Both the position numbers and the translations under genes were made by a program. Of a DNA stretch of 64,000 bases, positions 1-64,000 are shown one piece after another. The stretch lies in NCBI RefSeq assembly GCF_900184685.1, contig NZ_FXXL01000006.1, forward strand, positions 310,001-374,000, in the 5' to 3' direction. Origin of the DNA: Butyricimonas sp. Marseille-P3923 (GTDB taxonomy: Bacteria; Bacteroidota; Bacteroidia; Bacteroidales; Marinifilaceae). The notes beneath the pieces were generated by a model, which had not been told where the DNA came from, made no database searches, and saw only the letters and a list, made by a program, of their open reading frames with translations. Within the stretch, counting starts at the first letter, position 1. Each line of letters opens with the position of its first letter.

Positions 1-82
1 GATGTTGTTTACCATGTATTTCTTGGGAATCGGAGCCGTGTTGGCAATTATTGTAACTGAAATTATCAGACGCTTTAGATAA
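1..82 (+). CDS. C-terminal end of a small membrane protein (cut by window start)
   Basis: The reading frame is open from the first base to a TAA at 80-82. It encodes a hydrophobic stretch (roughly residues 2-20 of the visible part) followed by a short basic tail, ETEIIRRFR-like, typical of the last membrane helix of a small inner-membrane protein. It lies 5 bp before the first exbD, so it is probably part of the same operon. In many Bacteroidales a short membrane protein sits between exbB and exbD, which would fit, but too little is visible to name it. The methionine at position 2 may be internal. Confidence 0.55.
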   Translation, partial: MLFTMYFLGIGAVLAIIVTEIIRRFR

Positions 83-87
83 TTATT

Positions 88-675
88 ATGGCAAGAAAAA
101 AGACACCGGAAATTAATGCCACTTCAACGGCGGACATCGCATTCTTGTTGTTGATCTTCTTCTTGGTATCAACAACAATGGACGTCGATTCCGGTTTGTT
201 CAGACGGTTGCCGCCCATGCCACCCGAGGATAAAGTACAGATTCCTCCCGTTGCCAAACGTAACGTTTTACAGGTGATGGTAAACAAGGATGATATGTTG
301 GCTGTAAATTCCGAGATGATGGACATTTCCCAGTTGAAGGCAAAAACGATAGAATTTATCCTGAACAAGGATAATAAACCGGATCTCCCGAGCAAGAAAT
401 TGAAAGAGATTCCTTTCTTCGGGCAGGTCGAGATCTCGAATGGTATAGTTTCCCTGCAAAGTGACCGCGGTACGTCTTACAAAATGTATATTGCCGTTCA
501 AGATGAATTGACGGCAGCGTACGATGAAGTAAGAGATATGAAGGCCATGGAGAAGTGGGGAAAGAAGTATAGTGAACTCACGGAAGAGCAGATGGATGCG
601 GTAAGAAAATACATCCCGACAGCTATTTCCGAGGCAGAACCTAAGAATGTTGGACAGAAAGGAGGAGGTAAATAA
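88..675 (+). CDS. exbD: ExbD/TolR-family biopolymer transport protein (first copy)
   Basis: This 195-residue protein has the ExbD layout: a short basic cytoplasmic N-terminus, one membrane helix (about residues 17-33) and a periplasmic domain. The helix begins with the conserved aspartate in STADIAFLLLIFFLV, the residue that carries protons in the ExbB-ExbD motor. Such motors use the proton gradient to energise TonB-dependent uptake through the outer membrane. The stop codon overlaps the start of the next gene by one base (TAATG), so the two are translationally coupled. Its periplasmic part is longer than in the second copy and ends in a charged Gly/Lys tail. In Bacteroidota two ExbD proteins usually act with one ExbB, which would lie left of the window. 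Confidence 0.9.
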   Translation: MARKKTPEINATSTADIAFLLLIFFLVSTTMDVDSGLFRRLPPMPPEDKVQIPPVAKRNVLQVMVNKDDMLAVNSEMMDISQLKAKTIEFILNKDNKPDLPSKKLKEIPFFGQVEISNGIVSLQSDRGTSYKMYIAVQDELTAAYDEVRDMKAMEKWGKKYSELTEEQMDAVRKYIPTAISEAEPKNVGQKGGGK

Positions 676-1139
676 TGGCTAAATTCAGAAAAGAAGGCTC
701 GAAAGATGTACCGGCAATTTCAACGGCATCTTTACCTGACATCGTTTTCATGTTGTTATTCTTCTTCATGGTAAGTACAACGATGCGCGAGGTTACCCTT
801 ATGGTCAACAACGGTATGCCCGAGGCAAGACAAGTTTCAAAATTGGAAAAGAAATCCTTGGTTAGTAATATCTATATCGGGAAACCGAAAGATCAGTTTG
901 TCGGGGTATACGGTAGTGAACCGCGTATTCAGTTAAATGATAAACTTGCCAATTTAAATGAAATCAGTGCCTTCGTGATCGCCGAGCAGGAAACTCGCAA
1001 GGAGGAAGAGCGCAACATGATTACCAACAACTTGAAAGTTGATCAATTTACAAAGATGGGTATTGTTACCGACGTGAAGCAAGAACTGCGTAAAGCGAAT
1101 TCGCTTCGTATCAGCTACGCGACACGGAAGAAAGTATAA
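675..1139 (+). CDS. exbD: ExbD/TolR-family biopolymer transport protein (second copy)
   Basis: This is a second ExbD of 154 residues, overlapping the previous gene by one base. The membrane helix (about residues 20-37) starts with SLPDIVFMLLFFFMV and keeps the proton-carrying aspartate. The N-terminal part before the helix resembles the first copy, while the periplasmic domains differ, so the pair probably forms a heteromeric ExbD unit rather than being redundant. A strong terminator follows within 25 bp, closing the operon. No TonB gene follows here. Confidence 0.9.
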   Translation: MAKFRKEGSKDVPAISTASLPDIVFMLLFFFMVSTTMREVTLMVNNGMPEARQVSKLEKKSLVSNIYIGKPKDQFVGVYGSEPRIQLNDKLANLNEISAFVIAEQETRKEEERNMITNNLKVDQFTKMGIVTDVKQELRKANSLRISYATRKKV

Positions 1140-1159
1140 TACTTTTATCAATTATAATT

Positions 1160-1190
1160 TAAAAAAAGGGGGCAAATGCTCCCTTTTTTT
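1160..1190. terminator. Intrinsic terminator after the exbD pair
   Basis: A run of A residues and GGGGGC pair with GCTCCC and a run of T residues around an AAAT loop, giving a stem of about 13 bp. The flanking A and T tracts make it able to work in both directions. It separates the exbD operon from the tRNA gene. Confidence 0.8.
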
Positions 1191-1226
1191 AAAAAATTGA
1201 TTAGCTTTGCACTCGGATAAAACAAT

Positions 1227-1298
1227 GGTCCCCTAGTTCAATGGATAGAATGAAGGATTCCGGTTCCTTTGATATGGGTTCGAGTCCCGTGGGGATCA
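1227..1298 (+). tRNA. tRNA-Arg (anticodon CCG)
   Basis: The cloverleaf can be folded by hand. The acceptor stem is GGTCCCC with GGGGATC (one G-T pair); the D arm starts at 1236; the anticodon stem AAGGA/TCCTT is perfect and encloses the loop TTCCGGT; the T arm has the loop TTCGAGT. Positions 34-36 are CCG (1260-1262), which reads CGG arginine codons. The 3' CCA is not encoded: the discriminator A is followed by CACA-type sequence. A terminator follows 10 bp later. Confidence 0.93.
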
Positions 1299-1308
1299 CA
1301 TAAAAGAA

Positions 1309-1336
1309 TGTGTGTCAGTTTTGACACACATTTTTT
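1309..1336. terminator. Terminator between tRNA-Arg and the flavodoxin gene
   Basis: TGTGTGTCA (1309-1317) pairs perfectly with TGACACACA (1322-1330) around GTTT, followed by six T residues. It ends the tRNA transcript on the plus strand and lies 3 bp beyond the stop codon of the convergent flavodoxin gene. Confidence 0.85.
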
Positions 1337-1338
1337 AT

Positions 1339-1899
1339 TCACCGGATTACCTTAATCTCCCGCAACCATTTCAATATATCCTCTTTCGCTTTCTTCACTT
1401 GGCTGCCTCGTACCGGGAAGCCGTCCAGTACCTTTGATTTCGGGCAAAGTTTCTTGATATCATCACCCGTATGTCCCATGCGGCTACCCTCGTGTGTCAT
1501 AAACGGGATGATTGTTTTTCCCGATAAATTATACCCGGACAAGAATGTTGCCACGGGAGGGGCAATCGTCGCCCACCAACAAGGCGAACCCACGAATATG
1601 GTATCGTACTGCTCGATATTTTCGATCTTTCCCTTTATTGCAGGTTTATGTCCTTCCGCGATCTCTTTCTTTGCCTGATCGACTACCGCCTGATAGTTGG
1701 TCGGATAGGCTTTCTCCGGTACGATTTCAAAAACATCGGCACCCGTGGCTTCTTTTATCTGGTTCGCCACCTCTTTGGTATTCCCGCTATGGGAATAATA
1801 CACGACCAGTACTTTTTTCTTTTCCGCTGAAGGCTGTGCTTCCAATCCGACGCCGGTGAATACCGCCGCTAACATGAATAAATAACATTTCTTGCTCAT
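1339..1899 (-). CDS. Exported flavodoxin-family protein
   Basis: The 186-residue product starts with a Sec-type signal peptide (about residues 1-21, ending LEAQ) followed by a flavodoxin fold. The phosphate-binding loop for FMN is seen as YSHSGNTKEVA (about residues 36-46). A second loop, GSPCWWATIAPP (about 102-113), fits the flavin-ring site of the Flavodoxin_4 type. Flavodoxins carry electrons; this one probably works in the periplasm or at the membrane because of its signal peptide, which is less usual than the cytoplasmic form. The gene stands alone and converges on the tRNA gene. The partner reductase is unknown. Confidence 0.8.
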   Translation of the reverse strand: MSKKCYLFMLAAVFTGVGLEAQPSAEKKKVLVVYYSHSGNTKEVANQIKEATGADVFEIVPEKAYPTNYQAVVDQAKKEIAEGHKPAIKGKIENIEQYDTIFVGSPCWWATIAPPVATFLSGYNLSGKTIIPFMTHEGSRMGHTGDDIKKLCPKSKVLDGFPVRGSQVKKAKEDILKWLREIKVIR

Positions 1900-1949
1900 A
1901 CTATTCTATTTTTGTGGTTATTATATTGTATCTCGTTTATTCGATAATA

Positions 1950-2009
1950 CAAAAATAAGGGGAAACGATAAACCGTTCGTTATACGAATTACGGATATAT
2001 ATACCCGTA
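1950..2009 (-). promoter_or_regulatory. Flavodoxin promoter with two adjacent palindromes
   Basis: The minus strand has an exact -7 element TATTTTTG (plus-strand CAAAAATA at 1950-1957), about 50 bp before the start codon. No good -33 TTTG is present at the expected distance. Instead a 13-bp palindrome TTCGT-TAT-ACGAA covers 1976-1988, and a second near-palindrome with arms TACGG/CCGTA covers 1990-2009. A weak -33 with a palindrome over it suggests control by a DNA-binding regulator, which is inference. Confidence 0.5.
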
Positions 2010-2019
2010 TTACTGATCA

Positions 2020-2242
2020 GGGCAAACGCGTCAAAACGCTTTTGCCCTTTTAGTCAAAAGTTTATAAAGTCCATAAAGTTCATAAGGTTTATGGACCCTA
2101 GCGGGCGCTTTGTCCACGGCAGCATGGCTGCCGGTAAACCTTGTCCGAAGGACGCCCAGTACTTTATGAACTTTATAAACTTTAGGAGCTGAAAAGCTCA
2201 ACTTTATGAACCGGGCGAAAAGCGTTTTTAACGCATTTGCCC
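2020..2242. repeat. Nested palindromic repeat, 9-bp-unit family, copy A
   Basis: The spacer between the flavodoxin and kinase genes is a nested palindrome. The outer ends (2020-2047 and 2213-2242) are two near-inverted copies of one sequence, each of which is also a hairpin of GGGCAAA/TTTGCCC type with an inner GCGT/ACGC stem. Inside them, 9-bp units such as GTTTATAAA, GTTCATAAG run from about 2060 and return as inverted units TTTATGAAC from about 2161. The centre (about 2095-2160) holds GTCCGAAGGAC and the hairpin CGGCAGC-ATG-GCTGCCG. Five other copies of the inner element occur at 4762, 12113, 16567, 30917 and 60989. Confidence 0.8.
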
Positions 2243-2274
2243 TGTGTTACCGATTCGGATTATCGGGATTTTTA

Positions 2275-2282
2275 TACCTTTG
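2275..2282 (+). promoter_or_regulatory. -7 promoter element of the hybrid kinase gene
   Basis: TACCTTTG matches the Bacteroidota -7 consensus TAnnTTTG exactly and ends 15 bp before the ATG at 2298, so the leader would be very short. The -33 region (about 2251-2257) is poor. Confidence 0.5.
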
Positions 2283-2297
2283 TACAAACTGATAGTT

Positions 2298-4769
2298 ATG
2301 CAAAGACCGTTTAAATTTACCAAATTCAAACTGATCACGGGGTATATTCTGATACTCCTTCTCGGTGCTATTGCCATCATTTTTATTTACAAGCAGACGA
2401 TAGCTCTCACGGAGAAAGGGAATGACGAGATTGTCATGCAACAGAAATTATTCATCATCGGCAACACGCTGACAAAATTATACGAGGCAGAGAATACCGG
2501 GTTGTCTTTTTCCCAAACCGGCTCGGAAAAGAATTTCAACAGGTATATGCAATTGATTCAAGATATCCGGTATAATATGGATACCTTGAAATATCTGTCC
2601 ATGAGCGAGGAACAAAACATGCGGATCGACACGGTTCACGCGCTTTTGAGCGACCGGATACAGAATTTGAAAGATTTACTCTATGTCAAGAAATACGCTA
2701 TCCCGGAGGATTTTTATAATAAGACAGTTGAAAAGATTGAATTTCTGAAAGACTCTATCGGCAAAGAGCCTAAAATCAAACACCGGATTGTCGCGACAGT
2801 GGATAGCAGTAAGATTATTAAAGAAAAGAAAGGATGGCTCGGCATCCGTACTAAAAGGGATTCCATTTTAAGAGTGGACACGACCTATCACTATTTCGCG
2901 GACACGGTCGGGATATCCAATAACACGGATTCACTCATGAACGTGATTCGCGATTCGTGGAGTCAATACCAGCAAGAGAAAGAAGAAATCGATGCAGAGA
3001 TTTACAAGCGGGAAAAGATTGTCATACAAAGCGGACAAAAGATCACGGAACGTTTGAAACGCATATTAAAAGCCCTCGAAAAAGAGGAAATCGAGCACAC
3101 CCGCATCCGTTTGGAACAGCAGCAAACAACCACCGAACAGCTTACCCAAACGCTCTCGTGGGTGGCAATCATAGCCTGCTTGCTGGTGGTGTTTTTTGTT
3201 ATTCTTATCATCAATGACATCAGCCAAAGCCAACGATACAGGCGGGAACTGGAAGCCGCCAACGCTTACACGGAACGTTTGTTGCACAACCGGGAAAAGT
3301 TGATGCTTACCGTTACGCATGATATAAAATCACCTCTAAGTTCTATTATCGGGTATATTGAATTACTGAGCAATACACCCTTGGAGGAACGCCAATATTA
3401 TTTCCTCCGGAACATGAAAGGCTCTGCCGAGCATATATTGCATCTAGCTAACAACCTACTGGATTTCTCCAAGTTGGAAGCCAACAAAATGGAGATTAAT
3501 ACCGTTCCGTATACTCCCGGTCGCCTCCTGCAAGAGATTGCAGACAGTTTTCTGCCCTTGGCCGGAGAAAAAGGATTGGAATTAAGGAGTGATATCAGCA
3601 ACGCACTGAACGAACATTTCTTGGGCGATCCCATGAAAGTAAGGCAGATCGTGGTGAATATCCTCTCCAACGCCATCAAATACACTCAAAAAGGTAAGAT
3701 TTCGCTCTCCGCCTTTATCCCCGGAACCAACAACGAGCAACTGATGATCGTTATCAAAGACTCCGGTCCCGGCATGACGGAAGAAGAACAGGAACTTATT
3801 TTCAAGGAATTTACCCGACTTACGCCACAGCACAATAACGGCGCGGAAGGAACCGGATTGGGACTCACGATCACGATGCAACTCGTACACCTGTTAGGAG
3901 GAGAACTCTCCCTCAACAGTAAAAAGGGGGAAGGAAGCACATTCACCGTGAAACTTCCTCTCGTGAAAGCGCCCATGCAAGAAACAGCCGCGACAGAACC
4001 GGGACAAATCGCTCCCGTTATGCACGAGGGAACAAAAGCCTTCCTCGTGGATGATGATGAATTACAGCTTACCGTCAATTCGGAATTTTTGCGTAAAGTA
4101 GGTATTAGCAGCGACACGTGCACCCATCCTCTTGAAGCGCTGTCCATACTCGAAAAAGGGAATTACGACCTTGTTCTCTCGGATATACAGATGCCTGATA
4201 TGGACGGGTTCGAACTGGTGAAACAGATCAGACAGTCAGCATCGGAAAAGATAAAAGACCTTCCTGTCATCGCGCTGTCGGCACGAGCTGACATGCAGGA
4301 GCAGGAGTACCTTGATGCCGGGTTCTCTGCCTACCTGAATAAACCGTTTACCCCGGAACAACTTTACACCAAGGTAAACGAGTTATTGGACTGGGACATC
4401 AAAATAGCTCCACCCACGGGTGAAGACCATGACACGAACGCACCTTTTGACCTAAGTATGATCATGGTCTTCGCCGACAACGATAAGGATGCCGCAAACC
4501 AGATCATTCAATCCTTTGTTTCGGATTGTGTCCAGAATTTCCAACATCTTGAGGAACACGTGCAGCAACACGAGATGGAACAAGTCAAGAAACTCGCTCA
4601 CAAGATGCTGCCTATGTTCAAACAATTGTCAATCCATCAAGTTATACCGCTATTACTCTCCCTCGAGAGAATGGATCCCGAACAAGTGGAAGAAGCACAG
4701 GTAGCTGAAACCGTGAGAAAAGTCGTTCAAACGGGGAATGAAGTAATACAGTTGCTTCGGAGTTTATAA
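2298..4769 (+). CDS. Hybrid sensor histidine kinase with receiver and HPt domains
   Basis: The ATG at 2298 is preferred over an upstream GTG because it directly precedes the first membrane helix and follows the -7 box. The 823-residue protein has a helix at about 13-31, a largely helical extracytoplasmic sensor (about 32-283), a second helix (about 285-307) and a kinase core with H341 in LTVTHDIKSPLSS. ATP-binding boxes follow: N box with NILSNAIKY, G1 DSGPGM, G2 GTGLGLT. A receiver domain follows with phospho-acceptor D629 in SDIQMPDMDG, then a C-terminal HPt-like domain with H768 in LAHKMLPMF. Phosphate would thus pass H-D-H to an external response regulator. The convergent sigma-54 regulator downstream is the obvious partner, as in RteA/RteB. 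The stop codon lies inside the repeat that follows. Confidence 0.92.
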   Translation: MQRPFKFTKFKLITGYILILLLGAIAIIFIYKQTIALTEKGNDEIVMQQKLFIIGNTLTKLYEAENTGLSFSQTGSEKNFNRYMQLIQDIRYNMDTLKYLSMSEEQNMRIDTVHALLSDRIQNLKDLLYVKKYAIPEDFYNKTVEKIEFLKDSIGKEPKIKHRIVATVDSSKIIKEKKGWLGIRTKRDSILRVDTTYHYFADTVGISNNTDSLMNVIRDSWSQYQQEKEEIDAEIYKREKIVIQSGQKITERLKRILKALEKEEIEHTRIRLEQQQTTTEQLTQTLSWVAIIACLLVVFFVILIINDISQSQRYRRELEAANAYTERLLHNREKLMLTVTHDIKSPLSSIIGYIELLSNTPLEERQYYFLRNMKGSAEHILHLANNLLDFSKLEANKMEINTVPYTPGRLLQEIADSFLPLAGEKGLELRSDISNALNEHFLGDPMKVRQIVVNILSNAIKYTQKGKISLSAFIPGTNNEQLMIVIKDSGPGMTEEEQELIFKEFTRLTPQHNNGAEGTGLGLTITMQLVHLLGGELSLNSKKGEGSTFTVKLPLVKAPMQETAATEPGQIAPVMHEGTKAFLVDDDELQLTVNSEFLRKVGISSDTCTHPLEALSILEKGNYDLVLSDIQMPDMDGFELVKQIRQSASEKIKDLPVIALSARADMQEQEYLDAGFSAYLNKPFTPEQLYTKVNELLDWDIKIAPPTGEDHDTNAPFDLSMIMVFADNDKDAANQIIQSFVSDCVQNFQHLEEHVQQHEMEQVKKLAHKMLPMFKQLSIHQVIPLLLSLERMDPEQVEEAQVAETVRKVVQTGNEVIQLLRSL

Positions 4770-4911
4770 AGTTCATAAGGTTTATAAAGTTACGGGTGTC
4801 CTTCGGACAAAATTAAAACGGCAGCACAAGCTGCCGTTGATATAATATCTCGTTGATTTTTTTAAACTTTATGAACTTTTTAAACTTTATAAACCTTATA
4901 AACTTTACAAA
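4762..4911. repeat. 9-bp-unit palindromic repeat, copy B
   Basis: This fills the whole gap between the convergent kinase and regulator genes. Units GTTTATAAA/GTTCATAAG start in the last codons of the kinase gene, whose TAA is part of a unit, and inverted units run up to the stop codon of the regulator gene (4912-4914). The centre holds GTCCTTCGGAC-like sequence and CGGCAGC-ACAA-GCTGCCG, in the opposite order to copy A. Confidence 0.85.
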
Positions 4912-6243
4912 CTATAAATCCTCCAACCCATAGTTTTTTAGCTTATTATACAGGGTTTTTCGGTCGATTTGGAGCATCCGGGCAGCCTCGCTCTTGTTAT
5001 TCCTGCACTTTTGCAGAGCTTCCTTTATTAATTCGATTTCCATCTCCCGGCGGGTACCCATCGTCTTTTCCGGTTCGACAGGCTTTTGTGATAATTCCGG
5101 TGGCAAGCATATCTTGGTGATTAATTTTCCTTGGCAAAGCAGGGTTGCCCGTTTCACGATATTACGCAATTCACGAAGGTTACCCGGCCAAGCGTAAGTA
5201 TTAAATATCCGCATCACCTCATCATCAAATCCTGCCACTTGTTTACCCAATTCTTCGTTCGCCTTGTCAAGGAAATGATTGGCAAATACCATGATATCCT
5301 CTTTCCGTTCTCTTAACGGCAAAGCTTGGATGGAAAACTCGTTGAGACGATGGTATAAGTCTTCCCGGAAACGCCCTTCGGCAACAGCTTCTTTCAAATT
5401 CTCGTTTGTAGCCGAAATAATACGCACGTCAAAAGGCACATCGACACTACTTCCCACGGGATGTACCTTGCGTTCTTCAAGGGCTCGCAACAATTGTACC
5501 TGCACGTCATAAGGCAGATTACCTATCTCATCGAGGAAAATCGTTCCCCCGGATGCCGTCACAAAATATCCTTGTTTATCACACGCTGCCCCCGTAAAAG
5601 CACCTTTCACGTGTCCGAAAAGTTCGCTCGTGGCAATATCTCTCGGGATAGCCCCGCAATCCACTGCCACGAAAGGCCCGTCTTTCCGGGCACTCGTCAA
5701 GTGAATCAGACGGGCTATATATTCCTTACCGGTACCGCTCTCGCCGTTAATTAAAACGGTCATCATGGTCGGTCCCACCAAACGGATATACTCGTACTGC
5801 TGATCAGCACTCTCACTTACCCCTTTTATATAAGCGAAAGCCGTTGTTTTAACTTTTGCCTGAACCGGCTTGGCAGGTTCCGTTTCCAGCTTCAACGCTT
5901 CCTGCAATTTCTTCAGAATTTCGTCCGGGATAACCGGTTTTGCCACGTAATCAAAAGCCCCCAACTTCATCGCCGTCACGGCTGTCTGAATATCGGCGTA
6001 TCCTGTCATTAGCAACACCTGTGTCTCGGGTGTTTTCTCTTTAATCAACCGCAACAAATCAATCCCGTCCTTATCGGGTAAACGCAAATCCGTCAGCACA
6101 AGATCAAACGTCTCCTTGTCCAATTTTTTCACGGCTTCCTTGTACGAGAATGCATTCTCCACCTCGAATCCCCGTTTCCCTAACCAATTCTTCAACATGA
6201 TACAGAAAGTCGTATCATCATCAACCACTAAGATTTTTGCCAT
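4912..6243 (-). CDS. Sigma-54-dependent response regulator (NtrC/AtoC family)
   Basis: This 443-residue protein has the three NtrC-type domains. The receiver (1-120) has acidic residues D8-D10 and phospho-acceptor D52 in LTDLRLPDKDG. The AAA+ domain (about 145-375) has Walker A GESGTGKE, the sigma-54-contacting loop GAFTGA, Walker B GTIFLDEIG and the arginine-finger region FREDLYHRL. The C-terminal Fis-type helix-turn-helix is KSEAARMLQIDRKTLYNKL. It activates sigma-54 RNA polymerase when phosphorylated, most likely by the convergent hybrid kinase. The pair resembles RteA/RteB of Bacteroides conjugative elements in domain layout; no conjugation genes are seen nearby, so a chromosomal role is more likely. 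Confidence 0.92.
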   Translation of the reverse strand: MAKILVVDDDTTFCIMLKNWLGKRGFEVENAFSYKEAVKKLDKETFDLVLTDLRLPDKDGIDLLRLIKEKTPETQVLLMTGYADIQTAVTAMKLGAFDYVAKPVIPDEILKKLQEALKLETEPAKPVQAKVKTTAFAYIKGVSESADQQYEYIRLVGPTMMTVLINGESGTGKEYIARLIHLTSARKDGPFVAVDCGAIPRDIATSELFGHVKGAFTGAACDKQGYFVTASGGTIFLDEIGNLPYDVQVQLLRALEERKVHPVGSSVDVPFDVRIISATNENLKEAVAEGRFREDLYHRLNEFSIQALPLRERKEDIMVFANHFLDKANEELGKQVAGFDDEVMRIFNTYAWPGNLRELRNIVKRATLLCQGKLITKICLPPELSQKPVEPEKTMGTRREMEIELIKEALQKCRNNKSEAARMLQIDRKTLYNKLKNYGLEDL

Positions 6244-6329
6244 ACGTCGATTATTTTACACACGAAAATAGTTTTAATCGACTAAAGAAAAAAGTTTTTA
6301 ACGCAATTTAGGATAAAGGGGAGTTTTCT

Positions 6330-6419
6330 TTATTCCGCTTCATGTTCGGGGTCACTTAAAAAGTGCGGTAGTAAAAGTCCCGAAATAGCCATCACGATGA
6401 AAAATATATACGTTACCAT
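6330..6419 (-). CDS. 29-residue single-helix membrane peptide
   Basis: A short frame from ATG (6417-6419) to TAA encodes a hydrophobic segment of about 18 residues (MVTYIFFIVMAISGLLLP) and an acidic tail ending PEHEAE. An AGGAGG Shine-Dalgarno sequence stands a few bases before the ATG, which is rare and strong for this phylum and decides in favour of a real gene. It is upstream of, and on the same strand as, the sigma-54 regulator (87 bp apart). No family is recognised. It could be a regulatory subunit of a membrane complex or a type-I-toxin-like peptide. Confidence 0.6.
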   Translation of the reverse strand: MVTYIFFIVMAISGLLLPHFLSDPEHEAE

Positions 6420-6541
6420 AATTCCTCCTTTTTTATCATTCAATCCTTTACTCTTATAATAGAGAATTGTATGCCATATCGGTAAACAGGGTAATACTAT
6501 CACACAGATATCTAATTATCAACGACATGCTATAAAACTAC

Positions 6542-6573
6542 AATTCCCCGTGGAATGTATTCCATGGGGAATT
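6542..6573 (-). terminator. Long hairpin after argH
   Basis: AATTCCCC and TGGAAT pair with ATTCCA and GGGGAATT in a 15-bp stem with one G-T pair and a 2-base loop. It lies 25 bp beyond the argH stop codon and marks the end of the arginine operon. The following T tract is short, so termination may be incomplete. The structure is almost fully palindromic and could also be a protein-binding site. Confidence 0.6.
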
Positions 6574-6597
6574 ATGTGGAAAAAGTGTAGAAAAAGA

Positions 6598-7935
6598 CTA
6601 CAATTTCAACAAGCGTTTTTCAGCTTCCCGAACGGCAGAAATATCCCATGCGGCCATTCTTTCGTCAAACCTGTCCTTTATTTTGTTCAGACAAAGATTC
6701 CCGATACTCCCCTCGTGCGTGTGATGAATCTCATGCGTCCCCGCGTGATACTCCCCCTGTTGGACTTGCATTCCTATTTTTCGATAGGCTTCCCGAAAAG
6801 GTACTCCCGCCATCACCATTTCGTTTACATCTTCCACGGAAAAAATATACCCGTAGCGGGGATCTTTCAGTATATCCCGTTTTAACGCCATGTCTTTCAG
6901 CACGAGATGAGCCATAAAAAGACAATCGTTCAATTCACGGAATGCGGGTAAATATAATTCCTTCGTTAATTGCATATCCCGGAAATAACCGGAAGTGAGA
7001 TTCCCACACAACATTGCCATTTGGATTGGCAATGATTGTAAGCGATTACACTTCGCCCGAATCAGTTCAAATATATCCGGATTTTTCTTGTGCGGCATAA
7101 TGCTTGAGCCTGTCGTGTATTTATCCGGCAAATGTACGAAACCGAAATTTCCACAGGCAAACAGACAGACATCGGCAGCTAGCCGCCCCAAAGTTGTCGC
7201 CACGGCAGCCAACCCGAACAACACGTTCTTTTCCATCTTTCCTCTTTGCATCTGAGCGTACACGACGTTATACGCCAGATCGGCGAATCCCAACAACCCG
7301 GTTGTCATTTTCCGGTTCAAGGCTATCGACGAACCGTAGCCTGCACCCGACCCAAGCGGATTGGTATTTACCATATCGTACGCCGCTTTCAAGAGCAACA
7401 AATCATCTGTCAACGATTCGGCATAAGCGCCGAACCACAATCCGAATGAAGAGGGCATCGCTACCTGCAAATGTGTGTATCCCGGTATCAGTATATCCTT
7501 GCTTTCCTCCGCCCGCTGTATCAACAAACGGAACAAGCGTTCCACGCTTTCCAATGTCTCGAAAATCGCTTCCCGCGAAAACAATTTCAAATCAAGTAAT
7601 ACTTGATCGTTCCGGGAACGTCCCGTGTGGATCTTTTTTCCCGCATCCCCACATTCCTCCACCAGCATCAATTCTATTTGCGAGTGTACATCCTCAACCC
7701 CTTCTCCTATCACAAACTCCCCCTTTTCCACCCGTGCATGAATACCGATCAATGCCTTTCGTAGTTGTCTGTATTCTTCGTCACTTACCAAACTCACGTG
7801 ATGTAACATTTCCAAATGTGCCAAACTCCCCGTCACGTCAGCTTTCGCCAACATCACGTCCAATTCCCGATCTTTCCCGATGGTGAATGATTCGGTAAAA
7901 TTGTCTATATCGTATCCTTTATCCCAAAGCCGCAT
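6598..7935 (-). CDS. argH: Argininosuccinate lyase
   Basis: The 445-residue protein splits argininosuccinate into arginine and fumarate, the last step of arginine synthesis. It belongs to the fumarase/aspartase superfamily: the signature loop GSSIMPHKKNP is complete (about residues 276-286) and carries the catalytic serine. HTGRSRNDQV (about 103-112) and the TH of GYTHLQVAMPS (about 152-162) form the rest of the active site. Length is normal for the family. It is the last gene of the arginine operon, separated from argE by a 220-bp repeat-filled spacer. The start ATG follows inverted TTTTAGA-type repeats directly. Confidence 0.95.
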   Translation of the reverse strand: MRLWDKGYDIDNFTESFTIGKDRELDVMLAKADVTGSLAHLEMLHHVSLVSDEEYRQLRKALIGIHARVEKGEFVIGEGVEDVHSQIELMLVEECGDAGKKIHTGRSRNDQVLLDLKLFSREAIFETLESVERLFRLLIQRAEESKDILIPGYTHLQVAMPSSFGLWFGAYAESLTDDLLLLKAAYDMVNTNPLGSGAGYGSSIALNRKMTTGLLGFADLAYNVVYAQMQRGKMEKNVLFGLAAVATTLGRLAADVCLFACGNFGFVHLPDKYTTGSSIMPHKKNPDIFELIRAKCNRLQSLPIQMAMLCGNLTSGYFRDMQLTKELYLPAFRELNDCLFMAHLVLKDMALKRDILKDPRYGYIFSVEDVNEMVMAGVPFREAYRKIGMQVQQGEYHAGTHEIHHTHEGSIGNLCLNKIKDRFDERMAAWDISAVREAEKRLLKL

Positions 7936-8159
7936 GAATTTTAGATTTTAAATTTTAGATTTTAGATTAAACTTCTCCGTCGGCTACGCCGCCAAGTGAG
8001 CCCGGAAGCCGGTCTCGAACCAGCTCACACTCAGCAAACCGAGAGCAAGCTCTCTTTCTGCCCTCGCTTAATCGCTGGTTTCCTCTATAAACAGAGGAGG
8101 AGCCAGAATAGTCTTTCGTTTCGGAAATCTTTTCATTTTCAATTTTCAACTTTCAATTT
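7936..8159. repeat. Composite repeat spacer between argE and argH
   Basis: Read in the direction of transcription (minus), the argE stop is followed at once by ATTGAAA heptamers (about 8131-8162). A GC-rich segment follows (about 7973-8110) with the hairpin CCTCTATAAACAGAGG and GTGAGC/GCTCAC pairing, then inverted TTTTAGA heptamers (7936-7968) reach the argH start. Parts of the GC-rich segment recur in inverted form at 21345-21470 (CCTCTATAAACAGAGG; CTCCGTCGGC..GCCGCC). No gene is supported here. Confidence 0.75.
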
Positions 8160-9215
8160 TCAATTATCAATTATTATCCCGTCCAATATTCGAACAAACG
8201 TTTCTATTCCTCGCTCTATTTCATCCAAGCGAATATATTCATTCGCCGTATGGGAACGGGCACTATCTCCCGGACCGATCTTCAGTGAGGTGCATGGAAT
8301 CACAGCTTGATTCGAGGTCGTGGGCGAACCGTAGGGTTCTAATCCCAACTCCCGACAACGCCGAACGACCGGATGATCCGCGGGTACCGATGATGAATCG
8401 AGGGAGATAGAGCGGGGGGATACCTCGCATTTCACGTGGCGACGGATTGTATCAAGTATCTGTAAGTTCGTGTAAAGTTCATTTACCCGTACGTCCACCA
8501 TGAAACGACAAGTCGCGGGAACCACGTTATGTACCGTTCCCGCCTCAATCCCCGTAACGCTCATCTTTACCGCTCCCAATAGTTCCGACACCCGTTCGAA
8601 ACGATAGGTGCGAAACCATTCTATATCTTGCAATGCCTCGTAAATAGCATTCACACCTTCCTCCCGTGCAGCATGTCCTGATACTCCCGCAACATGGCAA
8701 TCCAATACCATAAGACCTTTTTCGGCTATCGCGGGACGCATTCCGGTAGGCTCGCCCACGAGGGCAAAATCAATTCTCCCCAATTCCGGGAATACGCGTT
8801 GTATTCCCCCGGCTCCCGTGTTTTCTTCTTCCGCGGAACCCAAATACACCAGATTATACGCTTGTGGCTTTCTGTTCAACATGATGAACGCTGCCAACAT
8901 AGACACGATACTTCCGCCCGTGTCGTTACTTCCCAAGCCGTACAATTTTCCATCTCTTACCGTCGGGGTAAACGGATCGGTATCCCATGCCCCACCGGGA
9001 CGTACCGTGTCCAAGTGTGCATCCAGTAATAACGTGGGTTTCGCCGCGTCGAACTCCGGCGAGCGACTCCACACGTTATTACCTTGACGATGCACGTCGA
9101 ACCTATATTTTTGCAGTATTCCGGTTATAACATCTGCCACTTGCCCCTCCTCCCCGCTAAAAGAGGGGATGGATATAATCCGTTTTAATACTTCTATTGC
9201 CTCCTTTGTATCCAT
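8160..9215 (-). CDS. argE: M20-family N-acyl-ornithine (acetyl/succinyl) deacylase
   Basis: The 351-residue protein is an M20 zinc peptidase-fold hydrolase. Metal ligands are visible in LLDAHLDTVRPG (about residues 64-75), GLGSNDTGG, the catalytic glutamate pair in GSAEEENTGAG and a later EPTG. It would remove the acyl group from N-acylornithine or N-acylcitrulline. In Bacteroides the arginine pathway uses N-succinyl intermediates, so the acyl group may be succinyl. That is family knowledge, not visible here. Its start overlaps the argB stop by one base. The last residues IIDN are encoded by repeat-like sequence, and the TGA lies within the ATTGAAA array. Confidence 0.88.
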   Translation of the reverse strand: MDTKEAIEVLKRIISIPSFSGEEGQVADVITGILQKYRFDVHRQGNNVWSRSPEFDAAKPTLLLDAHLDTVRPGGAWDTDPFTPTVRDGKLYGLGSNDTGGSIVSMLAAFIMLNRKPQAYNLVYLGSAEEENTGAGGIQRVFPELGRIDFALVGEPTGMRPAIAEKGLMVLDCHVAGVSGHAAREEGVNAIYEALQDIEWFRTYRFERVSELLGAVKMSVTGIEAGTVHNVVPATCRFMVDVRVNELYTNLQILDTIRRHVKCEVSPRSISLDSSSVPADHPVVRRCRELGLEPYGSPTTSNQAVIPCTSLKIGPGDSARSHTANEYIRLDEIERGIETFVRILDGIIIDN

Positions 9216-9991
9216 TATTCTTCTCCGGTTATTCGAGTGCCTGCCTCGGGATTATCCAATTCATCGGGATGAACCAATCGCACGGATTGTACTCCCGCGT
9301 GTATTGCAGCAAATGAATACTCTAATTTTGGAATCATTCCAGCATGAATAGGTCCTTCCTGTCTGAGTTTGTCATACATAACGGGAGTCAAACGAGGAAT
9401 CACGGAATTTTCATCTTCTATATCTCTTAATACTCCACGTTTATTGAAACAATAGATTAATTCGACTTCTACACGGGAAGACAAGGCTTTCGCGACAGCC
9501 GATGCGATTCCATCGGCATTGGAATTTAATAATCCTCCCTGCCCGTCACACGTGATCGGTGACAGGACTGGCACAACCCCACTTTGGAACAACAATTCCA
9601 ATACAGTACTATTTACATGTACAACATCTCCCACATGTCCCCATTCTACACCTTCTTGCACTCTCTGTTTCGCACCCACCAAATTCATATCGCAACCGGA
9701 TAACCCGCAAGCGTTTACACCAAGTGCCTGCAACCGGGCTACCAATATCTTGTTCACCCACCCGGCGTATGCCATCACGGTTACACGCAACATCTCATCG
9801 TCTGTTACCCGACGCCCGTCAATCATCCGGCAGGGTATTCCCAAACGTTCCGCCAATTGTCCGGCAAATATTCCTCCCCCATGCACAATCATGAAAGGAG
9901 GTTCTATTTTCGCCAGTTTCCGACAGAGCAGCTCCAACCGCCCCTCGTCTTCCAACAATGCCCCGCCAACTTTTATTACTTTATATCTCAT
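9215..9991 (-). CDS. argB: N-acyl-glutamate kinase
   Basis: This amino-acid-kinase-fold protein (258 residues from the chosen start) phosphorylates N-acetyl- or N-succinylglutamate at the gamma-carboxyl group. YKVIKVGGALLEDEG at the N-terminus and IVHGGGIFAGQLAERLG form the ATP and substrate glycine loops; LNSNADGIASAVAKAL is the second nucleotide motif. The frame is open eight codons further upstream, but those codons lie in the ATTGAAA repeat after argD. The ATG at 9989-9991 starts exactly at the usual N-terminus and is preferred. It is coupled to argE by a TAATG overlap. Confidence 0.92.
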   Translation of the reverse strand: MRYKVIKVGGALLEDEGRLELLCRKLAKIEPPFMIVHGGGIFAGQLAERLGIPCRMIDGRRVTDDEMLRVTVMAYAGWVNKILVARLQALGVNACGLSGCDMNLVGAKQRVQEGVEWGHVGDVVHVNSTVLELLFQSGVVPVLSPITCDGQGGLLNSNADGIASAVAKALSSRVEVELIYCFNKRGVLRDIEDENSVIPRLTPVMYDKLRQEGPIHAGMIPKLEYSFAAIHAGVQSVRLVHPDELDNPEAGTRITGEE

Positions 9992-10018
9992 GTCGCATTC
10001 ATTTTCAACTTTCAATTT

Positions 10019-11131
10019 TCAATTGCCTTTAAAGCTTTCCGTGAAATAATCCACTTCCTCCTTTCTCATGCACAACGGGGGAAGTAACCGTAATGTATTT
10101 TTCCCGCTGTATCCCGTGATAATCCTGTAATTCGCCAACAAGCGGCGACGGAATATAGTATGCGGAATATCAATATCCACTCCTATCATCAATCCCTTTC
10201 CCCGTACTTCAATTACCCCGGGTAATCCTCTCAGTTGTTCGGCAAAGTATTCTCCGACCTGCAAGGCGTTCTCTATCAGATTTTCCCGCTGCATCACGTC
10301 CAACACGGCAATGGCCGCAGCACACGCCAAGTGACTTCCCCCGAAAGTGGTTCCCAGTATTCCTTTCCTTGCCTCTATCCATTCGTGAACAAGTACTCCC
10401 GCCACTGGGAATCCGTTCCCCATGCCTTTAGCCATAGTAATCATGTCGGGTTTTATCCCGGCATAGCGATGTGCAAAAAATTGTCCGCTCCGCCCGTACC
10501 CGGATTGTATTTCGTCAAGTATCAACAGAGTCCCGCGATTGTTACAACATTCTCGTGCCAATTGCAAAAAAGCAGGTTCCGCTACCCGGATTCCTCCCAC
10601 ACCTTGGATTCCCTCGATGATAACAGCCGCATACTCTTCGCTTGCCAATTCCCGTTCGAGAGCTTTCTCGTCATTCAACGGGATAAACTTCACTTGATGC
10701 CCCATATTCCACGAAGCCCGTATTTCGGGATTATCGGTCACCGCCACGGCTCCGCTTGTTCGCCCGTGAAAAGCCCCGCACATGGCAAGCACCTTTGCCC
10801 GCCCGGTCACGAACGAAGCAAGTTTCAAAGCGTTCTCGTTCGCCTCAGCCCCACTATTACAGAGGAACAGGTTGTAATCCATACATCCCGAAAGGTGTTT
10901 CAATTTCTCCTCCAACTCTCCTTGCAAATGATTCTCCACCGAATTGGAATAGAAACCGATCTTTTCCAACTGTTCCGTGATTCCCGCCACGTACCAGGGA
11001 TGGGTATGCCCGATGGAAATCACGGCATGCCCGCCATAGAGGTCAAGGTATTTGTTTCCTTCCTTATCCCAAAAATACATTCCCTCTGCCCGGACGGGCT
11101 CTATATTTATCAGATTATATACTTCAAACAT
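10019..11131 (-). CDS. argD: N-acyl-ornithine aminotransferase
   Basis: The 370-residue class-III PLP aminotransferase converts N-acylglutamate semialdehyde to N-acylornithine. The PLP lysine is in MITMAKGMGNGFPV (about residue 235), preceded by the acidic motif LILDEIQSGYGR. CNSGAEANENALKLA forms the phosphate-binding region. It is close to the usual 375-400 residues. It lies 10 bp after argC in the operon, and its TGA is embedded in the first ATTGAAA unit of the spacer before argB. Confidence 0.94.
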   Translation of the reverse strand: MFEVYNLINIEPVRAEGMYFWDKEGNKYLDLYGGHAVISIGHTHPWYVAGITEQLEKIGFYSNSVENHLQGELEEKLKHLSGCMDYNLFLCNSGAEANENALKLASFVTGRAKVLAMCGAFHGRTSGAVAVTDNPEIRASWNMGHQVKFIPLNDEKALERELASEEYAAVIIEGIQGVGGIRVAEPAFLQLARECCNNRGTLLILDEIQSGYGRSGQFFAHRYAGIKPDMITMAKGMGNGFPVAGVLVHEWIEARKGILGTTFGGSHLACAAAIAVLDVMQRENLIENALQVGEYFAEQLRGLPGVIEVRGKGLMIGVDIDIPHTIFRRRLLANYRIITGYSGKNTLRLLPPLCMRKEEVDYFTESFKGN

Positions 11132-11141
11132 TTCTTGATCA

Positions 11142-12104
11142 TTAAAAATAATTTGCTTTCAATCGCAATCCTGTCATTTCGTCTAAACCGAACATCAGGT
11201 TCATATTTTGCACCGCCTGTCCGGAAGCTCCTTTTATCAGATTATCAATCATTGATGTCACGAGCACGTTATCCCCCTCTTTATCCGGATGAATAAAACA
11301 ATAATTCGTGTTCACAACTTGTTTCAATGACACCGGCTCATCGCTCATGAGTACAAACGGATGTTGCTCATAATACGTTTTATAAAGAGTTGTCAATTCC
11401 TCTAACGTGGCTTTACTTTGAAACACAACGTTCACCATAATTCCCCGTGTATGACATCCTCGCACGGGTACAAAAGCGATATCGGGTTCTGTTTTTGCTC
11501 CCGCCTCCTGCAAGGTTTCCCGAATCTCGCCCAAATGCTGATGCGTGAAAACCTTGTACACGGATAAGTTCTGCGCCCGGTTACTGTAATGCGTTTCTTC
11601 TGTTGGCCGTTGCCCCGCACCTGTCGCTCCGGTTATGCCGAAGACCGTAATTCTATCTGTCAACAATCCACCCTTCGCGAAAGGCAACAAAGCCAACTCT
11701 ATCGCAGTCGCGAAACAACCCGGATTTGCAACACGTTGACATTCCATGATCTTGTCCTTATTTAACTCCGGTAACCCGTACACGAAATTACCTGCCGACG
11801 CCCGTAAACGAAAGTCATTACTCAAATCAATCACCCTCACGGATGGCGGTATCTTGTTCTCCGATAGAAAACGGGCAGAAACTCCATGCCCCATACACAG
11901 GAAAAGTACATCTATGTCATCAAAATCCAAATCCGTGAAAACCTGTTTTGAATACAACAAATCCCGATGCACCCGTCCTATCGGTTCTCTCCGGTGTGAT
12001 TCACTCTGCAAATACCGCAATTCCACGGCGGGATGATTCACGAGAATCCGAATCAACTCTCCCGCCGTGTACCCGGCAGCACCTGCTATTCCAACTCTTA
12101 TCAT
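11142..12104 (-). CDS. argC: N-acyl-gamma-glutamyl-phosphate reductase
   Basis: The 320-residue NADPH-dependent reductase makes N-acylglutamate semialdehyde. GIAGAAGYTAGEL is the NADP-binding loop at the N-terminus, and the catalytic cysteine is in ANPGCFAT (about residue 131). The frame extends 23 codons upstream, but those codons read through the 9-bp repeats (giving a KPYELYELYKL pattern), so the ATG at 12102-12104 is chosen. A repeat spacer separates it from argG. Confidence 0.94.
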   Translation of the reverse strand: MIRVGIAGAAGYTAGELIRILVNHPAVELRYLQSESHRREPIGRVHRDLLYSKQVFTDLDFDDIDVLFLCMGHGVSARFLSENKIPPSVRVIDLSNDFRLRASAGNFVYGLPELNKDKIMECQRVANPGCFATAIELALLPFAKGGLLTDRITVFGITGATGAGQRPTEETHYSNRAQNLSVYKVFTHQHLGEIRETLQEAGAKTEPDIAFVPVRGCHTRGIMVNVVFQSKATLEELTTLYKTYYEQHPFVLMSDEPVSLKQVVNTNYCFIHPDKEGDNVLVTSMIDNLIKGASGQAVQNMNLMFGLDEMTGLRLKANYF

Positions 12105-12112
12105 GACAATTA

Positions 12113-12261
12113 GTTTATAAAGTTCATAAAGTTCATAAGGTTTACAAGGTTTTAATAACTCACGAGATACCATATCAACGGCAACACAAACTGCTGCTTT
12201 AATTTTGTCCGAAAGACACCCGTAACTTTATAACTTTATGAACCTTATAAACTTTATAAAC
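12113..12261. repeat. 9-bp-unit palindromic repeat, copy C
   Basis: This fills the argG-argC gap inside the operon. Direct units start right after the argG TGA (12262-12264 on the minus strand) and inverted units end 9 bp before the argC ATG. The core is a degenerate copy, CGGCAaC-ACAAA-CTGCtG and GTCCGAAaGAC, so this copy looks older than A, B and D. Confidence 0.85.
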
Positions 12262-13446
12262 TCATTTATTAACCGCCTCGTGTATTCTCAACGGCATTGA
12301 CAATATTCGGGTAAAGCCCTTCACGTCTTCCGCTGTCCATGCGTTGTTTTCCTCCCCGTATCTGGCAAAAGAGGCATTCATTAGATCATGCGGAGAATGG
12401 CATCCCAACAAATCAAAGTGATAGGGACGCATCAATACCCGTACTTCACCCGACACGTTACGTTGCGAGTGTTCCAGAAATTTCTCGATATCCCGCATCA
12501 CCGGTTCCCCGTACATCGCCTCGTGCAGAAACATCCCGTACCAGTTGCCCAATTGCTCCTTCCAGTACGACTGCCACTTCGTCAACGTGTGTTTTTCCAG
12601 TAATTCGTGCGCCTTGATAATAATTAACGGTGCAGCAGCCTCGAAGCCCACGCGACCTTTAATCCCTACAAGCGTGTCGCCCACGTGCGTATCCCGCCCG
12701 ATAGCCCAAGGGGCAGCCAAGGCTTCGACCACACGGATAGCCTCGATTTTATCAGCATACGTTTTCCCGTTCACCGCACACAATTCTCCCTGTTCAAAGG
12801 CGAGAGTCAATTCCTCTTCCCCCACCCGCTGCAACGACGAGGGATAAGCCTCTTCGGGCAACGGCTGGTCAGACGTCAGAGTTTCCCGCCCACCAACGGA
12901 AGTACCCCAAAGTCCTTTATTTATGGAATAAACCAATTTTGTCCAATCACGTTCCACTCCCTTTGCTTTCAGATAAGCGATCTCGTCCTCCCGGCTCAAT
13001 CGCAAATCACGAGTCGGCGTGATAATTTCCATATCGGGAGCGAATACCGAGAAACAAAGATCAAAACGTACTTGATCGTTTCCCGCCCCCGTACTCCCGT
13101 GTGCTAACGCATCGGCACCGATTTCCTTGGCATATCGCACGATTGCCAACGCTTGAAATGTCCGCTCGGAACTTACCGAAACGGGATAAGTTTTGTTACG
13201 CAACACGTTCCCGAATACCATATAGCGAATACACTGTTCGTAATACTCGCCCGTTACATCGAGCGTCACGTGACGTTTCGCCCCAAGGGCGTACGCTTTT
13301 TCCTCGATCACGACCAACTCTTCCGGCGAGAACCCGCCCGTGTTGGCAATCGCCGTGTAAACCTCAAGCCCCAGTTCATCGCTCAAGTATTTCACACAGT
13401 AGGAGGTATCCAATCCTCCACTATACGCTAAAACAACTTTTTTCAT
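12262..13446 (-). CDS. argG: Argininosuccinate synthase
   Basis: The 394-residue protein joins citrulline and aspartate using ATP. The PP-loop ATP site AYSGGLDTSYCV is at residues 7-18, and GSTGAGNDQVRFDL (about 115-128) is the citrulline/aspartate-binding region. The frame allows eight more codons upstream, but MKKVVLAYSGG is the expected N-terminus and the ATG at 13444-13446 is chosen. The extra codons overlap the end of the GNAT gene. It is the second gene of the operon. Confidence 0.95.
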   Translation of the reverse strand: MKKVVLAYSGGLDTSYCVKYLSDELGLEVYTAIANTGGFSPEELVVIEEKAYALGAKRHVTLDVTGEYYEQCIRYMVFGNVLRNKTYPVSVSSERTFQALAIVRYAKEIGADALAHGSTGAGNDQVRFDLCFSVFAPDMEIITPTRDLRLSREDEIAYLKAKGVERDWTKLVYSINKGLWGTSVGGRETLTSDQPLPEEAYPSSLQRVGEEELTLAFEQGELCAVNGKTYADKIEAIRVVEALAAPWAIGRDTHVGDTLVGIKGRVGFEAAAPLIIIKAHELLEKHTLTKWQSYWKEQLGNWYGMFLHEAMYGEPVMRDIEKFLEHSQRNVSGEVRVLMRPYHFDLLGCHSPHDLMNASFARYGEENNAWTAEDVKGFTRILSMPLRIHEAVNK

Positions 13447-13457
13447 TTTTCTGTTAT

Positions 13458-14150
13458 TTACAAACGACAAACAACTCCCCCGTATTCCTGCTTTCCACCG
13501 GGATGATTTCCCGGTGCCTTAAAAGCAGCAAGCATAACACTCACCACCCGACGCAATTTTCGGAAGATTCTACCGGGTAGGTTCCCGCTCTTTTCCCCCG
13601 CTGCATCCCGAACACGGGCATGTACCTCTGGATCATAAATCATTCCCGTGCAAAGGCATTTTGTCATGTTTGTCCGTTGTAAGATATCGTAATTTACGCA
13701 TGATTTGCAACCTGCCCAAAACTCCTCGTCATCGGTCAACTTGGCAAAAGTAACAGGCACGTAACCCAACGAAGTATTGATACGCATCACTTGCTCGCCC
13801 GTGGTCAGACCAAACAATTTCGCCCGCGGGAATCGCCTTCGCGACAAATCAAAAGCGGCTTTCTTGATGCGTTTTGCCACTCCCAATCCCCGGTATGCCG
13901 GTACAACGATCAACCCGGAATTAGCCACGAATTTCTGGTGTCCCCAGCACTCGATATAACAGAAGCCCACGAACTCTTCTCTGTTCAAAGCAATAATCGC
14001 CTTGCCATCCCGGATTTTCCCGGCGATATACTCGTTCGTTCTTCTTGCTATACCTGTTCCACGCGCTTTTGCAGCGTTGTCAATCGCATCATTTATCGCC
14101 GTCACGTATGACAGGTGTTTCTCGGACGCAACCAATACTTCAATCTTCAT
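13458..14150 (-). CDS. GNAT acyltransferase, probable N-acyl-glutamate synthase
   Basis: The 230-residue protein has a GNAT domain (about residues 1-145) with the acyl-CoA-binding loop YRGLGVAKRI (about 92-101). A Cys-containing extension follows (CKSCVNYD and NMTKCLCTGM), then a basic tail. It leads the arginine operon and ends 11 bp before argG. Members of this family at the head of Bacteroides arginine clusters have been assigned, by fitness genetics in B. thetaiotaomicron as I recall, to the first pathway step (N-succinyl- or acetylglutamate synthase). No classical argA or argJ is present here, which supports the same role. The function is therefore inferred from context. Confidence 0.7.
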   Translation of the reverse strand: MKIEVLVASEKHLSYVTAINDAIDNAAKARGTGIARRTNEYIAGKIRDGKAIIALNREEFVGFCYIECWGHQKFVANSGLIVVPAYRGLGVAKRIKKAAFDLSRRRFPRAKLFGLTTGEQVMRINTSLGYVPVTFAKLTDDEEFWAGCKSCVNYDILQRTNMTKCLCTGMIYDPEVHARVRDAAGEKSGNLPGRIFRKLRRVVSVMLAAFKAPGNHPGGKQEYGGVVCRL

Positions 14151-14224
14151 CTTCGTACAATTTAATCTAAATCATTCAAATCATTTTCCGTTTTCTCTAT
14201 ATGCATATTTATTTATTGAGCTTG

Positions 14225-14257
14225 CAAATATATGCATTAATATTCCAAACGAACAAG
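14225..14257 (-). promoter_or_regulatory. Promoter of the arginine operon
   Basis: On the minus strand a CTTG (-33, plus 14254-14257) stands 21 bp from an exact -7 element TATATTTG (plus CAAATATA, 14225-14232), about 75 bp before the first gene. ATGCAT occurs at 14232-14237 next to the -7 box and again at 14201-14206 within ATATGCATAT, 31 bp or about three helical turns apart. These could be operator half-sites for an arginine regulator, though AT-rich sequence makes chance plausible. Confidence 0.55.
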
Positions 14258-14506
14258 TATTTATGCCATTTTTTTGAAGAAAAATAGAATTCTTATGCAC
14301 GACATTATAAATCAAACGCTTCCAAAACAACCAAGCGTCACGTGGACACTTTACAGAGAATCTCTCGGGAATCACAAAATATTAGCCTCGCTTGATTATT
14401 GGATAAATATGCACAAATATAGACCAATAAAACTTTCTTACTTTCTCGTGCATGGAAATTCATCAAAATTCCGTAATATTGTGTTTTGTAATTAGAACGA
14501 TGAAAT

Positions 14507-15856
14507 ATGTATAGAATTTGCTTCTTTCTGGTTCTTATCGGTCTTCTGATCGGTTGCGAGGACACATCAGTCCGACCGTCGCCCCCATCTCGTACCTACG
14601 AGCGCATCAACACGTTCACGAAAGACAAGATGACAGACCAGTATTTCTGGGCAGATGAAGTCAAGGATAAAAAGATAGAAGCAGATTTGGATCCGTTAAC
14701 CTATTTCGCCAACATGAAATACGAGAAAGATCCATGGTCACGTATCACTAAATCACAGGGATTCGGTGAAATTGCCGATGCCAGCGGATACGAGAACGGA
14801 TTCGGTTATCATCTCAATTTTTGGGAAGACAAGGGGTACATCATTGCCGAAGTGAATTTCGTGTATGACAATTCTCCGGCAGCAAAAGCAGGAATAAAAC
14901 GAGGCGACCTGATTACCCGAATGGACGGTAAGAAGATTACCACGGAAAACTATACAAATCTTTATTACAAGAGTGTTTTATCTATCGGGTTGTCCGAGGA
15001 TGAAGTATCGGAACCTTACAAGACGATAGAACTGACCGCACAGAATTTCACTATCAATCCTATACTCGCGTACGGCGTTATCGACCACGAGGAACGTAAG
15101 ATCGGTCATATTGCGTATTCCAGTTTCGTGTACCGTAACACCACTTCACTACTTCAATTGAACAACGTTTTCCAAAAACTAAAAGAAGAAGGTATCGAGG
15201 AATTAATTCTTGACTTGCGCTATAATTCCGGCGGATATATGCTTGCTGTTAAACGCTTGTGTTCACTTATAGCCCCGGAAAGTGTCGTGGAAAGTGAAGA
15301 AATTCTGATACACAAAAGATGGAACGACGTGTATCAAGAGAAATATGCAGATATACCGGAACAACTGGAAGAACGTTTCGACAAAACGGTTCCCGCCGAT
15401 TCCCGCTTGAACTTATCGCGCTTGTGGGTAATTACAGGAAAAGAAACCGCATCAGCTTCTGAATTGCTTATCAGTGCTTTATCTCCTTACATGGAAGTTA
15501 ATGTCATTGGTGTTCCCACTGTCGGGAAAAACATGGGAGGTATCACGTTTACCCCGACGGAAAGTGACCTGCAAGGTTGGAATATCACGTTGATATCCCT
15601 GCTCTACACGAATAGCCGCGGCGAATCCGTACGTGGAGGTATTCAACCGAAAGAATATATACCCGAACCATTCCCGCACCGGTATGAACTGGACGATGTA
15701 AACGATCCGTTGCTTGCCGCGACTCTCGCTCTGATTCCCGGGAAAACTCCGGTAGTACTAAAATCCAGAAGTATGTCCGTGGAGAAACACAACCGGATCA
15801 TTCCCGAAAAAGCCTCATCCGTCGTGATATTCGAAGACCACATTACTTCCTTTTGA
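14507..15856 (+). CDS. S41-family carboxy-terminal-processing protease, lipoprotein
   Basis: The 449-residue protein starts with a lipoprotein signal (LLIGC, acylated C17), then a PDZ-like domain (about 105-175, with GDLITRMDGKKI) and an S41 peptidase domain. The serine of the TASASE motif lies near residue 316 and a lysine follows in PTVGKNMGG, as expected for the Ser-Lys dyad. It would trim or degrade proteins in the periplasm while anchored to a membrane. Its last 14 bp overlap the end of the convergent GIN-domain gene. The 360 bp upstream hold only the arginine promoter and AT-rich sequence; a 73-codon frame there is not supported. Confidence 0.9.
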   Translation: MYRICFFLVLIGLLIGCEDTSVRPSPPSRTYERINTFTKDKMTDQYFWADEVKDKKIEADLDPLTYFANMKYEKDPWSRITKSQGFGEIADASGYENGFGYHLNFWEDKGYIIAEVNFVYDNSPAAKAGIKRGDLITRMDGKKITTENYTNLYYKSVLSIGLSEDEVSEPYKTIELTAQNFTINPILAYGVIDHEERKIGHIAYSSFVYRNTTSLLQLNNVFQKLKEEGIEELILDLRYNSGGYMLAVKRLCSLIAPESVVESEEILIHKRWNDVYQEKYADIPEQLEERFDKTVPADSRLNLSRLWVITGKETASASELLISALSPYMEVNVIGVPTVGKNMGGITFTPTESDLQGWNITLISLLYTNSRGESVRGGIQPKEYIPEPFPHRYELDDVNDPLLAATLALIPGKTPVVLKSRSMSVEKHNRIIPEKASSVVIFEDHITSF

Positions 15857-16559
15857 CAAGAGCGCCCCGTCCACTTACATCTTTTTTCGTGATACGGGGA
15901 TTGCCGTCATACATAAGCAATCCGGCCGATGACAATTGCACTTCCAGCGTGCCCGACACGTATACCTCTGCTTTGGCTGCCCCGCTGACTCCCGCTTCGC
16001 AATCGGTTACCCGTAAATCCCACGCTTTTAAAGTTGCAGCGGAAGAAAGTTCCAGTTCCAAGTGATCGACCGCTCCCTTCAATTCCAATTTAGCGGCATT
16101 AGAGGCTTCCACGTCTAACTCTTTTCCTTCTACTTCCAATTTCACGACTGCTGCCCCGGAAGCATTTATATCCAATTTATTCACTTTCAACGGGGAACTT
16201 CCGATTAATCTTGCCGCCGATTCCACGTTAATATCAGTTATATCGGGCGCCGCCACGGATACATTCATAGCGGTAAAACTACGAATGATGACATTAGGAT
16301 CAAGGAACACGTTTAGCTGACCGTTCTTTATTTCCGTTTTCACGTACGAGATGATATTATCATCCGCTTCAATCGTGATCCCGAATTCCGTACCTTGTTT
16401 GAGGTACAACGTGATTCCCTGCTGCACGGAAACTTTCGTAAAAGATTGTTTGGCATCCCGCGCCTGTACTAAAAGATACCCTGTTCCTTTAATTCGTTTG
16501 ACTTGCGCGACGGCAGTCCCGACAATCAATAACGCTAATAGTAATAATAAGTTTTTCAT
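15843..16559 (-). CDS. GIN-domain (DUF2807) exported protein
   Basis: The 238-residue protein has a signal peptide ending in AVAQ and then a beta-solenoid-like GIN domain (about 45-225). The repeated pattern of Asp, Ala, Ser, Ala is typical (NVESAARL, NASGAAVV, EASNAAKL, ELSSAATL, GVSGAAKA). GIN-domain proteins are common in Bacteroidota cell envelopes and their exact role is unknown; an adhesin-like role has been proposed. The gene converges with the S41 protease and is downstream of a TolC gene through a repeat spacer, so it could be read through from the efflux array. Confidence 0.88.
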   Translation of the reverse strand: MKNLLLLLALLIVGTAVAQVKRIKGTGYLLVQARDAKQSFTKVSVQQGITLYLKQGTEFGITIEADDNIISYVKTEIKNGQLNVFLDPNVIIRSFTAMNVSVAAPDITDINVESAARLIGSSPLKVNKLDINASGAAVVKLEVEGKELDVEASNAAKLELKGAVDHLELELSSAATLKAWDLRVTDCEAGVSGAAKAEVYVSGTLEVQLSSAGLLMYDGNPRITKKDVSGRGALVKRK

Positions 16560-16566
16560 GGTGTTT

Positions 16567-16725
16567 AGTTTATCAGGTTCATAAGGTTTGTAAAGTTTAT
16601 AAAGTTCATAAAGTAACGGGTGTCCTTCGGACTGTGCTTATCGGCAGCTCAAACTGCCGTGGACAAAGCGCCCCGCAGGTGTCTATAAACCTTATAAACT
16701 TTATGAACTTTACAAACCTTACAAA
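16567..16725. repeat. 9-bp-unit palindromic repeat, copy D
   Basis: Inverted units begin near the GIN gene start, and direct units (minus strand) begin exactly after the TAG of the TolC gene (16726-16728). Five consecutive 9-bp units are clear on the left side (GTTTATCAG, GTTCATAAG, GTTTGTAAA, then two more). The core has GTCCTTCGGAC and CGGCAG-CTCAAA-CTGCCG. Confidence 0.88.
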
Positions 16726-18138
16726 CTACTCTAATTTTCCCAACGATTTCAAATACTCCGTTTCACAAACCTTCAAAGCCGCTTTGGCATCCACCCAGTC
16801 ACTCCATGCTTGTTGCCATTGCGCTTGAGCCTCAAGAAGATTGGTCAGACTCTCCATGCCGACGTCATATTGGTTGCGGGAAACTTTCAAGTTTTCCTCC
16901 GCCTGTGCCAGAGCCGACCGGGTAAGGTTTACACGAGTCTGGGCGTCGCTCAATTTAAAACGATTACCGGATATCTCCAGTTGCATCATTTCGCTCATCC
17001 TCTCTTTATTCAAACGGGTAATCTCTTCCTCGGCTTTCGCTACCCGCACTTTGTTACGTCCTTCCCCCCAGTTGAAAATCGGTATTTGAACCGAAGCCAT
17101 AGCACTGAAAGAGGCAGAGTTGGAATTATCACCGTTCAATTTTAAACCGCCCCCGTAACTGTAACCTGCCATAACACCCACTTGCGGAAGGAAATCGGAA
17201 CGGGTAACATTCACCTCTTTACGCTTCATTTCAACCTGTTTCTCAAGCATATTATAATCGGGACGCTGACTAAGTTCATCCGGTAATGACAAAATACCCG
17301 GTGTTATTGTCCCCGAAAGAGTATCGGTCAATTCCAAAGAAGTATTCAACTCCAACCCGATCAAACGGCACAGATTCATGCCTGCCAGCGTCCGACCGTG
17401 TTGTGCTTGTTGCAGTTGTAACAAGGCATCGTTGTGTTTCACTTGCGCTTTCAATACATCATTCAACGGAGCCATACCCGCGTCACGGGCATCCTCTAGG
17501 TTTTTCACCAGTTCACCCGTGACCTCTTTGTATTTCCGAGCCACAGAAACCAGCTCCTGCACACGGACATATTGCCAGTAAGCCTGCTCCAGTTCGACAA
17601 GCACTTCCGAACGATTGAGCCGGATATTCTCATCCGCCAACTCTTCACCGAATTTAGCCGCCTGATGTGCCGCCCGTATTTTACCCCCCATGAAGATCGG
17701 TTGCTGTAATTGCACTCCCGCCATATATACCCCTCTCATCGAAAGGGTAATCGGGATATCGGGCAAAAAGGCATACTCGTGAAAAAGGGGCTTGCCGTCA
17801 GTACCCATGACCGGTTTGCCGTCACCCCCCATGATCACGTTCGGCTGCAACTTGCCACTCTCGTCCGGCACATAAGTGGGGAGGTATCCCCCGGATAATT
17901 TGTACTCCTGTTTTTTCTGATAGTAGAAATACGTTCCCGAAGCAGAAAGACGAGGATAATAGTTCGCCCGGTACTCTTTCTTTGTCCAAATCGCTTTCTC
18001 TTTCTGCCGCTCGGCGATGGAAAGTTGTTTGCTGTAATCAAGCGCCATAGCCCGGCATTGCTTCAAATCCAGTTTCTGCTGGGCACGAGATGTCTGAAAT
18101 GCAGCCAAAAAGATTATTATAATGATACAATATTTCAT
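16726..18138 (-). CDS. TolC-family outer membrane efflux protein (pump 1)
   Basis: The 470-residue protein has a signal peptide (about 1-19, ending SRAQ), then two repeats of long helices and beta strands typical of TolC-like trimers. Characteristic segments are LDLKQCRAMALDYSKQL near the N-terminus, YMAGVQLQQPIFMGGKIRAAHQAAKFG in the middle and VGMESLTNLLEAQAQWQQAWSDWVDAK near the end. It forms the outer-membrane exit duct for the RND pump encoded 12 bp upstream. It is clearly similar in sequence to the TolC protein at 26355-27767 and less so to that at 35721-37172. Confidence 0.93.
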   Translation of the reverse strand: MKYCIIIIIFLAAFQTSRAQQKLDLKQCRAMALDYSKQLSIAERQKEKAIWTKKEYRANYYPRLSASGTYFYYQKKQEYKLSGGYLPTYVPDESGKLQPNVIMGGDGKPVMGTDGKPLFHEYAFLPDIPITLSMRGVYMAGVQLQQPIFMGGKIRAAHQAAKFGEELADENIRLNRSEVLVELEQAYWQYVRVQELVSVARKYKEVTGELVKNLEDARDAGMAPLNDVLKAQVKHNDALLQLQQAQHGRTLAGMNLCRLIGLELNTSLELTDTLSGTITPGILSLPDELSQRPDYNMLEKQVEMKRKEVNVTRSDFLPQVGVMAGYSYGGGLKLNGDNSNSASFSAMASVQIPIFNWGEGRNKVRVAKAEEEITRLNKERMSEMMQLEISGNRFKLSDAQTRVNLTRSALAQAEENLKVSRNQYDVGMESLTNLLEAQAQWQQAWSDWVDAKAALKVCETEYLKSLGKLE

Positions 18139-18150
18139 GATACTATGATT

Positions 18151-21100
18151 TTAATTTTTCCGCTCCATTTTTATCTTGAAAAAGAGAGAATACAACACGG
18201 GCAGGATAACGAGCGTTACCACCGTACCGATAAACAATCCACCCATGATAGTTACCGCCAACGAGCCGAACATATCATCGTTAATCAAGGGAATCATACC
18301 GAGAATAGTAGTCATTGCCGCCAGAAATACCGGACGCAAACGGGAAGACGAAGCATCAAGTAAAGCGAGCACTTTATCTTTCCCCGATCGAATCTGGATA
18401 TCCACCTCATCGACAAGTACAACGCCATTCTTGATCATCATACCGACCAACCCGAGGGCTCCCACGATAGCCACGAATCCAAATTCCTTGCCCGCCAGAA
18501 GCATCCCGAGTACCACCCCGGTAATGGCAAGCGGCAAACAAAGAATAATCATTAGCGGACGACGGAAGTCCTTGAACAAGGCAATAAGAATTGCCAACAC
18601 GAGAACGATGCCGAGAGGCACATTCTTGAACAGGTATTGCTTGGATTGCGTACTCGCGAGGTATTCCCCCTGCCATTCCGTGGAATAACCCGGCGGGATA
18701 TTCAATTGCTCGATCTTGGGCAAAAGACTGTTACGCACGTCGTTTGCCGTGTATCCCGGGGCATTGTTACATTCGGCCGAGATGGAACGCTGCCCGTTGT
18801 AACGACGCACCACGGGAACCTCCCACGAGGCCGTAATACCGTTTGTAGCTTGATTCAACGGGGTAGAACCCGCCACGGCTGTCATCACTTCGTCGGGAGA
18901 TATCATCCCCGCCATCAGTTCTTTCACCGTTTCAATATTCAACATATTGGTCGAGGGCACCAGACTCCACACCGGAACGCTATTCAACTTTCCGGGACGT
19001 TGCCGATCCTTCCCGATACTTTTGATATATATGGGCAAATCATGCTCTCCCTCGTAATAGGAACCCACGGGCAACCCGTCGGTCGTTGCCAATAAAGCCA
19101 GTCCCACGTCCTCGCGGGAAAGATTCGCCACCCGGGCAATCGGCTGATAGTAGTCCACGTTAAGCACGGGGGTGGTAGGTCCCCAGTTATTCGTCACCAA
19201 TACCGTGGTTGAATCCTCTTTCATGATCTCCTCCACTTGGGCACAAAGCCTTTTCAACACGGCGGGATCGGGTCCCGTAATCATAAACTGCACGGGAAAA
19301 TCCATGTACATGAGGTTGTACTGCTTCATCCGCACGTATGCCTCCGGGTAATGCTCGGAAAGGTAACGCTGCAAGGTATCGAGATTTGCTTTCAGGGTTT
19401 CGGGGGAAGTGAAGTCCACGATCAACTCCCCGTAACTGAGCGCGGGTTCGGCGACCGTACGTACCAGATTGTAACGTGACGGGGTTCCCCCAAGACTCGT
19501 GGTTACGGTCGTGACTTCCGGTTGACTTGAAAGGTAACTTTGTATCGACGCCAGATCACGTTTCACCGTTTGAGGGTTCGTACCGTATGGCATCTTGTAT
19601 TCTATATACAATTGATTGTAACTCAAATCGGGGAAAAAGCCCTGTTGTATGAATCGGAACAAATATACACTGACGGCAAGTACAAGAATCACCCCGCCAA
19701 GTACCCACACCCGATGGCGTACCGAGAATTGCAGCGTGGAACGAAACGCCCGGTACGTCCGGGTACTGTACATCTTCTGCTCGTCCTCCACCTCGCCCGG
19801 TTTCACCCGCAAAGCCCGATCGGCTTGGATTGGCACGAAAGCAAGGGCAAGAATCCAACTCAACCACAGGGAAACTGCCAGCACGATAAACAAATCCCGA
19901 ACGTATTCACCCGTCGTGTCGGGAGAAAGGAATATCGGCAGGAAAGTCAAGATACCGATTGTTGTTGCCCCGAGTAACGGCCAAGCGGTCTTCTTCGTGA
20001 TATTAACCAGCGCAGCGGGTTTCGGGATTCCCTTCTTCAAATCGACCAGAATACCGTCCGTTATCACGATAGCGTTATCGACAAGCATTCCCATCGCCAC
20101 GATAAAAGAAGCGAGCGAAACCCGCTGCAACGTACCGTGCATCATGTATAACACGAGCAACGATCCTAAAACCACGATCACCAATCCTGTCCCGATAATA
20201 TATCCGCTCCGGAAACCCATGAAAAGCATCACGACAAGAATCACGATTATCACCGATTCGATCAGATTGACCATAAACACGTTAATGGCACTCCGTACTC
20301 TGGCAGGCTGAAAGAAAACCTTCTGGAAATCTATCCCCGCCGGAATAATCTCTTGTTTCAATTCTGCCAGCTTGTCATCCACTTTTTTACCCAGTTCGAG
20401 AATATTTCCCCCGGTTTCCATGGCAATGGATATAGCTATTGCCGGTAAAGTATCATATATCAAGCCTTCCCGTTGGGGTTCCACGTATCCTTTCGTGATT
20501 CGCGCCACGTCCGAAAGCCGTATCTGATCTTCCTCGTGCCCTTTAATAAGCAAGTTCCGGATGTCGTCGATCGCCTTATACGCCCCGTTCACGTTTACAC
20601 GTACCCGCTTCTCCCCGCTGTCGAAATAACCGGAGTACACGGTTTTGTTCTGTCCGTTGAGCGTCATGATTATCTCTGCCGGGTGAACTCCCATGTTTGC
20701 CATCTTGTCTTCCAAGAACTCGACATTAATACACGATTGCCGTTCCCCATACACGTCCACACTGCTCACCCCGTCAATATCCAGCACGGAACGCCGGACG
20801 AGTTCGGCGTAGTCGGACATCTCCTGATAATCAAAACCGTCGGACGTCATGGCATAAAACATACCGTACACGTCCCCAAAATCATCCATAACAATAGACG
20901 GTTGGGCACCATCCGGGAGTTGGGATTGTACACCCATCACTTTTCTTCGTAAAATATCCCACTTCTGCTGCAATTCCGCTAACGGAACCGTACTGCTCAA
21001 CTCCACCATAATCTCCGACACGTCGTCCATCGAACGTGAGGACACGTGGTCCAAATCGCCCATGGAACGAATCGCTTTCTCCAGTACGTCCGTCACTTCC

Positions 21101-21282
21101 AACTCCACTTGATAGGCAGAAGCCCCCGGATAGGCCGTCACCACCATAGCCTGCTTCACGGTAATCGCCGGATCTTCCAACTTACTCATCGTGAAAAACG
21201 AGTATATTCCCCCCACTACCAAAACGAAAACGAAGAAGAAGACAAAAGCTCTATTCTTTAATGCATATTCCGTAAAGTTCAT
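18151..21282 (-). CDS. RND efflux transporter (pump 1)
   Basis: The 1043-residue protein has the RND layout: one helix at the N-terminus (about 11-30), a large periplasmic loop, helices 2-6, a second periplasmic loop and helices 8-12. Proton-relay region GMLVDNAIVITDGILVDL is in helix 4 (about residue 390), with one Asp where AcrB has two. The last helices include GFVAIVGALGLVGMMIKNGVVLVDEV. It is the inner-membrane part of a tripartite pump with the MFP upstream and TolC downstream. Substrate cannot be deduced. It is about as long as, and strongly similar to, the permease at 27764-30898, suggesting an ancient tandem duplication. Confidence 0.94.
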   Translation of the reverse strand: MNFTEYALKNRAFVFFFVFVLVVGGIYSFFTMSKLEDPAITVKQAMVVTAYPGASAYQVELEVTDVLEKAIRSMGDLDHVSSRSMDDVSEIMVELSSTVPLAELQQKWDILRRKVMGVQSQLPDGAQPSIVMDDFGDVYGMFYAMTSDGFDYQEMSDYAELVRRSVLDIDGVSSVDVYGERQSCINVEFLEDKMANMGVHPAEIIMTLNGQNKTVYSGYFDSGEKRVRVNVNGAYKAIDDIRNLLIKGHEEDQIRLSDVARITKGYVEPQREGLIYDTLPAIAISIAMETGGNILELGKKVDDKLAELKQEIIPAGIDFQKVFFQPARVRSAINVFMVNLIESVIIVILVVMLFMGFRSGYIIGTGLVIVVLGSLLVLYMMHGTLQRVSLASFIVAMGMLVDNAIVITDGILVDLKKGIPKPAALVNITKKTAWPLLGATTIGILTFLPIFLSPDTTGEYVRDLFIVLAVSLWLSWILALAFVPIQADRALRVKPGEVEDEQKMYSTRTYRAFRSTLQFSVRHRVWVLGGVILVLAVSVYLFRFIQQGFFPDLSYNQLYIEYKMPYGTNPQTVKRDLASIQSYLSSQPEVTTVTTSLGGTPSRYNLVRTVAEPALSYGELIVDFTSPETLKANLDTLQRYLSEHYPEAYVRMKQYNLMYMDFPVQFMITGPDPAVLKRLCAQVEEIMKEDSTTVLVTNNWGPTTPVLNVDYYQPIARVANLSREDVGLALLATTDGLPVGSYYEGEHDLPIYIKSIGKDRQRPGKLNSVPVWSLVPSTNMLNIETVKELMAGMISPDEVMTAVAGSTPLNQATNGITASWEVPVVRRYNGQRSISAECNNAPGYTANDVRNSLLPKIEQLNIPPGYSTEWQGEYLASTQSKQYLFKNVPLGIVLVLAILIALFKDFRRPLMIILCLPLAITGVVLGMLLAGKEFGFVAIVGALGLVGMMIKNGVVLVDEVDIQIRSGKDKVLALLDASSSRLRPVFLAAMTTILGMIPLINDDMFGSLAVTIMGGLFIGTVVTLVILPVLYSLFFKIKMERKN

Positions 21283-21290
21283 AATATATT

Positions 21291-21502
21291 GTTGCTAGGC
21301 AACGTTGCAAGTTATCAGGTTGCAAGTTGCAAGTTAATTTCAAACTCCCTCCCCCTTCGGGGACTCCCTCTATAAACAGAGGGAGAGCTAAAATACTCAC
21401 CGTCTTCGGTAAGATTCACCGCTCCTCCTCTGTTTATAGAGGAGGAGGCGGCTATGCCGACGGAGGAGTTCAATCTAAAATCTAAAATCCTTAAATCTAA
21501 AA
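21291..21502. repeat. Composite repeat spacer between MFP and RND permease of pump 1
   Basis: In the direction of transcription (minus), TTTTAGA heptamers start right after the MFP stop (21476-21502). A GC-rich core follows (about 21345-21470) with two copies of the hairpin CCTCTATAAACAGAGG in opposite orientation, then GTTGCAA heptamers (about 21299-21335). A hairpin GTTGC-TAG-GCAAC (21291-21303) ends 8 bp before the permease ATG. No gene is supported here. Confidence 0.75.
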
Positions 21503-22582
21503 TTAAAGCAGTCCTCCCACGTTGGAAGAAGACACGGGAGTCAATCGCCGTACTTTCTGTCCGTCTTTAAGGGTATTGGTTCCTGCCGAAACAATCACCG
21601 TCCCGTCCGACAGATCGGATTCGACAATTACCTGTCCGTCCTTATGCAGTTCCACAATCTGAACAGGATGCATCCCCACGACCTCTTTCGCGGTGTCATA
21701 CACCCATACATACGACTTATTCTCTTTCTGGAAAAGGGAAGAAATGGGAACAACAGCAAGACCTGCTTGCCCGGGAGTAAAACGAATCGTCACGCTAACG
21801 CTCATCCCTGCCGCCAGACTCAGATCGGACTCCGGTTTCATCCGGAAACGTACCTTGAACAATTGATTGTAATTCGCCTGTTGTGTCATATCCAGCAATT
21901 CCAAAGGAATCTTTACCCCCGGGTACACGTCCGCCTCGCAATAAAATTCCTCGAAACTCTCCCGACGGATAAAATCACTGGAAGGTATATCTATATTTAC
22001 CTCGTAGTAATCATTATTAATCATGGACAGCACGGGAGTCCCCGTGTTCACGATCTCGTGGGCATCAAAGAATTTCTTTTGAATATACCCGTCAAACGGG
22101 GCTTTCAGTTTCGTATCATTCAAGGCATTCAAGTGGGCATGATACAATGCCGCGATTCGTTGCTTCGCCGCAACCGCCTTGTCATAATCATTTACAGGGA
22201 CACTTTTCCGGTGATACAACTCGATCACCCGATCCGATTCTCCCGTCACCTGCTCGTACTCCGCCTTCGTGGCGTCATACTGCAACTTGTAATCCCTAGG
22301 GTCTATCTCTGCCAGCACTTGCCCCTTCCGCACATACTCTCCCACCTCTGTGTTGAAACGTAAAATAGGACCCGCTACCCGGAAAGCCAGCTGCACGTCG
22401 GAAGCCGCTTTTATCTTCCCCGGAAAAGTCGTACTACTTTCCCCTTCATACTTCTGCACCTCCGCTGTCTTTACCAGTTGCGCTATCTCCAAACCGGGCG
22501 TAGCCCTACGGCAGGAAAACACGAGCAACAAAAGTCCCGACACGGAAGCCCATTTCAATACCGAAAACACTGTCTTGTTCAT
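21503..22582 (-). CDS. RND periplasmic adaptor (membrane fusion protein), lipoprotein (pump 1)
   Basis: The 359-residue protein has a lipobox (LLLVFSC, Cys about 24) and the adaptor order: beta-barrel strand, lipoyl half (VAGPILRFNTEVGEYVRKGQVLAEIDPRDY), short helical hairpin (about 105-160), second lipoyl half (LKAPFDGYIQKKF), and barrel and membrane-proximal domains. It bridges the RND permease and TolC in the periplasm. It closely resembles the adaptor of pump 2 (31037-32104), down to the shared C-terminus SSNVGGLL/KTNVGGLL. Confidence 0.93.
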   Translation of the reverse strand: MNKTVFSVLKWASVSGLLLLVFSCRRATPGLEIAQLVKTAEVQKYEGESSTTFPGKIKAASDVQLAFRVAGPILRFNTEVGEYVRKGQVLAEIDPRDYKLQYDATKAEYEQVTGESDRVIELYHRKSVPVNDYDKAVAAKQRIAALYHAHLNALNDTKLKAPFDGYIQKKFFDAHEIVNTGTPVLSMINNDYYEVNIDIPSSDFIRRESFEEFYCEADVYPGVKIPLELLDMTQQANYNQLFKVRFRMKPESDLSLAAGMSVSVTIRFTPGQAGLAVVPISSLFQKENKSYVWVYDTAKEVVGMHPVQIVELHKDGQVIVESDLSDGTVIVSAGTNTLKDGQKVRRLTPVSSSNVGGLL

Positions 22583-22642
22583 ATATATGTCATTTAAATC
22601 GACTATATATACTCAAAAGCCCGTGTTAAAGTTTCGATAAAA

Positions 22643-25600
22643 TCATTTATCCTCTATATATTCCCACTTGACGGCATCACCTAAAAGCACCTGATCCGCC
22701 TCCCCCTCGTCAGTCAGCACGACTTTACATTCGCCCGGAGAAAGCCGGTATCGTCCTAATAATATCCAACCGAATGTCCCGTCACACTCCCCGACAACCT
22801 CTTTTTCCTCATTGCCATTTGTCAAGGTATAATATTGCCTAAATCCCGCATCACTCTCTGTTGTCGAAAATGCGGTCACCATGGAAAAACCGGCGGTTAT
22901 ACCTTTTCCCTGCTTTTCCTTATCGACTCTATAAGCACTCATCTTTGGCGGAATATAAGCATAAACATCATATTCGCCCTCCTTTTCGATCCGGGTAACC
23001 CACTCCATACTTGCACCCCCGCCTTGCATCATAAAGGCATGAGTACGTTTGGAAAGCCCGTAGGCACTCTCATTTTGTACGTATCCCGGTCGTACTTCCA
23101 CTCCATCCATGAGCTGTATCGACCTATTCTGGCGCAGATATTTACTCTCCGGCTCCTTGGCGAACAAATCGCGTAACCGCTTCTTGGATGAAGACTGTAC
23201 AATACGGAAACCCTCTTCCTCGTTATCTACCACGGTCACGTTTTCACCGAGGAGAAAATAAGAGCGCCCGAGCTCTCTCTCGTTATCGCCGGTTTTATCA
23301 TCTGTCGTACCCCCTCTCTCTCCACTCAGAGTTGTCGGAATATTCAAAGAAAGATTAGTATTCAAAGTAATCATACCCTCGTCAAAATTAGTCACGATCT
23401 CCTTCCCGCTCTTTGCTTTTATCAAATAATTACGAGTGATGGTAGACTCTTCCATTCTTCTTCCGAAATTCCAAGCGGAACCGCCGGAAGAGGGACGCCC
23501 CTCTGTCTTCCGGGCTTCGATAGATACCACCCCGTCCACATCACTATCATTAAAAATAGTAAGACGCACCCTCGAGGCACTACCGCCCAATCCATCTATA
23601 TACACGCTTCCATTACCTATAAGAGATAAAATTCGATTCATCTCATCCGCCTTTTCTTTATCTACACCCGCGGACTCCGCTTTAAAATCTTTTATCCAAA
23701 ATTCAGGCAATCGCTTATTCGTGTACCAAGAAGGCAATACATCCCGCCAACGGACGCCAAATTCCCGTGCAAAGGTTTCATCAAACTGGTCGAAATCAAT
23801 CTTTTGGAAACGATGCGTCGCAATATATCCATCCAAGAAATCGACGACCTGCTCTTCTGTCATATCTCCTAAAGCCAATCTCCTGACCAACTCTTTTGAT
23901 TTCATCCGTAATACACGAAACAAAACAACCGGATCAAGTTCTCCGTCATGGAAAGCCTCTTCAAAACTATGAGAAGAAAGGTAATTCAAAGCACGTTCTT
24001 CCGCCATCTGGCCGGAATAATCTCGTGAGCGACTCTTTAATATGTTCAATAATACCGCGTTAATAATCGGATAATCACCTGACCGGAAACAAAGCGAATA
24101 ATCGTAAAACATAGAAGCGGCATAATACAAACTGTTGCGTGTCGAGTAACTGTTTCCTGCCACATTCTTGATTGCCGAAGGACCAAACCACCGCATAAGT
24201 ATCTGCCCCCGATCATAATTCATGGTTGTGGCACTTGTCAATAAATTCGTTAACCTCCCATGAACCGTCTGCCGGAGTCTGTCCATCTCGGATATATTAT
24301 CAAAACCGGCGACGGAAGCCAGCATCTTCATTGTCCTTTCCATTACCGCCTTGTGATCAGACCAAACCCCGACTCCCCGTTCCGGCAGAAAAACCATCTC
24401 GGGTTGGATATATTCACTCGTCCCTTTTTCCTGCCGAAAAAAACTCGCTAAAGTTATCGGCGTTTCAATCAACTTCAAACCGGAATAAAGATAAGAATGA
24501 CGCATCTGATACTCGACAGTTTCCCGCATCTCCCGGATTAACCCGGGCAATGAATCAGACAACGCCTCCAAGCCCCTCAAAATATCATCATGCCCTTTGA
24601 AAAGATAAAGTTCATACCGCACGGAATCAACGGTTATCTCCCTTTTCTCGTAACCGCCGATACAAAGTGAAATTCCCGGCAATGGAAGGTGATTCGTGAA
24701 ATGTAACCCGTTATCCGTTTTTTCCTCATCCCCTTGTGCAATAACCGTCCGTTCGCCCGGGTTCGATACTTGCAACGAATAGAACGTGAACTCCGGAGAT
24801 ACGTCATACGGGTGAGCCGGATTCACGGGCGGTGTCGTTGTCGGATACCACAGACATTCCGGTGTCAGAAAAGTGAAATTCTTATCCAAAAACATGAACC
24901 TCTTTCCGTAGCGGCATTTCAAATAAGCATTACTTTCCTGCTCGAACACGATATCATCAGGCACTCCCAAGTAACATATCCGCTCGTCTATTCCACCCCG
25001 GTACACTACCGTCAGCACGATCTCCTCGTCAGGTTGCAATTCCCTTCGTACCCGAATCACTTGTTGCTCCCGCTCGAACGATAAATCCGAATCCCCCTTG
25101 ATCGAAAGCACCTCCAAATCCGGGTTCAAATAAAGAATAACCTCCGGTAATGTTTCCCGTGTACGGTTCTGTATCAATAGAGTACTTTTCGCGCTCATTT
25201 CATCACCTTGTTGTTCGAAACGTATATCATGACGTGTCACGCTGCCTTTCGGCACGTTATTATATTTATTGTAAGTCTCCGTGTAAACCTTTCTCACGGA
25301 GATTTTTTGGGAGTGAAAAGAATAAACAAGACCTCCCGCCATAACACCCGCTATCATGCAAGCAATAGAAAGTCCCATCACGCGTACCCGGTTCACCGGA
25401 CGATTGGAAAGTCGCTTGAACAAACACACCGTGAATCCGAGCAAACCGAAACCGACAAGTAACCAACACAACCGCTGTAAAAGATAACCGGTCAAATCCG
25501 AATGTCCCGTCACGCTCGAGAAAGTATTCGGCAAGCTATGCCCGAACGGGTCGAAAACACCTTGTCCCATGCCCCCGGCATAAAAAATCGTAAATCCGAC

Positions 25601-26155
25601 AACCATCAAAAGGAGTAAAATACTCAAAGCCTGATTACGTACCCAAGTATGGATAAAGAAAGAGAGTCCAACCATGAAAATCAATGCCGGAATAATCAAA
25701 GTAACCAGATAAAACAAATATATCCACACGTTCATCGGGGAGCTACTGGCAAAAAGATGCAGCAAAGAACCGAAAAACAAAGATACAATCGCCATCACGG
25801 TAAACACCCCCGCGAACCCGGCAGCCATGCCCAATACATACTCGGCATTACTCTCCGGACGATAATAGATCGTGTCCATCGAATCCAGCTTCCTCTCCTT
25901 CGTCAGAAACATTCCCGCCAGAAATATCAACGGAATAGCCTGCAATCCCGCGAACAAATAAGCATTCATGTAAGGGAAAAACGAAGACAGGCTAATTAAC
26001 CCGCTATTCGATAGCATAAAAAGATTCGACTGAATCAATATTTGGTATAAAATAATACAACAGAACGTCAGTAAAAAGAAGATTCGAAACAACCAACTCC
26101 GCAGCAATAACCTAGAGTTGTAAGCGGCAACCGTTCTCAAATTGTGAAGATTCAT
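22643..26155 (-). CDS. ABC-2-type permease fused to a peptidase-like and a C-terminal beta domain
   Basis: The 1170-residue protein begins with about six membrane helices of ABC-2 permease type (about residues 17-290). A large soluble part (about 310-800) follows whose start resembles the M1 aminopeptidase N-terminal beta domain (LTVVYRGGIDERICYLG; ECLWYPTTTPPVN). No HEXXH zinc motif or GXMEN motif is present, so it cannot be an active M1 peptidase. The C-terminal part (about 1020-1168) looks like a golvesin/CBM-like beta sandwich. Proteins joining an ABC permease to an M1-like domain are known in Bacteroidota, usually beside an ABC ATPase; here there is none. It stands between two RND pumps on the same strand, 60 bp before the pump 1 adaptor. 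Confidence 0.75.
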   Translation of the reverse strand: MNLHNLRTVAAYNSRLLLRSWLFRIFFLLTFCCIILYQILIQSNLFMLSNSGLISLSSFFPYMNAYLFAGLQAIPLIFLAGMFLTKERKLDSMDTIYYRPESNAEYVLGMAAGFAGVFTVMAIVSLFFGSLLHLFASSSPMNVWIYLFYLVTLIIPALIFMVGLSFFIHTWVRNQALSILLLLMVVGFTIFYAGGMGQGVFDPFGHSLPNTFSSVTGHSDLTGYLLQRLCWLLVGFGLLGFTVCLFKRLSNRPVNRVRVMGLSIACMIAGVMAGGLVYSFHSQKISVRKVYTETYNKYNNVPKGSVTRHDIRFEQQGDEMSAKSTLLIQNRTRETLPEVILYLNPDLEVLSIKGDSDLSFEREQQVIRVRRELQPDEEIVLTVVYRGGIDERICYLGVPDDIVFEQESNAYLKCRYGKRFMFLDKNFTFLTPECLWYPTTTPPVNPAHPYDVSPEFTFYSLQVSNPGERTVIAQGDEEKTDNGLHFTNHLPLPGISLCIGGYEKREITVDSVRYELYLFKGHDDILRGLEALSDSLPGLIREMRETVEYQMRHSYLYSGLKLIETPITLASFFRQEKGTSEYIQPEMVFLPERGVGVWSDHKAVMERTMKMLASVAGFDNISEMDRLRQTVHGRLTNLLTSATTMNYDRGQILMRWFGPSAIKNVAGNSYSTRNSLYYAASMFYDYSLCFRSGDYPIINAVLLNILKSRSRDYSGQMAEERALNYLSSHSFEEAFHDGELDPVVLFRVLRMKSKELVRRLALGDMTEEQVVDFLDGYIATHRFQKIDFDQFDETFAREFGVRWRDVLPSWYTNKRLPEFWIKDFKAESAGVDKEKADEMNRILSLIGNGSVYIDGLGGSASRVRLTIFNDSDVDGVVSIEARKTEGRPSSGGSAWNFGRRMEESTITRNYLIKAKSGKEIVTNFDEGMITLNTNLSLNIPTTLSGERGGTTDDKTGDNERELGRSYFLLGENVTVVDNEEEGFRIVQSSSKKRLRDLFAKEPESKYLRQNRSIQLMDGVEVRPGYVQNESAYGLSKRTHAFMMQGGGASMEWVTRIEKEGEYDVYAYIPPKMSAYRVDKEKQGKGITAGFSMVTAFSTTESDAGFRQYYTLTNGNEEKEVVGECDGTFGWILLGRYRLSPGECKVVLTDEGEADQVLLGDAVKWEYIEDK

Positions 26156-26354
26156 GATGACAGCATTTAAAAGTTCTTATTAGTCAAGGGCTTCGCGCAC
26201 GTTTTCACAATGATAGGAAGAATAAAATACAATTGCAAGTAAATGAGCATCTTTCTTCATAAATCACGATGTACTCTTCTTGCATGATCACACGTTACTT
26301 TCCCCTCACACGGCTGTCAGCAATCACCGAATCACGGAATCATTCAATCCAAAA
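26156..26354. other. Spacer between pump 2 TolC and the fusion permease
   Basis: Directly after the TolC stop (minus strand), 8-bp units GATTGAAT, GATTCCGT, GATTCGGT run over about 26320-26350. The remaining 150 bp are AT-rich without a convincing promoter or gene. A 26-codon frame with an internal ATG is seen but has no ribosome-binding site. Confidence 0.5.
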
Positions 26355-27767
26355 TCAGTTCAGTCTTCCCGTCGCCTTCAGATATTTCGTTTCACTCAAT
26401 CTCAATTCGGCCTTGGCATCGATCCAATCGCTCCACGCCTTCTGCCATTGGGCTTGTGCTTCCAGATAATTGGTAATCGTTTCCATTCCCACCTCGTACT
26501 GGTTTTTGCTCACGGTCAGGTTTTCTTCCGCTTGACTCAAAGACTTGCGAGTCAGAGTCACCCTCGTTCGGGCATCCTCGATATTATAACGGGCACGGGC
26601 TATTTCCAGCAACATCAATTGAGTCATCTCCTCTTTTTTCAATCGGCTCATCTCCTCTTCTGCCTTCATCGCCTTGATTTTACCTCTTCCTTCACCCCAA
26701 TTGTATATAGGAATCTTCAATGACGCTATCGCGGAAAAAGAAGAAACATCCGTGGACTTCCCGTTCAACGAGATACCCCCGTGATACCCGTATGATGCGG
26801 ATACCCCTAATTCAGGCAAGAAATCGGAACGTGTCAAGGCAACCTCCCTGCTCTTCAACTCGACCTCTTTTTCCAACAAATTATATTCCGGGCGTCCTTC
26901 CACCCCTTCATTGCTGTCCAATACCCCCGGCGTCACGTTCTCCTGCAAAGAATCATTCACCAGCAACGCGGAATGAAGATCTATGCCTATCACCCGACAA
27001 AGATTCATACCCGACAAAGCTCTCCCGTTCTCCGCCTTTTGCAACATTAACTCCGCCTCATTCAGACGCACCTGTGCTTTCAGCAAATCGTTACGGGAAG
27101 CCATCCCCGTTTCAAAAGCATCCGTCAGGTTGCGCACCAGCTCGGATACCACCAATTTATATTTCCCAGCGGAAGCCACCAACTCCACCACCCGCAAATA
27201 TTGCCAGTACGCCTCGTCCGCCTCGGTAATCACTTCCGCCCGACTGTACTCTTTATTAATCTCTGCCATTTCTTTACCGATAGAAGCCATACGATAAGCA
27301 GAACGTACCTTTCCACCCATGTAAACGGGTTGTTCCAACATCACTCCCGCCGAATACGCCCCCCGCAAGCCTAATTCCAAATCAATATCCGGCATAAAAG
27401 CATATTGATTAAATATCGGGTTCCCGTCCGGTCCGATCAACGGCTCGTTCGTCAACGGGTTCAACAAATAATTCGGCTTCAACGTCCCGTCCAATTGAGG
27501 CACGAATGTCGGCAAATACCCCCCGTCAATCGTGAACGAAGTCTTTTTCTGCATGTAAGCATACAAGCCCGTCGCCGAGATTTTAGGCAAGAAATTGGCT
27601 CGATATGACTTCTTGTCCGCTTCCGCCTTTTCCTCTTGCTTCACGGCAATAGCCATTTTCTTGCTGCTCTCCAATGCCATTTCCCGGCATTTCTTCAAAT
27701 CCAGATGTACCTGTCCGAAAACCGAACTACAGGCAACCGACAACAATATTACTAACGCGTATCTCAT
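26355..27767 (-). CDS. TolC-family outer membrane efflux protein (pump 2)
   Basis: This 470-residue TolC-like protein is the same length as the pump 1 copy and similar throughout. It has a signal peptide ending SVFGQ, LDLKKCREMALESSKKMAIA, an outer-membrane segment region YSAGVMLEQPVYMGGKVRSAYRM and a C-terminal METITNYLEAQAQWQKAWSDWIDAK. It overlaps the RND permease gene by 4 bp, so the two are coupled, whereas the pump 1 genes are 12 bp apart. It would form the outer-membrane duct of pump 2. Confidence 0.93.
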   Translation of the reverse strand: MRYALVILLSVACSSVFGQVHLDLKKCREMALESSKKMAIAVKQEEKAEADKKSYRANFLPKISATGLYAYMQKKTSFTIDGGYLPTFVPQLDGTLKPNYLLNPLTNEPLIGPDGNPIFNQYAFMPDIDLELGLRGAYSAGVMLEQPVYMGGKVRSAYRMASIGKEMAEINKEYSRAEVITEADEAYWQYLRVVELVASAGKYKLVVSELVRNLTDAFETGMASRNDLLKAQVRLNEAELMLQKAENGRALSGMNLCRVIGIDLHSALLVNDSLQENVTPGVLDSNEGVEGRPEYNLLEKEVELKSREVALTRSDFLPELGVSASYGYHGGISLNGKSTDVSSFSAIASLKIPIYNWGEGRGKIKAMKAEEEMSRLKKEEMTQLMLLEIARARYNIEDARTRVTLTRKSLSQAEENLTVSKNQYEVGMETITNYLEAQAQWQKAWSDWIDAKAELRLSETKYLKATGRLN

Positions 27768-30700
27768 AACTCTTTACCTGTTACTTTTTTATCCTTGAAA
27801 AATACGGCATACAACACGGGGATAAACACCAGCGTGATCACCGTCCCCACCAACAAACCGCCCATAATCGTCACCGCCATCGAGCCGAACATATCATCAC
27901 CCAGCAACGGTACCATTCCCAGAATCGTGGTCAGCGACGCCATCATCACCGGACGGAAACGAGAAGAAGACGAATCGAGCAATGCCTGTGTCTGAGCCTT
28001 CCCGGAAGCAATTTGCAACCCAATCTCATCCAACAGCACCACCCCGTTCTTAATCATCATACCGATCAACCCCAACGCCCCGACTATCGCCACGAAACCA
28101 AATTCCTTGCCACTGATCAACATTCCCAAAACGATACCGATTGCCGCCAAAGGCAAACAACAGAATATAATGACGGGTTTCTTGAAATCCTTGAATAACA
28201 TGATCAATATAGCGATCATCAAAATTACCGCCAGCGGGATATTGGCAAACAAGTAACGCATGGAATCCCCGCTCGCCTTATGTTCTCCCAACCATTGCAT
28301 CGCGTAACCCTCCGGCAACGCTATCGTGTCGATTTTCGCCAATAACAGCTTCCGGGCGCTCTCGGCTGTATACCCGGGGGCATTATTACATTGCGCCCGC
28401 AAAGCACGCTGCCCGTTATAGCGACGCACCACGGGATCTTCCCACTTCATCGTGATTCCCCGCGTAGCTTGATTCAACGGAATCGAACCGATCGTCTGTG
28501 ACAACAAATCTTCACCCGAAGTCGTCCCCATCAACAAACCTTTCAGCGTTTCTTCATTCAAAGCGGCAGTCGAGGGCAACATACTCCACACGGGAATATT
28601 ATCCAAGGCTTCCACCTTCTCGCCCTTACTATCCAGACTCTTCAGATAAATCGGTTTGGCATGCACCCCCTCGTAATACGAGCCGATAGGCATTCCATCC
28701 GTGGCGGAAAGCATGGAAAGTCCCACGTCCGAACGGGAAAGACCAATCGCTCGGGCAATAGGCTGGTAATAATTCACCATCAGAGTCGGCGTCATCGGCT
28801 CCCAATCATTCGTCACCAGCATCACCGCGGGTTCATCCCGCATGATCTGCTCCGCCTTCTCCGTCAACTCCTTCAACACCGCCGGATCAGGTCCCGTGAA
28901 CATCAACTCTATCGGGTATTTCTTGTACATCAGGTTATACCGCTTCATCCGCACGTAAGCGTCCGGATAATTCGCCGTGAGATAATCCTGTATCTCCTCC
29001 ATCGTTTCTTTCAACGCCTCCGGGGTCGTGTAATCCACGATCAACTCCCCGTAACTCATCGACGGTTCGGCAATAGACCGTACCAGATTGTAGCGGGCAG
29101 GAGTACCCCCTATACTCGTCGTCACGTGTGTCACCTCGGGGCGGTTCATCAAATAGTCCTCGAGCTCCGCCAAATCGGATTCCACCCGCTCCACTCTCGT
29201 GCCCTCCGGCATCTTGAATTCTATATATAACTGCGTGTAACTCAAATCCGGGAAAAAACCCTGCGGGATATACCGGTACAGGAAAGCCGTGATCGCCAGC
29301 AACACCACGACCACCCCGATAGCCATCGACTTGTGCCAAAGCATAAAAGAAAGGAATTGCCGGAACAAACGATATATCTTACTGTCATACAACTGCTCTC
29401 CGCTCTTCTTGGCTTTTACCTTCAAAGAATGATCCGCATGAATCGGTATATGCGTCAATGCCAGCACCCAACTCAACAACAACGACACCGCCAGCACGAT
29501 AAACAAATCCCGCACATATTCCCCCGTCGTATCCGGGGATATAAATATCGGGAAAAACGCCAGTATCGCTATCAACGTGGCTCCTAACAAAGGCATTGCC
29601 GTCTTCTTCGCTATATTCGTCAACGCCGCCGGACGCTTCACCCCCCGTTCCAGATCGACAAGGATACCGTCTACAATCACGATTGCATTATCCACCAGCA
29701 TCCCCATCGCCACGATCAAAGAACCCAACGACACCCGTTGCAACGTCCCGTCAAACAAATAAAGCACCACGAAAGAACCTAGCACGATAATCACCAACCC
29801 GGTACCGATAATCACACCGCTCCGGAATCCCATCGTCAGCATCAGCACCAGAATCACGATAACCACCGACTCGATCAGGTTAACCATGAACACGCTTATC
29901 GCGTCATTCACCCTGTCCGGCTGAAAAAACACCTTGTGAAACTCAACACCCGTGGGAATCCTCGATTCTTTCAGTTGTTCCAGTTCCCGATCCACCTTCT
30001 TTCCCAGACTCACGATATTCCCGCCTTTCTCCATGGACACGGCAAGCCCGAAAGCCCGTTTCCCGTCATAGCGCATCTCGTTGCGGGAAGGTTCCTCGTA
30101 TCCTTCCGTCACGCTGGCAATATCCCGCAAGCGCAACTGATCGTCCTCGTGTCCCTGTATAATCAGATTCTTTATATCCTCTACCGAATGATAACTATCA
30201 TTGACCGCCACCCGCAAACGCTGATCCCCGCTGTTAAAATAACCGGGATACACCGTCTTGTTCTGGTTATTCAACGTGGCAAGCACCTCCATCGGATGCA
30301 CTCCGAGATTTGCCATTCTATCCTGCAAAATCTCTATATTGATACACGCCGTCCGGTTCCCGTAAATCTCCACCCGACGGACACCTTCTACTTCCTGCAA
30401 TTCACGTTTCACCAGTTGGGCATAGTCCAACAATTCCTCGTCACCAATACCGTCCGTCGTAATCGCGTAAAACATCCCGTACACGTCACCGAAATCGTCC
30501 ATCACCACGGAAGCCCGTGCCCCATCCGGCAATTGCGCCTGCGCGTTAGTAACCTTGCGGCGCAAAATATCCCATTTCTGTTCCAACTCATCCGGTCCCA
30601 CGGTACTCTCCAACTCCACCGTAATCATCGACAAATCAGCCATCGACTTCGACTCTATACTACCGATAGCCCCCATCGAACGGATGGATTTTTCCAACAC

Positions 30701-30898
30701 GTCCGTCACTTCCAATTCCACCTGATGCGCCGAAGCCCCCGGGTAAACCGTCACCACCATAGCTTGTTTCACCTTGATTTCCGGGTCTTCCAGCTTACTC
30801 ATCGAGATAAAAGCAAAAATACCCCCAATCACCAGTACGGCAATAAAAAACTTCACCAGCGCCTTATTATTCAATGCATATTCCGCGAGATTCATCAT
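27764..30898 (-). CDS. RND efflux transporter (pump 2)
   Basis: This 1044-residue RND permease has the same topology as the pump 1 protein and close similarity over its whole length, for example MSKLEDPEIKVKQAMVVTVYPGASAHQVE near the start. Helix 4 again has GMLVDNAIVIVDGILVDL, and the C-terminal helices have GFVAIVGALGLIGMMIKNGVVLLDE. Two adjacent methionines are possible starts. A hairpin GTTGC-TTC-GCAAC sits 5 bp before the ATG, matching that before the pump 1 permease. Its adaptor is encoded upstream across a repeat spacer. Confidence 0.94.
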   Translation of the reverse strand: MMNLAEYALNNKALVKFFIAVLVIGGIFAFISMSKLEDPEIKVKQAMVVTVYPGASAHQVELEVTDVLEKSIRSMGAIGSIESKSMADLSMITVELESTVGPDELEQKWDILRRKVTNAQAQLPDGARASVVMDDFGDVYGMFYAITTDGIGDEELLDYAQLVKRELQEVEGVRRVEIYGNRTACINIEILQDRMANLGVHPMEVLATLNNQNKTVYPGYFNSGDQRLRVAVNDSYHSVEDIKNLIIQGHEDDQLRLRDIASVTEGYEEPSRNEMRYDGKRAFGLAVSMEKGGNIVSLGKKVDRELEQLKESRIPTGVEFHKVFFQPDRVNDAISVFMVNLIESVVIVILVLMLTMGFRSGVIIGTGLVIIVLGSFVVLYLFDGTLQRVSLGSLIVAMGMLVDNAIVIVDGILVDLERGVKRPAALTNIAKKTAMPLLGATLIAILAFFPIFISPDTTGEYVRDLFIVLAVSLLLSWVLALTHIPIHADHSLKVKAKKSGEQLYDSKIYRLFRQFLSFMLWHKSMAIGVVVVLLAITAFLYRYIPQGFFPDLSYTQLYIEFKMPEGTRVERVESDLAELEDYLMNRPEVTHVTTSIGGTPARYNLVRSIAEPSMSYGELIVDYTTPEALKETMEEIQDYLTANYPDAYVRMKRYNLMYKKYPIELMFTGPDPAVLKELTEKAEQIMRDEPAVMLVTNDWEPMTPTLMVNYYQPIARAIGLSRSDVGLSMLSATDGMPIGSYYEGVHAKPIYLKSLDSKGEKVEALDNIPVWSMLPSTAALNEETLKGLLMGTTSGEDLLSQTIGSIPLNQATRGITMKWEDPVVRRYNGQRALRAQCNNAPGYTAESARKLLLAKIDTIALPEGYAMQWLGEHKASGDSMRYLFANIPLAVILMIAILIMLFKDFKKPVIIFCCLPLAAIGIVLGMLISGKEFGFVAIVGALGLIGMMIKNGVVLLDEIGLQIASGKAQTQALLDSSSSRFRPVMMASLTTILGMVPLLGDDMFGSMAVTIMGGLLVGTVITLVFIPVLYAVFFKDKKVTGKEL

Positions 30899-30903
30899 AT
30901 TTT

Positions 30904-31034
30904 GTTGCTTCGCAACGTTTAAAGTTCATAAAGTTTATAAAGTCCATAAAGTTTATAAGGTCAATGGGCACCGCGGGACGCTTTGTTCACGGCAGCATAG
31001 CTGCCGAATCTTAAATCTAAAATTTTAAATCTAA
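30904..31034. repeat. Hybrid repeat spacer (copy E of the 9-bp family plus TTTTAGA heptamers)
   Basis: After the adaptor stop (minus strand), TTTTAGA heptamers (31007-31034) lead into a core CGGCAGC-ATA-GCTGCCG and one arm of 9-bp units (about 30917-30958), ending in the hairpin GTTGC-TTC-GCAAC before the permease start. Thus one side is the heptamer class and the other the 9-bp class. The element looks like a recombinant between two repeat families. Confidence 0.75.
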
Positions 31035-31036
31035 AA

Positions 31037-32104
31037 TTAAAGCAGCCCCCCCACGTTCGTCTTCGATACCGGCTTCAACAACTCCACCTGCATCCCCTCC
31101 TTCAAACTATGCACACCTGCCGAAACGACAATCTCACCGGGAACCAATCCCTCGGAAACGATCACTTCACCCGTCCTCAATAACTTCTTCAACTGCACGG
31201 GACGTTTCTCCACGGCCTGTTTCCCCGGATTATACACCCACACGGAAGCCTGTCCGTTATCCTCGAAGATCGCGGACAACGGCATAATCACCAGTGCATC
31301 CATGTTAGGATTATAACTTATCGTCACGTTCACGCTCATTCCGGCAGCAATATCCAACCCCTCCACCGGCTTCAGACGCAACCGCATCCGGTAAAGCTGA
31401 TTCAAATTAGCCTTTCTCGTGATTTCTATCAATTCAAGAGGAAACTCCTTTCCCGGAAATACATCTATCGTGCAAAAAAACTCCTTAAACTGATCCTGCC
31501 GTACAAAATCACTTGACGGAATATCAATCTCCACGTCAAAATAATTACTGTTAATCATCGACACTACCGGATAACCCGCCGCTACCGTTTCATGCGCGTC
31601 ATAATATTTATGCTGTACATACCCGTCAAAAGGAGCCGTCAGATGCGTATCCTCCAACGCATTTTTATGCGCGTTATACTTCGCCGTAATCTGGTTGATT
31701 CCCGACACCGCCTTGTCATAGTCATTCACGGGAACACTTCCCCGCCGGTACAGTTCCATCACCCGCCCGGCTTCCTCCTTCACCTGCTTATACTCCGCCT
31801 CGGTCGCCGACAACTGTATCTCGTAATCCCGAGGGTCTATCCGCGCAAGCAACTGACCTTTTTTCACGAATGCCCCCACCTCCGGGAACACGTTTTTTAT
31901 AGGACCCGCTACCCGAAATGACAATTTCACCTCCGAAGCAGCCTTAACCTTCCCCGGATAAACAACAGACAATTCTCCCCGGTAATCTCTCACCGTATCG
32001 GCTTTCACCGTTGCTCTCGTACGCTCTTGTCCGGACTTATTATTCCCGCAAGCACACAACAATAAAACGATCCCCAGCAGGGGAAGCACAACACCTTTCA
32101 TCAT
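31037..32104 (-). CDS. RND periplasmic adaptor (membrane fusion protein), lipoprotein (pump 2)
   Basis: The 355-residue adaptor has a lipobox (LLLCAC, Cys about 19), lipoyl halves FRVAGPIKNVFPEVGAFVKKG and LTAPFDGYVQHKYYDAH around a short helical hairpin, and the usual barrel domains. It is the counterpart of the pump 1 adaptor. It lies 42 bp after the ABC-2 permease gene, so it is probably transcribed with the upstream ABC-type export genes. The start may be at either of two adjacent methionines. Confidence 0.92.
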   Translation of the reverse strand: MMKGVVLPLLGIVLLLCACGNNKSGQERTRATVKADTVRDYRGELSVVYPGKVKAASEVKLSFRVAGPIKNVFPEVGAFVKKGQLLARIDPRDYEIQLSATEAEYKQVKEEAGRVMELYRRGSVPVNDYDKAVSGINQITAKYNAHKNALEDTHLTAPFDGYVQHKYYDAHETVAAGYPVVSMINSNYFDVEIDIPSSDFVRQDQFKEFFCTIDVFPGKEFPLELIEITRKANLNQLYRMRLRLKPVEGLDIAAGMSVNVTISYNPNMDALVIMPLSAIFEDNGQASVWVYNPGKQAVEKRPVQLKKLLRTGEVIVSEGLVPGEIVVSAGVHSLKEGMQVELLKPVSKTNVGGLL

Positions 32105-32146
32105 CTTTTCATTTAAACATTCAGATTCAGTATCTTTCTGTCCCGG

Positions 32147-33337
32147 TTACGAAACCACTAAATCTTTTTTATTTTTTAGCTTTCTATACTCTATTTTATA
32201 CAACAAACATGCCACAATAAAATAAACCGCCACTAAAATCCACAATCCCCAGAACTCCGGCAATACCTCTGACAAGGTGGCACCCGTGTTATTAATTTTC
32301 ACGAAACCGTCTATCCCGAACGACGAGGGAAACAACTTGCCGAACCATACCCAATACTCCGGGATAGCCGACTTCGGCCACGAGATCCCCGAAATAAACA
32401 TCAACGGTACCGACGTGAATACAAATATCAGAAACGGCATTTCCCGTTCCCGGCTCAAGAATGACATCGCGATCGCGAAAAAGACACACGCCAACAAGAA
32501 CGGGAACAAAAACAACATCAATTCCCCCCGTTCCCCGATCTGTGTCATCCCAAACAAACGGGGCACGATAAAAAATACCCAATACCCCATGACAAAATAA
32601 ACCGGGAGATAAGCGAACGCCTTACCCAACACTACCCGCACGGGACGACAGAAATGACATCCCACGGGCAACTGGCTTCTTTTGCGACGCCTGTCCCGTT
32701 CCGTCCCGGCAATCGTTCCCACTCCCAGCAACAAAGATTGTTGAATCACCAGAATCAATACCGCCGGAATCAGGAAAGAAGTAAAACCACCCTGCGGATT
32801 AAACAACTTCACGTCCTGAATCTTCACGGGCGACGCTTTAATCTCTTCCGTTATCTTCGTGGCATACTCCATACCCCGTATCTGGATATCCTTACTCATT
32901 TGCAAAGCCACATCCGTTGCCGCCATAAGCAAAGCCTTGTAATTTAACAAAGCCCCCATATCACAGAACAGCGACACGTGCGCCTGCTCCCCGAGAGCTA
33001 TATTCTTGCTAAAATCCTCCGGTATCTCCAGAACCCCGTAAATATCTTTTTTATACATCAAAATCTTCGCCTCTTCCATATCCGCACAACGTGCCACGAC
33101 ATCCACGCTTGCCGTCGCATCCCAGTTCCGGATAAACTCCCGACTCGCCGCCGACTTCGAATGATCGACCACGGCAACAGGCACCTCCCGTGCGATCTCG
33201 TTACTATAAATGAACGTGTACACGATCGGGTAACCCAACGTCAACGCCACAAAAAACGTCAACACGGCATGATCCCGAAAAATCGAGTAAAACTCCCGTT
33301 TGAAAACGTAATATATATCTGTCCAAAAAATCATCAT
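32147..33337 (-). CDS. ABC-2-type permease (YbhR/YhhJ-like), second of pair
   Basis: The 396-residue protein has one N-terminal helix (about 23-43), a soluble loop of about 130 residues and five C-terminal helices (about 175-380), as in ABC-2 export permeases of the YbhS/YbhR and YhhJ type. These normally work with a HlyD adaptor and an ATPase. The HlyD gene is two genes upstream, but no ATPase gene is found. The segment TERDRRRKRSQLPVG after the second helix is the usual elbow region. It overlaps nothing and is 99 bp from its partner permease, across repeats. Confidence 0.88.
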   Translation of the reverse strand: MMIFWTDIYYVFKREFYSIFRDHAVLTFFVALTLGYPIVYTFIYSNEIAREVPVAVVDHSKSAASREFIRNWDATASVDVVARCADMEEAKILMYKKDIYGVLEIPEDFSKNIALGEQAHVSLFCDMGALLNYKALLMAATDVALQMSKDIQIRGMEYATKITEEIKASPVKIQDVKLFNPQGGFTSFLIPAVLILVIQQSLLLGVGTIAGTERDRRRKRSQLPVGCHFCRPVRVVLGKAFAYLPVYFVMGYWVFFIVPRLFGMTQIGERGELMLFLFPFLLACVFFAIAMSFLSREREMPFLIFVFTSVPLMFISGISWPKSAIPEYWVWFGKLFPSSFGIDGFVKINNTGATLSEVLPEFWGLWILVAVYFIVACLLYKIEYRKLKNKKDLVVS

Positions 33338-33344
33338 TCCATTT

Positions 33345-33417
33345 TAGATTTATGATTTATGATTTTAGATTTCAACCTGCAACTTGCCGCAGGCAAATGC
33401 AACCTGTAACCTGCAAC
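33345..33417. repeat. Heptamer repeats between the two ABC-2 permeases
   Basis: In the direction of transcription (minus), GTTGCAG/GTTACAG heptamers run over about 33372-33417, then inverted TTTTAGA/TTTATGA units over 33345-33373 up to the next start codon. Two repeat classes thus share one spacer. Confidence 0.7.
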
Positions 33418-33442
33418 CCGTAAGCCGCTCCGCGGCTTACGG
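33418..33442 (-). terminator. Perfect hairpin containing the permease stop codon
   Basis: CCGTAAGCCGC and GCGGCTTACGG form an 11-bp perfect stem with a 3-base loop. The TAA of the upstream permease gene is inside the first arm. No T tract follows, so it is more likely an mRNA-stabilising or partial-termination element within the operon than a full terminator. Confidence 0.6.
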
Positions 33443-34609
33443 CATATATTTAAACTCCAACAAATCCAACTTCAATTTCGGCAGGATAAACAGGGGCAAA
33501 AACAGGAACACAACCAATGCCGCGTAATTCTGCCATGAATAGATCATCGGTATACCATTCAAAGCTTGATCCACGTAAATCAAAAAATAGTGACGCATCT
33601 GGAATAGGTTAGAACCGAGCTGCGCCAATTCCGGCATCGAACGTACCGGATACGTGAAACCGCAAATAGAGAATGACAACACTCCCCACAAGGCACATAC
33701 ACTCAATGCTATCCGACTGCGCCGACTAATCCCCGTCACGAACAACGCGAAACACTGCGCCGAAAGAATCATCAGCACCATCGCCAGAAACATCGGGAAG
33801 TAACCGCTATTCAACGGGAAATGAGCGTAACCGTACAGGATAGACAGATACAACATACCCATAATCGTGAAAATAATCGCCTGCGGGAGCAATTTACCCA
33901 ACAACGCCACGACAATCGAGTTGTTCCCGACACTCAACCACTCCCTCGAAGTCCTCTGCTTAATCTCCTCGCTGATACTATACACCGTGGTAAACATCAC
34001 GAACATACACAGGAACGCGGGCAACAGGAAATTCGCCAGATAAATGGCGTAACTCAACCACGGGTTATTCAACGGGTGAGTATCCAACACCACCGGCATC
34101 AACTTCGCCGTCAACACGGGTTGATTCTCCCCTCGTGCCAACAATAAAGTTTGTTGCACCGCCCCGTTCGCCAGATTCGCCTGCATACGCATATCCTTGT
34201 AGAGCAGCGAACCCGCCAAAAAATAGGTATCATTCGTGTAGAACGACAACACGGGTTCGCTCCCCGTCGAGGCATCCCGCCGGAAGTTCGCCGGGATATA
34301 AAATATCCCGTACACATCCCCCCGTTGCAAAGCCTCCCTCGCCTCACTGAAATTCGCCGACCGCATCACCACATCCGTCTGGGCAAAAGCATTCAGCGAA
34401 CGCACCAACGAACGTGAAGTCGTCGTGTTATCCTCATCCACGACCGCCACGGGCAACTTCTTCGGCAACCCGTCCTTCAACAAATCCATGAAAAACAAAA
34501 AACAAAACAGCGGGGCAAAAACCATCACGAACCAGTAAATCCGATGCCCTGCCAGCATCCGAATCTCCCGCTTCATCAGCGCCCCCACCGCCTTTATATT
34601 TTCACGCAT
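33437..34609 (-). CDS. ABC-2-type permease (YbhS-like), first of pair
   Basis: The 390-residue protein has the same design as its neighbour: a helix at about 23-43 (IYWFVMVFAPLFCFLFFMDLL), a soluble domain (about 45-170) and five to six C-terminal helices. REWLSVGNNSIVVALLGKLLPQ forms the coupling-helix region where an ATPase would dock. It follows the HlyD gene by 73 bp. Two unlike permeases suggest a heterodimer. Confidence 0.88.
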   Translation of the reverse strand: MRENIKAVGALMKREIRMLAGHRIYWFVMVFAPLFCFLFFMDLLKDGLPKKLPVAVVDEDNTTTSRSLVRSLNAFAQTDVVMRSANFSEAREALQRGDVYGIFYIPANFRRDASTGSEPVLSFYTNDTYFLAGSLLYKDMRMQANLANGAVQQTLLLARGENQPVLTAKLMPVVLDTHPLNNPWLSYAIYLANFLLPAFLCMFVMFTTVYSISEEIKQRTSREWLSVGNNSIVVALLGKLLPQAIIFTIMGMLYLSILYGYAHFPLNSGYFPMFLAMVLMILSAQCFALFVTGISRRSRIALSVCALWGVLSFSICGFTYPVRSMPELAQLGSNLFQMRHYFLIYVDQALNGIPMIYSWQNYAALVVFLFLPLFILPKLKLDLLEFKYMP

Positions 34610-34664
34610 AGTTTAAATTTTAAATTAAAGATCAAATATTCCTTCCATCCGAAAAGTAGTATTC

Positions 34665-34700
34665 ATTTTCAATTTTCAACTTTCAATTTTCAATTTTTTT
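34665..34700. repeat. ATTGAAA heptamer array after the HlyD stop codon
   Basis: Read on the minus strand, ATTGAAA units begin within the last codons of the HlyD gene (I-E-N-stop is ATTGAAAATTGA) and continue as ATTGAAA, GTTGAAA, ATTGAAA. The next start codon is preceded by AATTTAAAATTTAAA. Confidence 0.75.
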
Positions 34701-35678
34701 TAAAACGCTCATCCCCGGCCTCAGCCCTTCCACCTTCTCCATCGGCACCGCCTTCACCTCAAAGGTCTTCGCGTCATACTGTCCGGTTGTCTTCGTCGCC
34801 CGCCAAGCGGCATAAGTTCCCATATTCTTCAAATAAGTCACTTTCAAACGAACCTCTTTATCCCCCAACGCCGGAATATAACCCGTGAACTCGGCACCCA
34901 TCTTCAAATCTCCGAGCAAATCCTCCCGCACGTTAAACACCACCCACATATCCTCCAAATCCAACACGTTCATCACCGGAGAACCCGTTCCGACCAACTC
35001 TCCCACTTTCGGGTAGCGTTCCGAAATCTCCCCGTCAATCGGGGATACCAAAAAAGTTTCCTTGATATAGGAACTCACCTCCTCGACTGCCCCTTTCGCC
35101 CGATTTACCTGAGCCTCGGCAGCCATTTTATCTTCTTTCTCCGCCCCGTTTCTAGCCATTTCGTACTGGGCTTTAGCCGCCTGTTCGGTTGCCAGCATAG
35201 CTTTATAATTAGCTTCCGCCTCATCCCGTTTCTGGGCGGACATCACCTCACCCTCGTACAACTTTTGCACCCGTTCATACGATTTCCGGGCAACCTCAAG
35301 AGCCGCCTGTGCTTTCTTCCAAGTTTGATAAGCCATCGCTTTTTGCTCCTCCCGAGCACCTTTCTGAGCCTTATTACTCATCGCTTGGGCTGCATCCTCC
35401 GCCGCCTGTGCCTGACTCAACTTCGCCAACACCTCCGGACTATCCAGAATCGCCACCGTGTCCCCCTTCTTCACCCGGTCGCCCTCGTTCACCAGAAACT
35501 TCTCGATTCTCCCCGGCACCTTACCGGAAATCCGAACTTCCGTCGCCTCCGCTTCCCCTTGTATCACCTCCGGCACCGGCTCCCAGAATATAAATCCAAA
35601 AATAGCCACTAAAAATACGATAATCACAATCCCCGTGAACATCAATACCTTCCCGCTAACCTTTTTTTCCTCTTTCAT
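34683..35678 (-). CDS. HlyD-family adaptor of an ABC-type exporter
   Basis: The 331-residue protein has an uncleaved N-terminal helix (about 11-31). A lipoyl half (ISGKVPGRIEKFLVNEGDRVKKGDTVAIL) and a long alpha-helical hairpin rich in Ala, Glu, Lys and Gln (about 82-195) come next, then a second lipoyl half (LVSPIDGEISERYPKVGELV) and a beta-barrel domain. This is the YbhG/EmrA type. It would connect the two ABC-2 permeases to the TolC protein encoded directly upstream. Its last three residues come from the heptamer repeat. Confidence 0.9.
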   Translation of the reverse strand: MKEEKKVSGKVLMFTGIVIIVFLVAIFGFIFWEPVPEVIQGEAEATEVRISGKVPGRIEKFLVNEGDRVKKGDTVAILDSPEVLAKLSQAQAAEDAAQAMSNKAQKGAREEQKAMAYQTWKKAQAALEVARKSYERVQKLYEGEVMSAQKRDEAEANYKAMLATEQAAKAQYEMARNGAEKEDKMAAEAQVNRAKGAVEEVSSYIKETFLVSPIDGEISERYPKVGELVGTGSPVMNVLDLEDMWVVFNVREDLLGDLKMGAEFTGYIPALGDKEVRLKVTYLKNMGTYAAWRATKTTGQYDAKTFEVKAVPMEKVEGLRPGMSVLKKIEN

Positions 35679-35720
35679 AACTTCCTTATATATTATAATC
35701 TCTCAATCAAAAATCTAAAA

Positions 35721-37172
35721 TCATAAATCCAAAATTCCATACGCTTTTTCCAAATAAACCTTACACAACCTTGCCTCAATCCTCGTGTCTATCAATTCGG
35801 AATTAGCCGTCAGCCATGCCGTCTGTGCTTCCAGCACGTTCAACACGGGAATCGTACCCTCTTTAAAGCCAAGGTTAGCGAACTTCAGATTCTCCTCCGC
35901 GCGTTCCAGATTCTTCTCCGCCATTTTCAACTTCTTCGCGACCTCCTTCATCTTAAACTCCGCTTGATTCACCTGCAACTCAATCTGTTCCTTCGCTTCC
36001 TCCAACTTGTAATTCATAACATTGGTCTGTGCTTTCGCGTTCCGCAGGCTCTTGCGGGAAGCCCCCCAATGAAAGAGCGGTGCTTTTATTCCCACTCCCA
36101 CGCTCCACATTCCCTCGAACTTACTACGCACCCCGTCATAAAAAGAAGGCGTACTGCTCAAGTAATTTGCCGTCAGTGCCACCGTCGGCAAATACTCTGA
36201 AAGTACAATCTTTTCCTTTTTCTTGTATATATCCGAGGCAAATTGCAGGCTCGCCACTTCCGGGCGACGGCTATACACCTGTTCGAGAGATTCCTCCGGC
36301 ACCATTTCCACTTCCGTTTCGGTCATTTCCTCTTGCAACGCCACGATGGTATCCGTCGGCAAACCGCAAATCTGGTTCAACAACATCCGGGACAAACTCA
36401 ACCCGTTATCCACCTTCGTCTGCACCATCTCCCCCTCGTTCAACTTCACCCGCACCGAAAGCACGTCCGCTTTCGTCGCCACTCCCGTCGAGTGCATCAA
36501 TTCAACATCGTTCACGAACTTCTGCAACGTCTGCACGTACTTGTCCGCTAACTTTTTCCGGTTAACCAGCGATATAATCTGCCAGTACGCCTCGTCGGTC
36601 GCCAGAATCACGTTCTGCATCTCCTGCGCGCGCTTGCTTTTCGCCAATTGCTCGGACAACCCCGCTATCTGGTTATATGCCCTAATCTTTCCGCCCATGT
36701 ACACCGGCTGCGTCAACCCCACCTGCACGATTCCCAAGTTACGGGCATCCACGGACATCGCCTCCTTCGGCAGAAGGGCGTAATCCTTCGGCACGTACTG
36801 CCCGTTCACCATAACCGGCTTACCGTCCGCACCGACCATCAACTGATCCGGACGAAACGTGAACTTCCCGTCCGACCCGATAGTCCCCACGGGCAAATGC
36901 GCATCTTCCGACAAAAGATTAATCTCTTTCTGGTTACGCAGGTACACCCCCATGGCATCAATGCCGGGCAAATATTTCGTGAAAGCCTCGGCCTTTTGTG
37001 CCTCACTCGCTTTCACCTCCTCGTCTGCAATTTTCAGTTTTTTGTTATTCTCCACCGCCAAGCGTCGGCAATCCTCCAAACTTAACACTTGCTGCGCATT
37101 CGTTGCCAATGTAAAGCACAGAAAAACAACACTCCAACCGATTCCTAATTTACATACTGTAAACTTTTTCAT
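35721..37172 (-). CDS. TolC-family outer membrane efflux protein (ABC-type exporter)
   Basis: The 483-residue protein is a third TolC-like duct. The chosen start, ten codons inside the longest frame, gives a normal signal peptide (MKKFTVCKLGIGW to ATNAQ) and has AAGGTG before it. The mature part starts QVLSLEDCRRLAVENNKKLK and has the middle segment VGLTQPVYMGGKIRAYNQIA and a C-terminal GTIPVLNVLEAQTAWLTANSELIDTRIE. It is more distant from the two RND-associated TolC proteins than they are from each other. It is the first structural gene after the two TetR regulators. The TGA overlaps the first TTTTAGA heptamer of the next spacer. Confidence 0.92.
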   Translation of the reverse strand: MKKFTVCKLGIGWSVVFLCFTLATNAQQVLSLEDCRRLAVENNKKLKIADEEVKASEAQKAEAFTKYLPGIDAMGVYLRNQKEINLLSEDAHLPVGTIGSDGKFTFRPDQLMVGADGKPVMVNGQYVPKDYALLPKEAMSVDARNLGIVQVGLTQPVYMGGKIRAYNQIAGLSEQLAKSKRAQEMQNVILATDEAYWQIISLVNRKKLADKYVQTLQKFVNDVELMHSTGVATKADVLSVRVKLNEGEMVQTKVDNGLSLSRMLLNQICGLPTDTIVALQEEMTETEVEMVPEESLEQVYSRRPEVASLQFASDIYKKKEKIVLSEYLPTVALTANYLSSTPSFYDGVRSKFEGMWSVGVGIKAPLFHWGASRKSLRNAKAQTNVMNYKLEEAKEQIELQVNQAEFKMKEVAKKLKMAEKNLERAEENLKFANLGFKEGTIPVLNVLEAQTAWLTANSELIDTRIEARLCKVYLEKAYGILDL

Positions 37173-37247
37173 CACCTTATCGTTTTTATTTTCCTCTTTC
37201 AATTCTATCAGTTTTTATACTTTTCGGTATGTTCTTTTATAAAAATC

Positions 37248-37850
37248 TCACCCCACTTTCACGAGCGAATAAAGCTGCTCGTACTGGTAACGCACGGACG
37301 ACAAAGCGTAAGCTATATCTTGATGCATGACCACGTAATGAATCAACCCAACGCTGATATTCAGCAAATTCTTTGCCAAAATAGACGTATCCACGTCATC
37401 CCGTATCTCTTTATTTTTCTTGGCCTCCAGAATCACCCCTTCCAACTTCGACATCCACGAGATTTTCGTGTTACTCACCATCTGTTTAAACTCCGGGTAA
37501 AGCGAAATCACCTCCACCATCAGCGACAGGCACAAAATCTCCGGGATATCGCTATCAAACCGCTTTGCCCCGTAATTCTCTATCTCCAGCAAATTATGTA
37601 TCGTCAAATCAATAAACTCCCTCAAGGAATGTACACGCCCAATCTCCTCCGCCCTCCGGCAATTCAACATCCGGTAATACCTCGTGACACCTTCCTTCAA
37701 TACCTCCTCCTTGTTCAGAAAATGATAATAAAAAGTACCTCTCGTCATCCCCACGGCTCTTTCCAAATCCGTGAGAGTAACCGCCTTGTATCCCTTCTTG
37801 AGGAACAACAGGAAAGCGGTCTCGATAATGGTATCCCTCGTTCCGTTCAT
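37248..37850 (-). CDS. TetR-family regulator (second of pair)
   Basis: The 200-residue protein has an N-terminal TetR helix-turn-helix (AVTLTDLERAVGMTRGTFYYHFLNKEEVLKEGV, about 23-55) and a helical ligand-binding part. It overlaps the end of the first TetR gene by 4 bp and is followed 75 bp later by the efflux genes, so it is placed to sense an exported compound and control the array. The pair could form homo- or heterodimers. Confidence 0.9.
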   Translation of the reverse strand: MNGTRDTIIETAFLLFLKKGYKAVTLTDLERAVGMTRGTFYYHFLNKEEVLKEGVTRYYRMLNCRRAEEIGRVHSLREFIDLTIHNLLEIENYGAKRFDSDIPEILCLSLMVEVISLYPEFKQMVSNTKISWMSKLEGVILEAKKNKEIRDDVDTSILAKNLLNISVGLIHYVVMHQDIAYALSSVRYQYEQLYSLVKVG

Positions 37851-38446
37851 TTTTTTATCAACATATAATATTGCTCGAACTGCATCCGCATATCGGAAAA
37901 GACATACTGCAAATTCGGCTCCTCAAATTCAATATTCAACATACTGCTCGACACCGACATCAAGTTACGCGCCAACACCGAAGTATCCAGCGTTTCCCGA
38001 ATCTCCCCCTTTTGCTTCGCTTTCAGAATCACGCGCTCCCAGTGTGTCAAACGAGTTTTCGACAACGTGTAAATCCGTTCCCTGAAAGCGGGAAACAACG
38101 GCGCCACCTCCAGCACAAGCTGAAAAAACAACACTTCCAGAATGAAACACCCGAAAAACTTCTGCGCCAAATCGGCACCTTCCTCCTTGTTCCGAATTAC
38201 CAAATCAATATACTCCCGCAACGTCGCCACCCGCTCCGCGTCCTCGTCACTCTCCTCCCGCGTGATACTGAAATAACGTTCGATTCCGGCCTCCAGAATC
38301 TCCTTCTTATCCTTGAAATAATAATAAAACGCCCCCTTCGTCAACCCTGTCGCCTGCTCCAAATCCTTCAAAGACGTACCTTTATACCCCCGGTTCAAAA
38401 ACTGGAGTAACGATTTTTTCACTATTTCATCCCGAAGTTCAGCCAT
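37847..38446 (-). CDS. TetR-family regulator (first of pair)
   Basis: The 199-residue protein has the TetR helix-turn-helix GTSLKDLEQATGLTKGAFYYYFKDKKEILEAG (about 24-56). It is similar to the second regulator in the DNA-binding part but differs in the ligand domain. The ATG at 38444-38446 is used rather than an upstream start because it lies 22 bp from a -7 box. It is the first gene of the 22 kb efflux array. Confidence 0.9.
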   Translation of the reverse strand: MAELRDEIVKKSLLQFLNRGYKGTSLKDLEQATGLTKGAFYYYFKDKKEILEAGIERYFSITREESDEDAERVATLREYIDLVIRNKEEGADLAQKFFGCFILEVLFFQLVLEVAPLFPAFRERIYTLSKTRLTHWERVILKAKQKGEIRETLDTSVLARNLMSVSSSMLNIEFEEPNLQYVFSDMRMQFEQYYMLIKK

Positions 38447-38467
38447 AAAACTACTTGTTACTCTTTG

Positions 38468-38475
38468 CAAAGATA
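38468..38475 (-). promoter_or_regulatory. -7 promoter element of the TetR-efflux array
   Basis: The minus strand reads TATCTTTG, an exact TAnnTTTG match, ending 22 bp before the TetR start codon. A -33 TTTG is not evident. This is the only clear consensus promoter seen ahead of the whole minus-strand efflux array. Confidence 0.55.
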
Positions 38476-38498
38476 AAGATAAAAATTGAAAGATAACT

Positions 38499-38522
38499 GT
38501 AGTACGTTAAAAGTACAAAAAG
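38499..38522. repeat. 24-bp direct repeat, left of the ORF6N gene
   Basis: This sequence (starting GTAG, containing TTAAAAGTA, ending AAAAAG) recurs at 39306-39329 with 21 of 24 bases the same and in the same orientation. The two copies flank the ORF6N gene, suggesting a target duplication or attachment site. Confidence 0.6.
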
Positions 38523-38668
38523 TGTTACCAACGGGAAAAGATATACAGTATAAAATAAACAGAAGAGCAAGGGAAAAACTAAACTTTTCTAAACTGAAAA
38601 AAGGAGTTCTTTAAATTAATTTCGTAATATTGCACTTACTGATTGACTCTACCATTAAAAACAAACAT

Positions 38669-39289
38669 ATGAAAAACAATGATATAGAAAAACAAAATGG
38701 GAACGTACTCCCGAATACCAGCCTGCTATTCGAACAAGTACGACAAAGAATCATACCGTTTAGAAATAGCGAGGCGATATTAGATGCGGACGTTGCCGAA
38801 TTGTATGGCGTAAAAACGAAGGAAATAAATCAAGCCGTTCGCAACAATCCGGAAAAGTTTCCTGTCGGGTATATTTTAGAACTTAGCGAACAGGAGTTTG
38901 CCGATTTGCGGTCAAAATCATTGACCGCAAACATATCTCCCAAATCCCGTGTGCTTCCCAAAGCGTTCACGGAAAAAGGACTTTATATGCTTGCCACCAT
39001 ATTGAAAAGTCCGAAAGCTGCACAAGTCACCATTGCCATCATAGAAACATTTGCCATGGTACGCCAGCTCAAGCGTGAACTCCGTGCTCTTCATAGTGAA
39101 ACGGATGATAAGAAGCAGCAATCAAAAATGCGGCATTTCGGAGAAATGCTTTCCAATATCGTCATGCCCGATTTGGAAACATCCGAAACGGAATCAAGCC
39201 TAGAAATCAACTTCTTGATAGGCAAAATCAAGCATACCGTGAAGCGTGTAAAAAGACAGAACGATTCGGACCATACGGAAATGGAATAA
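38669..39289 (+). CDS. ORF6N-domain protein
   Basis: The 206-residue protein has an N-terminal ORF6N domain (about residues 17-105): RIIPFRNSEAILDADVAELYGVKTKEINQAVRNNPEKFP, then FTEKGLYMLATILKSPKAAQ. A charged helical tail follows. ORF6N domains are DNA-binding modules common in phage antirepressors and genomic islands of Bacteroidota. The ATG at 38669 is chosen over an upstream TTG. The gene is alone, divergent from the TetR genes, and flanked by 24-bp direct repeats, so it looks like an inserted cassette. Confidence 0.85.
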   Translation: MKNNDIEKQNGNVLPNTSLLFEQVRQRIIPFRNSEAILDADVAELYGVKTKEINQAVRNNPEKFPVGYILELSEQEFADLRSKSLTANISPKSRVLPKAFTEKGLYMLATILKSPKAAQVTIAIIETFAMVRQLKRELRALHSETDDKKQQSKMRHFGEMLSNIVMPDLETSETESSLEINFLIGKIKHTVKRVKRQNDSDHTEME

Positions 39290-39305
39290 ATTATCGTTAT
39301 CATGT

Positions 39306-39329
39306 GTAGCACATTAAAAGTATAAAAAG
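39306..39329. repeat. 24-bp direct repeat, right of the ORF6N gene
   Basis: This is the second copy of the repeat at 38499-38522, with three mismatches. It lies 16 bp after the ORF6N stop codon. Confidence 0.6.
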
Positions 39330-39335
39330 CAACTT

Positions 39336-39356
39336 AAAAGAGAAGAACTCTTTTTT
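39336..39356 (+). terminator. Terminator after the ORF6N gene
   Basis: AAAAGAG and CTCTTTT form a 7-bp stem around AAGAA, running into a T tract. Confidence 0.6.
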
Positions 39357-39380
39357 GGGGCGTGTCAATCTAATCCGGTC

Positions 39381-39743
39381 TTACTCCACGGTTACCTTAA
39401 AACGACATTTTTCCGCGCCCCCCAAAACGGTTTCAATTATTTCCACACGGATATTTTTATCGGGCAACAAATTTCCGATAATATACAATACACTCTGGCG
39501 TGAACATTCGCAATGTGACACGTCTTTTATTTTTCCGCTTACCACTTCCGGACAAACACACGCCGGGTAACCAATTTCATAAACGTGTCCTTCTTCAATT
39601 ATTTCCGCGAAAAGCCATTCCGTATTCCCGTATCGTTTATACTGTTCGTCTAAACAACAGCCACATTCTTCAAATTGCTTTCTTTGCATTGGCAATACCG
39701 TATCCTTGACACAATGTATCGCCTTATCTCTATAATCCAACAA
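39381..39743 (-). CDS. Cysteine-rich protein without an ATG near its start, possibly truncated
   Basis: The frame encodes up to 120 residues with eight cysteines (CGCC, ACVC, CEC and single ones), several spaced as in metal- or thiol-binding sites. The end, LGGAEKCRFKVTV, resembles the close of V4R or ATC-hydrolase-type domains, but those proteins are longer. The first codons are TTG TTG right after the VOC stop, and an in-frame TAA closes the frame 12 bp further upstream. Translation may begin at the TTG, at Met19, or not at all. It is probably coupled to the VOC gene (5 bp apart). It may be the remnant of a longer gene. Confidence 0.5.
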   Translation of the reverse strand: MLDYRDKAIHCVKDTVLPMQRKQFEECGCCLDEQYKRYGNTEWLFAEIIEEGHVYEIGYPACVCPEVVSGKIKDVSHCECSRQSVLYIIGNLLPDKNIRVEIIETVLGGAEKCRFKVTVE

Positions 39744-39748
39744 TAACC

Positions 39749-40150
39749 CTATTTAGCATGAAGAGGAGTATAAAGCTCTATTAAATTTTCCTCCGGGTCA
39801 CGAAAATGAACCACACTCATTCCCCACTCAGGCATATCGGTCGGCTGATTGACAAATTCGATTCCTTTCAATAGAAGCGCCCGATAAGCATCATCCACGT
39901 TTTCCACCTCAAAAGATACCATTGATTTTTCACGATATCCCACGGGCTGTTCTTTGTCCGCGTTACCCACCGCCGGAGCCATATCATCAGATACAAATAT
40001 AGCAAACCCTTCTATCCCATCGGCTACTTTGAACGAAGCATAACCACTCTCCTTGTCCCCCCAAAGAGGTTCAAAACCAAGTTTTTCCGTGTAAAACTTG
40101 AAACATTTCTTGTAGTCTTTAACTAACAATCTTACCCCTGCAAATTTCAT
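39749..40150 (-). CDS. VOC-family (glyoxalase/bleomycin-resistance fold) protein
   Basis: The 133-residue protein has two beta-alpha-beta-beta-beta modules. The first starts MKFAGVRLLVKDYKKCFKFYTEKLGF; the second ends VVHFRDPEENLIELYTPL, with the glutamate that binds metal in many family members. An H or Q metal ligand at the very start is not present, so it may lack the full metal site. Substrate is unknown. A consensus promoter lies 108 bp upstream, so the leader is long. Confidence 0.82.
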   Translation of the reverse strand: MKFAGVRLLVKDYKKCFKFYTEKLGFEPLWGDKESGYASFKVADGIEGFAIFVSDDMAPAVGNADKEQPVGYREKSMVSFEVENVDDAYRALLLKGIEFVNQPTDMPEWGMSVVHFRDPEENLIELYTPLHAK

Positions 40151-40257
40151 ATCATGTAGTTTCTTGAAATTAGTTTACTCGATTTGACATTCAACATTTA
40201 AAATTTCGAACACTCCTTTTCTGTCATCGATAATAAAATTTCAGGAGCATGTACTGA

Positions 40258-40288
40258 CAAAGATAAGCGTTTATAAGTTTCTTACAAC
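40258..40288 (-). promoter_or_regulatory. Promoter of the VOC gene
   Basis: On the minus strand GTTG (plus 40285-40288), 19 bp and TATCTTTG (plus 40258-40265) match the -33/-7 pattern. The leader would be about 95 nt, with no clear structure seen. Confidence 0.6.
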
Positions 40289-40373
40289 AATACCCGGGAT
40301 TTATATTTCCCTCTCCTGAAAAATTAAAAAACTGACATCATACTTGATTAACACTTCCGCAAAACCAAGTTCA

Positions 40374-41171
40374 TCAATTCTCCTTACGGCATTTACCGGC
40401 ATCCTGTAATATTCTTTCCATCTTCTTCTCCATGTAACAATTCGTGATATGCCAACGATGCTCGTCAAGCCAATACCTGTCCGCTTCGCGAGTTCCGGGA
40501 TTCAAACCGTAATCTATACAGCCGAAATCCACCAAGCAAGTGACATCCCGGAACAAGCGGCTCAATTCTTTCGCCGACAAATCGTTGTAACAACACTTCA
40601 CGGTATGAATCTTTTCCGCTCTTTCGGCAACCCGCAATTTTTTCAACCTGTTGAAACGGCAGGCGAGCGTGTGCAACTTGAAACAACGGGACAAATTCAA
40701 TTCCGTCAAGTAATTGCAATCACATTCCAACCCCATCAAACCGGAACAACCCGACAAATCCAGTTTACGCAAATTGTTACAAGAACATTTAAGGTAATAC
40801 AAACGCGGGCTATCGCCAAGGTACAATTGCCTCAGACCACAATCTATACAAAAAAAATGACCTAAATGAACGCAATCCCGAACCCTGACACTCGTCACGG
40901 GAATATGCTCGATTATAAATTCCGATAACCGCATGGCGGAAACGGTCACCGTGACCACGCGATTAACCCCGCGGTACGAGTGTTCACAATAGGGTCTTTT
41001 AGGTGTCCGCCAGTAATCCGAATCCTCAATACCCGGCTTGGGTGTGGCGTAACGCTCACTGCTCCCGTCACCCCAATCCACGACACACTCGTCCGCGTAC
41101 ACGTAAAATCTTATTTCCTTGGTTTTTCGCGTGTTGACGACTATCTCGATTTTTTCTTCCTGTTGTTCCAT
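40374..41171 (-). CDS. Leucine-rich-repeat protein with a PKD-like start
   Basis: The 265-residue protein starts with a small beta domain containing VDWGDGS (about 30-36), a motif of PKD-like and Bacteroidota surface-repeat proteins. Leucine-rich repeats follow (about 100-215) of the form LYYLKCSCNNLRKLDLSGCSGLMGLECDCNYLTELNLS, unusually rich in cysteine. There is no signal peptide, which is odd for this class, so it may be cytoplasmic or exported by another route. No clear partner is nearby. Two hairpins (41199-41229 and 41231-41266) lie in its upstream region. Confidence 0.7.
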   Translation of the reverse strand: MEQQEEKIEIVVNTRKTKEIRFYVYADECVVDWGDGSSERYATPKPGIEDSDYWRTPKRPYCEHSYRGVNRVVTVTVSAMRLSEFIIEHIPVTSVRVRDCVHLGHFFCIDCGLRQLYLGDSPRLYYLKCSCNNLRKLDLSGCSGLMGLECDCNYLTELNLSRCFKLHTLACRFNRLKKLRVAERAEKIHTVKCCYNDLSAKELSRLFRDVTCLVDFGCIDYGLNPGTREADRYWLDEHRWHITNCYMEKKMERILQDAGKCRKEN

Positions 41172-41198
41172 ACTTCGTTATTTAAGTTAGTAAAAACG

Positions 41199-41266
41199 GG
41201 AGAGGGCAAAACGTCTTACCCTTCTCCCTTAACGCGGGTGGTAGTCGCGTATTGATTACCCGCGTT
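41199..41266 (-). promoter_or_regulatory. Two consecutive hairpins upstream of the leucine-rich-repeat gene
   Basis: GGGAGAGGG pairs with CCCTTCTCCC (about 41199-41229), and AACGCGGGT (41231-41239) pairs perfectly with ACCCGCGTT (41258-41266). They sit 28-95 bp before the start codon in the likely leader. They may control translation or end the upstream transcript. The stretch 41267-41496 further up holds only short GC-rich inverted repeats and no gene. Confidence 0.45.
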
Positions 41267-41496
41267 CCTGTATTCCAAGTTTGTCGAGGTGTGCACCTGC
41301 CGGCTCTTCCCTCCTTTGTTTTTCAAAAAAGGAAAGGGGAGGAGCTAATTTCCCCCTTTCCGGGCACGGGTTCAAATAGCTGGTTGCAAACATTGTAAAT
41401 TCAATTTAAAACCCGCGCCAAAAAAATTCTAATTTGTCTACTTTGTTGAAAAATAACCCGATGCTAAAATCATCCGGTTATCCAGTACTTATATTT

Positions 41497-41780
41497 CAGC
41501 CGGAGTCCTCAAAAAACGAACTCCGGACTGAACAAGTCAACCCGGAGCTGTAGTATAACGGCAAAGGGGTTGACTTAATCGTGTGAAGTAGGAACGCCAC
41601 CACGAAAAAGCAACCCCACGCCGCTATATTATATATCCATAAAGAATATACGAATACAACGACATGAGTGTTGCAATCCCGTTTCCCGTGACTAATCGTC
41701 TTGAATCCTACTTCAAGGAAACGCAAATTATAACCTCAACATCGTAAACAGGACATCATCAGCGGCTCTCCGCACAGTCC
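41497..41780 (-). ncRNA. Probable structured non-coding RNA
   Basis: A consensus promoter points into this region, and no convincing gene follows. The transcript can fold strongly. GAAGTAGGA (41585-41593) pairs with TCCTACTTC (41706-41714) across about 110 nt. AAGTCAACCC (41534-41543) pairs with GGGTTGACTT (41567-41576). A final hairpin (41497-41530) has a CCGGAGT/ACTCCGG stem. Local stems GCGG-AGA-GCCGC and CTTGAA/TTCAAG lie near the 5' end. A 76-codon frame overlaps it but has no family. It lacks the marks of tmRNA, RNase P or SRP RNA. It could be a Bacteroidales-specific RNA family, but I cannot name it. Confidence 0.55.
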
Positions 41781-41786
41781 ATAATA

Positions 41787-41819
41787 CAAAGGTAGAAAAA
41801 ATTTTCATTCTTTTACAAC
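41787..41819 (-). promoter_or_regulatory. Promoter of the putative RNA gene
   Basis: Minus strand: GTTG (plus 41816-41819), 21 bp, TACCTTTG (plus 41787-41794), an exact -7 match. Transcription would start near 41780. Confidence 0.65.
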
Positions 41820-41840
41820 TTTCCGCGCGAAATTATATTC

Positions 41841-41858
41841 CTGTTCACACGTGAACAG
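41841..41858. promoter_or_regulatory. 18-bp palindrome upstream of the RNA promoter
   Basis: CTGTTCAC and GTGAACAG are perfect inverted arms around AC. The centre is about 30 bp upstream of the -33 element of the RNA promoter, a usual place for an activator site. No matching regulator can be named. Confidence 0.55.
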
Positions 41859-42020
41859 CCTTATACCCAAAAAACAAAGAAGCTGTTTCCACTATCGGAA
41901 TCACGGTAAAGAGCAGCACGTTTATCTCCACACGACCTGTCAATTAACTGAAATTAACAAGGAGAGAACAGTTCTGAAAAAAGTATTATCATATAATCTA
42001 AGTTATACTTTCTATATACC

Positions 42021-42064
42021 AACTCCTATTCATCTCCTATTCAACTCCCATTCAACTCCTATTA
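42021..42064. repeat. Four 11-bp tandem repeats (iteron-like)
   Basis: The unit AACTCCTATTC occurs four times in a row with one or two changes per unit (42021, 42032, 42043, 42054), and an inverted copy of its core, GAATAGGA, follows at 42087-42094. A period of 11 bp puts each unit on the same face of the helix, as for protein-binding arrays. The surrounding 41859-42235 is very AT-rich and holds no gene. Confidence 0.75.
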
Positions 42065-42235
42065 TAAAAGTAAAAAAATAGTATTTGAATAGGAAATAAA
42101 TTGAGATTCATTTATCGCTAATATTTAGTAAAACCATATATTATGTTAATTATTAATTTATCTTATACAGCTAATAGAGAGAAACACTACTATTAAACGT
42201 CCGTGACACAAGCCATAACCATGAATATCACGAAA

Positions 42236-42269
42236 ACAAAAAACGCCTCCCGCGAAAGCGGAAGACGTC
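42236..42269 (-). terminator. Terminator of the POT-like transporter gene
   Basis: On the minus strand GACGTCTTCCGC pairs with GCGGGAGGCGTT around TTTC in a 12-bp stem, followed by six T residues. It is 25 bp after the stop codon. Confidence 0.85.
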
Positions 42270-42293
42270 TTATATCTAATTGGGAACAATTCC

Positions 42294-43682
42294 TTATGCC
42301 ACAGCCTTTTGGGCATCCATGCGCCGTACCACCCGACCGTAAATAATCAAGGCAATAGCCGACACCAAAGCGATAGCGGCAAAATAATACCATATGTAAT
42401 GCGCGTTAGCCGAAGCGGCAGCCCATTCTGCCTCGCTGCTGAACAAAGCTCGATCGGGACAATACTTGCTCAAGAGGAATCCCGACAACCCGAACCCGAA
42501 AATGGATGACAAAAAGGAATGCAGATGGCTAAAACCGAGGTACATTCCCTCCTCCCCTTTCGGTGCCTGTAACGAGAAATATTCCAGAAAACGGGGTGAA
42601 ATAAACACTTCCGCCAATCCTTGGAACACGATACCCACTATCATCATAAACGCCACCGGGTGCAGCCCGAGGATTTCCCCGCCTCCCAGCATATTCCCGG
42701 ACGCCATGCACAAGGCGGAAACGGGCATGATAAACATACCGCAAGTCATCGAGAACAAGGCCGATTTCTTCCGCATCAATGAAGTTACCAGATTCACGGT
42801 CAACACGACCACCAGCGGGTTCACGTTAGCGTACCAACCGATGGCACTCGCCTCTCCCGCCAAGCGCGTCACGTATTTCGGCATCGTGGCGTACAACTGG
42901 TGTTGCACCATCCAGAATCCGGTGATAATCAAGATCAGCACGATCAATCGCCCGTTGGAACACACTTTTACCAAACCCGTCCATATTTGCCGGAAAGTTT
43001 TCCCTTCCCCGGCGTGTTTATCACTCTTGTAAAACAAATAAATCGCTATCAAAGCCAGAAAAGTCATCGCCGCCGAGAAATAATTCAACACGATCATTCC
43101 CTCGTGCCCCATGGCATCCCGTAAGGGAGTCACCAGCACTTTACCGGAGAACGCCCCGATATTCACCATCCCGTAAAAAATAGCGAACCCGCGGGCACGG
43201 TTTTTCTCGTCCGTTTCCTTCGCCACCGTACCGGAGATCACGCTCTTGATAAACGAGCCCCCGACGATAATCAGTATCATAACCGGAATAATCCCGTAAC
43301 GATAAGCGCTTTCCTGCAACCCCGTGAACTTGGTCACGTAGCCGTATTCAACCAACCCCGTCGTGGACAGGAAACTCGGGAACAACCCCAGCCCCAAATA
43401 CCCCAGCGACAGCAGGGCAAACGCCAACAACATTGATTTCCGGAAGCCGATCTTGTCGGCAAGAGCCCCCGAAAATGTCGGCAATAAATACAAACAAGCG
43501 GAAAAAACTCCCGCGATCGTGGCAGCCTGAATATCCGTGAAACCCAGCACGTTGCTCAAATACAACGTGATCACGACAAATACCCCGTAATAGGCGGCAC
43601 GCTCCAGCAACTCTACCGTGTTGGCAACCCAAAACGCTTTACTAAACTTTACTCTCTCTTTCTTTTTTGTTGTCACACTCAT
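42294..43682 (-). CDS. MFS transporter of the POT (proton-oligopeptide) type
   Basis: The 462-residue protein has about 12 membrane helices. Its first helix carries ELLERAAYY, matching the ExxERxxYY proton-coupling motif of the POT family, and ADKIGFRKSMLL is the MFS loop 2-3 motif. It probably imports di- or tripeptides or a related solute with protons. It is shorter than many POT proteins (about 500) and lacks some family marks, so substrate is uncertain. It has its own strong promoter and terminator and so is a single-gene unit. Confidence 0.82.
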   Translation of the reverse strand: MSVTTKKKERVKFSKAFWVANTVELLERAAYYGVFVVITLYLSNVLGFTDIQAATIAGVFSACLYLLPTFSGALADKIGFRKSMLLAFALLSLGYLGLGLFPSFLSTTGLVEYGYVTKFTGLQESAYRYGIIPVMILIIVGGSFIKSVISGTVAKETDEKNRARGFAIFYGMVNIGAFSGKVLVTPLRDAMGHEGMIVLNYFSAAMTFLALIAIYLFYKSDKHAGEGKTFRQIWTGLVKVCSNGRLIVLILIITGFWMVQHQLYATMPKYVTRLAGEASAIGWYANVNPLVVVLTVNLVTSLMRKKSALFSMTCGMFIMPVSALCMASGNMLGGGEILGLHPVAFMMIVGIVFQGLAEVFISPRFLEYFSLQAPKGEEGMYLGFSHLHSFLSSIFGFGLSGFLLSKYCPDRALFSSEAEWAAASANAHYIWYYFAAIALVSAIALIIYGRVVRRMDAQKAVA

Positions 43683-43717
43683 ACAATTAATTTATTACTA
43701 ACATTTTCACACGCCTG

Positions 43718-43748
43718 CAAAAATAATATTTTCTGGTTATCTACCAAA
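43718..43748 (-). promoter_or_regulatory. Consensus promoter of the POT-like gene
   Basis: Minus strand: TTTG (plus CAAA, 43745-43748), exactly 19 bp, TATTTTTG (plus CAAAAATA, 43718-43725). This is a full match to the Bacteroidota pattern. Confidence 0.85.
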
Positions 43749-43808
43749 TGACTCATGTCAACTTGAATCACTGAATCATGATAAACAAGCGCGGTTGATT
43801 AGTTAATT

Positions 43809-44372
43809 TCAATTGTAAAAGATTTTCACCCCATCCCATTTTTTACCCTTTAATGCATCGTCCGAATACACGTGCAGGCTGTGTGCCGTATCGCTCAGAC
43901 AGGTGATACGATGGATATGATTGTCGAATTTTCCGGCTTCCCCGATGGCGTATAATCCTAAAACATCATTGATTCTCAATTCATCGACCAAACGGATACC
44001 CCCTTCACAAGGTTCAAATATCTCGACAAGGAACTCCCCGTCGGCAAAGGTATACCCGGCAAACTGCGGGTGCGAGTGAATGGCGGTACGATTGCCCTTC
44101 TTCCACGACATCACGATAGCTTCCCATCCCGTGCGGGCATCCCGTCCGATATAGTCGCGAACATACGTATCATCCGCGAATCGGTCAAATGCAGCCAACG
44201 GGTTATTCCTCACGAAATCCAACACGTACGTTTTCACCTGTTCGCCCATTGTTTCGTCTATCGTACCGGAACGCACGATGTCCAGCAATCCGTCCATAAA
44301 GTTCTCGTACCCGGCAACCAGACAAGGAGCAGCCGCGAAATCCTCTCGTAAAATATTCTCTTTTTTATCCAT
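43809..44372 (-). CDS. Cupin-fold protein, cysteine-dioxygenase-like
   Basis: The 187-residue protein has a cupin barrel in its C-terminal two thirds. AIHSHPQFAGYTFADGEFLVEIFEP (about 97-121) fits the first cupin motif with an H-x-H iron site, and DNHIHRITC (about 149-157) supplies the third histidine. This layout is that of thiol dioxygenases such as cysteine dioxygenase, though substrate-specific residues cannot be judged by eye. The exact -7 box upstream (TATGTTTG) indicates independent expression. Confidence 0.7.
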   Translation of the reverse strand: MDKKENILREDFAAAPCLVAGYENFMDGLLDIVRSGTIDETMGEQVKTYVLDFVRNNPLAAFDRFADDTYVRDYIGRDARTGWEAIVMSWKKGNRTAIHSHPQFAGYTFADGEFLVEIFEPCEGGIRLVDELRINDVLGLYAIGEAGKFDNHIHRITCLSDTAHSLHVYSDDALKGKKWDGVKIFYN

Positions 44373-44400
44373 AATAAGTAATCGTTTATTTTATCACACG

Positions 44401-44459
44401 CAAACATACAAGAATTTCCGCTTTCGTTTTTATGCATATATACTTACTTCTCGATGCAT
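44401..44459 (-). promoter_or_regulatory. Promoter of the cupin gene with two ATGCAT motifs
   Basis: The minus strand has TATGTTTG (plus CAAACATA, 44401-44408), an exact -7 element 28 bp before the ATG. The -33 site is poor. ATGCAT occurs twice upstream (44432-44437, 44454-44459), 22 bp or two helical turns apart, possibly an activator site. Confidence 0.5.
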
Positions 44460-44526
44460 AAAACACGTAATATTTTTATAATTCCATGTAATTCACTATC
44501 TTCACGCTGAAATTAGAAACAAGATT

Positions 44527-45063
44527 ATGAAGATTATATCTGTTATATTGCTTACGTTATTCGCGTTGCTCTTTTCTTCTTGCGTGAAAGATAAAGACCA
44601 AGAGGGCGAAATTGAAAACTATATCGAGGCAGGTGACAAACTGCCGGATTTTACCGTGAAGAACGCTGCCGGGGAAGAATTGAACAGCGAGGAACTGGAA
44701 GGACAGGTGACTTTGCTCGTGTTCTTCGTGACCACTTGTTCGGATTGCGAACGGGAATTACCGAAAATCGAGGAAGTATGGGAAAAATTGAAAGAGAACC
44801 CCGATTTCAGGCTTGTCACTGTTTCCAGAGAAGAAACCGTTTCTACGGTCAACAAATACTGGGAAAAGGAAAAATTCACGATGCCATTCTTCCTCGACTC
44901 CAAGCGGGAAGTTTTCTCGCTTTTCGCCAATAGCACGATCCCCCGCCTCTACTTGTCGAACCGGAAAAACATCGTAACTTGGATGGCAATTGAAGAAATG
45001 GAGTTAACCACAGAACAATTGATAAAGAAAATAGAAGAATTGATAAAAGAGAACGCCGTCTAA
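44527..45063 (+). CDS. Thioredoxin-like (TlpA/redoxin) lipoprotein
   Basis: The 178-residue protein has a lipoprotein signal (LLFSSC, Cys19) and a thioredoxin fold starting near residue 35 (AGDKLPDFTVKNAAGEELNSEELEG). The redox motif is CSDC (Cys71, Cys74), and a cis-proline region TIPRLYL follows. It belongs to the TlpA/AhpC-Redoxin group and would reduce or exchange disulfides in the periplasm. It lies divergent from the cupin gene with 154 bp between them. Confidence 0.87.
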   Translation: MKIISVILLTLFALLFSSCVKDKDQEGEIENYIEAGDKLPDFTVKNAAGEELNSEELEGQVTLLVFFVTTCSDCERELPKIEEVWEKLKENPDFRLVTVSREETVSTVNKYWEKEKFTMPFFLDSKREVFSLFANSTIPRLYLSNRKNIVTWMAIEEMELTTEQLIKKIEELIKENAV

Positions 45064-45113
45064 GCGAACCGAAAGCATGCCAGACACCTATTATTCAAAT
45101 TAGCGACACAGTT

Positions 45114-45926
45114 CTATTTCAACATTTTTCGACCCTCAACCTCTGTCAAAACCTGCATTTGCTGAATGGCAATCCGGTTCAACTTTATTAGCCGTTCACG
45201 TTGCGGAAGTCCCTCATTGATAAATACAGCATTAAGGTTCTCCATATTTGACAGACAAATTAACTCATTTATCGTTGCGTAATCACGGATATTACCTTTG
45301 AGGTCTGGATTAGACTCCCTCCAATCCTTTGCCGTTATTCCGAATAGTGCTACATTCAGCACGTCGGCTTCGTTGGCGTAAATAATCGAAGTTTGCCTTG
45401 CAGTAAGTTCCGCGGGGATCAAATTGTGCTTAATAGCATCTGTATGAATATGATAATTAATTTTCGCCAATTCTCGCTTCGCAGACCAACCTAGCGTTTT
45501 TTGTTCCTCTATTTTCAGTCTCTTAAACTCCGTAACAAGGTATAACTCAAACTCCGCCGAAATCTATGCTGCAAATTTGAAGGCAATATCTGAATGGGCA
45601 TATGTTCCGCCACCGTAGCGCCCGGCCTTCGATGTCATTCCAATGGCATTTGTTTCGCAGATCCACTTTTGGGGCGACATCCAAAAATGTGGCTTTGCCG
45701 ATTCATTTTTAAACCCCTCATAAATGTGGGGTTTAAAATTCGGATTATTCAGCATTTCCCACAGACCGATATATTCAATTGTACTGTAAGTCCTTAACCA
45801 CAAACTGATTATCTGTGATGGATTTTCCGCATCTCGAATTTTGGCAATGTCTGTCAGCGAAATATAATCTTCTTGATCTTTCTTGTAAAAGACTATTTCT
45901 GTATTCTTTACTGTTATCTTAGCCAT
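45114..45926 (-). pseudogene. KilA-N-domain gene interrupted by one amber codon
   Basis: The frame encodes a KilA-N protein of about 270 residues: MAKITVKNTEIVFYKKDQEDYISLTDIAK, then NAIGMTSKAGRYGGGTYAHSDIAFKFAA. A TAG follows (45564-45566), then in the same frame ISAEFELYLVTEFKRLKIEEQKTLGWSAKRELAKINYHIHTDAIKHNLIPAE and so on to a normal C-terminus. Relatives have tryptophan at the position of the stop (A/S-W-I-S), so a single TGG-to-TAG change explains it. The rest of the gene and the promoter are intact, so the mutation is recent. KilA-N genes are typical of mobile DNA and phages. Confidence 0.85.
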
Positions 45927-45946
45927 ACTATAGTCGCAATTTTTCA

Positions 45947-45976
45947 CAAAGGTATAAATTTCTATTGTTCTGACAA
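45947..45976 (-). promoter_or_regulatory. Promoter of the KilA-N pseudogene
   Basis: Minus strand GTTG, 19 bp, TACCTTTG (plus CAAAGGTA, 45947-45954) is a full-quality promoter, intact although the gene is broken. Confidence 0.6.
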
Positions 45977-46016
45977 CAAGAGATTCTGATTACATTTTGC
46001 GACCACTTTTGAGAGG

Positions 46017-46063
46017 GGCAGAGTGTAACAAAACCTGTCTATGCTAATTCGCTACACTCTGCC
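46017..46063. repeat. 11-bp perfect inverted repeat with 25-base loop
   Basis: GGCAGAGTGTA and TACACTCTGCC flank 25 bases. It is located after the S9 peptidase stop and upstream of the KilA-N promoter. On the plus strand a T tract follows, but for the S9 gene (minus) no T tract follows. It could be a terminator remnant or the ends of a decayed small mobile element. Confidence 0.55.
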
Positions 46064-46093
46064 TAAATCTGCTTTTTTAATTAGAAATTTATT

Positions 46094-48445
46094 TTATAAT
46101 CGCATGAAAGCGTCAATCTCCCGGAACTGATCGGAAGAAAAATCACCCAACAGGTACTTGGCAAAATGGAACCACATTTTCCGTTGGTAAAATTCTTGCG
46201 GCATCCCAGAGAAACCGTGACTCTGACCGGGTAATATCACCAAATCGAAATTCTTTCCGGCACGCAAAAGGGCATCAGCCATGCGAAGGGTGTTTGCCGG
46301 ATGCACGTTATTATCCGCGTCCCCGGTCACCAGCATCAAATAACCTTTCAGATTTTTCGCCAACTCGATATTCGTGGGAATACGGGTTTCAAATTTCACT
46401 TTCTCCACCGTGGTCGTGGTATCTTTTCCCGTCACGGAATCTTTCACGGTCTTTTTCTCGAACGATTTGATTTCCCTTATCCCGTGATGTGTTTCCCCCC
46501 ACCACTGGTTGTATATATTATTATCGTGGTTCCCCGCGGAAGAAACTGCCGCCGTGTAAAAATCCGGATAGGTACATATTGCCGCCGTGGACATAAATCC
46601 GCCGCCGGAATGACCGAAGATACCCACTTTCGTTTTGTCGATGAAAGAGAATCTATCCGCCAATTGCTCGATCCCGAATTTATCATCCGCCAAAGGATAA
46701 TCGCGAAGATTGTTATAACCAAAGGTATGATACCACTTGTCCCGTAGCGGGCTGCCACCCCGGTGCCCGAAAGTCACCACGATAAAACCTACTTGCGACA
46801 ACGCGGTATTATAAGCCGATTTCACGCTAAATTTCAAGGGGATAGCTTCCGTCTGGGGACCCGGGTAAACATACGAAATGACAGGATACATCTTCGTGGA
46901 ATCGAAATCAGCCGGTTTCCACATGTAACCGTACAGATCGGTTACCCCGTCCGCCGCCTTGATTGTAAACGGTTCCGGCATCCGCCATCCCGTCTCGTAA
47001 AGAGCCGTTAAATCGGGCGAAGCCAGATCGAGAATCTTCTTTCCCTTGTTATCCCTCAGTACGCTCGCAGGTTCCAGATCGACACGGGAGTAATTATCCA
47101 CGAAATAGCGTCCCGACTCGGAGAAAGCCGCCTCGTGAGTCGCCTGCTCCGGCGTCAACATCTCCACCTGACCGTTCCCGTCCAGACGAGCCTTGTTTAT
47201 CCGGGCGAAATAAGGACATTCCCCTTTCACCTGACCGTATCCCTCGAAATAAATGGTACGCCCGACGGTATCTATCTTAACCATCTTCCCGGAAGTCCAT
47301 GCACCGGAAGATATCGCGTTCTTCAAATTACCTTCCCCGTCGTAAAGATAGAAATGACCGTGCCCGGTACGCTCCGACCACCAGATAATATCTTTCCCGT
47401 CATTCAATAATGACAAATGGAAGAATTCATTATTGAAATAAGGCTTGCTAATCTCGTTAAACAACACCTTAACCTCTCCCGTTTCAGGGTTTACCCGACA
47501 GAAGTCGATCTCGTCACACGTTCTTTTCTTCCGCAAGAAATAAAGACTCTCCACTTTCTTCCCGGGAGTGAACAAACGAATAGTCTGATCTTTCCATTTC
47601 TCCACGGGGACTTTGATCTCTTTCTTGTTCAGGGTATCGAAAAGATAAAGTTCTTCCTGTTGCACGTTCTCGTCACCCGCCATCACGTATTGGTACTCGT
47701 TGAGCGCGGGACGCTGGCTCAGGGAATTGACGATAAACAAGGATTTAATCTTCCTGCGGTCAGTACGGCGCACGTAGAAACGTTCGGAATTTTCGAACCA
47801 AGTTACACGCGCCGACTTTCTTGACGTAGAAGTATCCGAATCCGAAACGGCATACGAGTACTTCAACTCCCCATCGGTAGTCAATTGTGTTTCAACCGAA
47901 TCTTTCACGCGCAACATGTACAAATTATGTCCCTTGGCATACACGATATAGGTACTATCCGGGGAATACGCCCCGAACAATCCTGTTCTTTTCGGTTTAG
48001 CGGGTGGAGTCGGCTTCTTCCGGGCGGAATCAATTTTGACAAGTTGCTTCGTGTAAATATTGTACTCGAAACGGAACGTGTCAACCATGAATTTCATCGT
48101 CTTCTGATCTTCCTTGAAAGAAATGCCCGTGATCGGGAGTTCGCTTTTGTTCACGGGTTTATGAGTCACTTTACTGATCTCTGCCGCCATAAAATCCCGG
48201 TCGAACATCTCCCGTTGTGATTTTGCCTTGGGGTCCACGAAGAAATAGCGTGTCCCGTCCGCCTTCCGGTACGAGTACCAGAATTTGTCACTCTTTTTCA
48301 AATAATTCGGATAGACAACCGTCGAACCGGTCAGATTCTTCGCGTCCATCTTCATAAACCTCTCTGCCTGCTTGAAATTCGCCTTCTGACACACACCGGT
48401 CAAAACAAGAAAACAAAGCAATGCACTCGTGAAAAACTTTATCAT
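46094..48445 (-). CDS. S9-family (dipeptidyl-peptidase IV type) serine peptidase
   Basis: The 783-residue protein has a signal peptide (about 1-19, ending GVCQ), a beta-propeller domain (about 60-500) and a C-terminal alpha/beta-hydrolase domain. The catalytic serine is in GIFGHSGGGF, the aspartate in VTGDADNNVHPAN and the histidine in LPGQSHGF. It would act in the periplasm, removing dipeptides or cutting short peptides. A second methionine at the start is preferred slightly. It has a 240-bp upstream region shared with the divergent AlkD-like gene. Confidence 0.92.
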   Translation of the reverse strand: MIKFFTSALLCFLVLTGVCQKANFKQAERFMKMDAKNLTGSTVVYPNYLKKSDKFWYSYRKADGTRYFFVDPKAKSQREMFDRDFMAAEISKVTHKPVNKSELPITGISFKEDQKTMKFMVDTFRFEYNIYTKQLVKIDSARKKPTPPAKPKRTGLFGAYSPDSTYIVYAKGHNLYMLRVKDSVETQLTTDGELKYSYAVSDSDTSTSRKSARVTWFENSERFYVRRTDRRKIKSLFIVNSLSQRPALNEYQYVMAGDENVQQEELYLFDTLNKKEIKVPVEKWKDQTIRLFTPGKKVESLYFLRKKRTCDEIDFCRVNPETGEVKVLFNEISKPYFNNEFFHLSLLNDGKDIIWWSERTGHGHFYLYDGEGNLKNAISSGAWTSGKMVKIDTVGRTIYFEGYGQVKGECPYFARINKARLDGNGQVEMLTPEQATHEAAFSESGRYFVDNYSRVDLEPASVLRDNKGKKILDLASPDLTALYETGWRMPEPFTIKAADGVTDLYGYMWKPADFDSTKMYPVISYVYPGPQTEAIPLKFSVKSAYNTALSQVGFIVVTFGHRGGSPLRDKWYHTFGYNNLRDYPLADDKFGIEQLADRFSFIDKTKVGIFGHSGGGFMSTAAICTYPDFYTAAVSSAGNHDNNIYNQWWGETHHGIREIKSFEKKTVKDSVTGKDTTTTVEKVKFETRIPTNIELAKNLKGYLMLVTGDADNNVHPANTLRMADALLRAGKNFDLVILPGQSHGFSGMPQEFYQRKMWFHFAKYLLGDFSSDQFREIDAFMRL

Positions 48446-48649
48446 CATTCGTATTATTAAAATATTGATATACTCATATTACAACTTCACCGCACGAAAT
48501 TAGCGATATCTCGTGATAGAACGATTGCACGTCCAAATCTTAATAAATATTTAACACATTTAGAAACTTTAATATAAGCAACTTCTACACAAACGTTTGT
48601 ATATGTTGTAAAATATATAATTTCTTTCCCCGAATCATTTATTTATCTC

Positions 48650-48657
48650 TACTTTTG
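48650..48657 (+). promoter_or_regulatory. -7 promoter element of the AlkD-like gene
   Basis: TACTTTTG is an exact TAnnTTTG match 34 bp before the ATG. The -33 position has only a TTTC-like sequence. Confidence 0.55.
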
Positions 48658-48691
48658 CGATGCGAATTTTTCATTAATACACCGAGGAATA

Positions 48692-49264
48692 ATGGAAGTA
48701 TACCCGATAAGCAAAGAAACGGAACAAACCTTCAAGGAAATCAGCCGCCGTATTTTCCGCCTGCAAAACGGAAGAAGCCTCGACAGTATGGAGAACGTGG
48801 GGGCTGACACCCGAGGACAAATCGGGGCTAGTTATCTCTCTTTAAAAAATTTGGCCACCCGTTACCCTAAAGAACAAAAATTGGCACAACTCTTGTGGGG
48901 TACAGGAAGACGGGAAGAACAAATCGTTGCGTGCTTTTTGTTCCCCGTCGAGGATTTGATTACTGAAAAAATTACACAATTGTTAGAGCATTGTCATAGC
49001 TTCGAGATCGCCGAATATTTCGGGACGCTGGTGCTTGCAAAAGGTAAAGATTTGAAAAGCCGGGTAGACGGATACCTGCAATCCGACTCTCCTTTCCTGC
49101 AAAGCGCAGCACTGACCGCTATCGGGCGAAACCGGATAGACAATAAATTAAATCCCGTATTTACCGACAGTTACATACAGGAGATCGACCCGAACAAATT
49201 CATCGACCCTCACGTACAAATGGTATACAACAGGATAAATACAGTACGACACAGGGACGGATAA
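48692..49264 (+). CDS. AlkD-like HEAT-repeat protein
   Basis: The 190-residue protein is mostly helical. SMENVGADTRGQIGASYLSLKNLATRYPKEQKLAQLLWGTGRREEQIVACFLFP matches the pattern of Bacteroidota proteins annotated as DNA alkylation repair (AlkD-like) proteins. These have HEAT-like helical repeats that hold DNA, though many small members have no shown glycosylase activity. Here the protein is shorter than AlkD (about 230). GAGG lies 8 bp before the ATG. It stands alone before pckA. Confidence 0.65.
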   Translation: MEVYPISKETEQTFKEISRRIFRLQNGRSLDSMENVGADTRGQIGASYLSLKNLATRYPKEQKLAQLLWGTGRREEQIVACFLFPVEDLITEKITQLLEHCHSFEIAEYFGTLVLAKGKDLKSRVDGYLQSDSPFLQSAALTAIGRNRIDNKLNPVFTDSYIQEIDPNKFIDPHVQMVYNRINTVRHRDG

Positions 49265-49311
49265 GATGAGGTGTTAATTATATATAAAGACTCGCTGGAG
49301 TGGGAATCTTG

Positions 49312-49342
49312 ATTGTTTTTATAAAAATGTTTCCTATTTTTG
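49312..49342 (+). promoter_or_regulatory. Promoter of pckA
   Basis: ATTG (49312-49315), 19 bp, TATTTTTG (49335-49342). The leader is about 50 nt. Confidence 0.75.
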
Positions 49343-49397
49343 TGGTCTGATTACAGAAAAAAAGAATTAATTAATTTACAAACATAAATTTATTGCC

Positions 49398-51005
49398 ATG
49401 GCAAAATTAGATTTAAGCATTTATGGAATTACAGGGGTAAAAGAAATCTTACACAACCCCTCGTACGAAGAATTATACAAGGCTGAAACAGACCCTACTT
49501 TGGAAGGGTACGAAAAAGGATATGTAACCGAACTCGGAGCCGTGAACGTGATGACCGGTATCTATACCGGACGTTCTCCCAAAGATAAATTCTTTGTGAT
49601 GAATGAAGCCAGCGCAGACTCCGTGTGGTGGACGACTGACGAATACAAGAACGACAACAAACCCTGCTCGGAAGAAGCATGGGCTGACCTAAAAGCAAAA
49701 GCCGTGAAAGAATTGTCCAACAAGAAATTGTACGTGGTGGATACGTTCTGCGGGGCTAACGAAGGTACTCGTCTGAAAGTGCGTTTCATCATGGAAGTTG
49801 CATGGCAGGCTCACTTTGTAAAGAACATGTTCATTCGCCCGACAGAGGAGGAATTGGCAAACTACGGTGAACCCGATTTCGTTTCTTTCAATGCCGCTAA
49901 AGCAAAAGTGGATAACTTTAAAGAATTAGGATTAAATTCGGAAACCGCTACCGTTTTCAACTTGAAGACCAAAGAACAAGTTATCTTGAACACTTGGTAC
50001 GGTGGTGAAATGAAGAAAGGTATCTTCTCTATCATGAACTACTTGAACCCGTTGCGCGGCATCGCTTCCATGCACTGCTCCGCCAACACGGATATGAACG
50101 GTAAGAATACCGCTATCTTCTTCGGTTTGTCCGGTACGGGTAAAACCACCTTGTCTACCGACCCGAAACGTCTTTTGATCGGTGACGACGAGCACGGATG
50201 GGACGACGAAGGCGTGTTCAACTACGAAGGCGGATGCTACGCCAAGGTTATCAACCTGAGCAAAGAGGCTGAACCGGATATCTACAACGCTATCAAACGT
50301 GACGCGTTGCTGGAGAACGTAACGGTAGACGCTAACGGGAAGATTGACTTCAACGACAAATCGGTTACTGAAAACACCCGTGTTTCTTACCCGATCTATC
50401 ACATCAAGAATATCGTGAAACCGGTATCCAAGGGCCCGGCTGCAAAACAAGTTATTTTCTTGTCTGCTGACGCGTTCGGAGTATTACCCCCGGTATCTAT
50501 CTTAACCCCGGAACAAACGAAATATTACTTCTTGTCCGGATTCACGGCTAAGTTGGCAGGTACGGAACGCGGTATTACCGAACCGACCCCGACCTTCTCC
50601 GCTTGCTTCGGTGCGGCATTCTTGTCATTGCACCCGACCAAATACGCGGAAGAGCTGGTGAAAAAGATGGAAAAAGAAGGAGCGAAAGCCTATTTGGTGA
50701 ACACCGGATGGAACGGAACCGGAAAACGTATCTCTATCAAAGATACCCGCGGTATCATCGACGCTATCCTCGACGGTTCTATCGACAAAGCCCCGACCAA
50801 GGACATCCCGTACTTCAACTTCCAAGTTCCGACCGCATTGCCGGGAGTTGACCCGAAAATCCTTGATCCTCGCGACACGTATAGCAACGCCAGCGAATGG
50901 GAAACAAAAGCAAAAGACTTGTCTGAACGCTTTATCAAGAACTTCAAGAAGTTCGAAGGCAACGAAGCCGGAAAAGCATTGGTTGCAGCAGGTCCGAAAT
51001 TATAA
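49398..51005 (+). CDS. pckA: Phosphoenolpyruvate carboxykinase (ATP)
   Basis: The 535-residue protein interconverts oxaloacetate + ATP and phosphoenolpyruvate + CO2 + ADP. The kinase-1a motif is [11 protein letters not shown] (about 240-250), the metal motif is [11 protein letters not shown] (about 258-268), and the substrate arginine region is [12 protein letters not shown] (about 54-65). Length is that of the ATP-dependent class. In Bacteroidales it mainly fixes CO2 during fermentation to succinate. It has its own promoter and terminator. Confidence 0.97.
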
Positions 51006-51023
51006 TTATCAGGATTAGCACAA

Positions 51024-51057
51024 TAAAAAAAGCACTTCCCGCAAGAAGTGCTTTTTT
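51024..51057. terminator. Bidirectional terminator between pckA and lpxA
   Basis: AAAAAAGCACTTC pairs with GAAGTGCTTTTTT around CCGCAA, with A and T tracts on both sides. It serves pckA (plus) and lpxA (minus). Confidence 0.9.
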
Positions 51058-51080
51058 ATTGTTCTAATCTATAAATAAGG

Positions 51081-51860
51081 CTATCCCATATATCCCTTCA
51101 TGATACCCCGTTTGCTATTCCGCACGAACATGATGATTTCATCACGCTCTTTTGATGCCGGCATTTCTGCCTCAATCCGTTCGATAGCGTCTGTATTATT
51201 CAGACCGGACTGGAAAAGAATCCGATAGATATCTTGAATCTCATTGATTTTCTCGTTGGAAAACTCGCGGCGACGTAACCCGATAGAGTTTACACCGGCA
51301 TAAGACAATGGTACTCTTCCGGCTTTCACGTACGGGGGCACATCTTTTCCGATCAATGAGCCACCGGAAATCATCACGTGACGTCCGATATGCACGAATT
51401 GATGCACGGCACTCATTCCGCCCAGAATAGCGAAATCGTCCATTTCAACCTCTCCGGCCAACTGGCAGGCATTCGTTACAATACAATTATTTCCAATTCG
51501 ACAATCGTGCGCCACATGCGCGTAAGCCATTATCAAACAATTATTACCAATTTGGGTAATGCCCTTTGCGGCAGTACCTCTATTTACAGTAACACATTCA
51601 CGTATGGTTGTGTTATCTCCAATAACGACAATTGATTTTTCCCCTCTAAACTTCAAGTCTTGGGGAATAGCGGAAATAACAGCACCCGGAAATATCTTGC
51701 AATTCTTCCCGATATGTGCCCCTTCCAGAATAGTAACATTCGAGCCAATCCTTGTTCCTTCCTCGATGATAACATTCTTGTCAATTGTCACGAACGGATC
51801 AATCACCACGTTATCAGCAATTTGTGCTTCAGGATGAACATAAGCTAACGGTTGTTTCAT
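51081..51860 (-). CDS. lpxA: UDP-N-acetylglucosamine O-acyltransferase
   Basis: The 259-residue left-handed beta-helix protein adds a hydroxyacyl chain to UDP-GlcNAc, the first step of lipid A synthesis. Hexapeptide repeats run from about residue 5 to 185 (IADNVVIDPFVTIDKNVIIEEG and so on). The catalytic histidine is in MAYAHVAHDCRIGNNC, and a C-terminal helical domain follows. It is last in the lpxD-lpxC/fabZ-lpxA operon, 53 bp after the fusion gene. Confidence 0.96.
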   Translation of the reverse strand: MKQPLAYVHPEAQIADNVVIDPFVTIDKNVIIEEGTRIGSNVTILEGAHIGKNCKIFPGAVISAIPQDLKFRGEKSIVVIGDNTTIRECVTVNRGTAAKGITQIGNNCLIMAYAHVAHDCRIGNNCIVTNACQLAGEVEMDDFAILGGMSAVHQFVHIGRHVMISGGSLIGKDVPPYVKAGRVPLSYAGVNSIGLRRREFSNEKINEIQDIYRILFQSGLNNTDAIERIEAEMPASKERDEIIMFVRNSKRGIMKGYMG

Positions 51861-51913
51861 TCGTTTTTTATTTAATAGTATATATTATTTTCATTTTAGC
51901 GGGTGCAAGTTTA

Positions 51914-53317
51914 CTAATCCTTCTTGGTTTTTGCAACTTGCGCCATAAATTCTCCTACTTCACAAACTAAATTTTTACCAACGAAAGCATATCCCCTCAT
52001 CGTCACGATACCGCGCCGTATGGGAGCAATCTTGACTAATTTGAACACTAAAGTATCTCCCGGAACTACTTTACGACGGAATTTAATTCCATCAATTTTT
52101 ACGAAATAAGTGGAATAATTCTCCGGGTCTTCCACTTGATTCAATACAAGGATACCTCCACATTGTGCCATGGCTTCCACGATCAGCACGCCCGGCATAA
52201 CAGGTTCTTCCGGGAAGTGTCCCACGAAGAAAGGTTCGTTCATGGTCACGTTCTTGCAACCGATCACGATATCATCCGTTACCTCGTAAATCTTGTCCAC
52301 CAACAAGAAAGGAGGACGGTGAGGCAATAAAGCACGTACTTTGTTCACATCCATCATAGGCTCGGAATCCGTATCCACATCCGGACGAACATCCTCGCGT
52401 TCCGCTTGTGCTATCGCTTTATACATTTTCCGAGCCATCGTCGTGTTTGCCTTATGTCCCGGTCTTTCAGCTATAACACGTCCTTTGATAAAACGTCCGC
52501 ATAATGCCAAATCCCCGATAACATCCAATAATTTATGACGAGCCGGCTCGTTATCGAAATACAAGGTCAAGTTATTCAACACTCCTTGTTTTACCTCTAT
52601 GGAATCATGATTGAATAATTTCGCTAAATGATCTACCTCTGACTGAGAGATTTCCCGGTCTACAATCACGATAGCGTTATCCAAATCTCCTCCCTTTATC
52701 AAGTTATGTTTTAACAACATCTCCAATTCCCGCAAAAACACGAAAGTACGACAAGGAGCTATCTCCTTGGCAAAATCCGTCGTCTTGTCGGAATAGGCCG
52801 CATATTGCATCTGCAAATAAGGAGAATCGTAAGCCACCACCAGATTCACGTTATAATCCGTATCCGGCAACAAGGTCAATTTGGTTTGCCCGTCTTCACT
52901 GCAATATTCCATTTGTTCCTTCACCACGAAATATTTCCGTTCTGCCGATTGTTCCTCGATTCCGGTTTTTTCAATGGCTTCCACGAAATATTTTGAACTC
53001 CCGTCCAGTATCGGAAATTCCTCCCCGTTCAACTCGATCAGGCAATTATCAATACCACAACCGTAAAGAGCAGCCATGGCATGTTCCATCGTGAACACGC
53101 AAATCCCGTCTTTTTCCAGACAGCTGGCACGATCCATCAATTTAATATATTCAGCCAAAGCGGGAATTTCAGGGGCTCCTTCCAAATCTACCCGATGTAT
53201 TTTGTACCCAAAGTTCTCTTCCGCCGGCTTAAAAGTAGCCGTTACCATTTTACCGGTATGCAAGCCTTTTCCGCTCAAAGAGAATTCACTCTTCAAAGTT
53301 CTTTGCTTTACTGACAT
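51914..53317 (-). CDS. lpxC-fabZ: Fused UDP-3-O-acyl-GlcNAc deacetylase / 3-hydroxyacyl-ACP dehydratase
   Basis: The 467-residue protein joins two enzymes. Residues 1-305 are LpxC, with zinc ligands in TMEHAMAALYGCGIDNC and HKLLDVIGDLALCG. Residues 315-465 are FabZ, with the catalytic HFPEEPVMPGVLIVEAMAQ region. LpxC commits to lipid A; FabZ makes the unsaturated acyl-ACP for fatty acids, so the fusion links the two competing pathways. The fusion is typical of Bacteroidota. The ATG at 53315-53317 is chosen, 2 bp after the lpxD stop; the longer frame overlaps lpxD and has no family match. Confidence 0.96.
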   Translation of the reverse strand: MSVKQRTLKSEFSLSGKGLHTGKMVTATFKPAEENFGYKIHRVDLEGAPEIPALAEYIKLMDRASCLEKDGICVFTMEHAMAALYGCGIDNCLIELNGEEFPILDGSSKYFVEAIEKTGIEEQSAERKYFVVKEQMEYCSEDGQTKLTLLPDTDYNVNLVVAYDSPYLQMQYAAYSDKTTDFAKEIAPCRTFVFLRELEMLLKHNLIKGGDLDNAIVIVDREISQSEVDHLAKLFNHDSIEVKQGVLNNLTLYFDNEPARHKLLDVIGDLALCGRFIKGRVIAERPGHKANTTMARKMYKAIAQAEREDVRPDVDTDSEPMMDVNKVRALLPHRPPFLLVDKIYEVTDDIVIGCKNVTMNEPFFVGHFPEEPVMPGVLIVEAMAQCGGILVLNQVEDPENYSTYFVKIDGIKFRRKVVPGDTLVFKLVKIAPIRRGIVTMRGYAFVGKNLVCEVGEFMAQVAKTKKD

Positions 53318-53319
53318 TT

Positions 53320-54351
53320 CTATTTTGACTTTAAATTTGCAACTTCTTTCTCTAAATCTCTCAATAGCCCGTACATTTCCGGCAATTTCCGGAACATCAC
53401 GTAACATTTCTGATATTTCGGGTAATCAAAAGCAGGCGAACCGCGCAACACGGATTTCTCCGGGATATTGGAAGTGATACCGCTCTGCGCCGCAATTTGA
53501 GTACCCGCCCCGATTGTCAAGTGACCGACAAGTCCCACCTGTCCGCCGAACACGCAATTCTCACCGACTTTCGTTGTCCCGGCAATTCCCGTCTGGGCGG
53601 CAATAACCGTGTTACCTCCCACGACAACATTATGCGCGATCTGTACCAGATTATCCAGTTTCACGCCTTTATGAATAAGCGTAGACCCCATCGTAGCCCT
53701 GTCTATACAAGTATTGGCACCAATCTCTACGTTATCCTCGACCACCACGTTTCCGATTTGCGGAACCTTTTTATAATGATCGCCTTCCGGGGCAAAACCG
53801 AATCCATCAGCACCCAGAACCACTCCCGCGTGCAGGATACATGATTTCCCGACAACACAACCGGAGTAGATTTTCACCCCGGCATAGATAATCGTATCGT
53901 CACCGACGGTCACCCCGTCACCGATATAAGCCTGCGGGTATATTTTAACGTTATTACCTATTTTCGCACCTTTTCCTATATAAGCAAATGCCCCGATATA
54001 AGGCTTTTCTCCTATCGTGGCACTTTCACTAACATAAGACGGTTGTTCTATCCCCTGTGGTTTCGGGCGCATATCCTCGTACATCTGCAACAAGGTCGCG
54101 ATTGCATCATAAGCAGACTCTACACGAATTAATGTACAGGCGTACTCGTGGGCAGGTTCAAAAGTCTTGTTTACCAGAACGACTGAAGCCTGTGTCGTGT
54201 AGACATAGTGCTCGTATTTGGGATTGGCAAGAAAAGCCAGCGTACCGGGTTTTCCTTCCTCTATCTTGGAAACGTTATTCACAATAACTTCCGGATCTCC
54301 ATCCACAACCCCGCCAAGCAGAGCTGCTATATCCTTTGCTTTAAACTCCAT
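53320..54351 (-). CDS. lpxD: UDP-3-O-acylglucosamine N-acyltransferase
   Basis: The 343-residue protein has an N-terminal uridine-binding domain (about 1-95), a hexapeptide beta-helix (about 100-300) and a C-terminal helix. The catalytic histidine is in [14 protein letters not shown]. It adds the second acyl chain in lipid A synthesis. It is the first gene of the operon and is translationally close to lpxC-fabZ (2 bp apart). Confidence 0.96.
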
Positions 54352-54368
54352 AATTCACAAAATTTCGG

Positions 54369-54390
54369 CAAACTTACAAATTTTATTTGG
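54369..54390 (-). promoter_or_regulatory. -7 promoter element of the lpx operon
   Basis: Minus strand TAAGTTTG (plus CAAACTTA, 54369-54376), 17 bp before the lpxD ATG, with TCTG about 19 bp further up as a -33 candidate. Confidence 0.6.
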
Positions 54391-54530
54391 AACAACAGAC
54401 GGAATGTGACAAATATGTTTCACTTTTTCAACCATTTTCTTCCGTAAGCCGCTAATCTACTGCATTCTTCCGGAATCCGCTCGTTTTACGCGACGAATAG
54501 CTATTTTTCTTTAGATTTTTCAGCGAACCC

Positions 54531-54561
54531 TTTGGAATAAAAAGAATTAATTGTATCTTTG
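54531..54561 (+). promoter_or_regulatory. Consensus promoter of rimP-nusA-infB
   Basis: TTTG (54531-54534), exactly 19 bp, TATCTTTG (54554-54561). This is a full consensus match, as expected for a strongly expressed housekeeping operon. Confidence 0.9.
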
Positions 54562-54579
54562 CAAGCGGTTATTAACACT

Positions 54580-54600
54580 GAGGGGGCGAGACGTCCCCTC
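54580..54600 (+). promoter_or_regulatory. Leader hairpin before rimP
   Basis: GAGGGG and CCCCTC pair around a 9-base loop, 12 bp after the likely transcription start. The TTCTGTTATCTT that follows is T-rich, so it could be a weak attenuator of an operon that encodes NusA itself. Confidence 0.5.
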
Positions 54601-54627
54601 TTCTGTTATCTTAAACTAAAGGATTGA

Positions 54628-55092
54628 ATGAAAAGCACAAAGGAAATAAAAGAAATTATCAAATCCATTCTGGAAGGAAGCGAATTGTTTCTGGTGGATG
54701 TATCCATATCCGCAGATAATTCGCTCGAGGTCTACATCGATTCGTTGACAGGTGTCAACGTGGGCAAGTGTAGAGAGGTTTGCAAAAAATTGGATGCCCA
54801 ACTCGACCGGGAGACCGAAGATTTCGCCATAACCGTTGCAAGTGCCGGAATCGGTTACCCGTTCAAAGTAGCACAGCAATACGAGAAGAACCTGAACAAA
54901 GAAGTTGAGGCAAAGCTACTAACGGGAGAAAAAATACAAGGCATATTAAAATCTTATTCAGACGAAGGCATCGTACTTGAATGTGAAGAGAAAGTCGCGG
55001 TTGAAGGGAAAAAGAAAAAGAGCCTTGTAAAAATAGATAAGAGCATTCAGTTCAAAGACATAAAGGAGGTAAAAGACATTGTTATTTTCTAA
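54628..55092 (+). CDS. rimP: Ribosome maturation factor RimP
   Basis: The 154-residue protein has the two RimP domains: an N-terminal alpha-beta domain (about 1-75, with LEVYIDSLTGVNVGKCREVCKKLD) and a C-terminal SH3-like barrel (about 85-154, with GILKSYSDEGIVLECEEK). It helps assemble the 30S subunit. It is first of rimP-nusA-infB, a conserved order, and 15 bp before nusA. Confidence 0.95.
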   Translation: MKSTKEIKEIIKSILEGSELFLVDVSISADNSLEVYIDSLTGVNVGKCREVCKKLDAQLDRETEDFAITVASAGIGYPFKVAQQYEKNLNKEVEAKLLTGEKIQGILKSYSDEGIVLECEEKVAVEGKKKKSLVKIDKSIQFKDIKEVKDIVIF

Positions 55093-55107
55093 AACACACG
55101 AGATAAA

Positions 55108-56346
55108 ATGGAAAACATTAATTTGATTGATTCATTTGCAGAATTTAAAGAGCTAAAAAATATTGACAGAGCTACCTTGATGAGAGTGTTGGAAGACATT
55201 TTCAGAAATATGCTCATCAAGCGATATGAGACGGACGAAAATTTTGATATCATTATCAATATAGACAAAGGGGACTTGGAGATCTGGAGAAATCGTGTCG
55301 TGGTTGAAGACGAAGAATTTGAGAACCCGAATACACAGATATCATTGACCGAAGCGAAGAAAATAGACACGGATTACGAAGTGGGAGAAGAAGTAACCGA
55401 CGAGGTGAAATTCAAAGACTTCGGACGCCGTTCGGTTTTGGCATTAAGGCAAAACCTTTCTGCCCGTATCCTCGAGCTGGAGAAAGACCACATCTTCACG
55501 AAATACAAAGAGAAAGTGGGACAGATCGTGACCGGGGAAGTTTACCAAGTATGGAAAAAAGAGATTCTGGTACTGGACGATGAAGGCAACGAATTGATAT
55601 TACCCAAACAAGAACAAATCCCGAGTGATTTCTTCAAGAAAGGTGACACCATTCGTGCCGTGGTAATCCGGGTGGAGATGAAAAACGCTTCTCCTTACAT
55701 CATTCTTTCCAGAACATCACCCGTGTTCCTTGAAAGATTGTTCGAGAACGAAGTACCGGAAATATTCGACGGTCTGATCACCATTAAAAACGTGGTTCGG
55801 GTGCCGGGCGAACGTGCAAAAGTGGCCGTAGAGTCTTATGACGACCGTATCGACCCCGTTGGAGCCTGCGTGGGAATGAAAGGATCACGTATCCACGGAA
55901 TCGTCCGGGAATTGAGAAACGAGAATATCGACGTGATCAATTACACGAATAATATACAACTTTATATAACCCGTTCTTTGAACCCCGCCAAGATCAACAA
56001 AATTGAACTTGACGAAAGCAATAAAAGAGCAAACGTATACCTTAATCCGGAAGAAGTATCACTGGCAATCGGTAAAGGCGGTTTGAACATCAAACTGGCA
56101 AGCCAACTCACGGGATACGAGATCGACGTGTACCGCGAATTAGAGAAAGAGGAAGAAGAAGACGTGAAGCTGGAAGAATTCTCGGATGAAATAGAACCGT
56201 GGATCATTGCAGAACTGAATCGCGTAGGTTGTGATACAGCCAAGAGCGTACTGGAATTAAGTGAGTCGGAATTAGAGAGCAGGACTGATCTTGAGATAGA
56301 AACCATCAGGGATGTTCTCAGAATTTTAAGAGCTGAATTTGAATAA
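55108..56346 (+). CDS. nusA: Transcription elongation/termination factor NusA
   Basis: The 412-residue protein has the N-terminal RNA-polymerase-binding domain (about 1-130), S1 (about 135-205, QIVTGEVYQVWKKEILVLDD) and two KH domains (about 230-345, GACVGMKGSRIHGIVRELRNE and AIGKGGLNIKLASQLTGYEIDV). One helix-hairpin region follows at the end. It lacks the two acidic C-terminal repeats of the E. coli protein, as is usual in this phylum. Confidence 0.96.
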   Translation: MENINLIDSFAEFKELKNIDRATLMRVLEDIFRNMLIKRYETDENFDIIINIDKGDLEIWRNRVVVEDEEFENPNTQISLTEAKKIDTDYEVGEEVTDEVKFKDFGRRSVLALRQNLSARILELEKDHIFTKYKEKVGQIVTGEVYQVWKKEILVLDDEGNELILPKQEQIPSDFFKKGDTIRAVVIRVEMKNASPYIILSRTSPVFLERLFENEVPEIFDGLITIKNVVRVPGERAKVAVESYDDRIDPVGACVGMKGSRIHGIVRELRNENIDVINYTNNIQLYITRSLNPAKINKIELDESNKRANVYLNPEEVSLAIGKGGLNIKLASQLTGYEIDVYRELEKEEEEDVKLEEFSDEIEPWIIAELNRVGCDTAKSVLELSESELESRTDLEIETIRDVLRILRAEFE

Positions 56347-56387
56347 GGACGCTCAAGATTATGAATGCTTGTAAATAAAATCTTAAT

Positions 56388-59276
56388 ATGGCAGTTAGAC
56401 TAAGTAAAGTTGCTAGAGAATTTAACGTAGGCTTGTCCACGATAGTGGATTTCCTACAAGAGAAGGGGATTAAGATTTCATCTGATCCAAACGCAAAATT
56501 AACTGATGACCAATACTCTTTGATTGCCAAAGAGTTCTCCACGGATAGCGAGGCTAAAAAAGAATCCAATCGCGTGGACTTGAAAAATACCCGGCTAAAA
56601 AAAGAGACCGTGAGCATCGACAATATGGGAAATACGGAATCTCATCAAACGGAATTTATTTCCGTGAAAGACGAGATAAAACTGGAAAGCAAGATAAAAG
56701 TCGTGGATCACATCGACCTGAATAAACTGAATAAGCCCAAAAACGAAGAAAAGGTCGAGGAAAAGCCTGTCGAGAAAAAAGAAGAAAAAAGAGTGGAGAA
56801 AATAGAAGAAAAAAAAGAGGAAACACCTGTTGAAGTTCCGGTAAAAGAAACTCCGGTTCACGCACAAAAGCAAGAGCGTGAAGAAAATCAAGCTCCTTTC
56901 AAATCTTCCCCGAAGACTCTTATAAAACAACCGAAAGAGGAAGTAAAACAAGAGGCCGCACCGGAAATAGAGGAAGAAAATACCTATACCGGAAGACAGG
57001 AAGTCAACTATAAATCTTCCACCCCGACTATAAAGGACGTGAAAGTAGTGGGTTCCATTGACTTGGATGCCATCAATCAACGCACCCGTCCCCCGAAAAA
57101 AAGCAAACAAGAGCGCGAAAGAGATAAACGGGAACTTAAAAAGAAATCACTTGTTCCACCCAAGAGCACGGATGAACTTGCTCTCAAGAAGAATATTCCG
57201 GTCAGTGGAGACGGAAAAGAAGATTCTGATGATACGGAGATCCGTAAAAAACGGAAACGTATTCTGAAAAAGGATGAAAGAATCACTATTGATGCTCCTA
57301 AAACAGCTAAACAGGAAGAGAACAAGAAGAAACTCAAAAAAATCAAGAAGAAAAAAGCCAGCAAGGCTGAGATTTCGGAAGAAGATGTTCAAAAACAAAT
57401 CAAGGATACGTTTGCGCGTCTGGGAAGTAAGGGAAAAACCAAATCTTCCAAGCACCGGAGAGACAAACGGGATGCCGTGCATCAAAAAATGCAGGCTGAA
57501 ATAGAACAAGCCGAACTGGAGAAGAATATTCTTAAACTCACGGAATTTGTTACGGTTAGCGAGTTAGCTACCATGATGGATATTTCCGTGGCGGAGATCA
57601 TTTCGGCCTGTATGTCACTCGGTCTGTTCGTATCCATCAACCAACGTCTGGACGCAGAAACCATCAATATCGTGGCGGAAGAATTCGGATTCGATGTTGA
57701 ATTTGTCAGTGTTGACATTCAAGAAGCCATTGATGAAGAGGAGGAAGAAACAGAAGACATGCTGGAAACCCGTCCCCCGATCGTTACGGTCATGGGACAC
57801 GTTGACCACGGTAAAACATCTTTGCTCGACTATATCCGTAAAGCAAATGTAATCGCCGGAGAAGCGGGAGGAATCACCCAGCACATCGGGGCTTACAGCG
57901 TAAAACTGGCAGACGGAAGAACGGTAACTTTCCTTGATACCCCGGGACACGAGGCATTTACCGCCATGCGCGCCCGCGGAGCTCAAGTAACCGATATCGC
58001 TATCATTATCATCGCTGCCGACGACAACGTGATGCCGCAAACCGTTGAGGCCATCAACCACGCAAGTGCGGCAGGTGTTCCGATTGTATTCGCTATCAAC
58101 AAAATTGATAAACCGGGAGCCAACCCCGACAAGATTCGCGAAGAACTGGCAGCCATGAACTATCTGGTAGAAGAATGGGGCGGTAAATACCAATGTCAAG
58201 AAATCTCCGCGAAGAAAGGCTTACACGTAGAGGAACTTCTTGAAAAAGTATTACTCGAGGCTGAAATCCTTGAACTGAAAGCCAACCCGCATAAAAAAGC
58301 CACGGGGTCTATCATTGAATCCTCTTTGGATAAAGGACGGGGATACGTGGCTACCGTACTCGTGCAAAGCGGTACTCTCCACGTCGGAGACGTTGTGCTT
58401 GCCGGACAATATTTCGGACACGTGAAAGCCATGTTCAACGAACGCGGCGCCAAAATGGAAGAAGGCGGACCTTCATGCCCGGCATTAATCCTCGGGTTGA
58501 ACGGTGCTCCGCAAGCCGGTGACAAATTCAACGTGATGGCGAACGAAAAAGATGCGCGTGCATTGGCAAACAAACGCGAACAATTACAACGCGAACAAGG
58601 ACTGCGTACCCAGAAACATATCACGCTGGACGAAATCGGAAGACGTATCGCTATCGGAAACTTCCAAGAACTGAACATCATCGTGAAAGGAGACGTGGAC
58701 GGTTCTATCGAGGCATTATCCGATTCCTTGATCAAACTATCGACCCAAGAAATACAGGTGAACGTGATCCACAAAGCGGTAGGACAAATTTCCGAAGGCG
58801 ATGTCATGCTGGCTGCAGCATCCAACGCCATCATCGTCGGATTCCAAGTTCGTCCTTCCTTGAGTGCCCGCAAACTGGCGGAGAAAGAAGAGATCGACAT
58901 CAGACTCTACTCCATCATCTACACGGCTATCGAGGAAATCAAGGCTGCCATGGAAGGTATGCTTTCACCCGAATTCAAGGAAGAAATCACTTCTACCGTG
59001 GAAGTACTTGAAACATTCAAGATTACCAAGGTGGGCACCATTGCCGGATGTCTCGTGAGAGACGGAAAAATCACCCGTAACTCGAAAGTACGCGTGATCC
59101 GTGATGGTATCGTGATCTTTACCGGAGAACTCGGTTCATTGAAACGTTTCAAGGATGACGTGAAAGAAGTCAGCAAAGGATTCGAGTGCGGTTTGAACAT
59201 CAACAATTTCAACGATATTCAAACGGGAGATTTCGTGGAAAGCTTTGAACAAGTAGCAGTGAAAAAAACATTATAA
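56388..59276 (+). CDS. infB: Translation initiation factor IF-2
   Basis: The 962-residue protein has an IF2N helical domain (1-55), a long Lys/Glu-rich linker (about 60-380) with repeated EKK/VEKK runs, and a second IF2N (about 385-435). The GTPase domain follows with [27 protein letters not shown] and NKIDKPGA, then domains II-IV. It brings initiator tRNA to the ribosome. The linker is probably disordered and causes the low-complexity DNA here. Confidence 0.97.
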
Positions 59277-59376
59277 TTTTTTTAACTATAAGCTAAGACA
59301 AATTCTCTCGATAATTTTGTACTTTGCGTCACTAAATATTAGAGAGGAATTATTTTAAAAACTAATTGATTTACTC

Positions 59377-59838
59377 ATGAAAAGACTTTTAATTCTTACA
59401 GCAATATTAACCATGATGGTTGGAGCTGCAAACTCACAGGTTTTAAAACCGGTGAAATGGCAAATTACTTTCAAGAAAGTCAGCGAAGGTGTTTATGACA
59501 TCATCTGCAAGGCTACCATTGAAAGCGGCTGGCACCTGTATGATACGAAACTTCCGGAGAATGGTCCTCAACCAACCGTTTTCATCATGGACGAAGACGA
59601 ATCATCCGATATTGAATTAGTTGGCGAATTCAAGGCTACCACAGAAGCGAAAGTAGAAAAAAGCGAAGCATTCAACATGGAATTGAAATATTTCGAGGAA
59701 ACAGTTACTTTCGTTCAACGCGTGAAATTGAAAAAGGACACCGGTAAACTGGTAGGTACTGTTGAATACATGGCTTGCTCAGGCTCTCAATGTATTCCTC
59801 CCGCCGAAGAAGAATTTGAATTTGAATTGAAGAAATAA
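59377..59838 (+). CDS. Exported stand-alone DsbD-alpha-like protein
   Basis: The 153-residue protein has a signal peptide (1-20, ending ANSQ) and one domain like the N-terminal periplasmic domain of DsbD (WQITFKKVSEGVYDIICKATIESGWHLYD at the start). It ends with a CSGSQCIPPAEEEFEFEL segment, whose two cysteines correspond to the DsbD-alpha redox pair. In DsbD this domain hands electrons to periplasmic targets; here the membrane and thioredoxin domains are absent. It may be redox-active alone or work with a DsbD encoded elsewhere. Confidence 0.82.
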   Translation: MKRLLILTAILTMMVGAANSQVLKPVKWQITFKKVSEGVYDIICKATIESGWHLYDTKLPENGPQPTVFIMDEDESSDIELVGEFKATTEAKVEKSEAFNMELKYFEETVTFVQRVKLKKDTGKLVGTVEYMACSGSQCIPPAEEEFEFELKK

Positions 59839-59842
59839 ATTG

Positions 59843-59868
59843 AAAGCCGTCTTCGGACGGCTTTTTTT
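59843..59868 (+). terminator. Terminator with UUCG loop
   Basis: AAAGCCGTC... pairs as GCCGTC-TTCG-GACGGC with seven T residues after it, directly following the DsbD-alpha-like gene. Confidence 0.92.
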
Positions 59869-59881
59869 ATACCTCTCTCGT

Positions 59882-60988
59882 ATGGCATCGAGGATTCGAC
59901 ATACCCTCATTCTGATCACATGGATTACCATCCTTCTTCTCGCCTGCAAAGAGGAGAAGAAACCCGCACGAGCAGATCATGCTATACAGATACCGGCAAC
60001 ACCCGACACCGTTTCTTTATTCTTTTGCGGGGATATCATCCAACATCTACCCCAGATATACGACGCACACAACCCGACCGAGAAAGATTACAAATACCTG
60101 AAATGCTTCCGGTATATCGCACCTTATTGGCACGACTCGGATTTTGTAATCGCGAACTTGGAAACTACCCTCTCCGATAAAGAATACTCCGGGTATCCTC
60201 GTTTCAGTTCTCCTTGGCAAATAGCAAGAGATCTGCAACGTCTGGGAGTAACGACGTTCGTCACGGCGAACAACCATTGTTGCGACCAACTGGCTCGAGG
60301 CATCACGAAAACAATTTATTACCTCGATTCGCTGGGCATCGCCCACACGGGCATCTTCATGGATACGTTAAGTTATAAAAAAAGGAATCCGCTCTACCTT
60401 CGGAAAGACAATTTCAAAATCGCACTGTTAAACTACACGTACGGTACAAACGGACTTCCCATCCCGAAAGGTTTTGTCGTTTCCCTCATCGACACCACGG
60501 TTATCAAACGGGATATTCAGCAAGCCAAACGAGATTCGGCGACCAATATCATTGCTTTCATGCACTGGGGATACGAGTATCACACCTCCCCCAATAAAGA
60601 ACAGAAAGCCCTCGCCACATGGCTACACGCACAAGGGGCAGACATCGTCATCGGTTCACACCCCCACGTGGTACAACCTATCGAATACATCTTATCGGGC
60701 AAAGACACCGTTGGAGTTACCGCCTATTCACTCGGTAATTTCATTTCAAACCAATCTTATAAAGGTACCGACGGAGGTATTTGTATCCGCTTAACTTTAA
60801 CCCGCCCGGAAGCAAAAACCACCCGTTACACCATGGAAACAATCAAGTTCTACACATACCGCCCGTTCGAGGAAGGACGCACCCGCTATTACGTCGTCCC
60901 CGAAGCCCTCTCCGACAGCATCATAAAAGATTACCACCTCATCAAAAGCAAACGCTTTTTCAAACAAACCGACTCCATACTGAATTAG
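59882..60988 (+). CDS. CapA-family lipoprotein (metallophosphatase-like)
   Basis: The 368-residue protein has a lipoprotein signal (ILLLAC, Cys about 21) and a CapA-type fold: FFCGDIIQHLPQ, VIANLETTLSD, VTANNHCCDQLARGI, MHWGYEYHTSP and GSHPHVVQPIEY. These are the metal-binding motifs of the metallophosphatase superfamily. CapA was first linked to poly-gamma-glutamate capsules, but most members have unknown roles, and no pgsBC genes are here. The ATG at 59882 is used; a TTG upstream would start inside the terminator. The TAG abuts a 9-bp repeat. Confidence 0.85.
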   Translation: MASRIRHTLILITWITILLLACKEEKKPARADHAIQIPATPDTVSLFFCGDIIQHLPQIYDAHNPTEKDYKYLKCFRYIAPYWHDSDFVIANLETTLSDKEYSGYPRFSSPWQIARDLQRLGVTTFVTANNHCCDQLARGITKTIYYLDSLGIAHTGIFMDTLSYKKRNPLYLRKDNFKIALLNYTYGTNGLPIPKGFVVSLIDTTVIKRDIQQAKRDSATNIIAFMHWGYEYHTSPNKEQKALATWLHAQGADIVIGSHPHVVQPIEYILSGKDTVGVTAYSLGNFISNQSYKGTDGGICIRLTLTRPEAKTTRYTMETIKFYTYRPFEEGRTRYYVVPEALSDSIIKDYHLIKSKRFFKQTDSILN

Positions 60989-61130
60989 TTTATAAGGTTC
61001 ATAAAGTCTATTACACCCGCAAATGTTTCGTCTACAGCAGCAAAGTTGCTGATTAATAATACCCGAAGAACTCCCGTCACTTTTAAACCTTATAAACTTT
61101 ACAAACCTTATAAACCCTATAAACTTTCCC
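60989..61130. repeat. 9-bp-unit palindromic repeat, copy F
   Basis: Direct units GTTTATAAG, GTTCATAAA follow the capA TAG without a gap. Inverted units (CCTTATAAA, CTTTACAAA and others) occupy about 61086-61127. The core is degenerate: CAGCA-GCAAAG-TTGCTG, with no intact GTCCTTCGGAC. Confidence 0.82.
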
Positions 61131-61162
61131 CCGAATCATTTCATTTTTGCCCGACTTAATTA

Positions 61163-61170
61163 TATATTTG
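61163..61170 (+). promoter_or_regulatory. -7 promoter element of mgsA
   Basis: TATATTTG is an exact match, 24 bp before the ATG. The -33 region is only partly conserved. Confidence 0.6.
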
Positions 61171-61194
61171 CTGTAACGTAAAAAAAATCACACT

Positions 61195-61572
61195 ATGAAA
61201 CTAGCAGTAATTGCACACGACGGGAAAAAAGCAGAAATGGTCGCTTTCCTAAACAGGCATTATGATTTCATGCATTCGGCAAACATTGAAATCATCGCAA
61301 CCGGAACCACCGGGAAACACGCTCAAGACGCGGGATTAAAAGTTGAACGTTTGCTTTCAGGCCCTATCGGGGGAGATGCACAGATAGCGGCACAGGTTGC
61401 GGAACATAAAGTACAAATGGTCTTCTTCTTCCGTGATCCGCTGGACAAACATCCACATGAACCGGACGTACAAATGCTCATGCGTGTCTGCGACGTACAT
61501 AATGTACCATTGGCAACCAATCCCGCCTCGGCAGAATTGATGCTTCGCGGATACGAAACCATGAACAAGTAA
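61195..61572 (+). CDS. mgsA: Methylglyoxal synthase
   Basis: The 125-residue protein converts dihydroxyacetone phosphate to methylglyoxal and phosphate, a bypass of lower glycolysis that relieves phosphate stress. AHDGKKAEM, GTTGKH, LLSGPIGGDAQIA (with the catalytic Asp) and FFRDPLDKHPHEPDVQMLMRVCDVHNVPLATNPASAELML cover the active site. It is shorter than the E. coli enzyme (152) at both ends but complete in motifs. Confidence 0.95.
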   Translation: MKLAVIAHDGKKAEMVAFLNRHYDFMHSANIEIIATGTTGKHAQDAGLKVERLLSGPIGGDAQIAAQVAEHKVQMVFFFRDPLDKHPHEPDVQMLMRVCDVHNVPLATNPASAELMLRGYETMNK

Positions 61573-61604
61573 TTGTTAATAATTTATTAAAGCTCACGCA
61601 AACA

Positions 61605-61641
61605 TTTGCATATCTGCATTCTATACCCTAAATTTGCAGAT
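61605..61641 (+). promoter_or_regulatory. Promoter of the metal-efflux operon with an overlapping inverted repeat
   Basis: TTTG (61605-61608), 20 bp, TAAATTTG (61629-61636) is a full match. ATCTGCA (61612-61618) and TGCAGAT (61635-61641) form an inverted repeat that straddles the -7 element, the position of a repressor site. A metal-sensing repressor would make sense but is inference. Confidence 0.7.
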
Positions 61642-61658
61642 AGTTAATAATATGCGCC

Positions 61659-62087
61659 ATGAGAAAACGCCAGTTAGCAATTATACCGCTTCTTGTTGCC
61701 TGCATCACGATGCTGGCGACAACGGTTTTACCTCACCACCATCATGGCTCTCTCATCTGTTTCACCACAACACATTGCATCGAACAACAAGAAGGGAATA
61801 CTTGTCAACACAATCATGGTTCCAACTCTTGTGAAAAAGAATGCGAAGTAAAACAACTTTTTGAAACAGATATAATAAAAGAACATAATCATAAATGTTC
61901 ATGTTGTCCGGAACTGACTCCGGAGCATCTACTTCTCCCGTTATTTATCATTGCAGGAGAAAACTATTTATTCTTATTCCCGGAAGACACGCGAATAACA
62001 CCGCCCACATTCTATCGGGAACGACTCCACGCCATCACGTGGAGCATGACTTCTGCCGGACGTGCACCACCTACCGTATTAGCTTAA
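61659..62087 (+). CDS. His/Cys-rich membrane-anchored protein (DUF6769-like)
   Basis: The 142-residue protein has an N-terminal hydrophobic segment (about 5-24), then PHHHHG, several cysteines (ICFTTTHC, NTC, SCEKEC, CSCC) and a later hydrophobic stretch (about 90-112). Such small proteins occur before CusB/CusA genes in Bacteroidota (DUF6769). They may bind metal ions in the periplasm and pass them to the pump; that role is inferred. The gene is first in the operon, 102 bp before the adaptor. Confidence 0.7.
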   Translation: MRKRQLAIIPLLVACITMLATTVLPHHHHGSLICFTTTHCIEQQEGNTCQHNHGSNSCEKECEVKQLFETDIIKEHNHKCSCCPELTPEHLLLPLFIIAGENYLFLFPEDTRITPPTFYRERLHAITWSMTSAGRAPPTVLA

Positions 62088-62189
62088 AGAAATCGTTCCG
62101 GATTTCATTCTTTGTATTTATCGCAATCCGGTAAAATACATTACCTACATTTATTCGATTTATATACTCATAACAAATAACTTATTCAT

Positions 62190-63458
62190 ATGAGAACATT
62201 TTTTTATGCTATTACAATATTAGCAATCTCACTTGTCGGATGCAAGAGTAACTCATCACAAGACAAACACAAACATTCCGAAATGGAAACCCATGCAGGA
62301 CACGACCATGCTCATGACCACAACCATGACAAGGATCACGATCATGATCCGAAACACGATCACAGTCACGACCACGAAACCGCGGAAGAACACGCCGCAC
62401 ACAGCCACGAGGCAGAAGAAGCAAAACATAGCGACGAGATAATCTTTTCCAAAGAGCAAGCCGCTAAAACAAATTTCGAAGTACAAGAGATACAGCCCGG
62501 CAGTTTCAACCAAGTGGTAAAAACCTCCGGACAAATAATGGCAGCCCCCGGCGACGAAGCAGTTGTCGTTGCCACCAGCAACGGTATAGTATCCTTTACC
62601 TCCAACAAATTGAGTGAAGGTACCGCCGTCAAAAAAGGGCAATCCCTATTCCAAATATCGTCCAAGAACATGGCAGAAGGAGATTATTACACGAAAGTAA
62701 AAGCCACCTACGAAACGGCAAAAGCCAATTACGACAGGGCTGAATCGCTCGTGAAAGATAAAATCATCTCTCAAAAAGAATTCGAAGCCGCCCGTTTGGA
62801 ATACGAGAACGCCAGAACAGCATACGAGGCCGTATCGGGAGCCAAAACAGAGAAAGGTGTAAGTGTAAACGCCCCGATCAACGGGCATATCAAAAACATA
62901 CTGGTAAAAGAAGGAGAATACATCACAGCCGGACAAGCACTGGCAACCGTTTCACAAAACCAACGGTTAGTACTCCGTGCCGAGGTATCCCAAAGATACT
63001 ACAACGCGCTGAAGAGTATCAATAGCGCCAACTTCAAAACCCCATATGACAACCACGTGTACGAACTGGCAGACCTGAACGGACGCCTGCTCTCTTTCGG
63101 AAAGACTTCCGACAACAACTCATTCTTCGTACCCGTGTCATTCGAATTTGACAACAAGGGAGAAGTCATCCCCGGCTCATTTGTTGAAGTATATCTTATT
63201 TCATCCCCGATAGAAAATACCTTGAGTATCCCCGTTTCCGCGCTGACAAATGAAATGGGCTTCTTCTACGTCTACGTGCAAATCGACGACGAAGGCTACC
63301 GCAAACAAGAGGTTACCCTTGGCGCCAACAATGGCAAAGAAGTACAGGTACTGAAAGGACTGCACCCCGGCGACCGCGTCGTAACTCAAGGAGCCTACCA
63401 AGTAAAAATGGCCTCCGCGTCAGGTGCAATACCTCATGGACATAGCCATGAACATTAA
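62190..63458 (+). CDS. Metal-efflux periplasmic adaptor (CusB/CzcB-like), His-rich lipoprotein
   Basis: The 422-residue protein has a lipobox (ISLVGC, Cys about 18), then a region (about 24-78) of His-Asp repeats such as HAHDHNHDKDHDHDP with about 20 histidines. The adaptor core follows: lipoyl halves VVVATSNGIVSFTSNKLSEGTAV and VNAPINGHIKNILVKEGEY around a helical hairpin, then barrel domains. The C-terminus again has HGHSHEH. The histidine stretches should bind divalent or copper-type ions. It pairs with the RND gene that follows. Confidence 0.93.
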   Translation: MRTFFYAITILAISLVGCKSNSSQDKHKHSEMETHAGHDHAHDHNHDKDHDHDPKHDHSHDHETAEEHAAHSHEAEEAKHSDEIIFSKEQAAKTNFEVQEIQPGSFNQVVKTSGQIMAAPGDEAVVVATSNGIVSFTSNKLSEGTAVKKGQSLFQISSKNMAEGDYYTKVKATYETAKANYDRAESLVKDKIISQKEFEAARLEYENARTAYEAVSGAKTEKGVSVNAPINGHIKNILVKEGEYITAGQALATVSQNQRLVLRAEVSQRYYNALKSINSANFKTPYDNHVYELADLNGRLLSFGKTSDNNSFFVPVSFEFDNKGEVIPGSFVEVYLISSPIENTLSIPVSALTNEMGFFYVYVQIDDEGYRKQEVTLGANNGKEVQVLKGLHPGDRVVTQGAYQVKMASASGAIPHGHSHEH

Positions 63459-63582
63459 TCAATTGAAAATGGAGAATTGAAAATTGAAAATGAAAAGATA
63501 TACAGCGTTATCAATTGTCTGCAAGAGGAGTTAGAGAGGGAAATTCTTCAATCTAAAATTTAAAATCATAAATTAATTTCGG
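63456..63582. repeat. Composite repeat spacer between adaptor and RND genes
   Basis: ATTGAAA-type heptamers start 2 bp after the adaptor stop (63459-63500). A short GAGGAGTTAGAGAGGG segment related to the GC-rich core at 21345 follows, then inverted TTTTAGA heptamers (63549-63577) up to the next start codon. This is the same order as in the argE-argH spacer. Confidence 0.72.
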
Positions 63583-64000
63583 ATGTTAAATAAGATCATA
63601 CAATATTCATTACACAACCGACTGGTGGTAATGATCGCGTCGATTGTCCTGCTTTTGTGGGGTTCTTACACGGCGCACAAAATGGAAGTGGACGTATTTC
63701 CGGACTTGAATGCCCCGACAGTGGTAGTCATGACCGAGGCACAGGGTATGGCACCCGAAGAAGTAGAACGGATGGTAACCTTCCCCATCGAAACAGCGGT
63801 AAACGGAGCAACCGACGTGCGCAGCGTGAGATCATCCTCCACGACAGGATTCTCCGTCGTGTGGGTGCAATTCGACTGGGGTACCAATATATACACGGCA
63901 CGGCAAATTGTTTCTGAAAAACTATCTACCCTCGGAGATGCCCTTCCGGGTAACGTGGGAAGTCCCACTCTCGGTCCGCAATCCTCCATCTTGGGAGAAA
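63583..64000 (+). CDS. Heavy-metal RND efflux transporter (CusA/CzcA-like), cut by window end
   Basis: The first 139 codons are visible. MLNKIIQYSLHNRLVVMIASIVLLLWGSY is the first membrane helix, followed by MEVDVFPDLNAPTVVVMTEAQGMAPEEVERMVTFPIE, the start of the periplasmic domain of heavy-metal RND pumps. FDWGTNIYTARQIVSEKLS also fits the CusA/CzcA group. It would expel metal ions with the upstream adaptor. The remainder, including the proton-relay helices, lies beyond the window. Confidence 0.93.
   Translation, partial: MLNKIIQYSLHNRLVVMIASIVLLLWGSYTAHKMEVDVFPDLNAPTVVVMTEAQGMAPEEVERMVTFPIETAVNGATDVRSVRSSSTTGFSVVWVQFDWGTNIYTARQIVSEKLSTLGDALPGNVGSPTLGPQSSILGE

Follow-up and report, generated by a model that had tools for sequence, protein, structure and literature searches.

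Repeat arrays at gene ends in the window

The window, a 64,000-nt stretch of the genome of Butyricimonas sp. Marseille-P3923, carries arg genes, a kinase and a response regulator gene, capA, an ABC permease gene and genes for TolC, adaptor and HlyD proteins, at whose ends arrays of short tandem repeats are found. The units TTTTAGA, ATTGAAA, TGATTTA, GTTGCAR, GATTCNGT and TTYATAARG were scored. The 7-mer families are referred to as F7A to F7D, the 8-mers (unit GATTCNGT) as F8 and the 9-mers as F9. The stop contexts were examined at 14 gene ends.

A start-start gap holds an F9 element (2057..2190) with a 68-bp core between the arrays 2057-2092 (+) and 2161-2190 (-). The F9 element that separates the kinase gene from that of the response regulator (4761..4916; array 4761-4791 (+), core 4792-4853, array 4854-4916 (-)) contains the kinase TAA (TTA TAA followed by AGTTCATAAGG, with the stop within the array) and adjoins the response regulator TAG, which is followed by TTTGTAAAG. 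Between argG and argC, an F9 element (12112..12262; arrays 12112-12152 (+) and 12232-12262 (-)) comes after the argG TGA, which is followed by GTTTATAAAG. The argC start was called at 12173, past one array, while homology points to the ATG at 12104 with a spacer of 157 bp. Further F9 elements lie between TolC (16726; TAG followed by TTTGTAAGG) and the DUF2807 gene (16567..16727) and after capA (60987..61127; arrays 60987-61011 (+) and 61080-61127 (-)). An earlier note had placed the 9-bp family directly at five stops (kinase, response regulator, TolC 16726, capA and argG), which is confirmed with one small correction to the letters: capA ends with TAG followed by TTTATAAGG and not with TGA followed by GTTTATAAAG.

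The element between argH and argE (7938..8172) consists of an F7A array (7938-7968, +) at the argH start, a core and an F7B array (8130-8172, -), which contains the argE stop and the residues I-D-N (ATT GAT AAT TGA followed by AAATTGAAAG). Another F7B array (34665..34697, -) contains the stop and the residues I-E-N of HlyD 34683 (ATT GAA AAT TGA followed by AAGTTGAAA). ATTGAAA arrays had been said to supply three residues and the stop of argD as well, but the F7B array of about three units between argD and argB (10001..10024, -) covers only N and the stop (AAT TGA followed by AAATTGAAAG). The element at adaptor 21503 (21316..21502) comprises an F7D array (21316-21335), a palindromic CTCC core and TTTTAGA repeats up to the stop (scored 21472-21489). 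A mixed element (30920..31037) is made up of an F9 array (30920-30961, +), a partial F9 core and an F7A array (31007-31037, -) adjoining the TAA of adaptor 31037. Both adaptors end with TAA followed by TTTTAGATTT and TolC 35721 with TGA followed by TTTTAGATTT; here the scored F7A array (35705..35735, -) overlaps the stop and reaches 15 bp into the gene. TTTTAGA arrays are thus seen at all three stops for which they had been described, and the F8 array (26322..26349, -) begins 5 bp past the TGA of TolC 26355, also as described.

Two contacts were absent from the earlier note. An F7B array (63461-63496, +) lies 2 bp past the HlyD-type gene 62190-63458, with an F7A array (63541-63573, -) in the same element (63461..63573), and an F7C array (33341-33372) with two F7D arrays (33370-33396 and 33398-33428) lies 8 bp past the stop of ABC permease 33437 (33341..33428). 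In an Rfam scan of the window, the gathering score was reached by a tRNA alone.

Abundance of the arrays

In 864 kb of the genome, 59 F9, 57 F7A, 47 F7B and 44 F7C arrays scored at least 14, compared to 0.5, 1, 1.5 and 0 expected from shuffles that were restricted to 84.7 kb of intergenic DNA; one stretch may score as both F7A and F7C. The array finder was custom-made and its units were picked after inspection of the window and of these 864 kb. The arrays are thus beyond chance, and their position at or over stop codons is confirmed by the stop contexts and by the distances given below. F7A to F7D are tandem 7-mers at many loci, mainly between genes; of 273 arrays in total in 1.264 Mb, only 13 sit more than 60 bp within genes. 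The F9 pattern was matched 395 times in the own genome and four times in G004.

Distance of the arrays to stop codons

Distances were determined in a 1.264 Mb sample (24%) of the own genome, with a custom hexamer-based gene caller whose stops are reliable and whose starts are less so. Arrays were present in 127 of 766 same-direction, 16 of 92 convergent and 16 of 99 divergent junctions. At the 127 same-direction junctions, the median distance from stop to array was 2 bp, with 85 at ≤10 bp; 55 elements overlapped the stop and a further 17 were found at 0-3 bp (72/127 together). This is not a broad distribution, unlike that of random intergenic positions, which were a median of 108 bp away from the stop in array-free same-direction junctions and of which 2.4% were within 3 bp and 7.4% within 10 bp of a stop.

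The proximity could be a matter of geometry only, as in a genome of about 90% coding DNA anything intergenic comes to lie near a stop. The coding fraction of 0.898 (864-kb sample) and the spacer left by the element, ≤30 bp in 64/127 junctions, agree with this. So do the 72 non-overlapping elements: 17 (24%) were ≤3 bp and 30 (42%) ≤10 bp from the stop, which is accounted for by a model with one random position per junction (25% and 42%). As a full explanation, geometry is nevertheless hardly credible, given the median of 108 bp for random positions and the 55 elements that overlap a coding end, and it leaves the orientation, the pairing and the differing C-termini described below unexplained.

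Alternatively, a recombinase or transposase might recognise the stop codon, a terminator or the junction. In own-genome junctions with at least 60 bp to spare, the stop was within 3 bp in 15/48 cases (overlaps included) versus 1.5 expected for a uniform distribution, and the start in 2/48. This uniform expectation, however, takes no account of elements that strike the end of the coding sequence, in which case the array creates its own stop, and the non-overlapping distances fit random positions; the exact placement stressed in the earlier note is thus not supported as a sign of targeting. A single register was not observed either: where the stop lies within an F7B array (15 cases), the gene enters one unit in seven, two units in four and more in another four. 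In long junctions of the congener G003 (0.4 Mb), stops were not preferred over starts, with elements within 3 bp of the stop in 3/14 and of the start in 4/14. We regard site-directed insertion as unlikely, and the elements seem to pick junctions rather than bases.

Closing of reading frames

The units ATTGAAA, TTTTAGA, TGATTTA and GATTCNGT contain TGA or TAG. A 7-nt period places the stop in every frame within three units, while the 9-nt unit has TAA in one frame only. A gene entering a heptamer array soon ends because most heptamer units contain a stop: 84% (F7B) and 76% (F7A) of frames were closed within 24 nt, compared to 37% in random intergenic DNA. Base composition accounts for part of this, as shuffled '+' arrays closed 69% (F7B), 51% (F7A) and 55% (F7C, real value 60%) of frames. 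F9 closed fewer frames than its own shuffles (39% vs 59%). F7D, the unit of which holds no stop (6%), was 8-12 bp off the stop in four of six '+' contacts. Of 103 array-stop contacts in the own genome, 46 had the whole stop within the scored array, and at argE, HlyD, argD and the kinase the repeats do supply the stop and last residues, as had been proposed.

F7C arrays at stops favour one orientation by 22 to 1. Selection for the stop-bearing strand was rejected as its cause, as the share of frames closed by F7C is 60% when read in one direction and 73% when read in the opposite one. Among F7A arrays at stops, 12/27 were '-', and eight of these 12 belonged, by eye, to a further family, AAAACTAAAAGAT, which is also caught by the F7A model and was modelled loosely as F7E. 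Near starts, the gene-sense orientation was '-' in 75/86 cases (both genomes).

Inverted layout and folding

Neighbouring arrays mostly face inward in the own genome, where 80 of 99 pairs were +-, followed by -- (10), ++ (7) and -+ (2); in G003 only 7/14 pairs did so. F9 pairs enclosed 62-79 bp in 22/35 cases and most of these, judged by eye, one recognisable core in either orientation, with short palindromes (also by eye) and tandem arrays on both sides. A 28-mer with GTTGAAA as third unit recurred in 8/55 F7B arrays, the ATGGAGA form in five. The two ends were of differing family in 28 of 87 inverted pairs, a poor fit to one element with fixed ends.

Such elements might be retained by selection as candidate 3'-end RNA stem-loops or stop cassettes that would serve to protect or process the mRNAs of neighbours, or to keep them separate, in a REP/BIME-like manner. 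Three F9 elements (z = -8.8, -6.3 and -6.0) and one CTCC element (z = -7.0) folded far above shuffles in pieces of ≤150 nt. F9 arms matched slightly better within a copy than between copies (0.885 vs 0.865), a value reached by 1/301 permutations, and ribosome stalling has been reported for E. coli REPs ≤15 nt from a stop (excerpt of PMC12306157, citing Liang 2015). However, two F7 pieces, one of them a part of the argE-argH element, folded barely above shuffles (z = -1.8 for this part and -1.4 for the other piece), and within-copy arm complementarity was not clearly higher in F7C and F7B, in which 1844/2000 and 181/2000 permutations reached the observed value. The mixed pairs and the varying presence at one junction among species also argue against selected function, which we consider a possible but not a likely reason for the arrays. 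Hairpin pairing of the arms was rejected as a general cause of the inverted layout, being ruled out for mixed pairs and unsupported for F7C.

Telomere-like, unit-templated repair, in which 7- or 9-nt units are written outward onto 3' ends on both sides of a junction break, is very unlikely in our view. The array would then belong to the gene end that was touched and not to a fixed element, the cores would be captured DNA, two families might face each other in one gap and the in-frame stops would make added repeats harmless to the upstream gene.

Comparison with congeners

In congeners, the same junctions were empty, reduced or occupied by another family. At the adaptor-RND junction, the genes overlapped by 4 bp or 1 bp in two of six genomes, while the other four had a spacer with an array or a remnant; the protein end was (V/I)GxLL throughout. 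A 4-bp overlap was present at argG-argC in 4/6 genomes. Across six genomes, the junction of TolC 16726 contained different families in different species, which would suit the site-directed insertion discussed above. Some 'empty' sites resemble deletion remnants (e.g. TAG followed by TCCATAAAG in B. synergistica), so that a difference between genomes may reflect loss as well as gain.

The arrays could also have grown in place by slippage from an AT-rich seed such as AATTGAAAATG (Asn-stop-start) at each stop. This would be consistent with argD-argB, where B. synergistica has AATTGAAAATGAAA and the genome of the window an array of about three units, but the seed is absent in G001, G003, G004 and G005. 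Moreover, the same few units recur throughout the sample, partly as blocks with common variants in the same order, the arrays mostly form inverted pairs and F9 has conserved cores. Extension at single stops, one of the routes suggested earlier, is highly improbable on these grounds, and dispersed elements with turnover are preferred because the junctions of congeners are empty, reduced or refilled.

Gene ends differed more often when one ortholog carried a repeat, although ortholog pairs are not independent. Thirty-eight ortholog groups had the repeat in some genomes only, after exclusion of any group in which one genome was represented twice and with a repeat-bearing TolC of G002, which is below the detection threshold, scored as lacking it. 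With the repeat, ends were longer in six groups, shorter in 15, identical in ten and altered at equal length in seven. Among the six longer groups, one G003 gene occurs in two, for which paralogy or wrong starts may be the reason, and a further two differ by less than one residue on average. In the open-frame case L045:17004-18833, the F9 array is translated as KVYKVHKV, and 55 residues follow the last shared LRFPL compared to five in B. synergistica. Its frame enters the inserted sequence five codons ahead of the relative's stop, which speaks against insertion directed to the stop. Insertion linked to the gene end, as put forward in the earlier note, is thus supported by junctions that lack the element or hold another family and by ends that differ with the repeat.

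An unsystematic look by eye at the discordant junctions listed recognised no target-site duplication. Y1_Tnp (PF01797), the sole transposase class searched, had no match in the own genome and a match in one of six genus genomes (G004). A RAYT/REP origin was rejected, as the own genome is without the Y1 domain.

Proposed origin of the arrays

The arrays probably form the two ends of short inverted-repeat elements, non-coding and dispersed, that have spread through Butyricimonas gene junctions. These elements would range in length from tens of bp to some 300 bp, and a typical copy would comprise an inward heptamer or nonamer array, a linker or palindromic core and an opposite inward array. A copy would be tolerated if it lies between two genes or affects no more than the final codons of the gene upstream. 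If a heptamer array strikes a gene tail, the gene would usually end at once with a few repeat-coded residues, since the TGA or TAG of the units comes into each frame within three units. Copies deep in genes are few and were presumably purged. Array length and family may turn over when arrays are deleted, recombine or are replaced, and remnants with one or two units would be left behind. The location of the arrays, their orientation, their presence or absence among congeners, the differing C-termini and the closing of frames by F7A and F7B were observed, while we infer the transposition-like dispersal, the purging and the ancestral state at most junctions; the gene ends look recently rewritten.

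If this is true, about one in six gene junctions (~16%) of a gut bacterium is occupied by mobile-like repeats, through which the C-termini of proteins are rewritten, overlapping genes are separated and tails tens of residues long can be added. Such changes could be counted as a natural experiment that shows where protein ends are tolerant of change and how spacers between overlapping genes arise and disappear.

Comparison with known repeat systems

No paper on intergenic tandem repeats of Butyricimonas was found in a collection of open-licence literature; a search on Parabacteroides also found none, and the unit strings matched unrelated work only. The STRR heptamers of cyanobacteria are dispersed tandem heptamers between genes with units other than those of Butyricimonas and are not known to form inverted pairs at stops.

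As described in excerpts of MacGregor 2015 (PMC4679880), TAACTGA direct repeats of marine Beggiatoaceae, Cyanobacteria and a few Bacteroidetes are likewise tandem heptamers, mostly intergenic, at many loci and sporadic across lineages, and forward repeats stop all three frames. They have a single unit, repeated 2-6 times per set in the Guaymas genome and up to 43 times in others, and mostly point to a nearby start codon, whereas the Butyricimonas arrays belong to several families of 7-, 8- and 9-mers that are paired inversely in most cases and lie near the upstream stop. TAACTGA was absent among the intergenic arrays of the 864-kb sample (tandem-repeat list, periods 6-12).

REP/BIME sequences are palindromic intergenic repeats of which, as in Butyricimonas, a part is near stops; 446 of 4,072 E. 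coli REPs lie within 15 nt of one (RepRanger; excerpt of PMC12306157). REPs are small palindromes of 20-40 bp according to an excerpt of PMC3733652, whereas the Butyricimonas elements have a linker or a larger core between tandem arrays, and no Y1 transposase domain was found in the own genome.

Inverted ends and presence or absence at orthologous sites, both features of MITEs, were observed here in the inward pairs of the own genome and across congeners. According to excerpts of PMC5896051, QMITE1 and QMITE2 of Coxiella burnetii are short inverted-repeat elements as well; affected functional annotated genes carry the copy at the 3' end, some gain a stop and last residues, and tolerance of the C-terminus is proposed. 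They differ by about 50 copies per family and direct repeats of 2-3 or 7-11 nt, compared to the 273 arrays in a quarter of the genome, the tandem-unit ends and no duplication recognised by eye in Butyricimonas. The Butyricimonas arrays thus resemble a known kind of repeat, while their sequences and layout are different from those of other bacteria. If the proposed origin is right, they would bear on the question of why repeats gather at stop codons, which is listed as unexplained by the QMITE authors (PMC5896051).

Placement of repeat arrays relative to genes

The window (C2:310001-374000 of genome G000) lies within a 5.3-Mb genome that its best match assigns to Butyricimonas: the ArgG shares 91% identity with the ArgG of B. 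synergistica DSM 23225. It carries an arginine operon, two-component genes and RND/ABC efflux operons, and the junctions of its genes hold period-7 and period-9 arrays (TRF). Six tandem-repeat units were scored, namely the heptamers F7A (TTTTAGA), F7B (ATTGAAA), F7C and F7D, the 8-mer F8 and the 9-mer F9, with shuffled intergenic DNA as control; array edges are score-defined and may overrun a few bases by chance. Genes were called by hexamer score. Sampling beyond the window took in 60 spaced stretches of 20 kb from its genome and 20 such stretches from the congener G003. Period-11 intergenic arrays with variable units, e.g. CAACTCCTATT at window 42020-42063, are a separate class and frequent in the sample.

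The placement counts cover 1.264 Mb with 273 arrays, of which 13 sat inside genes at a depth of more than 60 bp. Of the 766 same-direction junctions, 127 held arrays; the convergent ones gave 16 of 92 and the divergent ones 16 of 99. At the same-direction junctions, the median distance was 2 bp from stop to array and 13 bp from array to start; 55 of the 127 overlapped the coding end, 17 more followed at 0-3 bp, and 85 were within 10 bp of the stop. Positions drawn at random from the intergenic DNA of array-free same-direction junctions lie a median of 108 bp from the stop, and 2.4% of them at 3 bp or less. Where a junction had at least 60 bp to spare, 15 of 48 elements (arrays with or without a linker or palindromic core) overlapped the stop or were within 3 bp of it, while uniform placing expects 1.5; two were that close to the start. 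In the G003 sample, 17 of 31 were at most 10 bp from the stop, and the preference for stop over start was not reproduced at junctions with this space (3 versus 4 of 14 elements within 3 bp).

The earlier note had held that arrays begin exactly at stop codons, and the excess at stops is real. A model with equally likely junctions and a random point within each expects 25% of elements within 3 bp and 42% within 10 bp of the stop; the non-overlapping elements gave 17 of 72 (24%) and 30 of 72 (42%), respectively. Elements therefore behave as if they choose a junction but no particular base in it, and the stop-overlapping set makes up the excess at the stop. The stop contexts of 14 gene ends agreed with the note, with two corrections: capA ends with TAG (not TGA) followed by TTTATAAGG, and the repeat gives argD only N-stop instead of a tripeptide.

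Closing of reading frames by arrays

Of 122 array-stop contacts in both genomes, 54 had the whole stop within the scored array and 20 had it across the array edge; in 25 the stop came 0-3 bp ahead of the array and in 23 it came 4-12 bp ahead (46, 14, 22 and 21 of the 103 contacts in the window genome). Read in their '+' sense, arrays closed 84% (F7B), 76% (F7A), 60% (F7C), 39% (F9) and 6% (F7D) of frames within 24 nt, compared to 37% for random intergenic DNA. The shuffled arrays closed 69, 51, 55, 59 and 39%, respectively, so that only F7A and F7B are clearly above their own composition. A hit in a coding tail thus yields an array that seems to start exactly at the stop. Of the 15 F7B arrays that enclose the stop, seven are entered by the gene for one unit, four for two and four for more, which is compatible with random frames, although 15 are too few for a test. 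F7D, whose unit lacks a stop, was 8-12 bp off the stop in four of six cases.

Anatomy and orientation of the elements

Adjacent arrays separated by less than 260 bp mostly read inward (+-), namely in 87 of 113 pairs in both genomes. The window genome had 80 +-, 10 --, 7 ++ and 2 -+ pairs, and G003 had 7, 2, 3 and 2. At stops in both genomes, the unit read downstream in gene sense for F9 (31 versus 4), F7B (25 versus 2), F7C (22 versus 1), F7D (6 versus 1), F8 (3 versus 0) and F7A (15 versus 12, the minority being largely another family), and the opposite sense prevailed near starts (75 of 86). The stretch enclosed by F9 pairs is 4-79 bp; the 22 of 35 pairs with 62-79 bp mostly have a recognisable core of short palindromes, found in either orientation. 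The arrays of F7 pairs flank either a short linker or a longer stretch of DNA, in several pairs with a CTCC-type palindromic core. The two ends belonged to different families in 28 of the 87 pairs.

Three F9 elements and one CTCC element folded much better as RNA than shuffles (z -6.0 to -8.8), and two other F7 pieces, one being part of its element, did not (z -1.8 and -1.4). Two 28-mer variant blocks recur at several loci, in 8 and 5 of the 55 F7B arrays, which suggests copying rather than separate growth.

At the junction matching window 35679-35720, the congeners G001 and G004 have a palindromic core (CCCTCTAGCTCCCCCTT...AAGGGGGAGTTAGAGGGGGT) between similar arrays, the one in G004 being shorter; evolution of the cores may be separate from that of the arrays. 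AAA TGA GTT(T/G)ATAA(A/G)G, i.e. Lys-stop and then an F9 array, occurs at unrelated gene ends (window 12262 and the loci L055:7027, L023:12839 and L203 and L204 of G001 and G003) and may mark the true outer end of F9.

Congener junctions and protein ends

The first 38 kb of the window have mostly orthologues in order in five genomes of the genus, with insertions between some. Most genes of window 38600-64000 are without counterpart in the congener stretches compared, and this part is possibly an island or rearranged region. A 29-codon frame at window 6330-6419 (-), MVTYIFFIVMAISGLLLPHFLSDPEHEAE, lies between argH and the response regulator. Each of the five congeners compared has a counterpart there, 27-30 codons long, and the product is probably a small membrane protein.

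Adaptor and RND genes overlap by 4 bp in B. synergistica (G002) and by 1 bp in G003; in the other four genomes a spacer of 40-138 bp, with arrays or their remnants, lies between them. The protein end is (V/I)GxLL throughout, spacer or overlap alike. The argG and argC genes overlap by 4 bp in four genomes. In B. synergistica their junction has an ATTGAAA remnant; in the window an F9 spacer of 157 bp separates them, and ArgG there ends AVNK in place of AVNEKSEEGL or similar. The argD-argB junction has a 3-bp spacer in four genomes and repeat units in two, and that of TolC 16726 has F9, F7B or F7A/F7C arrays depending on the species. In B. synergistica (L056, reverse complement 4717-7116; compare window 6598-9215), argE and argH form one 799-aa open frame with a leftover ATTGAAA unit at the joint, read IIENQNI-MRLW; they are separate in the other five genomes.

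Twelve locus sets gave 38 ortholog groups in which some genomes, but not all, have a repeat at the stop. Protein ends were the same in 10 groups; the repeat went with a shorter end in 15, a changed end of equal length in 7 and a longer one in 6. Counted by pairs, which are not independent, identical ends were found in 370 of 619 where neither member had the repeat, 57 of 145 where one did and 46 of 86 where both did; in the 145 one-repeat pairs, also not independent, the repeat-bearing end was shorter in 42, equal in 87 and longer in 16. The clearest extension (sampled stretch L045:17004-18833) has 55 residues past the last shared LRFPL versus 5 in B. synergistica. Its tail reads through an F9 array as KVYKVHKV and ends at TGA in the far array.

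Distribution and comparison with known repeats

The F9 pattern was detected in six of 21 genomes, all within the genus, with no matches for the reversed control. ATTGAAA arrays occurred in nine of 21 near relatives and, across the order, in 47 of 295 genomes. Their counts were several-fold above the reversed control in the genus and mostly one to five elsewhere, a level that this control reached too; eight of the 295, the window genome included, had ten or more. Such sporadic spread resembles that of TAACTGA repeats (PMC4679880), from which tandem heptamers are already known; nearness to stops is known from REP elements, and 3'-end position and the supplying of stops from QMITEs. Inverted ends made of tandem arrays, together with several families per genome and about one-sixth of junctions occupied, were not met in the parts covered of the literature on QMITE, REP and TAACTGA repeats.
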